Positions 1 through 33,365 of a DNA stretch of 33,365 nt are shown here, piece after piece. The notes under the pieces are model-generated. The model was not told the origin of the DNA, ran no database searches, and saw only the letters and a list, made by a program, of their open reading frames with translations. The position numbers and the translations under genes are program-made. Origin of the DNA: a bacterium (GTDB lineage Bacteria; CSSED10-310; JAJRTK01); the NCBI GenBank assembly GCA_024278345.1, contig JAJRTK010000035.1, forward strand, positions 1 to 33,365, given 5' to 3'. The stretch's first letter is position 1, and each line of letters starts with the position of its first letter.

Positions 1-104
1 GCGCTTGCGGTTCCACAGTCCTGGAATTGTCCCGCGTTGCGTGGATGCCCAGGGGGGACACAATCGGAGAGAAGGCACAGCCCGAAATCGGAAAAAACCA
101 TCCA

Positions 105-860
105 TTAGGAGGGCCTTCTGCTACTCGACTTGATGACTTCCACGGCGAGTGATCCAAAATATCTTTCTAAGAGCTTGAAATAGATCCCAGACATTTTGAG
201 GCGGCTGATATGTTGGTCGAGGGGTGTTTTTAAAAGCGATCCCTTGGGCAAGACAAAACCGTAGTCTTGTTCACTGCTCAGAGAGACGCCGAACTGTAGG
301 TTCGAGAACTCTGGAAGGAGCACGATGGCCACGGCTGAATCTACGGCTAGAGCTTTAGCTTCCCCTTTGGAAACGAGCTCGAATAGTTTTCGCTCTGTTT
401 CTGCATAGATGAACTGTGCATCGGGAATGGCCGTAGCCAAGGAACGTTCGTAGGTTGTTCCCTTGATCGTGGCGAACTTTTCTCCCGCAAGAGTCCGCGG
501 ATTCCTTGTTTTTTGTCCTCGTCGCTCCACAAGGACGATTCGAACGGGAAAATAGGATCGAGAAAAGTCGAACTTTTCTTCCCTTTCTTTCGTAATCGTT
601 GCGGTTGCGGCAACGATATCGCCTTCGCCTCGTTCCAGCATTGGAAGGATATCCTCCCAAACCCCAACCCATTTGATGTCCAGATCAGCTTTTCGAGATT
701 CTGCAAATAAGCGTAGCAGCTCGTACTCAAATCCCACCGGTTGGCCGTTTTCGCGATAGAAAAAAGGATAAGTTTCGTAACAGAGCACTCGAAGAGACGC
801 CGCTCCGCTAGAGCTTGTGATGATCAGCAGTGACAGCAAGCCCACGAATAGGACTCTCAT
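105..860 (-). CDS. Extracellular solute-binding protein, SBP_bac_3 (amino-acid type)
   Basis: A periplasmic binding protein of the polar amino-acid ABC type, which captures a small ligand outside the cytoplasmic membrane. The chosen ATG at 860 gives a clean signal peptide (MRVLFVGLLSLLIITSSSG) and has GGAGG 7 bases upstream. A longer frame to 959 would run through a terminator hairpin, so I reject it. Family features are the early strand LRVLCYETYPFF, then GFEYELLRLFAE, the lobe motif GEGDIVAATATITKEREEKFDFS and the hinge GTTYERS. The length of 251 aa is normal. No permease or ATPase gene is adjacent. The upstream gene is an NtrY-like kinase, separated by a terminator, so the protein may serve a distant transporter or act as a sensor partner (inference). 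The ligand cannot be told from sequence. Confidence 0.88.
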   Translation of the reverse strand: MRVLFVGLLSLLIITSSSGAASLRVLCYETYPFFYRENGQPVGFEYELLRLFAESRKADLDIKWVGVWEDILPMLERGEGDIVAATATITKEREEKFDFSRSYFPVRIVLVERRGQKTRNPRTLAGEKFATIKGTTYERSLATAIPDAQFIYAETERKLFELVSKGEAKALAVDSAVAIVLLPEFSNLQFGVSLSSEQDYGFVLPKGSLLKTPLDQHISRLKMSGIYFKLLERYFGSLAVEVIKSSSRRPS

Positions 861-890
861 ACATGGCCTCCAAGTCGAACGACTTTTTCC

Positions 891-923
891 TAATAGAAAA
901 GGGCAGCCAAATGGCCGCCCTTT
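891..923 (-). terminator. Rho-independent terminator after the histidine kinase gene
   Basis: On the minus strand an 11-bp stem (AAAGGGCGGCC / GGCTGCCCTTT, one G-T pair) with a 4-base loop is followed by TTTTC. It lies about 165 bases downstream of the kinase stop codon and just before the SBP_bac_3 start, so it separates the two transcription units. Confidence 0.7.
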
Positions 924-1089
924 ACGCGCTCCCAGGTTTGTGCTTGTCCTCCTCAGCAATCACCGCTTCAGCTCACACTCCAACTGTCACTCCAACACCC
1001 GTGGGTTCGGCCACCGCATGAACATTCGCTCAACCTCCACTCGCACCATTGGGAGACGCATTGGATCTAGCAAACTCTATAGAGCTCTG

Positions 1090-2928
1090 TCAAACTTTGG
1101 TAACCAATTCGCCCATGTTTGTTTTGTTTTTCATGGGTGCCGCAGGCAGTTCTAGGATGAAAGTTGCTCCACGGCCCGGCTCCGATTCCAGCCGGATCCT
1201 TCCTTGGTGCTCGGTGATGATGCGGTGAACGATGGCGAGGCCAAGTCCAGTGCCTCCGCGCTTCGTTGTGAAGTAGGGCCGGAACAATTGTTTTTGGATT
1301 TCAGGATCGATGCCAGGCCCGGTGTCCGATATTTCGAGCACGACTGTCGCGTTTGGGTCCAGGCCTTGCCGCAGGCAGTATCCCTTGAGGGTGAGCTTTC
1401 CCTCTCCCGACATGGCATCGACCGCATTGTTGAGAAGATTGAGGAGCACCTGAAGCATTTTTTCCCGATCGAGCCAGAGCGGGGGCAGAGCCTCTGGCAG
1501 ATCGGTTTCCAGGCAGATGGTTGGAGGGAGGCCTCGATAGCGCGATACGGCCGATTGGACGATTTCGGAGATCGATTCTTTTCGGAGCACGAGCTTTGGC
1601 ATTCGGGCGAACTGAGAAAACTCGTTGACGATGTGCTTGAGCCTATCCACTTCCTGGAGGATTGTTTCGGTGGATTCTTCGAAAATTTCTTGGAAGTCTG
1701 GATGTTGGCGTTCCCAGGTCTTCTTGAGGTTTTGGATGGAGAGCTGGATGGGAAAGAGCGGATTCTTGATTTCATGGGCTAGCCGTCGAGCGATTTCTTG
1801 CCAAGCGGCGATCCGCTCGGCGCGGAGGAGGTTCGCCTGGCTTTGCTTGAGCCGCTTGGTCATCGTATTGAAGGAGTTGACCAAGACGGAAACCTCGCGA
1901 CCGGGGAATTGGGGAAGGTGGAGATCGAGGTCGCCCGCCGCGACGCGGCGGGCGCCAAGGACGAGCTGGTCGATAGGCTCCGTGATACGCCTGGACAGCA
2001 GAATCGCGGCTCCCCAAGAGACGAGCAAGATACCGAGCACCATGGAGGCCAGGAGGATCCTGGTACTCAAGATCAGCGCTTCCACGGCCTTGCGGTTTCT
2101 TCCGATAAGGAACTCGGCCATGAGCTCTTTCCCGCTGTCGGCAAGCGGAGAAGAGTAGAGCGGTACCCTCGATAGGTTGTAGGCACCCTCTCCGAGCTCG
2201 AGTGGAGCGCCCACTTCTTCTGACAGTTGTTCCAGGAGATGGCGATTCTGTTCTTGAAGCCGTAGGGCCAGAGTTTCGGCTCTTCCTCTTTTGGAGGAAA
2301 TCCATCGCTTTGAATGGGCTGGAGAGAGCAGAATCGCCGCGCTTGTCAAGCGGTCGAGTCGCTCGATGAACTCTTCGTCGATTCGGTATCCCGCCGCGAT
2401 CATGAGCTCTTGGTTGCGCCATTTTCCCCGGACGACCGATTGAATGGTCAGGATGTCATCGCCTGGCTCCATTCGTTCGAAGCGGACGACGGCCTGGGAA
2501 CCGTACCGCTTGAGTGCTTCCAGATCGCCCACATCGATTTTTCCGTATCGCTCCGAGTCATGCCTGGAAAAGAGGGTGGTTCCCTTTTCATCCAGCAGAT
2601 CGAGGATGTCGAAGTCGCTCAAGTGGATGACCTGCCCCGCGAAGCGGGCCAATCTACGAGTGCCTCCCGAATGGCCGCCAGCCAGCAGGTAATCTTTGAT
2701 CAGATTTTCGGCGAGTCCGCCCGGCTTGCAGACCTCTTCGAGTCGGGCTTGAGTTTTCTTGCCAAGCTCGTCAAGCTCCAAGCGGAGGGTTTGGGCCAAT
2801 TCGCCAATCTGTTCCCGGTCCCGGCGATCGTATTTATCCGGGAGGAGGACCGACAAGTACAAAAGACAGCTCAGAGGGAGGATGGAGAGGCCCAAAAATG
2901 CGATAATTAGACGGACCCGGAGCGTCAA
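1090..2928 (-). CDS. NtrY-like membrane sensor histidine kinase
   Basis: A transmembrane sensor kinase that autophosphorylates and passes phosphate to a response regulator. Counting from a TTG start at 2928 (612 aa): TM1 about 5-30, a periplasmic sensor region about 31-285, TM2 about 286-312, HAMP about 313-365, HisKA with the phospho-acceptor in LAHEIKNPL (His about 385), an N-box LLNNAVDAM about 497, a G1 box DTGPGID about 535, and FTTKRGGTGLGLAI. There is no PAS domain between HAMP and HisKA. The TTG overlaps the TGA of the upstream binding protein (TTGA). GGAGG sits very close to it, so translation is probably coupled. ATG or GTG starts further upstream would overlap that gene by about 100 bases or more. 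No response regulator is encoded nearby. Confidence 0.88.
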   Translation of the reverse strand: MTLRVRLIIAFLGLSILPLSCLLYLSVLLPDKYDRRDREQIGELAQTLRLELDELGKKTQARLEEVCKPGGLAENLIKDYLLAGGHSGGTRRLARFAGQVIHLSDFDILDLLDEKGTTLFSRHDSERYGKIDVGDLEALKRYGSQAVVRFERMEPGDDILTIQSVVRGKWRNQELMIAAGYRIDEEFIERLDRLTSAAILLSPAHSKRWISSKRGRAETLALRLQEQNRHLLEQLSEEVGAPLELGEGAYNLSRVPLYSSPLADSGKELMAEFLIGRNRKAVEALILSTRILLASMVLGILLVSWGAAILLSRRITEPIDQLVLGARRVAAGDLDLHLPQFPGREVSVLVNSFNTMTKRLKQSQANLLRAERIAAWQEIARRLAHEIKNPLFPIQLSIQNLKKTWERQHPDFQEIFEESTETILQEVDRLKHIVNEFSQFARMPKLVLRKESISEIVQSAVSRYRGLPPTICLETDLPEALPPLWLDREKMLQVLLNLLNNAVDAMSGEGKLTLKGYCLRQGLDPNATVVLEISDTGPGIDPEIQKQLFRPYFTTKRGGTGLGLAIVHRIITEHQGRIRLESEPGRGATFILELPAAPMKNKTNMGELVTKV

Positions 2929-4640
2929 TCCTCCAGCGGGAGAACTTGTCGCTGGCCGTTCTTGATGTCGAGAAGAGGACTCCACCAGGCTTGCTCCAGC
3001 ATGGGCCGACCTCCAGCCGTCCATTGCAGACCCGTCAATCGCGAGTCCGCCGCATAGTAAACGACCGTGGCGAACAAGGGAAGAAGACCGGGCAAAGCCC
3101 GGAGTTTTTCGTCTGCTTCGAGCCAACTTGCCAACGATGAGCTGATGGATGAAGGAGATTTGGATAGGTTTGCCTGCCAGTCCATGAGTGTCAGAGCGGG
3201 AGCACCATAGGAGCGGACAAAAAACAGGGCCATATCGAAATCGCCCTCCGCTGTTTTTCGACAAATGGCGGTTTCGTTTTGCAGGTCGATCTGGATCCGA
3301 ACGCCCTTTTCAGAGAGGTCCCGGCGAATTCGCTCGGCAAGTTGCATCGCCAGGTGGCGCTGCAATGGGCACAAAAGCTTCAATGGCCCCTCGAGCTCTG
3401 GGGGGGGCCCGCCGTCAGATTGGGCCGGTGATGGCTGGCCATAGAAGGTAAGGCGTGGCTCGAACGTCTGGGCTCGTTTTCCGTGCCCCCACAGGCGGTA
3501 GGTGATCATCGAGTCGAAATCCAATTGCTTGGCGACCCATGCTTTGCGAAGGGAAGGGTGGCGCTTGTGATTCAGTAAGAGGAGAACAGTCTCGCGGTTT
3601 TCCATGGTGTAGAGCTTCAGATCTCGCGATCCGTCGGCAAGCCAATCGATTTCGGAGAGAGGTACGGGCGCGAGGTCGAGAGCTTTTTTCTCCAATTCTC
3701 GGAAGGCCTCATCCAGGGTTTTGAAGGATTGGATCTCAACTTTATCCAGGAAGGGTCGCCCAAGCCGATGAAGCGGGTTTGGGATGAGAACCGTGCGGTT
3801 GCTTCGCACCCTTTTCAGTATGAATGGCCCTGTTCCCAACAAGCGGCTCTGAGCATCGGTTCTCACGATCGCCGTGGCGGGGTGTGCCAGCTTGAAGAGC
3901 AGGAGCGGATCGGGGTTTTCGAGGTGAAGCGTCAGCTTCAGATCTAGCCAACCGGCCACGGGAGGAGGTAGTTCTGGAGCTTGGGCCGTGGGTTCAGTGG
4001 AAGCTCCCCTCCCGAGGTCCAGGTCGCCATCTCCGGGCTCGATGGCCGAAAAAAGCTCAAAAAGCGGGCCTTCACTGGAAAAGAGCATTTTCTTGAGCTT
4101 GAGGTTTTGGACAAGCCACTTTTGCGGGCCACTTTCCAGACGTGCCAGAGAGGAGATTACTGCAGCGGCAGAGATGCGCTCACCATCGGAGAAGAGCGCT
4201 GGAACGAGCTTCAACTGAAGAGTCTTCCCGTCATCGCTCTGTTTCCATTCCTCGGCCAGGCCGGGCAAAAGTCTTCCGGTAGGCCCGATTGTGAGCAGTG
4301 TTTCGAAGACGAGGCCCGTGAGGCTGCCGGTTGCCGGACGTTCCAATCGCGACGGGTCCATCTGGATTTTTCCCATCACAGGGACCCGGATCTGCCCTCC
4401 ATACTGAGGCCGAAGAGCTGCTCGGACGCCGGGCAACCGGGAAAAGAGGCCTAGAGGCGCCAGAGCGAGAAACAACCCTACCAGAAAGAGGGGCCGTGCT
4501 CTTCGTTTAGGGCGGAGTTGTCGGGAAACCCTTTGTTTTCTCCGTGTTGCGTTCCGCTCACATCGGTATCGACCCGTGCCTCTGGCACGAGTTCCCCGCG
4601 GCGCCCGCTGCTCGCCATTATCGCCGCCTTCGTCATCCAT
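2925..4640 (-). CDS. Extracellular solute-binding protein, SBP_bac_5 (peptide/nickel type), start uncertain
   Basis: A periplasmic binding protein of the oligopeptide/nickel family. It has the family opening (YGGQIRVPVMGKI, then VFETLLTIGPTGRLLPGLAEEW, DDGKTLQLKL), the mid-protein LLGTGPFILKR and a C-terminal substrate-lobe segment. The hydrophobic signal-like stretch RRARPLFLVGLFLALAPLG is clear, but no ATG precedes it in native sequence. Upstream is a dispersed repeat (4525-4780), and the frame stays open through it to 5033. I give the ATG at 4640, which lies inside the repeat. TTG at 4475 is the shortest alternative but lacks a basic n-region. The gene overlaps the kinase gene downstream by 4 bases. 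No permease genes are nearby, so it may feed a signal to the kinase (inference). Confidence 0.8.
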   Translation of the reverse strand: MDDEGGDNGEQRAPRGTRARGTGRYRCERNATRRKQRVSRQLRPKRRARPLFLVGLFLALAPLGLFSRLPGVRAALRPQYGGQIRVPVMGKIQMDPSRLERPATGSLTGLVFETLLTIGPTGRLLPGLAEEWKQSDDGKTLQLKLVPALFSDGERISAAAVISSLARLESGPQKWLVQNLKLKKMLFSSEGPLFELFSAIEPGDGDLDLGRGASTEPTAQAPELPPPVAGWLDLKLTLHLENPDPLLLFKLAHPATAIVRTDAQSRLLGTGPFILKRVRSNRTVLIPNPLHRLGRPFLDKVEIQSFKTLDEAFRELEKKALDLAPVPLSEIDWLADGSRDLKLYTMENRETVLLLLNHKRHPSLRKAWVAKQLDFDSMITYRLWGHGKRAQTFEPRLTFYGQPSPAQSDGGPPPELEGPLKLLCPLQRHLAMQLAERIRRDLSEKGVRIQIDLQNETAICRKTAEGDFDMALFFVRSYGAPALTLMDWQANLSKSPSSISSSLASWLEADEKLRALPGLLPLFATVVYYAADSRLTGLQWTAGGRPMLEQAWWSPLLDIKNGQRQVLPLED

Positions 4641-4780
4641 TGCCCCAGGGCTGGAGCACCACCGAAAGAGGTGGCACCGCATCTTTCGGCAGATGAAACC
4701 ACCTCCGGAGATCGGTGGGCGCCCAGCGCGCAGCGGATGCGAGCGATGGGTGCGGACCCCAACCCAAGGAAAAACAGACG
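4525..4780. repeat. MITE-like dispersed repeat, copy A (both ends present)
   Basis: An element of about 256 bp with imperfect terminal inverted repeats. The left end reads, on the minus strand, CGATGTGAGCGGAACGCAAC then an A-rich run. The right end on the plus strand reads CGATGGGTGCGGACCCCAAC then AAGGAAAAACAG. The interior carries CGTGCC-TCT-GGCACG and other small palindromes. Copies B, C and D share the interior core GCTCGCCATTATCGCCGC with small changes. It covers the 5' end of the SBP_bac_5 gene. Confidence 0.75.
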
Positions 4781-5029
4781 GTATGTCATTTTTCGAAGGA
4801 TTCATGATCTCTTTCTTGGAGCAATCTTTGTCGATCATCTCCGGCCCAAGGTTCCGGCGGCATCGTTTTGGCCTGGCCGTCAAGTGCTTGATCTTTCGTG
4901 TGAAAGCCGCCGCCGGTCGCGACGGGGTTCGGCGGAGCGCAAAGTAGAGTTCATGACCGGAACGATGACCATGGCCGGACAAGGTGAACCGTCTGTTCGA
5001 CTGCCGTTTTCGGGGCTGTGGATTTCCTG

Positions 5030-5356
5030 TCAATCGAGGGGTCTAGCAAGGGGCTCGATGAATATTTCCATGCTTCCTCCGCACTTCATACCGAGCTCTT
5101 CAGCATCGTCTGGAGTCAGCCGGAAGGAGAGCAGCCGGCATTCTCCGGTTTCCATCACTTCCAGGCTTTCGGCGTAGACTTCGGCCTCCACGCAACCGCC
5201 GCAGATCGTACCAGTCACCGATCCATCAGAGCGAACCAACATCTTCGATCCGGTTTTTCGAGGGGTGGACCCTCGAGTCCTCACGATCGTCGCCACTACG
5301 GCGGGCGTTCCGATTTCCAGGGCGTGGGCCATTTCTTGCAGCAGTTGGACGCTCAT
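5030..5356 (-). CDS. XdhC/CoxI-family protein (N-terminal domain only)
   Basis: A 108-aa protein matching the XdhC_CoxI domain found in chaperones that insert sulfurated molybdenum cofactor into xanthine dehydrogenase-type enzymes. It shows VVATIVRTRGSTPRKTGSKM, VTGTICGGCVEAEVYAES and MKCGGSMEIFIEPL, all typical. The C-terminal Rossmann domain of full-length XdhC is absent, but stand-alone short forms exist. ATG at 5356 has GGAGA 8 bases upstream. It lies 72 bases below the PfkB gene. moeA and a broken moeB lie elsewhere in the window, but no molybdenum hydroxylase gene is seen here. Confidence 0.82.
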   Translation of the reverse strand: MSVQLLQEMAHALEIGTPAVVATIVRTRGSTPRKTGSKMLVRSDGSVTGTICGGCVEAEVYAESLEVMETGECRLLSFRLTPDDAEELGMKCGGSMEIFIEPLARPLD

Positions 5357-5428
5357 ATCGTTTCTCCGGCTGCGTTGGAACTGAGCTCAATGCTCCGTCG
5401 GCGGTCTTTTGCGGAGAGGTCCATGCCT

Positions 5429-6361
5429 CTATCCGTTCTTTTTTTGAGGCAGGGGCCGGCCTTCGTAAATTCGGCTCAGCTCAAAGTCCTGAAGTCTGGC
5501 GCGAATCTCTTCCCGGTTCAGATCCACGAGCCCCGACACACCAAAATGTTCCACCGTGAAGGAAGCCATAATGGAACCATTCACGACGCCGCGGCGAAGC
5601 GTTTGTTCATCTACGGAATTTTCTCCAGCGATGGTGCCCATGAGGCCGCCGGCGAAGGTATCGCCCGCTCCAGTGGGATCGACGACTCGTTCCAGCAAGA
5701 GTGCGTTGGCCACGAAATGGCCATGAGGCGTGAAGAGCCAGGCACCGTATTCTCCTCTCTTGACCACCACGATCTTCGGTCCGAGATCCATGACCATCTT
5801 CGAAGCTCGCAGGAGATTCCGCTGGCCGGTGAGCTGCAGAATTTCGCCGTCGTTGAGAGTCACCAGATCGACCATCGAAATCGTTTTTTTGAGCTCCTCC
5901 AGTTTACTGGAGATCCAGAAGTTCATGGTGTCGAGGCCCACCAATTTCGGCCTTTCCATCTGCTCCAGCACACGGCGCTGGAGCACTGGATCGATGTTGG
6001 CCAAAAAAACGTAAGGTGCCTGACGATAGCTTTCGGGGATTTGGGGGTTGAACTGCTCGAAGACGTTGAGGTGGGTTTCCAGACTGACAGCGGCATTCAT
6101 ATCTCTTGTGTAGTCGCCTACCCATTGAAACGTTTTGCCCCGTTCTTGTTGAAGGCCCTTGAGATCGACACCATGGGAATCCAAGAGCTTGGTCTGTTCC
6201 TCTTCGAAATCTTCCCCGACAACGGCGACGAGCTGCACGCCCGCGAAGTTGCAGGCCGACAGGCTGAAATAAGTTGCTGACCCACCGAGTACACGTTCCA
6301 CTGATCCCGCCGGGGAGGTAATGGAATCAAAAGCAACGGAACCAACGACAAGAAGGCTCAT
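5429..6361 (-). CDS. PfkB-family sugar/nucleoside kinase
   Basis: A ribokinase/adenosine-kinase-type phosphotransferase of 310 aa. The N-terminal glycine motif VLGGSATYFSLSACNFAG and the C-terminal PfkB signature DPTGAGDTFAGG (catalytic Asp about 234) are intact. The NDGEILQLTG and KRGEYGAWLF strands are also typical. ATG at 6361 has GAGG 8 bases upstream. It starts 39 bases after the MTA phosphorylase gene and is probably co-transcribed with it, which suggests a substrate in purine or ribose salvage, such as a nucleoside (inference). Substrate specificity cannot be read from the sequence. Confidence 0.88.
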   Translation of the reverse strand: MSLLVVGSVAFDSITSPAGSVERVLGGSATYFSLSACNFAGVQLVAVVGEDFEEEQTKLLDSHGVDLKGLQQERGKTFQWVGDYTRDMNAAVSLETHLNVFEQFNPQIPESYRQAPYVFLANIDPVLQRRVLEQMERPKLVGLDTMNFWISSKLEELKKTISMVDLVTLNDGEILQLTGQRNLLRASKMVMDLGPKIVVVKRGEYGAWLFTPHGHFVANALLLERVVDPTGAGDTFAGGLMGTIAGENSVDEQTLRRGVVNGSIMASFTVEHFGVSGLVDLNREEIRARLQDFELSRIYEGRPLPQKKNG

Positions 6362-6400
6362 TTTGGGGACCTCTTCCAGGGACTGGGATTCTTTGGAAAA

Positions 6401-7264
6401 CTATTGATTGTCGAAGTATCGGCGAATGAGCAGCCCGATCTCTTCACGGCGAGCGGCGGGAATTGCGTCCACGGGCGTCAAGAGTGCGTGCTTGAGAGCA
6501 TCCTTGCAGCCGCACTCCCGTTTTTCCGGAATCAGGGCCACGGCGCGCTTCACCAGCTCTTGAGCGTGGGCCGAGTTCGCCTTCAGGTTGTCGATAACCT
6601 GATCCACCGTCACGTGATCGTGATCGGGGTGCCAACAATCGTAATCCGTGACCAGCGCCACGGTGGCGTAGCAGATCTCGGCCTCACGGGCGAGCTTGGC
6701 TTCGGGCAGGTTCGTCATCCCGATGACATCCACTCCAAAGCTGCGGTAGATGTTGCTTTCAGCCAAAGTCGAAAAGGCCGGTCCTTCCATGCAGACGTAA
6801 GTTCCGCCCTTGTGAATTCGAACGTCCACGCTTTCTCCGGCACGAGCCAAAATCCCGTAGAGCGTCGGGCAAATCGGGTGAGCAAAGGCGATGTGAACGA
6901 CGACGCCGTTTCCGTAGAATGTGCTTGGCCGGTTTTTCGTCCGGTCAAAGAACTGATCCACAAGAACAAAGTCCCGTGGAGCATACGCCGCCTTCATCGA
7001 GCCCACGGCGGAGAGGGAGATGATCCACTCGACCCCCAGCTTCTTGAAACCATAGATATTGGCACGGAACGGAAGTTCGCTGGGCAACAGATGGTGGTTC
7101 TTTCCGTGCCGCGGCAAGAAGACGAGCTCCTGAGAGCCGAGCGTGCCAAGAATGTATTCCGATGATGGCTTGCCGAAAGGAGTTTCCACTTTTTCTTCAC
7201 GAACATTCTCAAGCCCGGCCATCTGGTAGAGGCCACTCCCTCCGATGACACCAATTCTGTTCAC
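6401..7264 (-). CDS. mtnP: S-methyl-5'-thioadenosine phosphorylase
   Basis: A cytoplasmic phosphorolytic enzyme that splits 5'-methylthioadenosine to adenine and methylthioribose-1-phosphate, the first step of MTA recycling. The protein shows IGVIGGSGLYQMAGL, the phosphate-site FLPRHGKNHHLLPSELPFRAN, the active-site strand YVCMEGPAFSTLAESNIYR and VIGMTNLPEAKLAREAEICYA with TDYDCWH, all family hallmarks. Start: GTG at 7264 with GGAGG 7 bases upstream gives the usual length of 287 aa. A longer frame to 7375 adds 37 non-conserved residues. Confidence 0.92.
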   Translation of the reverse strand: MNRIGVIGGSGLYQMAGLENVREEKVETPFGKPSSEYILGTLGSQELVFLPRHGKNHHLLPSELPFRANIYGFKKLGVEWIISLSAVGSMKAAYAPRDFVLVDQFFDRTKNRPSTFYGNGVVVHIAFAHPICPTLYGILARAGESVDVRIHKGGTYVCMEGPAFSTLAESNIYRSFGVDVIGMTNLPEAKLAREAEICYATVALVTDYDCWHPDHDHVTVDQVIDNLKANSAHAQELVKRAVALIPEKRECGCKDALKHALLTPVDAIPAARREEIGLLIRRYFDNQ

Positions 7265-7560
7265 GCCCGCACCTCCATGGAGTCCACAAACGGCTTCTTG
7301 CCGCGCTTCGGGTTCAATGGATCCCACGCAAGCCCAGCGAAGCGGAGAAGAAGCAGCCGACTTCGATTTCTGCATGGGGGATAAGCGATTTCACCATACT
7401 CTTCTTCCATGCGCAACCATCACGGTCTGTCGGTAGCACGAGGCGTGCCGGTCACCGGTGGGGGTATCCGGCGTACTGGGTGGGCAGTTATCCCCTGCGG
7501 GAACGCGAGGCCCGAGTCCTCGCAAATGCATCTTCCTGGCAGTGGTCATCGGTAGTGCCT

Positions 7561-7650
7561 ACGGCAGCTCTCGCTGCCGTTCGGACCCGGCCACCCAGTG
7601 AATCGGGCACAGCGCCAGGGCCTCCGGCCCTGCCCGGCGGAGGCGCCGCC
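7561..7650. repeat. Cluster of GC-rich hairpins
   Basis: Three nearby perfect or near-perfect palindromes: ACGGCAG-CTCTCG-CTGCCGT at 7561-7580, CAGGGCC-TCC-GGCCCTG at 7616-7632, and GGAGGC-GCC-GCCTCC shortly after. They resemble REP-type extragenic palindromes. No T-tract follows, so terminator function is not supported. Confidence 0.55.
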
Positions 7651-7854
7651 TCCGGATCTCCGCCAGGAGCGCTGGTTCCGGACCTCGCCAGGGAGCTCGC
7701 GAAGACCCGTTGCAATGAAAAGCAACGAGATCCCCACCCACACCTTTGTCCCGCCACGGTTTGAACATCAGGGAACCAACTGACTTTCCAGCGTTTGAAA
7801 GTCACTGGGAAGGAGTTCGCCGGGGAGTTCGCTCCCTGAGCCCATTTTTTTTCT

Positions 7855-8062
7855 ACGGATCTTCCGGGAGGGTGGCCGGTGCCGACCGGAGGGAAAGTCG
7901 GCTCCGCCGACCACCGATGACCGGTAGTGTTCCACCCGAGGGCAGTGGATCGAAAGCGGCGGCAATGGCGAGCAGTGGGTGCCGCGGGGGAACTCGTGCC
8001 AAAGGCACGGATCGATACCGATGTGAGCGGAACGGAACGCAAAAAAACAAAGAGTTTACCGG
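7855..8062. repeat. MITE-like dispersed repeat, copy B (right end intact)
   Basis: The plus strand shares with copy A (reverse strand) the core GCGGCAATGGCGAGCAGTGG, then GGGAACTCGTGCC, AGGCACGGATCGATACC and the terminal GATGTGAGCGGAACG followed by an A-rich run at 8018-8062. The opposite end is decayed (CGGAAGATCCGTAGAAAAAA on the minus strand near 7850), so the boundary is approximate. Confidence 0.7.
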
Positions 8063-8197
8063 AATCCAGGTCCTCATCGAGGAGCACGAGCCGATGACCG
8101 AGACCATGTCCAAGGCTGCAATTCAGGTAGCCGGAGGGGGTGGCTCTCGCTTGGCGCCGGTGACTTCCCAACAATTCTCAAAACCGGAGACCTGGAC

Positions 8198-9433
8198 TTG
8201 CTGACTGTTCTTGAGGCCCGACAGCGGATCTTGGTGGAAGCACCGCTCCTTCCCGTGGAGGAAATCGATCTTTCCCGGGCTCAGGGCAGGATCGTGGCCA
8301 GCGAGCTACGGGCGCGGATCGACTTTCCTCCCTTCGCCAATTCAGCGATGGATGGCTATGCGGTTCGGAGTTCGGATCTCGCAGGGGAGCTCCCCTGCCG
8401 GCTTGAGGTGATCGAGGAAGTGATGGCTGGGAATTGGCCGGTTCGGAAGGTCTTGGCCGGCCAGGCTGCGAAGATCATGACCGGTGCGCCGGTCCCCAAG
8501 GGCGCCGATTGTATCGTGCCGGTGGAACAGACCGATGGCGGCCGCGATCTGGTGGAGATCCGGGAGCGCTCCTCCAAGGGCCGGCATCTGCGGCCGGCGG
8601 GGGAAGACATCCAAGCTGGAGACGTGGCCCTGGGAACAGGGGAAAAGCTCCATCCGGTGCTTCTTTCCTATCTGGCGAGCCTGGGAATCGACCGGGTTTC
8701 GGTTCGCCGTCGGCCTCGGGTGGGAGTGCTCTCCACCGGCGACGAGCTGGCCCTGCCAGGTGCCCCGCTGAAGCCTGGCCAAATCTATGCCAGCAACGAG
8801 CTGTCTCTTGCGGGCCTGGCGCGGAACTTGGGTTGCGACGTTCGAGGTGTGGGGCCGGTTTCGGATCGCCTTGAGGCGATCATGGCGGCCATGGAAGAAT
8901 TGGCGGGGTGGGCCGATCTGCTCATTAGCTCGGGCGGCGTCAGTATGGGGGACCGCGATTTGGTGCGGATTGCGTTGGAGCGCCTGGAATTCAGGGAGAT
9001 CTTCTACCGGGTGAAGATCAAGCCCGGCAAGCCGTTGGTTTTCGGAAGGATGGGAAAGCTCCTTGTGTTTGGGCTTCCTGGCAACCCGGCCTCGGCCATC
9101 GTGACCTTCCTGGAGTTCGTGGAGCCGGCGATCCGGGCGATGCAAGGGGCGCCCGATCCTGTTCCACCACGCATTTTGGCCAGAGCTTCAGAAGCCTTGC
9201 CCAACCTCAAGCCCCGGCGTTTCTACATGCGGGTTCAGGTCCGGCAGCGTGGCGGAGAGCTGTGGGCGGAGCCCCTTCCGCGGCAGAGCTCGGGGCTTCT
9301 TCGGAGCCTGGCGTCCGCTGATGCCTTGGCTCTTCTGGAGCCAGAAACGGAAAACCCCGCCGGGGAGATCATCCGCGTTCGCCCGCTTTCCTTCGGCGTT
9401 TCGGCGTTGGGAGGGAGATGGCGGGTTGGCTGA
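8198..9433 (+). CDS. moeA: Molybdopterin molybdenumtransferase MoeA
   Basis: Inserts molybdate into adenylated molybdopterin in the last step of molybdenum-cofactor synthesis. The 411-aa protein has FPPFANSAMDGYAVR, IMTGAPVPKGADCIVPVE, the RPAGEDIQAGD segment, RPRVGVLSTGDEL, the catalytic-domain SSGGVSMGDRDL, KPGKPLVFG and FGLPGNPASAIVTF. Domain IV follows at the C-terminus. The start is TTG at 8198 with GGAGA upstream; no ATG fits the conserved N-terminus. It heads a plus-strand run that continues with lepB 92 bases later. A moeB-type gene in the same run is interrupted by stop codons. Confidence 0.93.
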   Translation: MLTVLEARQRILVEAPLLPVEEIDLSRAQGRIVASELRARIDFPPFANSAMDGYAVRSSDLAGELPCRLEVIEEVMAGNWPVRKVLAGQAAKIMTGAPVPKGADCIVPVEQTDGGRDLVEIRERSSKGRHLRPAGEDIQAGDVALGTGEKLHPVLLSYLASLGIDRVSVRRRPRVGVLSTGDELALPGAPLKPGQIYASNELSLAGLARNLGCDVRGVGPVSDRLEAIMAAMEELAGWADLLISSGGVSMGDRDLVRIALERLEFREIFYRVKIKPGKPLVFGRMGKLLVFGLPGNPASAIVTFLEFVEPAIRAMQGAPDPVPPRILARASEALPNLKPRRFYMRVQVRQRGGELWAEPLPRQSSGLLRSLASADALALLEPETENPAGEIIRVRPLSFGVSALGGRWRVG

Positions 9434-9525
9434 AGGGGGAACCGAGGCCCTAAAGGAAAGAATGTACATTCCGATATCCAACCCAATGCCGGACTCTGGT
9501 GGAAGAACCAAAAAGGGAAAACGAG

Positions 9526-10230
9526 ATGAGCAAAGATGACCGGCCACCTTCTTTCAGGGACCGCGTTCGGAGCGGCCTGCGCCTTGGCGGACTGGTGCTG
9601 GCGCTGCTCTGCATTCGTTCCTCGGTGGCGGCGCCGTACCGCGTGCCCACGGCATCCATGGAGCCGACGATCATTGCCGGAGACCGGATCTACGTCAACA
9701 AGTTGGCCTACGATTTGAAACTTCCCTTTTTGGGCGTGAGCTTGCTGCGCCTTGGCGAGCCGGCTCGAGGCGAAGTGGTGCTTTTTCAGCCTCCTGGCGA
9801 AGAGGGAATTCCATACGTCAAACGGGTCATCGGGGTTCCTGGCGATCGGATCTCCATGGAGGCGGGACGGCTCAAGATCAACGGAGTCATGCTGCCTCTA
9901 GAGGGCTTGGCGGATCGGGCACCCCTGGACGAAGCGAGCGATCATCCCAAGCGGAAGCAGCTCTTTCGGGAATCGTTGGGAGAGATCTCTCACCTAGTGG
10001 CCCAGGATCTGTTGGCGCTCCGGCTTCGGGAGTTCCCGGAGCTGGAGATTCCCGCCGACAATTATTTCGTCATGGGAGACAACCGGGATAACAGTGCGGA
10101 TTCCCGGGTTTTCGGTTTCGTGCCGCGGGATGCGTTTCTGGGCCGTGCCTCCATCGTCTATGCTTCGGTCCGTTGGGACGAAAACGGGTTCCAGATATTC
10201 TGGGATCGCTTTTTCAAGCGGCTGGGATGA
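9526..10230 (+). CDS. lepB: Signal peptidase I
   Basis: A membrane-bound S26 serine protease that removes signal peptides after export. It has one N-terminal membrane segment (about 17-36), the nucleophile in TASMEPTI (Ser about 44), the general-base Lys about 99 in PYVKRVIGVPGDRI, and the conserved GDNRDNSADSR at about 184. The length of 234 aa includes an inserted segment of about 50 residues between boxes D and E, as in many Gram-negative enzymes. ATG at 9526 follows AGGGA by 8 bases. A GTG at 9499 would add 9 residues and is less likely. Confidence 0.92.
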   Translation: MSKDDRPPSFRDRVRSGLRLGGLVLALLCIRSSVAAPYRVPTASMEPTIIAGDRIYVNKLAYDLKLPFLGVSLLRLGEPARGEVVLFQPPGEEGIPYVKRVIGVPGDRISMEAGRLKINGVMLPLEGLADRAPLDEASDHPKRKQLFRESLGEISHLVAQDLLALRLREFPELEIPADNYFVMGDNRDNSADSRVFGFVPRDAFLGRASIVYASVRWDENGFQIFWDRFFKRLG

Positions 10231-10232
10231 TG

Positions 10233-10318
10233 GGTCGTGGTGGAGTGATGGGCGACGGGCTGCGGACGGATTGCCGCCGACCGGAGCGGAACGCAACTCG
10301 AGACGAAACTCATTCGTT
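10233..10318. repeat. MITE-like dispersed repeat, copy E (one end)
   Basis: Begins 3 bases after the lepB stop. It contains GGCGACGGGCTGCGGACGG, a GCCGCCGACC stretch, then the terminal motif GGAGCGGAACGCAACTCGAG and an A-rich tail pointing towards the next gene. Only one terminus is recognisable. Confidence 0.6.
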
Positions 10319-10391
10319 TCCCCCTTTCTGTGGACGGTTGGAAGGCGCGTTCAGGATGGAGCTTGGCAAGCGCTCGGAAGGGAGCTGAACC

Positions 10392-11645
10392 ATGAAAAAA
10401 TGGATTCTCTGGATGGCGCTGCTGGGGTCGGGGGTTCAGGCGGCGGAATACGATTTGATCCCCATGGATCGGAGCCAAACGAACCACCTCAAGGCCTACG
10501 GACTCGCTTTTGGGATGCTGGAGCGAGGGCAAAATGTTCACTGGCTCTTGAACTACCGTGGCGGCGCATTTTTGACGGGGGCTTCGGAACAGTTGAGCCG
10601 GGAAGCGCGGATCGCCGGCGTGACGGTGGAACGGATTGGCGCGGCCAAGGTACGGCGCATCGACCTGCTCATCGCTTCGAGCAACATGGAGAACATGCTC
10701 CTGGAAAAGGCCCCCAGAATCGCCATCTACACGCCTCCCGGGCAAGAGCCCTGGGATGATGCCGTGACCCTCGTCCTGGAATACGCGGGGATCCCCTACG
10801 ACAAGCTGTGGGACCCGCAGGTGCTGGAAGGCAAGCTGGCGGACTACGATTGGCTCCACCTCCACCACGAGGATTTTACCGGGCAATTCGGAAAATTCTA
10901 TTCCTCTTACCGGAACGTGCGCTGGTACCAAAAAAAGGTCTACAATTTCGAGCAGGCAGCACAAAAGGCTGGCTATCCGACGGTTCCCAAGCACAAGCTG
11001 GCCGTGGCCAGGGCCATTCAGGCCTTCGTGGCGCGAGGCGGGTTCCTGTTTGCCATGTGCCTGGCCACGGATACCCTGGATATCGCCCTTTCCGCTGGAG
11101 ACACCGATATTGTGCCGCCGGAGATGGACCACACGCCCGTGGATCCCGATTACGCGAGGAAGCTCCGCTTCGACCGAACGTTCGCCTTCAAAGATTTTCG
11201 CGTGAATACGGCTCCCTACTCCAACAGCTATTCCGACATCGACGTCAACCAGATCAACTCGTCGGATCGGATTGATCCCGGCCCCTTCTCCCTGTTCGAG
11301 TTCTCCGCCAAGGTCGATCCCGTTCCCACGATGTTGACCCAGTCCCACGTCAAACGGAACATCCTGGGCTTCAAGGGGCAGACCACCACCTTCAATCCCA
11401 AGGCGATCCGCGACTCGGCCATCATCCTGGGGAAAGAGGAGAAGACCGGCTACGTCCGCTACCTCCACGGCGAGTTCGGCAAGGGCACCTATACCTTCTA
11501 CGGCGGCCACGATCCCGAGGACATGAACCATCTTGTGGGCGAGCTTCCCACCGACGTGTCGCTCTTCCCCAATTCGCCGGGATACCGGCTGATTCTGAAC
11601 AACGTTCTCTTCCCGGCGGCGCGGAAAAAGAAGCTCAAGACCTGA
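10392..11645 (+). CDS. Secreted protein of the 'asparagine synthetase B-like' family (function unknown)
   Basis: A 417-aa protein with a signal peptide (MKKWILWMALLGSGVQA) and hence probably periplasmic. It matches, from memory, a well-conserved family seen in Bacteroidota that databases often label asparagine synthetase B. Hallmarks are DLIPMDRSQTNHLKAYGLAF, WLLNYRGG, YTPPGQEPWDDAVTLVLEYAG, DWLHLHHEDFTGQFGKFY, GGFLFAMCLATDTLDIAL, GKGTYTFYGGHDPEDMNH and a very conserved tail LNNVLFPAARKKKLKT. It has neither an N-terminal catalytic Cys nor the SGGxDS ATP loop of real asparagine synthetase, so that name is misleading. ATG at 10392 follows GGGAG. Dispersed repeats lie directly on both sides. Confidence 0.85.
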   Translation: MKKWILWMALLGSGVQAAEYDLIPMDRSQTNHLKAYGLAFGMLERGQNVHWLLNYRGGAFLTGASEQLSREARIAGVTVERIGAAKVRRIDLLIASSNMENMLLEKAPRIAIYTPPGQEPWDDAVTLVLEYAGIPYDKLWDPQVLEGKLADYDWLHLHHEDFTGQFGKFYSSYRNVRWYQKKVYNFEQAAQKAGYPTVPKHKLAVARAIQAFVARGGFLFAMCLATDTLDIALSAGDTDIVPPEMDHTPVDPDYARKLRFDRTFAFKDFRVNTAPYSNSYSDIDVNQINSSDRIDPGPFSLFEFSAKVDPVPTMLTQSHVKRNILGFKGQTTTFNPKAIRDSAIILGKEEKTGYVRYLHGEFGKGTYTFYGGHDPEDMNHLVGELPTDVSLFPNSPGYRLILNNVLFPAARKKKLKT

Positions 11646-11760
11646 CGAAACCCTTTATTTTCATTTGTGTTGAGTTCCGCTCGCGTCGGCGGCAGTCCGT
11701 CCGCCGCCACTCGCCATGATCGCCGCTTTTGCCATCGGCTGCCCTCAATCCAAAGCGCAG
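11644..11760. repeat. MITE-like dispersed repeat, copy D (one clear end)
   Basis: Starts at the stop codon of the preceding gene. On the minus strand it reads GCGGCGATCATGGCGAGTGG, GGACGGACTGCCGCCGACG, GAGCGGAACTCAACACAAAT then an A-rich stretch, closely matching copies A and E. It is inverted with respect to copy E, so the two terminal motifs face each other across the gene between them. The far end, up to about 11850, is too diverged to define. Confidence 0.65.
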
Positions 11761-11863
11761 CCAGGGATCGGTGCCCGGCGCCCTCCGGAAACGCACGGCT
11801 GGAACCGATCCAAGCAGCCTGGTATAGAAGGGAAAAGGCGAACCCAGGGAAGGAAATGGGGCT

Positions 11864-12343
11864 GTGGCGGAAATTATAGTTTTTCCCAAAGCTCGGCGAG
11901 TTGTCGCTCGACCGCCTCGACCGGCGCGACAGGTCATGCTGGTGGCCGGCGTCCTGGGAGGGGTGGGGAGCACGGGGTTTGCCCTTTTCTGTTTTCAGGG
12001 CGCCGTTGATGGAATCTGCTGGCTTCTGGTGGTCTTTGCGCTCCTTTCTCTTTGGCTGGCATGGTACAGCATCCGCTGCCAAGTGGTGGTGACGCCAGAG
12101 TCCTTCCAGTTCTTCGGCTTTCTGCCCTCCAAACCCTGTCCGTTGAGCGAGCTCGAGGAGCTGACTCTGGTCCGTGTGTCCGGAGCTTCTTCCGGCAGGG
12201 TTGACAAAAGCCATGTACGCCTCCGCCGCAAGGGGCACTCGGGTACGTTCAAGCTCTTCCTGAGTTGGGATGGCGCTGAAGAGGCTGTCGCTCTCTTGAA
12301 ACGCTGGCAACCCGACGGTTTCCGCACCATCGAAGTCGATTGA
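11864..12343 (+). CDS. Small membrane protein, possible bacterial PH-like domain
   Basis: A 159-aa protein starting at GTG 11864, preceded by GGAAGG. Two adjacent hydrophobic segments (about 24-45 and 50-68) form a hairpin anchor. The following cytosolic part (QVVVTPESFQFFGFLPSKPCPLSELEELTLVRV, then a Gly/Arg-rich loop and FKLFLSW) has the strand pattern of a bacterial PH-like domain, but the match is weak. The start of the frame overlaps degenerate repeat D sequence. It lies between the secreted protein and the broken moeB gene on the same strand. Function unknown. Confidence 0.6.
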   Translation: MAEIIVFPKARRVVARPPRPARQVMLVAGVLGGVGSTGFALFCFQGAVDGICWLLVVFALLSLWLAWYSIRCQVVVTPESFQFFGFLPSKPCPLSELEELTLVRVSGASSGRVDKSHVRLRRKGHSGTFKLFLSWDGAEEAVALLKRWQPDGFRTIEVD

Positions 12344-12455
12344 CCCCGGGGAACGGCGCACGGCGGTGGACTGGTCTCCTTGCCCTGGTGGCCGCGGTCG
12401 ATGGGTGGATTCCCCGGAAGCACGAGAGGCTGCTTGATCTTTGGGAGAGACGTGG

Positions 12456-13604
12456 ATGACTTTGACTCCGGAACAATCGGCTCGCTACAGCCGTCACCTG
12501 ATCCTCCCCGAAGTGGGGCCGGCGGGGCAGAGGAAGCTCCTGGATTCCAGCGTTCTCTTGATCGGCGCCGGGGGCTTGGGTTCGCCTTTGGGACTCTATT
12601 TGGCGGCGGCGGGAGTTGGCCGGATCGGGATTGTGGATTTCGATAGCGTGGAGGCCTCGAACTTGCAACGGTAAGTCTTGCACGGCACAGCTTCGGTAGG
12701 CCGTCCAAAAGTGGATTCGGCGCGGCGCCGCATCGAAGACCTCAACCCTGATGTGGTATTGGAGACCCACCGAAAACGGCTCACCAGCGAAAACGCCCTG
12801 GATCTGATGTAGGGGTATGATGTCGTTGTCGATGGGACGGACAACTTCCCCACGCGATACCTGGTGAATGACGCTTGCGTCCTGTTGGGCAAGCCCAATG
12901 TCTACGGTTCCATCTACCGGTTCGAGGGTCAGGCCAGCGTCTTCAATCTGGATGGCGGCCCCAACTACCGGGACCTCTTTCCGGAGCCGCCTCCACCGGG
13001 ACTGGTCCCCAACTGCGCGCAGGCCGGGGTCCTGGGAGTATTGCCCGGGATCATCGGCACGATCCAGGCAAACGAAGCCCTCAAGATCCTTCTGGGGATC
13101 GGGGAGCCGCTCGCGGGACGGCTCTTGCTCTTCGACGCACTCAAAATGGAGTTCCGGGAGATCCGGTTCCGGAAGAATCCCCGCGTCATGCCCATAGAAA
13201 AACTCATCGACTACCGGCGGTTCTGCGCTGGACCCCACTGGGAGGGAGGGAACGACAAAAAAACAGGACCTGGAAACCTGGAACCGGAGATCTCGGTTCA
13301 GGAGCTCCGGCAGCGCCTCGATGCGGATGAAAAGCCGTTCCTACTGGATGTGCGAGAACCCTTTGAATGGGCCATCTGTCACATTCCCGGCTCCACGCTG
13401 GTCCCCTTGGGGCAACTGTCGGACCCAGGAAAGGATCTCCGCTGTGAGAAGGATCGGCACATCGTAACGCTCTGCCACTCCGGAGCACGGAGTCTTCACG
13501 CACGGCAATTCCTCCTGGATGCCGGATTTACCGTAGTGCAAAGCCTTCGGGGTGGAGTCGATGCATGGGCTAGAAAGGTTGATCCTTCCATGGCGCGGTA
13601 TTAG
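12456..13604 (+). pseudogene. MoeB/ThiF-type adenylyltransferase with rhodanese domain, interrupted by two stop codons
   Basis: A single continuous frame of 383 codons encodes an E1-like enzyme that would adenylate the C-terminus of MoaD or ThiS, fused to a rhodanese domain. Conserved parts are [19 protein letters not shown], the nucleotide loop [80 protein letters not shown] and the rhodanese VTLCHSGARS with its Cys. TAA at 12672-12674 replaces the Gln normally found after NLQR, and TAG at 12810-12812 sits before GYDVVVDGTDN. No frameshift occurs, so decay is recent, or the stops are read through or are sequence errors. ATG at 12456 follows GGGAGAGA by 5 bases. Confidence 0.85.
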
Positions 13605-13667
13605 ATCCCTTGGGACCTATCAAATTGTCCTGTTTTTGCTTCACAATTTTCTTCGCCGAAACGGTGG

Positions 13668-13686
13668 CACCGGCATCTTGCCGGTG
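13668..13686. repeat. Small GC-rich hairpin
   Basis: CACCGGCA-TCT-TGCCGGTG, perfect 8-bp arms, followed by GTAGCGCCCTCCGGGC. It resembles other extragenic palindromes in the window and has no T-tract. Confidence 0.5.
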
Positions 13687-13916
13687 TAGCGCCCTCCGGG
13701 CTGCACCGAGCCGGGAAGGAGGCCCGCCCCAGCGGTGATGTTGTCAACCGGATCTGATAGGTCTCGATCCCTTCAGGGAGCATACGATTCCCCAGAGACC
13801 ATGGCAAGACAAGTGGCGGCGGTCACGCCGACGTCCATGGGAGCAGATCCAAACCAACCCGCGGAACGGGTCATGGAACAACCCCGGAAAATTGCAGCAG
13901 CGAGGAGAAGATCGCT

Positions 13917-13946
13917 GACATTTTGTCAATGAATTGACAAAATGTC
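13917..13946. promoter_or_regulatory. Perfect 30-bp palindrome
   Basis: Two perfect 13-bp arms, GACATTTTGTCAA and TTGACAAAATGTC, separated by TGAA. It lies 36 bases beyond the znuB stop, in a gap between convergent genes. The sequence is AT-rich, unlike the GC-rich REP-type hairpins. There is no T-tract on either side, so it could be a protein-binding site or a transcript-end hairpin. Confidence 0.55.
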
Positions 13947-13981
13947 TATCCGCGGGTTTTGGCCCGGAATCCACCGGGTAA

Positions 13982-14827
13982 TCAAGAACCACCGCGGATC
14001 TTTCGCGGTCGCCAGATAGCCCGAGCCGCCGAACTAACGCCGAAGAGCGCCACTGCCAGCAGGATGATCAAGGGGCCGCTGGGAAGCCGCAAGTCCAGCC
14101 GATCCGAGAGATCGTAGGCCAAGAATAGGCCTGCGACACTGCAAGCCGCGCTCAAAAGAGTTGCCAGGCACATCATGGGGCGAAGCCTGGTGGTCCATTG
14201 TCGGGCGGTAGCCGCCGGGATCGTCAAGAGCGCGATGACCAGGATCACGCCGGCGACACGGATCAGCGTCACGATGGCCAAGGAGGTCAAGGCGAGGAGA
14301 ATTTGGAACAATAAACCCACGGGGAGACCCGCGACTTCGGCAAACTCCTCATCAAAACTTATCGCCTGAAACTCGTCGAACAGAAAGAAGACTCCCAGGA
14401 GGACGACTCCGTCCAGAGCCGCGACTCCCCAGACATCGCTGGCGGGAACAAACAGGATGCTCCCGAATAGATAGCTCATCAGATCCGGAGCGTAACCCGG
14501 GGTCAAGGCTACAAAGAGAATGCCCAGTGCCATTCCCACGGCCCAAACCATGGAGATCAACGTGTCGAATCCAGACGGAAGCCGCCTGTAGGCCCATCCA
14601 AGTCCAGCGCCCGCGGCAAGGGTGAAACCGGTGGCGCCCAGGATGGGAGAAAAACCCAACCAATAACCCAGCCCCACGCCTCCAAACGCTGCGTGGGAAA
14701 GCCCTCCGGAAATCGACGAAATCCGCTTCACGACGACGTAGGTTCCGATGACGCCGCAGGCTACACTGGCCAGGAGTGCGGTGGCCAAGGCACGCTGGAA
14801 AAAAGGAAAGGAAAGAGCCTCCAACAT
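13982..14827 (-). CDS. znuB: Metal (zinc/manganese) ABC transporter permease
   Basis: An ABC-3 family membrane permease of 281 aa that forms the channel of a zinc- or manganese-uptake transporter. The early segment GVIGTYVVVKRISSISGGLSHAAFGGVGLGYWLG is diagnostic, as is the later VTLIRVAGVILVIALLTIPAATA. About eight hydrophobic segments can be seen. The gene follows znuC by 172 bases, and that gap contains a dispersed repeat, so the operon is probably still co-transcribed but stretched. Confidence 0.9.
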   Translation of the reverse strand: MLEALSFPFFQRALATALLASVACGVIGTYVVVKRISSISGGLSHAAFGGVGLGYWLGFSPILGATGFTLAAGAGLGWAYRRLPSGFDTLISMVWAVGMALGILFVALTPGYAPDLMSYLFGSILFVPASDVWGVAALDGVVLLGVFFLFDEFQAISFDEEFAEVAGLPVGLLFQILLALTSLAIVTLIRVAGVILVIALLTIPAATARQWTTRLRPMMCLATLLSAACSVAGLFLAYDLSDRLDLRLPSGPLIILLAVALFGVSSAARAIWRPRKIRGGS

Positions 14828-14867
14828 TGGTTTCCCCCTTCATTCAGGTCGAGACCATCGATTCTGA

Positions 14868-14960
14868 AGCAACGGTTTCTTCTCTTTTGGTTGTGTCCGC
14901 TCCCGTCGCGTGGCAGCCGCCACGCGCCCCTCGCCTTCCTTCGGATCGTCGGGAAGGAGC
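14868..14960. repeat. MITE-like dispersed repeat, copy F (one end), inside the znu operon
   Basis: On the minus strand it reads GGCGAGGGGCGCGTGGCGG, a CTGCCACGCGAC palindromic part, GGGAGCGGACACAACCAAAA and GAGAAGAAACC. This matches the terminal motif and A-rich tail of the other copies. It sits between znuC and znuB. Confidence 0.6.
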
Positions 14961-14999
14961 GCTTACCGCTCTCAAAAGGGCGGTGAAATAATGGATATT

Positions 15000-15773
15000 C
15001 TAGCTCGCGGACTCCCTGGAGTGGGGTTCAAGGATTCGGCAGTGGTGGGGATGTTCCACGACTTCCACGGGAAAACCGTAGCCAAGTTCCAGGAGTTCCT
15101 GAGTCATCTGGTTGGAGGGGTGGTAAACCAGGCGGCGATTCAGGCAGGCGATGCTGTGGATATAACCGCAAACGATCCCGACGTCGTGAGAAACTAGAAG
15201 GATCGTCCGCTGGGGTGTCAGGTCGGCCAGAAGCTTGTAAACTTCGGTGGCGTTTTGGGGATCGAGGCTTGAAGTGGGCTCGTCCAGCAAGAGAAGCGGC
15301 GCGTCAAGGCAGAGAGCCCGTGCAATGAGAACCCGTTGTCGCTCGCCGCCAGAGAGCTCGCCAATTTGGCGATCCGCAAGATGGCCCAGGTGAACGCGCT
15401 CCAAGGCCATCAGCGCCTGACGTTTCGCCTTGCCGCCAAATCGACGAAACAGACGTTTCTTTCCCAGAAGCCCCATGAGAACCACGTCCAGGGCGGAGAT
15501 GGGGAAGTCCATGTCGAAGCGCGCATGCTGGGGAACATAGCCGATAGTGCCCCGTACCTCTTTTGGAGAGCGCCCAAAAACCCGGAGCTGCCCCGTATCC
15601 GGTTCGATCAACCCCAGAATCAGTTTGAGCAAGAGGCTTTTACCACCGCCGTTGGGGCCGATGAGGCCCAAGAATTCCCCTTGCTTCAATTGCAGATGAA
15701 TCTGTTCGAGAACCGGTTCCCGGCGGAGGGTCAAGCTCACGTCCCGGATGTCTAGAGCTAGGCCGTTCATCAT
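15000..15773 (-). CDS. znuC: Metal (zinc/manganese) ABC transporter ATP-binding protein
   Basis: A 257-aa cytoplasmic ATPase that powers the ZnuB permease. It has the Walker A motif GPNGGGKS, the Q-loop YVPQ, the ABC signature LSGGERQRV, the Walker B motif LLLLDEPTSSLD and the switch His in LVSHDVG. The start codon overlaps the znuA stop (ATGA), so the two are translationally coupled. The His-rich tail VVEHPHHC could bind metal, but this is a guess. Confidence 0.92.
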   Translation of the reverse strand: MMNGLALDIRDVSLTLRREPVLEQIHLQLKQGEFLGLIGPNGGGKSLLLKLILGLIEPDTGQLRVFGRSPKEVRGTIGYVPQHARFDMDFPISALDVVLMGLLGKKRLFRRFGGKAKRQALMALERVHLGHLADRQIGELSGGERQRVLIARALCLDAPLLLLDEPTSSLDPQNATEVYKLLADLTPQRTILLVSHDVGIVCGYIHSIACLNRRLVYHPSNQMTQELLELGYGFPVEVVEHPHHCRILEPHSRESAS

Positions 15774-16606
15774 CTTGCGGCTTGTCTCATGGCACGGGCA
15801 ACCTTTCTGAGGTTTTCTGGCCAGTTTCGCGCCAGAGGATCGAGAGTCACCAGATTCGCGCCGATCTCCGAGGCTACGATCTGGGCGGCACGTTGGGAGA
15901 AATGAGGCTGAACAAACAGCGTGCTAACACCAGCGGAACGCGCTTCCCCGATCGTCTGGGCAAGCTGCGCCGGGCTCGGTTCCTTTCCTTCCCGCTGGAC
16001 GGCAATTTGCCGCAAACCGTAATCCGCCGCCAGATAGCCCCAAGCGGGATGGAAGGTGTAGAATCGCTTGCCTCGAACCCCTGCCAATTCTTGGCGAAGA
16101 TCCTTGTCCAATCGGTGGATCTCGGCGAGCAACGCACCGTGGTTTTGGTCGATTTCGGCAATCTTTTCCGGGAAAAGCTCTTTCAGGCTTTGAGCGATGT
16201 TCCCAGCCATGACCCGCGCATAGCGGGGCGAAATCCAGAGATGGGGATCGTCGGATTGATATGAAGCGCCATGAGAGCCGTCTACTACTTGGAGATCGGG
16301 GTTTTGTGCGACGAACTTTTCAAGCCAGGCTTCCTCGAAGGGAAAGCGAGGATGTCCCACCTTCACGTAGATCGAAGCGCGGGCCGCCGCTCGCAACTGT
16401 TTCATCCCAGGTTCAAAAGTCGCGGGACTCGCACCCGGTGGAAGAAGCACTTTGATCTCCACAAGGTTCCCGGCCATCTTTTCGACAAAGAATGCCTGAG
16501 GCGGAACCGACACGAGGACCACCGGGCGGTGAGATAGGTTTTCCCCCTCGGAACCACAGGCCACGAGCAGTGGCGCAAACAGAACGAGCACCCTGAGCTT
16601 ATTCAT
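15770..16606 (-). CDS. znuA: Metal (zinc/manganese) ABC transporter solute-binding lipoprotein
   Basis: A 278-aa lipoprotein of the cluster A-I metal-binding family, which captures Zn or Mn at the outer face of the cytoplasmic membrane. The signal ends in a lipobox LLVACG (Cys 17). Metal-site motifs are DDPHLWISPRYAR, TFHPAWGYLAADYGL and the C-terminal LDPLARNW. The first His ligand, usually in PHTxEP, is Ala here (PATFEP); I recall this in a ZnuA subfamily that also has HPxWGY and EGKEPSP. The His-rich loop common in zinc-specific members is short or absent. It leads the znuACB operon and is divergent from the diguanylate cyclase gene. Confidence 0.9.
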   Translation of the reverse strand: MNKLRVLVLFAPLLVACGSEGENLSHRPVVLVSVPPQAFFVEKMAGNLVEIKVLLPPGASPATFEPGMKQLRAAARASIYVKVGHPRFPFEEAWLEKFVAQNPDLQVVDGSHGASYQSDDPHLWISPRYARVMAGNIAQSLKELFPEKIAEIDQNHGALLAEIHRLDKDLRQELAGVRGKRFYTFHPAWGYLAADYGLRQIAVQREGKEPSPAQLAQTIGEARSAGVSTLFVQPHFSQRAAQIVASEIGANLVTLDPLARNWPENLRKVARAMRQAAR

Positions 16607-16650
16607 GTTCGTCTCGAATGGGAGATCTCTTCGTGCAAAGATCCGGGTCC

Positions 16651-16680
16651 TTTATATCGCGGCCCAAGAAATACATACAA
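16651..16680 (-). promoter_or_regulatory. Candidate promoter of znuACB
   Basis: On the minus strand TTGTAT, 18 bases, TATAAA, placing a start about 40 bases before the znuA ATG. The -10 box is good and the -35 box weak. I see no clear Zur or Fur-type operator around it. Confidence 0.35.
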
Positions 16681-16877
16681 GGGTATTCCTCGCGATCCCT
16701 TCGCGTTAGATTTGGCATTTTCTTTCGCATTCCGTAGAATCAACCTCCCCTCGGAATCGCCAACGATTGTCACGCCATTTTTGGCAGGGGTGCAAGGAAT
16801 CGGATCGGGGCAACAATTGGCGAAGGATCTCCGATAATGACATCGGGGGAAAATCGGAGGAAGGTTTGGTTTTGGGG

Positions 16878-18188
16878 ATGAAAGATACCACGAGGAAGGA
16901 GCTCTCCCTCGAAGCGATGACCGACCGGTGGCAGGGGCTGTTTTCATCGGTCGCTGAAATGCCTTCAATAGAGACCAAGAAGAGGCTGGAAGAGACCCGC
17001 AACCGGATTGGCCAAGTCATCTGGATCCGGTGGCTGCTGCTCATCGGACTGCTGGCCTATGGGCTCGTGGCACTGGGGCTTTACTCGTGGCTCGATGGCT
17101 TCACGCTGGAGATCGAAAACCGGGTGGTCCCAGGGGCCGTTTTCTTGTTCGCCTGGGCCTGCAATGGCTGGTACCATATCACGTACCGGCACTTTTCCAA
17201 GATGCGCTTGCTCGCCTTGGTCCAGGTGGGGATCGATCTGCTGTTTGTGACGGTGATGGTCCATTTTAGCGGCGGAACCTTGTCGTGGCTTTGGGGAGTC
17301 TATTTCGTCCTGGTCTTGGAGGCGACCTTTCTGTTGGAAAAGCGGTGGGCCGGCCTGGCGGCGGGTATGGCGGCATCCCTTGCATACGGCGCTGTGTTGG
17401 CGGCGGAAACCGCGGGTTGGCTTGAGCCTGTTCCTGTTCCCTACAACCTCACGGCCGCGCAAACGGCTGTGAGCTACGCCGCTGCTAAATGGGGTTGGGT
17501 GACACTTCTTGTCCTGTCGGCGGCCGATTTTGGCTGCGCCATGATGAGCCTTCTCAGAAAGCAGCGAAAATCCCTCCAGAGGCTGGTGATCCTCGACGAG
17601 CTCACCGGCTTGTACAACCGGAGGTACTTCTTCCAGCGCCTCCATTCGGAAATGGAACGAGCCCGGCGCTACAAGCGGAGCCTTGGCTTGCTTGTCCTGG
17701 ACATCGACGACTTCAAACAGATCAACGACACTTACGGGCACCAGGCAGGGGATCGAGTCCTTGAGGAGTTGGGCGCGGTCATTCGCAAGCACATCCGAGG
17801 TGGCGCGCTGGCCGCAGAATACGATCTGGACGTACCCTGCCGTTACGGCGGGGAAGAGTTTGTCGTCATTCTCCCCGAAGCACTTTCGTCGGAAAGCCTG
17901 GAGTTGGCCAAAGAAGGGACCATGGATTGCGTTGCCTGCGGAGCCTGGATCGTGGCCGAGCGGCTCCGGCAGCAGATCGAGCTGGCGAAGCCCGGTGGCT
18001 TCCCAGTCACGGCGAGCATCGGGGTCGCTTCCTATCCGGGAAAGGCCAAGAGTGTCGATGACCTGGTAGCCCTGGCGGACAAGGCGCTCTACGCTGCCAA
18101 GCGGAACGGCAAGAATCAGGTGATGGCCATCGAGGATCTCCAACCCCTGGACCCGCGGGAAAGGGCCGCGAAAAGCTTCGCCGTCTAG
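16878..18188 (+). CDS. Membrane-bound diguanylate cyclase (GGDEF)
   Basis: Makes cyclic di-GMP from two GTP. The N-terminal half has about six hydrophobic segments (from IWIRWLLLIGLLAYGLVALGL to WGWVTLLVLSAADFGCAMM) and is the likely sensor. The GGDEF domain starts at LDELTGLYNRRYFF, with LDIDDFKQINDTYGHQAGD and the active-site RYGGEEF, so it looks active. Two extra stretches interrupt the domain, one before the active site and one after FVVILPEAL (about 20 residues). The RxxD inhibitory site is not conserved (YDLD at that place). ATG at 16878 is chosen. GGAGGAAGG is rather far upstream, so ATG at 16917 is possible. A frame to 16767 has no better support. Confidence 0.88.
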   Translation: MKDTTRKELSLEAMTDRWQGLFSSVAEMPSIETKKRLEETRNRIGQVIWIRWLLLIGLLAYGLVALGLYSWLDGFTLEIENRVVPGAVFLFAWACNGWYHITYRHFSKMRLLALVQVGIDLLFVTVMVHFSGGTLSWLWGVYFVLVLEATFLLEKRWAGLAAGMAASLAYGAVLAAETAGWLEPVPVPYNLTAAQTAVSYAAAKWGWVTLLVLSAADFGCAMMSLLRKQRKSLQRLVILDELTGLYNRRYFFQRLHSEMERARRYKRSLGLLVLDIDDFKQINDTYGHQAGDRVLEELGAVIRKHIRGGALAAEYDLDVPCRYGGEEFVVILPEALSSESLELAKEGTMDCVACGAWIVAERLRQQIELAKPGGFPVTASIGVASYPGKAKSVDDLVALADKALYAAKRNGKNQVMAIEDLQPLDPRERAAKSFAV

Positions 18189-18216
18189 TAGCGTACAAAA
18201 ACATGGGTCCAGGGAA

Positions 18217-18323
18217 GCAGGGTCACGGCGTGCCGTGACCCTGCCTGGTGGGTGCAGGGCAAAGCCCGGTGCGTGCGGGCCAGAAGGCCCGCACGCTACA
18301 ATTCACGGACGGGTTGCAACCCG
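18217..18323. repeat. Three REP-like palindromes in a row
   Basis: GCAGGGTCACGGC-GT-GCCGTGACCCTGC (18217-18244, perfect 13-bp arms), GCGTGCGGGCC-AGAA-GGCCCGCACGC (18271-18296, perfect 11-bp arms) and CGGGTTGCAACCCG (18310-18323). They lie between the convergent cyclase and MoxR genes. No T-tract follows. The first shares its ACGGC..GCCGT centre with the hairpin at 25511, and the second resembles the hairpin at 33246. Confidence 0.7.
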
Positions 18324-18324
18324 C

Positions 18325-18416
18325 CCTACGCGCCTCCGGTCTCCGCCTCTGCTCCTCCTTGGTGGAAACGCGCCTCGAACCACCTCGCTACGATCCGTGA
18401 GAGTTCCGGGTTGGAG
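18325..18416. repeat. 90-bp dispersed repeat, first copy
   Basis: From CTACGCGCCTCCGGT to GAGAGTTCCGGGTT, with the core CTCCTCCTTGGTGG and CGATCCGTGA. A second copy with roughly 80 percent identity by eye is at 30582-30672, same orientation. No coding sense is apparent. Confidence 0.65.
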
Positions 18417-18459
18417 AGGGGAGCCGTGGCGGCAGGATACACCGCCGGGCTCGATTGCG

Positions 18460-19305
18460 CTAGAATGGCACGTAGGCTAGCGCCTCATCGCCCAGGATCA
18501 TCTCGATGGCCTTCTTCATGTTGGCACCCACTTCCCTGGGTCCGCGCCGTTTGGTCTGTTTCGTCATTTTGCGGAGTTTGAGGGCAAAGCGGGCGACGTT
18601 GATGCCATCGCGGACGGTGTAGCTCTCATTTCGGGCATGAGCCCGTTGCAGAAAGCTCGTGACGTATTCTAAGACATCGTCGTCACAGAAGGGGAGGTTG
18701 TACCGAATGATGGCTTCTTCCTCTTTCTTGTCGGGGAACTCGATTTGGATCTGGGGCTGCAGCCGGGAATGGATGTACTCTGGCAAATCGTAGGTGGAGG
18801 CGTCGTCGTTCATGGTGGAACAAAATCGGAACTCCGGATGGGCATGGATCTTGATTCCGGCGACGATGGACTCCACGTAGCGGCGGTGATCTAGAAGAGG
18901 CGCCAGGGAGGCCCAGCTCTTCTCGCTCATGCGGTTGCCTTCATCGATGATGCAAACGCCGCCTCGGATCATGGCGGTGACCAGGGAGCTTGCGACGTAG
19001 CGGATCTTCTGGTCTTCCCCGACGACTGGCGTCACCAACAAGTCTTCCGGTCGGGTGTCCATGGTCGCCTGGAAAAGGTAGACTTGCTTTCCCATCTCCC
19101 GGGCCGTGGCATAGGCTAGCGTCGTTTTTCCCACACCGGGCTTTCCCACGAGCCGCGGGTTCATGGGAAGATCCCCCTGCTCCACCACCATCCAGGCAGC
19201 CAGAAGTTGGAGCCGGAGCTCCCGGTGACCGATCCACTTGGTGTCGAAATCGGTGGGATGGCTCAGGCGAAGGGGCACGCCATCGATGATCACTTGGTCG
19301 GTCAT
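18460..19305 (-). CDS. MoxR/CbbQ-type AAA+ ATPase
   Basis: A 281-aa AAA_5 ATPase of the MoxR/CbbQ group, whose members act as chaperones that activate or mature enzyme complexes, usually with a partner carrying a VWA domain. It has the Walker A motif GKPGVGKTTL, the Walker B motif VCIIDEGNRM, the sensor-1 region FRFCSTMNDD and an arginine-bearing helix LPEYIHSRLQPQIQIEFP. ATG at 19305 follows GGGAGA by 7 bases. It starts 38 bases after recD2 on the same strand. No VWA gene is in the window, so its client is unknown. Confidence 0.87.
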   Translation of the reverse strand: MTDQVIIDGVPLRLSHPTDFDTKWIGHRELRLQLLAAWMVVEQGDLPMNPRLVGKPGVGKTTLAYATAREMGKQVYLFQATMDTRPEDLLVTPVVGEDQKIRYVASSLVTAMIRGGVCIIDEGNRMSEKSWASLAPLLDHRRYVESIVAGIKIHAHPEFRFCSTMNDDASTYDLPEYIHSRLQPQIQIEFPDKKEEEAIIRYNLPFCDDDVLEYVTSFLQRAHARNESYTVRDGINVARFALKLRKMTKQTKRRGPREVGANMKKAIEMILGDEALAYVPF

Positions 19306-19342
19306 GGCAAGTCTCCCATGGGAGTGAACAGGACAGTTTTTT

Positions 19343-21511
19343 TCAGGAAGGGCTGGTTCCCAGAAGACACTCCGTGAGGCTCGTGTACCGCTGAGCGCTG
19401 GGATTGTGTTTCACGGCACGGTATAGAGCCGTTTGCTGACCGACGACCACCGCGAGCTTTCGTGCTCGGGTGAGCCCCGTGTAGAGCAGGTTTCTTCTGA
19501 GCATCACATAGTGCTGGTTCATGAGCAGCATGACCACGGCGGGGTATTCCGAACCCTGGCTTTTGTGGACGGTGACGGCATAGGCAAGGGTCAGCGCGTC
19601 GAGCTCGCTCTTGGCATAGGGGATCCTTCGCCCCGAAAAATCGATGAGCAATGTCTGTTCCGACAGATCGACCATTTCGACGCGACCGATGTCGCCGTTA
19701 AACACCTGCTTGTCATAGTCGTTAACGATCTGCATCACTTTGTCTCCGGCGCGGAATTGGATTTTGCGGTACCGAATCCCTTCCTCGCCGGGGTTGAGAA
19801 GGATCTGGAGCTCCTGGTTCAGGCTGTCCACTCCGACGATGCCGGAATACATCGGCGCCAGGACCTGCACGTCTTGCACGGGATCGAGTCCAAACACTTT
19901 CGGAATTCGTTCCGAGACGATGAGCTTCACCACTTCCAGCGCCCGTGCCGGTGCCTGGGCCGGTGCGAGAAAAAAATCGCGGCGGGCACCGCCATCCGGC
20001 GGGCAGATGGGCATCCTGCCCCTGTTGATCCTGTGGGCGTTGGTGACGATCAGGCTCTCCTCGGCCTGTCGGAAGATCTTCTGGAGGCGCACCAAAGCAA
20101 ACAGCTCCGATGCGATGAGGTCCCGTAGGACGTTGCCCGGCCCCACGGACGGGAGTTGGTCGATATCGCCGATGAGGACGAAACAAGCATCCTTGGGCAA
20201 AGCCCGCACCAGGGAACAGGTGAGCATCGTATCGAGCATCGACGCCTCGTCAATCGCCAGAAGATCGCCCTGGAGAGGATTTTCCTCGTTTCGGAGGAAC
20301 GAGCGCGTGGGCGGTTGATACTGGAGCAGGCGATGAATCGTGGAGGCCTTGTGACCCGTGGCCTCCGCCATCCTTTTGGCCGCCCGGCCCGTGGGTGACG
20401 CGCATAAGACCTCCAGATCCAGCTTCCTAAAAACCGAAATGAGCACCCGGAGCAACGTTGTCTTCCCCGTTCCCGGCCCCCCGGTGATCACCACCAGTCG
20501 GTTCCTGAAAACCGCCAGCACGGCTTGACGCTGGTTTGGATCCAGCTCCACCCCCACACGCTTCTCACCTTCGGAAATCAGCAGCTCCAGCCGCTGGTCA
20601 TCGAAAGACCCCGGAACCTGCGCCATGGCCCCCAACCGCGCCGCGATCTCGTATTCCGCACGGAAAAGATGGGGCAAATATACCCTGCCATCAAGAAGGA
20701 TCACCCGGCCCCGCGTCGCCAGCCTGTCCACTGCCTCATCCGCCACGGCGGCGGCCACCCCAAGTTGCCGCGCAATCCGGCTCACAAGCTCCTGCCTGGG
20801 ATAGTACGTGTTCCCCTCCGTAGAGCATTCTCGGAGCATGTACCGCACCGCCGCATCGGCCCGAAACGGCGAGTCCTCCGCGTGCCCAAGATGCATGGCA
20901 ATGGCGTCCGCCTTCTTAAAACCGATTCCTCGGATCTCCGTCGCCAACCGGTACGGGTTTTCCCGAACCATCGCCACGGTTTGGTCCTGGTACCGTGCGT
21001 AAATCTTCCTGGCATACGCCGGAGAGACCCCATAACCCTGAAGGAAAACGAGCATCTCCCGAAGCTTCGACTCCCCCTTCCAAGCCTTGACGATCTTCTT
21101 CGCCCTCTTCTTCTGGATGCCGGGCACGTCGAAAATCTTTTCGGGATTCTTGTCCAAAAGCTCCAGAGTCTCCATCCCGAAATGGTCCGTGAGCTTCCTA
21201 GCCGTGGCCTCGCCCAGTCCCTTGATCACGCCGGAGCTGAGGTATTTCCGGATACCGGTCAGGGTGGCGGAACCGGTGGTCTCATAGCTCGAGACTCGAA
21301 AGGTCGCCCCGTACCGCGGATGCTCGGACCAGCGGCCCTTCACCCGGAGGACCTCGCCTGGCACGACCCGTCCAAAATTGCCTGTCACGGTATAGGGGCG
21401 TTGCTGCGCGGGCGATTGGAGCTTGAGGACAGACCAAGCCCCGTCGGGGGACTGGAAAGCGATCTGTTCCAGCGTTCCTTCGAGCACCGTTTGGTCGGGA
21501 AGATCGGGCAT
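19343..21511 (-). CDS. recD2: RecD2-type ATP-dependent DNA helicase
   Basis: An SF1 5'-3' DNA helicase of the RecD2 type, which works without RecBC in DNA repair. From ATG 21511 (722 aa): an N-terminal OB-like domain, helix-hairpin-helix repeats (VIKGLGEATARKLTDHFG, VPGIQKKRAKKIV, IRGIGFKKADAIA), Walker A GGPGTGKTT about 344, DEASM about 421, LIGDIDQLPSVGPGNVLRDL, and the C-terminal motif TVHKSQGSEYPAVV about 647 with LLYTGLTRA. The frame extends to 21571, but those 20 residues come from the end of a dispersed repeat. No strong ribosome site precedes the chosen ATG. Confidence 0.92.
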   Translation of the reverse strand: MPDLPDQTVLEGTLEQIAFQSPDGAWSVLKLQSPAQQRPYTVTGNFGRVVPGEVLRVKGRWSEHPRYGATFRVSSYETTGSATLTGIRKYLSSGVIKGLGEATARKLTDHFGMETLELLDKNPEKIFDVPGIQKKRAKKIVKAWKGESKLREMLVFLQGYGVSPAYARKIYARYQDQTVAMVRENPYRLATEIRGIGFKKADAIAMHLGHAEDSPFRADAAVRYMLRECSTEGNTYYPRQELVSRIARQLGVAAAVADEAVDRLATRGRVILLDGRVYLPHLFRAEYEIAARLGAMAQVPGSFDDQRLELLISEGEKRVGVELDPNQRQAVLAVFRNRLVVITGGPGTGKTTLLRVLISVFRKLDLEVLCASPTGRAAKRMAEATGHKASTIHRLLQYQPPTRSFLRNEENPLQGDLLAIDEASMLDTMLTCSLVRALPKDACFVLIGDIDQLPSVGPGNVLRDLIASELFALVRLQKIFRQAEESLIVTNAHRINRGRMPICPPDGGARRDFFLAPAQAPARALEVVKLIVSERIPKVFGLDPVQDVQVLAPMYSGIVGVDSLNQELQILLNPGEEGIRYRKIQFRAGDKVMQIVNDYDKQVFNGDIGRVEMVDLSEQTLLIDFSGRRIPYAKSELDALTLAYAVTVHKSQGSEYPAVVMLLMNQHYVMLRRNLLYTGLTRARKLAVVVGQQTALYRAVKHNPSAQRYTSLTECLLGTSPS

Positions 21512-21542
21512 CCATTCCGCTCGTGCAAGAGTTGAGGCTGAG

Positions 21543-21818
21543 CCTTTTTCTTTTCTTGAGTCCGCTCCCATCGCTCGCGGCCGCTCGCGTCGGTCGCCTG
21601 CTCCGCGGGGTGGCCCGGGCTTTGGCCGTCTGGCCGGAATTCCCCCAAGTGGCGCGAGGCGGGTTCGCCCCCGGAAGACCTTTTCGCGGAAGGTGCGCCG
21701 CCCAATGGCCGGGGATCCGGGTCGGCGGTGTCACCGACGGGGTTTTCGGCAAGCCGGGCGAGCAGCGTGAGCGGACGCGAGCGATGGGAGTGGAACGGAA
21801 AAAAGAAGAAAAGACCGC
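21543..21818. repeat. MITE-like dispersed repeat, copy G (both ends present)
   Basis: A 276-bp element that fills nearly the whole gap between recD2 and pgsA. Left end (minus strand) GCGAGCGATGGGAGCGGACT then an A-rich run; right end (plus strand) GCGAGCGATGGGAGTGGAAC then AAAAAAGAAGAAAAG. The ends are near-perfect inverted repeats over about 18 bases. The interior is GC-rich with small palindromes and differs from copy A. Confidence 0.78.
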
Positions 21819-21838
21819 CTGGATCCGAAAAAAGTCGG

Positions 21839-22375
21839 TCAAGCTTCCTTGATTTGCGTCCAGAAGACCTTGAAATAATCGTAACCGGAATAGATGGTCA
21901 GCGCGACGGCAAACCAGAGAACGGTCTCGCCCGACCACCGCAGGTAGGGGGATTCCACGTAAAGAATAAGCAAGAAGATGGCCAGAGATTGGAAAAATGC
22001 CTTGGCTTTCCCGAGATTCGAGGCCTCGATGACGATTCCGTGGGAGGCGGCGATTCCGCGGAGCCCGGTGATCGCCAATTCCCGGCCCACGATCATCATT
22101 GCCGCCGGTGCCGAACAACGCCCCAAATCCACAAGGCTAATCAGTGCCGCCGTGACCAGCAGCTTATCGGCCACGGGATCTAGAAGCTTGCCTAGAGTTG
22201 TCACCTGCTTGCGTTTCCGGGCGATATATCCATCGATGACATCCGTCATGGATGCCGCGACGAAAATGAGCGCCGCGATGAGGTGCATGGCCCGGCTGGG
22301 GGAGTAGATCAGGAAAAACACCAGAAACGGGGCCAGAACAATTCGCGCAAGGGAGAGTTGGTTTGGAAGGTTCAT
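21839..22375 (-). CDS. pgsA: CDP-diacylglycerol-glycerol-3-phosphate 3-phosphatidyltransferase
   Basis: A membrane enzyme that makes phosphatidylglycerol phosphate from CDP-diacylglycerol, the committed step to phosphatidylglycerol and cardiolipin. The 178-aa protein has the N-terminal NLPNQLSLARIVLAPFLVF and the CDP-alcohol phosphotransferase signature DVIDGYIARKRK...GKLLDPVADK with all acidic residues present. Several membrane segments follow. The length is normal. The downstream gap before recD2 is filled by a dispersed repeat. Confidence 0.92.
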   Translation of the reverse strand: MNLPNQLSLARIVLAPFLVFFLIYSPSRAMHLIAALIFVAASMTDVIDGYIARKRKQVTTLGKLLDPVADKLLVTAALISLVDLGRCSAPAAMMIVGRELAITGLRGIAASHGIVIEASNLGKAKAFFQSLAIFLLILYVESPYLRWSGETVLWFAVALTIYSGYDYFKVFWTQIKEA

Positions 22376-22904
22376 CGCGGACCGTTTCCTTCGAAGGCCC
22401 GGAAGGATCCAGGCATGGCCACGTAGCTTTCGGGCAATTGAACGGGCGACCGACTGAAAAAAGATCGAAGATCACCGCTCTTCAACCGGTGATGGGAGGG
22501 AAGGTTGACCCAGGCAACTTGCATCATTGTGTACCAGACCAACCGCACAAGAACCAAAGGCGGAATTCGTTTCCTCTTTCACGGGGATTGGGCAGATCTG
22601 ACCACCCTTGAGTCAAAGCCGGATCGCCCGATGAGGAAGCCGTGGAAACAGAGGATCCGCCGCGGCGGGAGATCCGTCACGAGATCTTGTGATCCGCATC
22701 ACTCGACGCCCCGGGATGCTCACGCCATCGGACCGGAGACGGCGGGCACGAGCTCTTTCGGATCCGGAATCACTTGTTTGCCCTTTTTTGGGAAAGACAG
22801 AGCTTGATTCCCATTGCCCACCGTGCATAGGATGGGGCTGTCGGAGCCTGGCCGGCAACTCGGGAGAGTTCGCGAGAGAGCAAGAAAAAACTGGAGCAGG
22901 AAAC
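22376..22904. other. Gap between pgsA and the thiamine genes
   Basis: About 530 bases between divergent genes with no supportable gene. The open frames have no domains and no good ribosome sites. A weak promoter-like pair, TTGATT with TAGGAT about 18 bases later, lies near 22805-22835 in front of thiS. I looked for a TPP riboswitch (CTGAGA followed by ACCTGATC and a second stem) and found only an isolated CTGAGA at 22914. Confidence 0.5.
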
Positions 22905-22995
22905 CGGGAGTCGCTGAGACATGAAGATCACACTCCACGGAAAATCCAGGCGAAGGCCGCTCATTCCAGAATATACGGGAGCCGCTAAAAGATGA
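22905..22995 (+). pseudogene. 5' partial copy of thiS (small leader frame)
   Basis: CGGGAGTCGCTGAGAC followed by ATGAAGATCACACTCCACGG repeats the ribosome site and first codons of thiS (CGGGAGCCGCTAAAAG, then ATGAAGATCCGCCTC at 22976). It encodes MKITLHGK, against MKIRLNGK in thiS, then runs into unrelated residues and ends at a TGA overlapping the thiS ATG. It also contains GGCGAAGGC, seen at the end of the 3' partial copy. It is probably a decayed tandem copy. As a 24-codon frame with its own ribosome site and an ATGA overlap it might also couple translation. Confidence 0.55.
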
Positions 22996-23192
22996 AGATC
23001 CGCCTCAACGGCAAGGAGATGGTGGTGCAAGAAGACTGGACCGTTGCCGATCTGCTGGCTTCCATAAAGCTCGAAACTCCCAGAGTGGCCGTAGAGAAAA
23101 ACCAAGATGTGGTGCCTCGGGCGACCTATTCCGCCACTCCTCTTCAGGAGGGCGACGAAATAGAGGTCGTCTCTTTTTTTGGCGGAGGCTGA
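22992..23192 (+). CDS. thiS: Sulfur carrier protein ThiS
   Basis: A 66-aa ubiquitin-fold protein whose C-terminal glycine carries sulfur, as thiocarboxylate, to the thiazole synthase ThiG in thiamine synthesis. It shows [10 protein letters not shown] at the start, [24 protein letters not shown], and the tail [11 protein letters not shown], which supplies the terminal Gly-Gly. Its ATG overlaps the stop of the leader frame. thiG follows 134 bases later. The adenylyltransferase that activates ThiS is not intact in this window; the MoeB/ThiF-type gene at 12456 is interrupted. Confidence 0.9.
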
Positions 23193-23210
23193 AAGAGATG
23201 GGGACTTCCG

Positions 23211-23255
23211 ATAGAGGTTGTTTCTTTTTGGGGCGAAGGCTGACCGGGACTTCCG
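23211..23255 (+). pseudogene. 3' partial copy of thiS
   Basis: A degenerate direct repeat of the thiS end. 23160-23210 and 23211-23255 align almost throughout. The second copy still reads [10 protein letters not shown] and a TGA, against [10 protein letters not shown] and TGA in the real gene, and repeats the following GGGACTTCCG. Confidence 0.7.
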
Positions 23256-23326
23256 ACAGTCGTTTGGTGCTGGGGCAGTCCAGGCGAGGCGACGCAAAAA
23301 CCGAACGAACTTTGGAAGGAAGATTC

Positions 23327-24106
23327 ATGAGTAAGGAGTATCTCGAGCTCGGTGGAGAAAAGTTCCATTCCCGTCTCATCGTCGGAACGGGAAAATATAG
23401 CTCGAATGAGGTGATGACCAAGGCGATAGAGGCTTCCGGGGCGGAGCTTGTCACCGTGGCCATTCGAAGGGTCTCACTGGAGCGCGATTCCACCGAGTCG
23501 ATCCTCTACCATCTAGATAAGCTCGGAATGCGCCTCTTGCCGAATACGGCCGGTTGTTTCACGGCCAAGGAGGCGATTCGTACGGCGCGGCTGGCGCGGG
23601 AAGCGTGTGACGAGCGCCTGATCAAGGTGGAGGTTATCGGGGACAAGAAAACCCTTTTTCCCGACAACGAAGCGACCCTGGAGGCGACGCGGATCCTGGT
23701 GAAGGAGGGATTCATCGCCTTGCCCTACACCAACGACGATCCGGTCATGGCCCAGAAACTCGAAGATGCCGGAGCAGCCGCTATTATGCCGCTGGCCGCG
23801 CCTATCGGGTCGGGATTGGGCGTGAGGAATCCCTACAATATCCTCATTCTTCGCGAAGCAGTGAGCGTACCCGTGATTGTTGACGCGGGAGTCGGGACTG
23901 CATCCGATGCGGCCATCGTCATGGAGCTCGGCGTCGATGGTGTGTTGATGAATACAGGGATCGCCGGGGCGGCGGACCCGGTGGCCATGGCGCGGGCGAT
24001 GCGCCTCGCCGTCGAGGCAGGCCGGCTGGCCTACGGAGCGGGCCGGATTCCGAAAAAGCTCTATGCTACGGCGTCCAGTCCGCTGGAGGGTATTTTGGGT
24101 AGCTGA
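23327..24106 (+). CDS. thiG: Thiazole synthase ThiG
   Basis: Makes the thiazole phosphate part of thiamine from deoxyxylulose phosphate, dehydroglycine and ThiS-thiocarboxylate. The 259-aa barrel has [101 protein letters not shown] and [31 protein letters not shown], all conserved. ATG at 23327 follows GGAAGGAAG; the frame continues upstream to 23198 through the thiS remnant without family similarity. Confidence 0.95.
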
Positions 24107-24168
24107 ACCGGTATTGCTCTTTCCACTCGGCAGGGGTGGACTTTGGTGACTTCAAAAGGAGGAGATCG

Positions 24169-25470
24169 ATGACCGATTCTTTCACGGAAACCACGACGAC
24201 TGGTTTTTTTGGGAATCTTGGCGGCGCCATCAAGGGCGTCCTTACAGGGGTTGTCCTTTTTGGCTTGAGTTTTCCCGTTCTGTGGTGGAACGAGGGCCGA
24301 ACGAACATGAGCCAGGTGGCGAAGCAGGCGCAAGAAGCTCCCGCGAAGCCGGATGCGGCGATGGAGGGAAAGTTCATCTGGGCGTCGGGAACTTTGGCCA
24401 CCGATGGCAAGATCGGCGACCCGGCCTATCTCAAACCGGGGAATTACATCGGGCTTCACCGCACCGTTGAGATGTATGCCTGGGTAGAGGAAAAGCACTC
24501 GAAAACCGAGAAAAAGACAGGTGGGAAAAAGGTGACAACCACCACCTATACCTACAAGAAGAAATGGACTTCCAGTCCCAAGGATTCCAGCTCATTCAAG
24601 GAGCGTGCGAAACACACCAACCCGCCGTTGACCATTCGGGGCGAAAGCTGGTTTGCTCCCAACGCCACGGTAGGCGCCTACAGTTTTGATCCTGGCAAGG
24701 CGTCCATGGGATCCTCCAAACCGCTTCTCCTCAAACCCGACATGCTGAAGCTCACGGTTGCCAAGAAGGTGGCGACGCCCGCAATGCCCGCGGAGACACC
24801 CGCCGGGGCAACGACCAAACCGAGCGGAGCTACCTCCGCCACCAAGAGCCCTTCGCCAGGCCAGGCGCCAGTAAAACCCGGGAGCGGATTGGGGGGCGCC
24901 ACAACAACACGACCGGCAACGGGGCTGGGAAGCTCCAACCCCGGCCAGCCGCGGTTGGAAGGCAAGTACCTCTATCTTGGCTCCGGAAGCATGAACAGTC
25001 CTCGTGTGGGAGACACCCGGATCTCCTTCAGTGCGATCCTCCCGGGGGAGAAGGTCACGATCTTCGGACAACAAAACGGTACGAGTATCGAACCCTACGT
25101 CCACTCTACGGGAGACCAAATGTTCCGCGTCTTTTCCGGGACCCGCGACCAAGCCATCGCCCAGCTTGCTTCGGAGTTCAAGATGATCACCTGGACCCTT
25201 CGCATTGTGGGCTTTTTGATGATGTGGATCGGGATGGGGATGGTCTTTGGGCCGCTTCATGCCGTCATGGATGTGCTTCCCTTCCTGGGAGATGTGAGCA
25301 GGACGCTGGTGAGCGTCGTGCTCTTCCCCATCGCCCTGGTCCTAGCCATCGTGACGATTGTCGTCTCCAAGATCGCTCACAGCCCTGTCGCTCTCGTGGT
25401 GATCATGGTCCTCCTCATCGGAGGAGGCGCTTTCTGGATCAAATCGCGCGGAGCCAAACAACCAGCCTGA
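24169..25470 (+). CDS. TMEM43-family membrane protein
   Basis: A 433-aa membrane protein of the TMEM43/LUMA family, known from animals (inner nuclear membrane) and from some bacteria, where the role is unknown. One hydrophobic segment lies at the N-terminus (GVLTGVVLFGLSFPVLWWNEGR). A large soluble part follows, then three or four membrane segments at the C-terminus (MITWTLRIVGFLMMWIGMGM, then VSVVLFPIALVLAIVTIVV, SPVALVVIMVLLIGGGAFW). A Pro/Ala/Thr/Gly-rich stretch at about 200-260 looks like an inserted linker. ATG at 24169 follows AAAGGAGG by 7 bases. The gene lies 62 bases after thiG, but a functional link is doubtful. Confidence 0.82.
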   Translation: MTDSFTETTTTGFFGNLGGAIKGVLTGVVLFGLSFPVLWWNEGRTNMSQVAKQAQEAPAKPDAAMEGKFIWASGTLATDGKIGDPAYLKPGNYIGLHRTVEMYAWVEEKHSKTEKKTGGKKVTTTTYTYKKKWTSSPKDSSSFKERAKHTNPPLTIRGESWFAPNATVGAYSFDPGKASMGSSKPLLLKPDMLKLTVAKKVATPAMPAETPAGATTKPSGATSATKSPSPGQAPVKPGSGLGGATTTRPATGLGSSNPGQPRLEGKYLYLGSGSMNSPRVGDTRISFSAILPGEKVTIFGQQNGTSIEPYVHSTGDQMFRVFSGTRDQAIAQLASEFKMITWTLRIVGFLMMWIGMGMVFGPLHAVMDVLPFLGDVSRTLVSVVLFPIALVLAIVTIVVSKIAHSPVALVVIMVLLIGGGAFWIKSRGAKQPA

Positions 25471-25510
25471 TATAAGGTGAGTGCCGCTGGAAAGCGGTGC
25501 CTTCCACAAA

Positions 25511-25542
25511 CCTTTGGGGCACGGCAAGCCGTGCCCCAAAGG
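25511..25542. repeat. REP-like perfect palindrome
   Basis: CCTTTGGGGCACGGC-AA-GCCGTGCCCCAAAGG, perfect 15-bp arms, between the convergent TMEM43 and hypothetical genes. Its centre, CACGGC..GCCGTG, is the same as in the hairpin at 18217. It may serve as a two-way transcript end, but no T-tract is present. Confidence 0.65.
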
Positions 25543-25551
25543 TGCCCCGAC

Positions 25552-26112
25552 CTAAAGTGCGGCCCAATTGCCGCGATCAGCTCGGGCGTAGAGGCGGAGG
25601 GAGAAATCCTGGGCCGTCACTGGTAAGCCATCGGCTCCAAGAGCGGTGACAAGGTGATCGACGAACCATGGGTTGTAGTGGGAAGGGTGGGTGAGGGCAT
25701 CGAGAAAGACGCTCCGCGCAAGGTCTTCCCACACCTTTTGGATGCCCTTTTCCACAGTCGCCCAGGTTCCATCGTCCACGGGGTTGTTGCTCTTGATCTG
25801 CGCGTGGAGGCTGATCTTATTCTTGCGGACATAAACCTTCGGAAGCTCAAGGGCGATTTTCCCCATGGGCGTGCCCACGGAGCAGAGTTCCATTTGAGTT
25901 CGAGCTTCCGGCCAGTCGTGAACCTCTAGGAGTAAGAAATCGCGGGTCAACGCTTCGTCTTCCTCGGGTGCTGTTTCCAGCGCCTGCCCAGCCAGGAGTC
26001 CGATGCCTTCCCCCGTGCCTTCGAGCCTGGAGCTGAGAGCTTCCAGCCCCGGAGTGAGGGGTTCTTCTTGAACGGGCATCTGTTGGTCACCGAAATGGAA
26101 GATGATCTGCAT
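25552..26112 (-). CDS. Hypothetical protein
   Basis: 186 aa, not recognised. ATG at 26112 (MQIIFHFGDQQMPVQEEPL) has AGGAAGGA about 6 bases upstream, better placed than the first ATG 18 bases earlier. The protein is acidic in its first half (EAPEEDEALTRDF) and predicted soluble, with mixed helices and strands and no signal peptide. The middle VGTPMGKIALELPKVYVRKNKI and the end LRLYARADRGNWAAL look like ordinary folded protein. It follows a small basic protein gene on the same strand, by 103 bases, and probably shares its promoter. Confidence 0.65.
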   Translation of the reverse strand: MQIIFHFGDQQMPVQEEPLTPGLEALSSRLEGTGEGIGLLAGQALETAPEEDEALTRDFLLLEVHDWPEARTQMELCSVGTPMGKIALELPKVYVRKNKISLHAQIKSNNPVDDGTWATVEKGIQKVWEDLARSVFLDALTHPSHYNPWFVDHLVTALGADGLPVTAQDFSLRLYARADRGNWAAL

Positions 26113-26215
26113 CTTGGTCCTTCCTTTCAAAATCTATCCTGATAAAGGAAAGCGCCAGCTCCGAAGCGGGCTGGCGACGATCCTGGAAATCTATTCACGG
26201 GCGGAGAACGCGCGT

Positions 26216-26479
26216 TCAGCGGCGCTTCGATCTTGGAAGCAGCTCATCGAGGACGGCATCGATTTTAGACTTGGATTGGCGACGCTTGCGAACACCTTTT
26301 CCCAAAGGCTTTCGCGCCGGCCGAATCGGTTTATTGAGGGATTTGAGTGAGCTCGTCCGCTTGGGTTTTGCCACTTGACGCGACAAGTTACAGCTCACCA
26401 CGACCTCTAGATCTACGTCCAACTCCGCGAGGCGGGCGTCTTTATGGAGTGTTACTGGAACGACGATCTTCTTTTCCAC
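26216..26479 (-). CDS. Small basic hypothetical protein
   Basis: 87 aa starting at GTG 26479, preceded by GAGAGAGAG. A strand-like N-terminal half (KKIVVPVTLHKDARLAELDVDLEV) is followed by a strongly basic tail rich in Lys and Arg (KPLGKGVRKRRQSKSK), so nucleic-acid binding is conceivable. I do not recognise a family. A good promoter lies just upstream, within the end of lysC, which supports the gene being real. Confidence 0.5.
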   Translation of the reverse strand: MEKKIVVPVTLHKDARLAELDVDLEVVVSCNLSRQVAKPKRTSSLKSLNKPIRPARKPLGKGVRKRRQSKSKIDAVLDELLPRSKRR

Positions 26480-26547
26480 GATGCTCTCTCTCTGGTTGCT
26501 CTTGAGGTGAGTTGGCTCACCACCTGTGAATAAAGCTGCACACCACG

Positions 26548-26576
26548 ACCATAACTAAGCGTTCTTGGAAGGTCAA
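26548..26576 (-). promoter_or_regulatory. Candidate promoter for the two small unknown genes
   Basis: On the minus strand TTGACC, exactly 17 bases, TATGGT. The -35 box abuts the lysC stop codon. Transcription would start about 60 bases before the GTG at 26479, and the leader contains a small hairpin (GGTGAG-CCAA-CTCACC). Confidence 0.45.
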
Positions 26577-27806
26577 CTAGGGAGAACTCTCTTTTCTTTC
26601 AAGCCGGTTGAGCCCGAAAGCTCCATGGAGAACGGCGACGGCGTCCGCTACGCGATTCCGGCCAATGATACAATCGATTCTAATCTCCGAAGTATTGATG
26701 AGATCAATATTGATTCCATGGGATGCCAATGCTTCGAACATCGTCGCCGCAACACCAGGTGTCATGGCCATCCCAGCTCCGACGATGCTGACGCGACCGA
26801 TATCCGATTCACCCAGCACTCCGGCTGCCTCCACGTGATCGACGATAGACTCCATGGCGTCCAACGCTTCGGAAAGCTGGTCGCTGGGAACCAGCACGGT
26901 AATATCCTTGTGACCGCTTTCGCCAATCGACTGAATAATGAACTTGATATTGACTCGAGCTGTCGCAAGAGCCTGGAAGATGATGGCGGCAACACCTGGC
27001 TTGTCGGGAACTGACTTGATGGCCACTTTTGCGATGTCTGTCTCGGATGTGACACCGGTGACCACAACTGATTCCATTTTGTCTCCATCCGTAACAAGGG
27101 TGCCTCGGTTCCAGTTGAAGCTCGAACGGACCCAGAGCGGGATCTTGTAAGTGCGGGCCAAATCTACCGAACGCGGGTGGAGAACGCGTGAACCCGAAGC
27201 CGCTAGTTGGACCATCTCATCGTATGAGATCATCGACAGGAGCCGCGCATCGGAAACGATTCGCGGATCAGCCGTATAGACACCCTGGACATCGGTAAAG
27301 ATTTCGCACATTTTCGCCCCAAGACGCGCCGCCAGGGCGACTGCCGTCGTGTCCGAGCCTCCTCTACCCAGAGTCGTCACTTCTTTCTCAGGGCTCACGC
27401 CCTGGAAACCGGCAACGATGACAACCTTGCCGCGCTGGAGCTCTTCGTCGATACGGATCGGTCTCAGGGCAACGATTTTGGCTCGCGTGTGCTGAGTGTC
27501 AGTGATGATACCACTTTGAGAGCCAGTAAACGAAATCGCCGGGGTGCCGATGGCGTTGAGGGCCATGGACATGAGGGACATGGAGATTCGCTCTCCGGCC
27601 GTCAGCAACATGTCGAGCTCTCGACGGCTTGGTTCCGTGGTGATCCCGCGGGCAAGGGCAACCAGCTCATCCGTTTGTCGGCCCATGGCCGAGACCACCA
27701 CCACGACGGCATCGTGAGCCGCGCGTGCCTGCGCCACTTGCCTGGCCACCTCTCGGATCCTCGTGACAGTGGCCAGGGAGGTGCCGCCGAATTTCTGGAC
27801 GATCAT
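26577..27806 (-). CDS. lysC: Aspartate kinase
   Basis: Phosphorylates aspartate, the first step to lysine, methionine, threonine and diaminopimelate. A monofunctional 409-aa enzyme: kinase signature MIVQKFGGTSLATVTRI, then LLTAGERISMSLMSMAL, FTGSQSGIITD, VAGFQGVSPEKEVTTLGRGGSDTTAVALAA, DVQGVYTADPRIV and ASGSRVLHPRSVDLA, followed by two ACT domains (from about 265) for feedback control. The ATG overlaps the TGA of the upstream M16 gene (ATGA), so translation is coupled. Confidence 0.95.
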   Translation of the reverse strand: MIVQKFGGTSLATVTRIREVARQVAQARAAHDAVVVVVSAMGRQTDELVALARGITTEPSRRELDMLLTAGERISMSLMSMALNAIGTPAISFTGSQSGIITDTQHTRAKIVALRPIRIDEELQRGKVVIVAGFQGVSPEKEVTTLGRGGSDTTAVALAARLGAKMCEIFTDVQGVYTADPRIVSDARLLSMISYDEMVQLAASGSRVLHPRSVDLARTYKIPLWVRSSFNWNRGTLVTDGDKMESVVVTGVTSETDIAKVAIKSVPDKPGVAAIIFQALATARVNIKFIIQSIGESGHKDITVLVPSDQLSEALDAMESIVDHVEAAGVLGESDIGRVSIVGAGMAMTPGVAATMFEALASHGINIDLINTSEIRIDCIIGRNRVADAVAVLHGAFGLNRLERKESSP

Positions 27807-30355
27807 GGCCTCGCCCGCTCAAGAACTCCCGTTGCCATCCGAGCAGGATCCAGCCACTGCCGGGTCCAGCCATGAAGCTCTTCGGTGGTGATCGATCGCA
27901 GCCGCTCCGCCAAGTCAACCTCTTTTTCCGGCGCCAGCCCCAGAAGCTTTTGCCGAGCCGTGAGAAGCATTTGCCCCCCAATGGTTTGCCGCCTCAGAAG
28001 GTCCCGCCCGGTGACCGCTCCCGCCGCGCGTGCCAAAATCTCTGGAGGCATGGGCTCGTTTCGGAGCCGCTCCAGAATCTCCACAACTCGCCCGCGGGCT
28101 TCCAGCGCTCCCAGCACTCCGGATGCGACTCGAAGACAAAGCGCACCCGCTTGCTTCCCCCAGAGCGGACCAACACTGGAAACCCGGATCGTCTCGGAGT
28201 CAGCTACAAGATGATTGGGGATTCCCCAGTTTTCGTCCTCCAGTGCCGATTGAAGCAGAAGAAGATTCCCTCGTTCCGGCGCAATGGCGGGACAGGCCGG
28301 AAAAGCCAAGAACTGGACATGTCCTTCGGCTTTCCTTCCCGCCACACAAATTTTGGCCTGTTTCGGAGGAGGTGGAGAGGAATGGGAAGCATCCGCCTGC
28401 ACTGGCTCGGGAAGCCAAGTCTCGGAAACCTGCTCCAGCAGCTCCTGCGGCTGCACGTCCCCGACAACGGAAACAAGCTGGCGTTGACGCGCCGTCACTT
28501 TCCCGCTCCACTGGGCGAATTCAGCGGTGCCATGTTGCGATAGTTTCTTCCCTGGAAGAGAAGCGAAACGACCGTAGGAATGTTCCCCGTAGAGCGCCCG
28601 GAGCACAAGATCGAGGCATCGGTAGCCTTCCGCTACATTCCCGCGGGGCCGAACCAGCCTTTCCACTGTGCGACCGATGGCCATATCCGTGTGCTCGGAA
28701 GCGTGAACCAGTTCCAGTGCAAGCTTCCAAATGGCCCGGAAAGAAGAGCGATGGCAACTCATGGCAAGACCGAAGTAATCGCGACTCAGAATTGGTTTGA
28801 TGGCGGCGTCGAAAGCCTGAATGCGATCACTTATGTCATGGTGCAGCCAAAGGTCGAGGAGTAAGCGAGTCCAGCCATGTTGATGGGCGGCCTCGTCACG
28901 GCAACCGCCGTCAAAAAAAATGCCCAGTGCCAAAAGCGAAGAGTGAGACGCCTGGCTGAAGAAAATGTCGGGGCCTCCGGAGACTCGGCAGCTTCTGAGA
29001 GTCGGAATACGTTCTTTCCAGCGTAGCCTCGGACGGCGGCGACCGAGCCCCACCGCTTGCTGGAAGTTGAGGCAGAGCGACTTGAGGTCCATGGGAGGAG
29101 CAGGATCGCTTGCCGCCCTGGAATGGATGATGGAACTTTGCTCGAATCGAAGGTGGTGCCGGCAAGCCCGCTGAAGACTTTCCGAGGTGACGGAACGCAG
29201 TTTGCCCAAAACGACGTCGATGAGATGGTGTCCGCCCAAGGCTTCAAAGTAGGCTAGAGCGGCCGCCTGCTCGTCCAAAGACTGGTGGGTGGACAGAAAA
29301 CGAGCGGCCAAGCAGCTTCGGGCCCGCTGGATCACCGGTTCGGGCAGGAGCTCTCGTTGCAGGTTCGCCAACATGGAAAAAACGGCTTGCTCGGTTTTTT
29401 CGAACTCCGATGGCGGCAAAGTCGCGGCGATCTGGAAGATCCCGCCAGTGGCTGTCCGCCGGTAGGTGCAACGCAAACGCTCAAACAGTTGGCGAACCGC
29501 GGAACTCTCACCGGTCAAGGTATCTAGGAGCTTCTGATTGAGAAGCCATTGAAGCACTTGGAGGGCGTACTGATCTTCCCCCATCCCTCCCGGAGCGCGA
29601 AACCCGATGGCGAGCTCCGAGGAGGGCGTGTCGTGGCTCAGCTCTAGGAGGCGGGGAGCTGTCTGAAGCGGTTCTCGGGGGATCGTGGGCCGTTGAAACG
29701 AGACTGGCGGCAGGTCGGCATACCTTTCTGACACTGCTTTGAGAGTCGGTTCAATGTCAAGGTTTCCCACCACAACGATGGTCGTGTTGTTCGGCCGCAA
29801 GCGCAACCGGTGCCGGGCGAGCAACTCCTGGGGACCCAGGTGCCCGAGCTCGGAAGAAATATCAAAGCGCAACTTCCCCAGCAGATGACTTTGGAAGGCC
29901 AACTCGTGAAGCTTGCTTGTCACCGACAAGATCGGGCTTTTCCCCCGAAGATCGCCTTCGGAAAGAAGCTGGGAAAACCGCCGTTCCACCTGAGCTGATT
30001 CGAAAAGCGGGCTGTGAGCTGCATCCGTTTGGATGGAAAGGGCTTCGGAAAAGGCGCCTGCCGGAACGACACAGCGCGAAACGCTGTGGACCAGGTTGGA
30101 ATAGGAGTACGAGTAGCCGCCCACGGCCCGAACCACCTGCTCCACGGCCCTTGGTGAAGAGTACTTTTCGCTGCCATCAAGGAAGAGCCGGCACAAAAGC
30201 TCGTTGAGGCCGAACAGAGCCGGGGGATCGTGCAAAATGCCCGTCCTCACGTGCGTAAGAACCGTCACCACGGAGGAAGCCTCTACTCGCTTCGCCAAGA
30301 TGACAAGCCCGTTGTCCAGCATTTCGCGAATGACGCCTTTGGAGATCAGCAGCAA
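27803..30355 (-). CDS. Fused double M16 peptidase homologue without zinc sites
   Basis: An 850-aa protein made of two M16 (insulinase/processing peptidase) units, about 1-420 and 450-850. The folds are clear (LTHVRTGILHDPPALFGLNELLCRLFLDGSEKY, VVVGNLDIEPTLKAVSERYADLP, and a second GIFFDGGCRDEAAHQHGWTRLLLDLWL). The HxxEH zinc motif is replaced in both halves: E52, C55, R56 in the first and R497, L500, D501 in the second. It should therefore lack peptidase activity and may act as a non-catalytic partner, as in known active/inactive M16 pairs. Start: TTG at 30355 with GAGGAGG 8 bases upstream. No signal peptide is evident. Coupled to lysC by a 4-base overlap. Confidence 0.85.
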   Translation of the reverse strand: MLLISKGVIREMLDNGLVILAKRVEASSVVTVLTHVRTGILHDPPALFGLNELLCRLFLDGSEKYSSPRAVEQVVRAVGGYSYSYSNLVHSVSRCVVPAGAFSEALSIQTDAAHSPLFESAQVERRFSQLLSEGDLRGKSPILSVTSKLHELAFQSHLLGKLRFDISSELGHLGPQELLARHRLRLRPNNTTIVVVGNLDIEPTLKAVSERYADLPPVSFQRPTIPREPLQTAPRLLELSHDTPSSELAIGFRAPGGMGEDQYALQVLQWLLNQKLLDTLTGESSAVRQLFERLRCTYRRTATGGIFQIAATLPPSEFEKTEQAVFSMLANLQRELLPEPVIQRARSCLAARFLSTHQSLDEQAAALAYFEALGGHHLIDVVLGKLRSVTSESLQRACRHHLRFEQSSIIHSRAASDPAPPMDLKSLCLNFQQAVGLGRRRPRLRWKERIPTLRSCRVSGGPDIFFSQASHSSLLALGIFFDGGCRDEAAHQHGWTRLLLDLWLHHDISDRIQAFDAAIKPILSRDYFGLAMSCHRSSFRAIWKLALELVHASEHTDMAIGRTVERLVRPRGNVAEGYRCLDLVLRALYGEHSYGRFASLPGKKLSQHGTAEFAQWSGKVTARQRQLVSVVGDVQPQELLEQVSETWLPEPVQADASHSSPPPPKQAKICVAGRKAEGHVQFLAFPACPAIAPERGNLLLLQSALEDENWGIPNHLVADSETIRVSSVGPLWGKQAGALCLRVASGVLGALEARGRVVEILERLRNEPMPPEILARAAGAVTGRDLLRRQTIGGQMLLTARQKLLGLAPEKEVDLAERLRSITTEELHGWTRQWLDPARMATGVLERARP

Positions 30356-30439
30356 TCGCGCGGCCTCCTCTCAGGGATCCCAGGACGGCCTGCCAGTTCG
30401 TTGACAAGAGCCGCTTGGGTGTGACCACCCACCGGTTGC

Positions 30440-30468
30440 AGTATACTCTTGAGCCTGGCAAGATCCAA
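30440..30468 (-). promoter_or_regulatory. Candidate promoter of the M16-lysC operon
   Basis: On the minus strand TTGGAT, 17 bases, TATACT. It would start transcription about 75 bases before the TTG start at 30355. The -10 box is good, the -35 box poor. Confidence 0.35.
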
Positions 30469-30581
30469 ATGATCTCGAAACTTGATTCTACCCGGAACTC
30501 TCATTACGTCTCTACCGCAGCAGCCGATCCATCGTCCCCACCGGCGTCCTCGTCGGCCAGCTCCTCGACGTACCGCAAGAC

Positions 30582-30672
30582 TACGCCTCCGGTGTCTGGC
30601 CTTCCTCCTCCTTGGTGGCAACGCCCCTCGGACCGCCTCGTGACGATCCGTGATGAGAGTTCCGGGTTCTAG
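30582..30672. repeat. 90-bp dispersed repeat, second copy
   Basis: Matches 18325-18416 over its length: CTACGCCTCCGGT, CTCCTCCTTGGTGGCAACGC, GACGATCCGTGA, GAGAGTTCCGGGTTCT. It lies in the 430-base gap between the divergent M16 and greA genes, in which I see no gene. Confidence 0.65.
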
Positions 30673-30740
30673 GTGCTGGCGGGGTTTGTTTTTTTCTTTT
30701 CGCCCCGTTTGGTTTCTAGGAGCGGTGATCCCTCGCCCCT

Positions 30741-30772
30741 AACCCCGCAACGCCGAGCATGCGGGGGTTTTT
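30741..30772 (+). terminator. Terminator-like hairpin in the greA leader
   Basis: CCCCGCA (30743-30749) pairs with TGCGGGG (30760-30766) and is followed by GTTTTT, 17 bases before the greA ATG. No plus-strand gene lies upstream for it to terminate, so an attenuator in the greA leader is a reasonable reading. Confidence 0.6.
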
Positions 30773-30789
30773 GTCACTGGAGGAAGGAA

Positions 30790-31272
30790 ATGCCACACTA
30801 CATGACGCGGAAGACCTGGCAGCATCTCAATGATCGGTTGCTGCAGCTCAAAAAGATCACGGGACAGGGAGGAGAGCTCGCCGCGGAGATCGGTCGGGCC
30901 AGCGAATTTGGCGATCTTAGCGAAAACGCCGAAAGAGACGCTGCCATCGAACGGCAAGAAACTATTGGTAGAGAAATGCAAAACATCCTCCAACGGTTGT
31001 CTGGGGCGGAGATCATCGATGATATCGAGATATCCACCGACGTCGTCATGATCGGAACCAAAGTGACACTCTTCGATCTCGATACCGAAAAGGAACTCTC
31101 ATACAGACTCCTGGGAAGCGAAGAGAGTAAACTCTTCGGCAACACGATCTCAGTAGGAAGTGCCCTTGCCCGTGGGCTTTTGGGGAAAGAGGTGGGTGAC
31201 GACACGGAAATCCATGTCCCTTCCGGAGTCCGCTCCTTCGAGATCCTCAAGATAGAGCATTACGATTCCTAA
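30790..31272 (+). CDS. greA: Transcription elongation factor GreA
   Basis: Enters the secondary channel of RNA polymerase and stimulates cleavage of backtracked RNA. The 160-aa protein has the N-terminal coiled coil with the catalytic acidic tip EFGDLSENAERDAA, and the C-terminal FKBP-like domain (IGTKVTLFDLDTEKELSYRLLGSEE, ISVGSALARGLLGKEVGD). ATG at 30790 follows GGAGGAAGGA; the longer frame to 30673 passes through the leader hairpin and is rejected. fmdB-type gene follows 27 bases later, probably in one transcript. Confidence 0.95.
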   Translation: MPHYMTRKTWQHLNDRLLQLKKITGQGGELAAEIGRASEFGDLSENAERDAAIERQETIGREMQNILQRLSGAEIIDDIEISTDVVMIGTKVTLFDLDTEKELSYRLLGSEESKLFGNTISVGSALARGLLGKEVGDDTEIHVPSGVRSFEILKIEHYDS

Positions 31273-31299
31273 GAGATTGCGGCGCCAGGAAGGAAAAAA

Positions 31300-31671
31300 A
31301 TGCCCATCTACGAATACCGGTGTCAGGCCTGCCGAAAGCGGTTTAGCAAACTGTGGCTCTCAATGTCTCTTGCAACAGCTATCCCAAACTGCCCTAAATG
31401 CGGCGCCGCCAGGGTCCATCGCGTAATCTCCCGAGTCGCTCGCGTTCGCTCGGAAGAAAGTCGCCTGGAGTCCCTGGCGGATCCCAGGAACTTCTCTGAC
31501 CTAGACGAAAACGACCCCGCCAGTGTGTCAAAGTGGGCGAAGAAAATGGGCAAACACCTTGGAGACGAGCTGGGGGAAGATTTTAGCGAAGCCCTGGAAG
31601 AGACCCTCGCCACCGAAGGCCTCGATGGCGAGGGCGCCAGTTCAGGCGGCACGGACGACCTGCTGCTTTGA
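31300..31671 (+). CDS. FmdB-family zinc-ribbon protein
   Basis: A 123-aa protein with the N-terminal FmdB regulatory-protein zinc ribbon: MPIYEYRCQACRKRFSKLW, then CPKCGAARVHRVIS, four Cys in two CxxC pairs. The rest is acidic and probably helical or disordered. Family members are small putative regulators of unclear function. ATG at 31300 follows AGGAAGGA. It sits directly after greA on the same strand. Confidence 0.85.
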   Translation: MPIYEYRCQACRKRFSKLWLSMSLATAIPNCPKCGAARVHRVISRVARVRSEESRLESLADPRNFSDLDENDPASVSKWAKKMGKHLGDELGEDFSEALEETLATEGLDGEGASSGGTDDLLL

Positions 31672-31761
31672 TAAAAAAGCCTTGCCGGGATTCAATCACC
31701 GGGCAACCTGCCACGGTTGGCGGCTCTGAACACAACACCAGCGCTTCCGCGCAAACCTTCC

Positions 31762-33123
31762 TCAACCACTCATTTCCTGCCGAAGATCGCGAACTTCAGC
31801 CTGCAACTCCTGGATCGCTTGGGTGAGCTCGAATAGGCGGTAGGCGATGAGTTCCAGATCCGCGGACTGGGAGGGATCGGGTTCTCGCAGCCCCGAGATC
31901 GACCACGAACCAAGGCGGCTGGAAAGCTTTGATTCCGCTTCAGAAAGCCTTCGTTCAAGCAGCCCCTCGAAAGACTCGCTTTTCTCTTTGGAAAGAAACT
32001 CTTTTTCCCTGGTGGGCGAAGAACCAGCGGTGTCGGCTTCCAGAGCGGGGATGGCGGCAACCAGGGTTTGGTCATCACTTTCCAGGAGGTCTTCCTCCTC
32101 TTTCGATCGAACTGCTGGCGACGAGGGAGCTTCTTCGGGTTGGGCTCCTGACCGGGAAGGAAGAGGAGGCGGGAGGCTCAACTCTTCTCGCTTGCCGTAT
32201 GTGCCGGCGGTGTCCTCGATTTTCGTAACAGGGTTTTGAGGTGGCTTTGACTCTGGTGATGCCTGAACGGTGTACCCCGTGGGCAGCGCAGCGGAACCGG
32301 ATTCCTGGAGAGCACGGCCACCGAGCGCCTCATGCCATTCCGCATCGCGCTGGAAGGCACCGGTCGGTTCATCGCCATCATCCTCCCAAAGGGGAGGGGT
32401 CTCGTGGTCTCCCTTGTCAACGCCAAGTTCCGAATCACCATCTTCGTTTTGAAAGTGGTTTTCTGTTAACCCTTTGTTCTCTTTGTGTTGCGTTCCGCTC
32501 CCATCGGGCGCCGTCCGGCGCCCGCTACTCGCCGTTGTCACCCCTCTCTCCACCCACGACCCGAAGCCAGGAGCCTCGCCAGGAGCCGGGCTTCGGGATG
32601 AAACCGGGGCTGGCCCGGGCCTGGAACCCGAGCCCACCGTTTCGGGCGGCAAGAGTCCCGTGAAAGATTCCCCGTCAGAGAGGGCTTCGTCGCTGGTGGC
32701 CGAATCTTCCGGAGATTCATCTTCGGGCCAAAGATGTGGGGTTTGGGACTCTTCCGCCTCCGCCAAAGATTCGGGGGCAATCTCTCCGGACTGCGGGTGG
32801 GCGTCAAGGTTGGCCTGGAGCTTTTGGACAAAGAGATTCTGATCCAGGACAAGGGTGCGCTCCGAATCGGTATCCTCGTCATCGAACGGATGGAAGCTAT
32901 CGGCGGCTGTTGTCCAGGCTTCTTCGGAAGGGTGGGCCGGTGGCGAGGTCTCGGCGGCCAGGACTTCTGGAGGTTCGCGATCCCGGGAAGATTCTGCCGG
33001 GAACCCCTTCTTATCCACGGAAGGCGAAGAATTGCTGGCGGAAGTCTGAGGCTCTCGGGAATGATTCATGGGGCGATGACCAGTCGTCTTGTGAAGATTA
33101 GACGGCGAGATACTAGACTCCAT
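31762..33123 (-). CDS. Acidic low-complexity protein with C-terminal coiled coil, containing an in-frame repeat
   Basis: 453 aa, not recognised. Most of it is rich in Glu, Asp, Ser and Pro and probably disordered. The last 35 residues (ADLELIAYRLFELTQAIQEL and following EVRDLRQEM) form a clear short coiled coil. There is no signal peptide or membrane segment. Residues about 187-221 (TASSGRRTAPDGSGTQHKEN) are translated from dispersed repeat copy C. ATG at 33123 is the longest start; ATG at 33069 is an alternative, and neither has a good ribosome site. The frame is uninterrupted and the composition is consistent, so it is probably expressed. Confidence 0.6.
   Translation of the reverse strand: MESSISPSNLHKTTGHRPMNHSREPQTSASNSSPSVDKKGFPAESSRDREPPEVLAAETSPPAHPSEEAWTTAADSFHPFDDEDTDSERTLVLDQNLFVQKLQANLDAHPQSGEIAPESLAEAEESQTPHLWPEDESPEDSATSDEALSDGESFTGLLPPETVGSGSRPGPAPVSSRSPAPGEAPGFGSWVERGVTTASSGRRTAPDGSGTQHKENKGLTENHFQNEDGDSELGVDKGDHETPPLWEDDGDEPTGAFQRDAEWHEALGGRALQESGSAALPTGYTVQASPESKPPQNPVTKIEDTAGTYGKREELSLPPPLPSRSGAQPEEAPSSPAVRSKEEEDLLESDDQTLVAAIPALEADTAGSSPTREKEFLSKEKSESFEGLLERRLSEAESKLSSRLGSWSISGLREPDPSQSADLELIAYRLFELTQAIQELQAEVRDLRQEMSG
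32466..32600. repeat. MITE-like dispersed repeat, copy C (one end), inside a gene
   Basis: On the minus strand GGTGACAACGGCGAGTAGCGG, GCGCCGGACGGCGCC, then GATGGGAGCGGAACGCAACA and AAGAGAACAAAGGG. It lies within the acidic hypothetical gene and keeps its frame open. The second terminus is not seen. Confidence 0.7.
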
Positions 33124-33245
33124 GATAACGGCATGAAGGCTTGAGAATCAAGACGCCGCGAACCAGGATCGCGGTGGCGGTATGACGGTAACGGATGGTG
33201 CCGTGGTCTGAATTCCTGAAGAAAAGGTCCCGGGAAACGGATTTT

Positions 33246-33271
33246 GGGTGCGGGCCTTCCGGCCTGCGCCC
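33246..33271. repeat. REP-like hairpin
   Basis: GGGTGCGGGCC-TTCC-GGCCTGCGCCC, 11-bp arms with two mismatched (G-T compatible) positions. It resembles the hairpin at 18271 (GTGCGGGCC..GGCCCGCAC). It lies near the window edge in sequence without a supportable gene. Confidence 0.5.
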
Positions 33272-33365
33272 GCTTCTTGCCAGGCAACCGGGAGCGCCCA
33301 ACGGTAGGTCGCTCACAGGCGTGAAAACCAACTGTTCGACACTCATGGGCCTCCGCGCAAGCCCC

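Follow-up and report, generated by a model that had tools for sequence, protein, structure and literature searches.

Dispersed over a 33,365-nt stretch of bacterial DNA (the window) are repeats that raise the question of what kind of mobile unit they represent and what moves it. A preliminary description had pointed to seven places sharing a motif and an A-rich tail, and had taken the motif for the terminus of a MITE-like element with inverted ends. A profile search identified nine core copies in the window (Table 1), including all seven of those places, for which E ranged from 5.8e-15 to 0.0049 with zero matches to decoys; the A-rich tail is likewise real.

Table 1. Repeat copies and related features of the window.
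Feature	Positions	Strand	Ends or basis
Full-length MITE, 172 bp, A41-type core inside	4492..4663	-	TIRs GGTGGTGCTC...GAGCACGGCC
TSD of the preceding MITE, perfect	left 4484..4491; right 4664..4671	.	GAAAGAGG
Separate B16-type core, no TIRs, beyond the TSD of the 4492-4663 MITE	4716..4774	+	profile search
Full-length MITE, 169 bp, A41-type core	7923..8091	+	TIRs GGTAGTGTTC...GAGCACGAGC
TSD of the preceding MITE, perfect	left 7915..7922; right 8092..8099	.	CGATGACC
C-type core, degenerate 5' part	10246..10307	+	profile search
Decayed MITE, C-type core at 11658-11721	11647..11758	-	profile search
Divergent core, own perfect hairpin GCGTGGC-GGCT-GCCACGC	14880..14938	-	profile E=0.0049
B-kind core, first of outward-facing pair	21546..21602	-	profile search
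B15-type core, second of outward-facing pair	21754..21803	+	profile search
Decayed MITE, A17-type core at 32476-32539	32441..32574	-	profile search
IS1-like element fragment, ends matching MITE ends	33298..33365	+	94% identity over 68 bp; contig breaks here

No other repeat in the genome is as common as this motif. An 18-mer allowing up to two mismatches matched 388 times in the 6.06-Mb genome, and its reversed pattern not once; a profile of the motif region found 158 core copies in a 1.10-Mb portion of this genome and none in the reversed sequence, and 13 more stretches of the genome (0.143 Mb) yielded 20 further copies. Multiplying the 388 pattern matches by the profile-to-pattern ratio gives an estimated 600–800 or so copies per genome, expressed as a range because the contigs examined (approximately 1.24 Mb fetched) were partly picked for having matches. 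Other genomes of the phylum gave at most one match each to the 18-mer; the nearest comparison genomes, which come from different families of the phylum, lack the repeat. When about 85,000 other species were scanned for an exact 19-mer, a single match turned up, ascribed to chance, and searches for the repeat in other genomes or phages gave nothing beyond chance. A 70-nt direct repeat in the window (18331-18400 and 30584-30653, 83% identical) is unrelated to this family.

The family is characterised by a conserved core of 45–47 nt, consisting of GGCGAGyRG, a hairpin, GATGGGAGCGGAACGCAAC and an A-rich tail, or, in finer form, of GGCGAGyRGCG, a hairpin of 15–18 nt (or 39–41 nt in a longer form), GATGGGAGCGGAACnCAAC and a tail, rich in A, about 12 nt long. 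Core types, designated A17, A41, C and B15/B16, are distinguished by the hairpin: GGGCGCC-GGAC-GGCGCCC in A17, GCGGACGGAyTGCCGC in C, and in B15/B16 a hairpin whose tandem A-G/G-A mismatches are present without variation in each of the 22 distinct 45-nt cores.

In full-length elements this core lies in the middle and not at the end, so that the motif had been assigned the wrong role. These elements are 137–172 bp long, too short to hold a transposase gene and without coding capacity, and have terminal inverted repeats (TIRs) GGTGGTGCTC...GAGCACgACC, also written GGTGGTGCTC...GAGCACGACC. Among 50 full-length copies, the identity between the two flanks peaks sharply at 8 bp (mean 0.55 versus 0.33 in shuffled pairs); the 8-bp target-site duplication (TSD) is perfect in ten copies and within one mismatch in 15, and perfect duplications of 4–7 or 9–11 bp were found in none. 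By eye, the duplicated targets often resemble CGAnTTTG. The arms with GGTGGTGCTC and GAGCACgACC ends flank many A-type and some C-type cores: comparison of the arm consensus with the flanks gave z values of 32, 35 and 13 on the left and 25, 16 and 8 on the right for A41, A17/18 and C, respectively, the arms being individually visible in part of the copies only. A loose MAFFT alignment had at first suggested a width that included arms on all copies, an estimate dropped once per-type profiles had been made.

The shared boundary and the duplication agree with the view that these are MITEs, but the ends, the length and the supposed inverted-end elements of 256–276 bp have to be redrawn. What had been read as one element at 4525-4780 is the first full-length MITE beside an unrelated core outside its TSD, and the supposed element at 21543-21818 consists of two arm-less cores facing outwards, 152 bp apart and without TSD. 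Close tails-out pairs of this kind (gap under 200 bp) number only four among the 158 copies in 1.1 Mb, which indicates that the family is not characteristically arranged in inverted pairs; frequent inverted dimers, a trait of many REP families, are thus not seen here.

The genome also contains a multicopy element whose end (GGTGGTGCTCTATAGTTAGGGC, also given as GGTGGTGCTCTATGGTTAGGGC) matches the MITE ends and which, at contig C548, encodes a C-terminus with similarity to the IS1 domain PF03400. This domain is matched weakly (26.4 bits against a cut-off of 24.1 in the genome search, and 6.5e-5, just under cut-off, for the translated piece), and the element could be read in fragments only, as its copies are broken or cut by contig ends and none is intact. 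A 500-bp query from it found ten places, five of which share the MITE-like boundary, in flanks that are unrelated to one another; several of the pieces sit at the ends of contigs, and one forms the final 68 bp of the window. A further IS1-like derivative (L195:794-1010, G000:C474) has GGTGGTGCTC-type sequence at both ends and contains AATGGCGAG; it is possibly an intermediate between IS and MITE.

The TIRs, the TSDs and the ends common to the multicopy IS1-like element all point to IS1-type MITEs. We consider it probable, at roughly 0.78, that the repeats are MITEs which belong to an IS1-like element and have a REP-like hairpin core inside, accompanied by many decayed or bare cores. The IS1-like transposase would move the 137–172-bp MITEs in trans, recognising the GGTGGTGCTC-type TIRs and duplicating 8 bp of target; after insertion, copies would lose TSD, TIRs and arms but keep a recognisable core, and many copies of the A and C types would be MITEs decayed in this way. 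The earlier proposal of a non-autonomous family, dense in this genome, is supported by all of this: the elements lack coding sequence, and the genome has an element with matching ends that bears a transposase, albeit with a weak domain match and in fragments. That the elements are instead MITEs of the IS1595 family is very improbable. IS1595 transposase genes are present and one of them adjoins a MITE copy, but the IS1595 end, GGCTCTATATGCGATCC, is unlike the MITE end, and the neighbouring MITE interrupts the gene without sharing ends with it. That gene (L148:12190-13008) is interrupted in its 5' part, and a second MITE end lies about 30 bp further on.

With respect to genomic context, 149 of the 158 copies lie outside predicted genes, 16 of these at sequence edges, the gene borders being approximate as genes were predicted with a simple purpose-written codon-usage caller. 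That several copies start near stop or start codons is accounted for by this almost wholly intergenic location. Divergent, convergent and codirectional gaps hold copies in proportion to gap length. The repeats and the IS1-like element probably help to explain why the assembly is in 550 pieces, since several contigs end in them. Further dispersed families of successive hairpins were seen elsewhere in the genome (L143:1-1200, L147:10700-11000, L138:4830-5100 and others; examples are CTCCCTGGACCCACAT, GGTACCATGACCGAGGCC, GTATCCACGCAAGGCGGGACA and TTTGATAGGTCCC), each at about 20–40 places per 1.1 Mb and frequently with one nested inside another; a GGGAACTCG...CGGGTC hairpin module is common to some of them and the long MITE form.

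The core hairpin is unusually well preserved and appears to be maintained by selection, and on one strand. Covariation over ten stem pairs scored 0.440, against 0.198 ± 0.015 for shuffled and at most 0.171 for slid pairings, in a set whose shared ancestry inflates the scores. Wobble cells counted in the stem comprise 68 G-T and one A-C, suggesting that what is conserved is the fold of the top strand in single-stranded form, and not a symmetrical cruciform. Most likely the hairpin would be recognised either in RNA or in single-stranded DNA, in mobilisation or in host use, and the strand-specific covariation offers a direct handle on the purpose of the core. The B15 hairpin was not recovered by single-sequence DNA folding because of its tandem G-A mismatches, so that the putative B-type stem is suggested by sequence comparison and not by folding.

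The covariation and the G-T pairs, which occur almost solely in one orientation, would also fit a conserved structured RNA element, such as a regulatory or processing site, that was spread by the MITEs. This seems unlikely, given that the share of copies in divergent and convergent gaps follows the length of these gaps and that their orientation relative to neighbouring genes is without significant bias (48 same and 34 opposite in codirectional gaps, p=0.15); moreover, RNA folding of the whole element is no better than that of shuffles (z=-0.87). A riboswitch, a terminator or another known RNA was rejected for lack of an Rfam match and of an orientation bias. Copies show no preference for the G-rich strand as judged by G-skew.

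Of the classified cores, about a quarter have neither MITE arms nor duplications. Around B15 and B16 the arm signal is small (z 4.6 and 2.3 on the left, 0.4 and -0.7 on the right), and B-type cores have nothing in common outside about 60 nt, their flanks being mutually no more alike than shuffled ones (the 99th percentile is exceeded by 0.9% of pairs). At the borders of short or bare cores, TSDs are not above control. Without arms, flank likeness or TSD, the bare cores are REP-like. Under the IS1-type MITE reading, B-type cores would either be the most ancient relics, in which selection has preserved the core, or represent a REP-like unit that once spread alone.

Could the core, then, be a new REP class moved by a RAYT, of which the IS1 element merely captured one copy? 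The core does resemble a REP in being a short palindrome of about 45 nt, intergenic and present in hundreds of copies, and the arm-less, TSD-less B types fit such a class. The genome has a single RAYT (Y1 transposase) gene (L129:2510-3235, G000:C390:22510-23235; NF047646, E=1.4e-18), whose 3' end is overlapped by a B-like core, with another, outward-facing core 1.2 kb upstream. A core is found, however, at the 3' end of 26 of 704 genes (3.7%). Within the RAYT coding sequence itself the hairpin GTAGGGGCGGGTTCCGAACCCGCCCC (minus-strand reading) occurs twice in frame, both copies being of the GTAGGGGC type, and GTAGGGG-type hairpins lie in or near the gene at 27 of 29 RAYT loci from other genomes, which argues that the cognate of this RAYT is probably a GTAGGGG-type tag and not the core. 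A GTAG or CGTC tag defines two REP superfamilies (PMC3733652), but a fixed, unpaired tag of either kind at one end is missing from the core, in which positions 6–9 vary (GTAG, GCAG, GTGG, ACAG and others). The case for RAYT as the mobiliser, attractive at first because a core abuts the gene, is weakened by these hairpins and by the frequency of cores at gene 3' ends, and the REP class that it would have moved is unlikely. It is possible, if rather doubtful, that the solitary cores represent a new REP-like class of mobile hairpin outside the GTAG/CGTC superfamilies, one that would have multiplied both alone and as a passenger of the IS1-type MITE, with its hairpin selected as one strand.

Among known systems, QMITE2 of Coxiella burnetii comes closest. 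It is a MITE of 150–190 bp with TIRs, direct repeats of 7–11 bp and a REP inside, of which small copies without TIRs or direct repeats resemble bare REPs (PMC5896051). The present family shares with it the arrangement of TIRs and direct repeats around a REP-like core and the small bare-core copies. QMITE2 has a GTAG REP core and about 50–80 copies, whereas the present family has no fixed GTAG tag, approximately ten times more copies, several covarying hairpin types and IS1-like ends. A single genome here shows every stage from the intact MITE with TIRs and TSD to the bare REP-like core, a series that bears on whether some REPs are remnants of MITEs or MITEs pick up REPs.

Likeness to the IS1 family lies first in the ends, which start GGTGnTGCT, as does the end of IS1 itself. 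It extends to the PF03400 domain of the partner element and to the target duplication, which is 8 or 9 bp upon IS1 insertion (PMC12428005). Unlike IS1, the MITE lacks coding sequence and carries an unrelated hairpin core, and the partner, read in fragments only, has diverged. With REPs (PMC3733652) and REPINs (PMC3116915) the family has in common short, intergenic palindromes at hundreds per genome, but it differs from them in lacking a fixed tetranucleotide tag, in the rarity of inverted dimers and in an unconvincing RAYT link. ERIC and Correia elements (PMC10969869) are likewise intergenic MITEs with up to hundreds of copies per genome, although their sequence is unrelated. The repeat family is thus a lineage-specific one of an already known kind, set apart by its lineage-specific sequence, its copy number, its untagged core and its strand-specific covariation.
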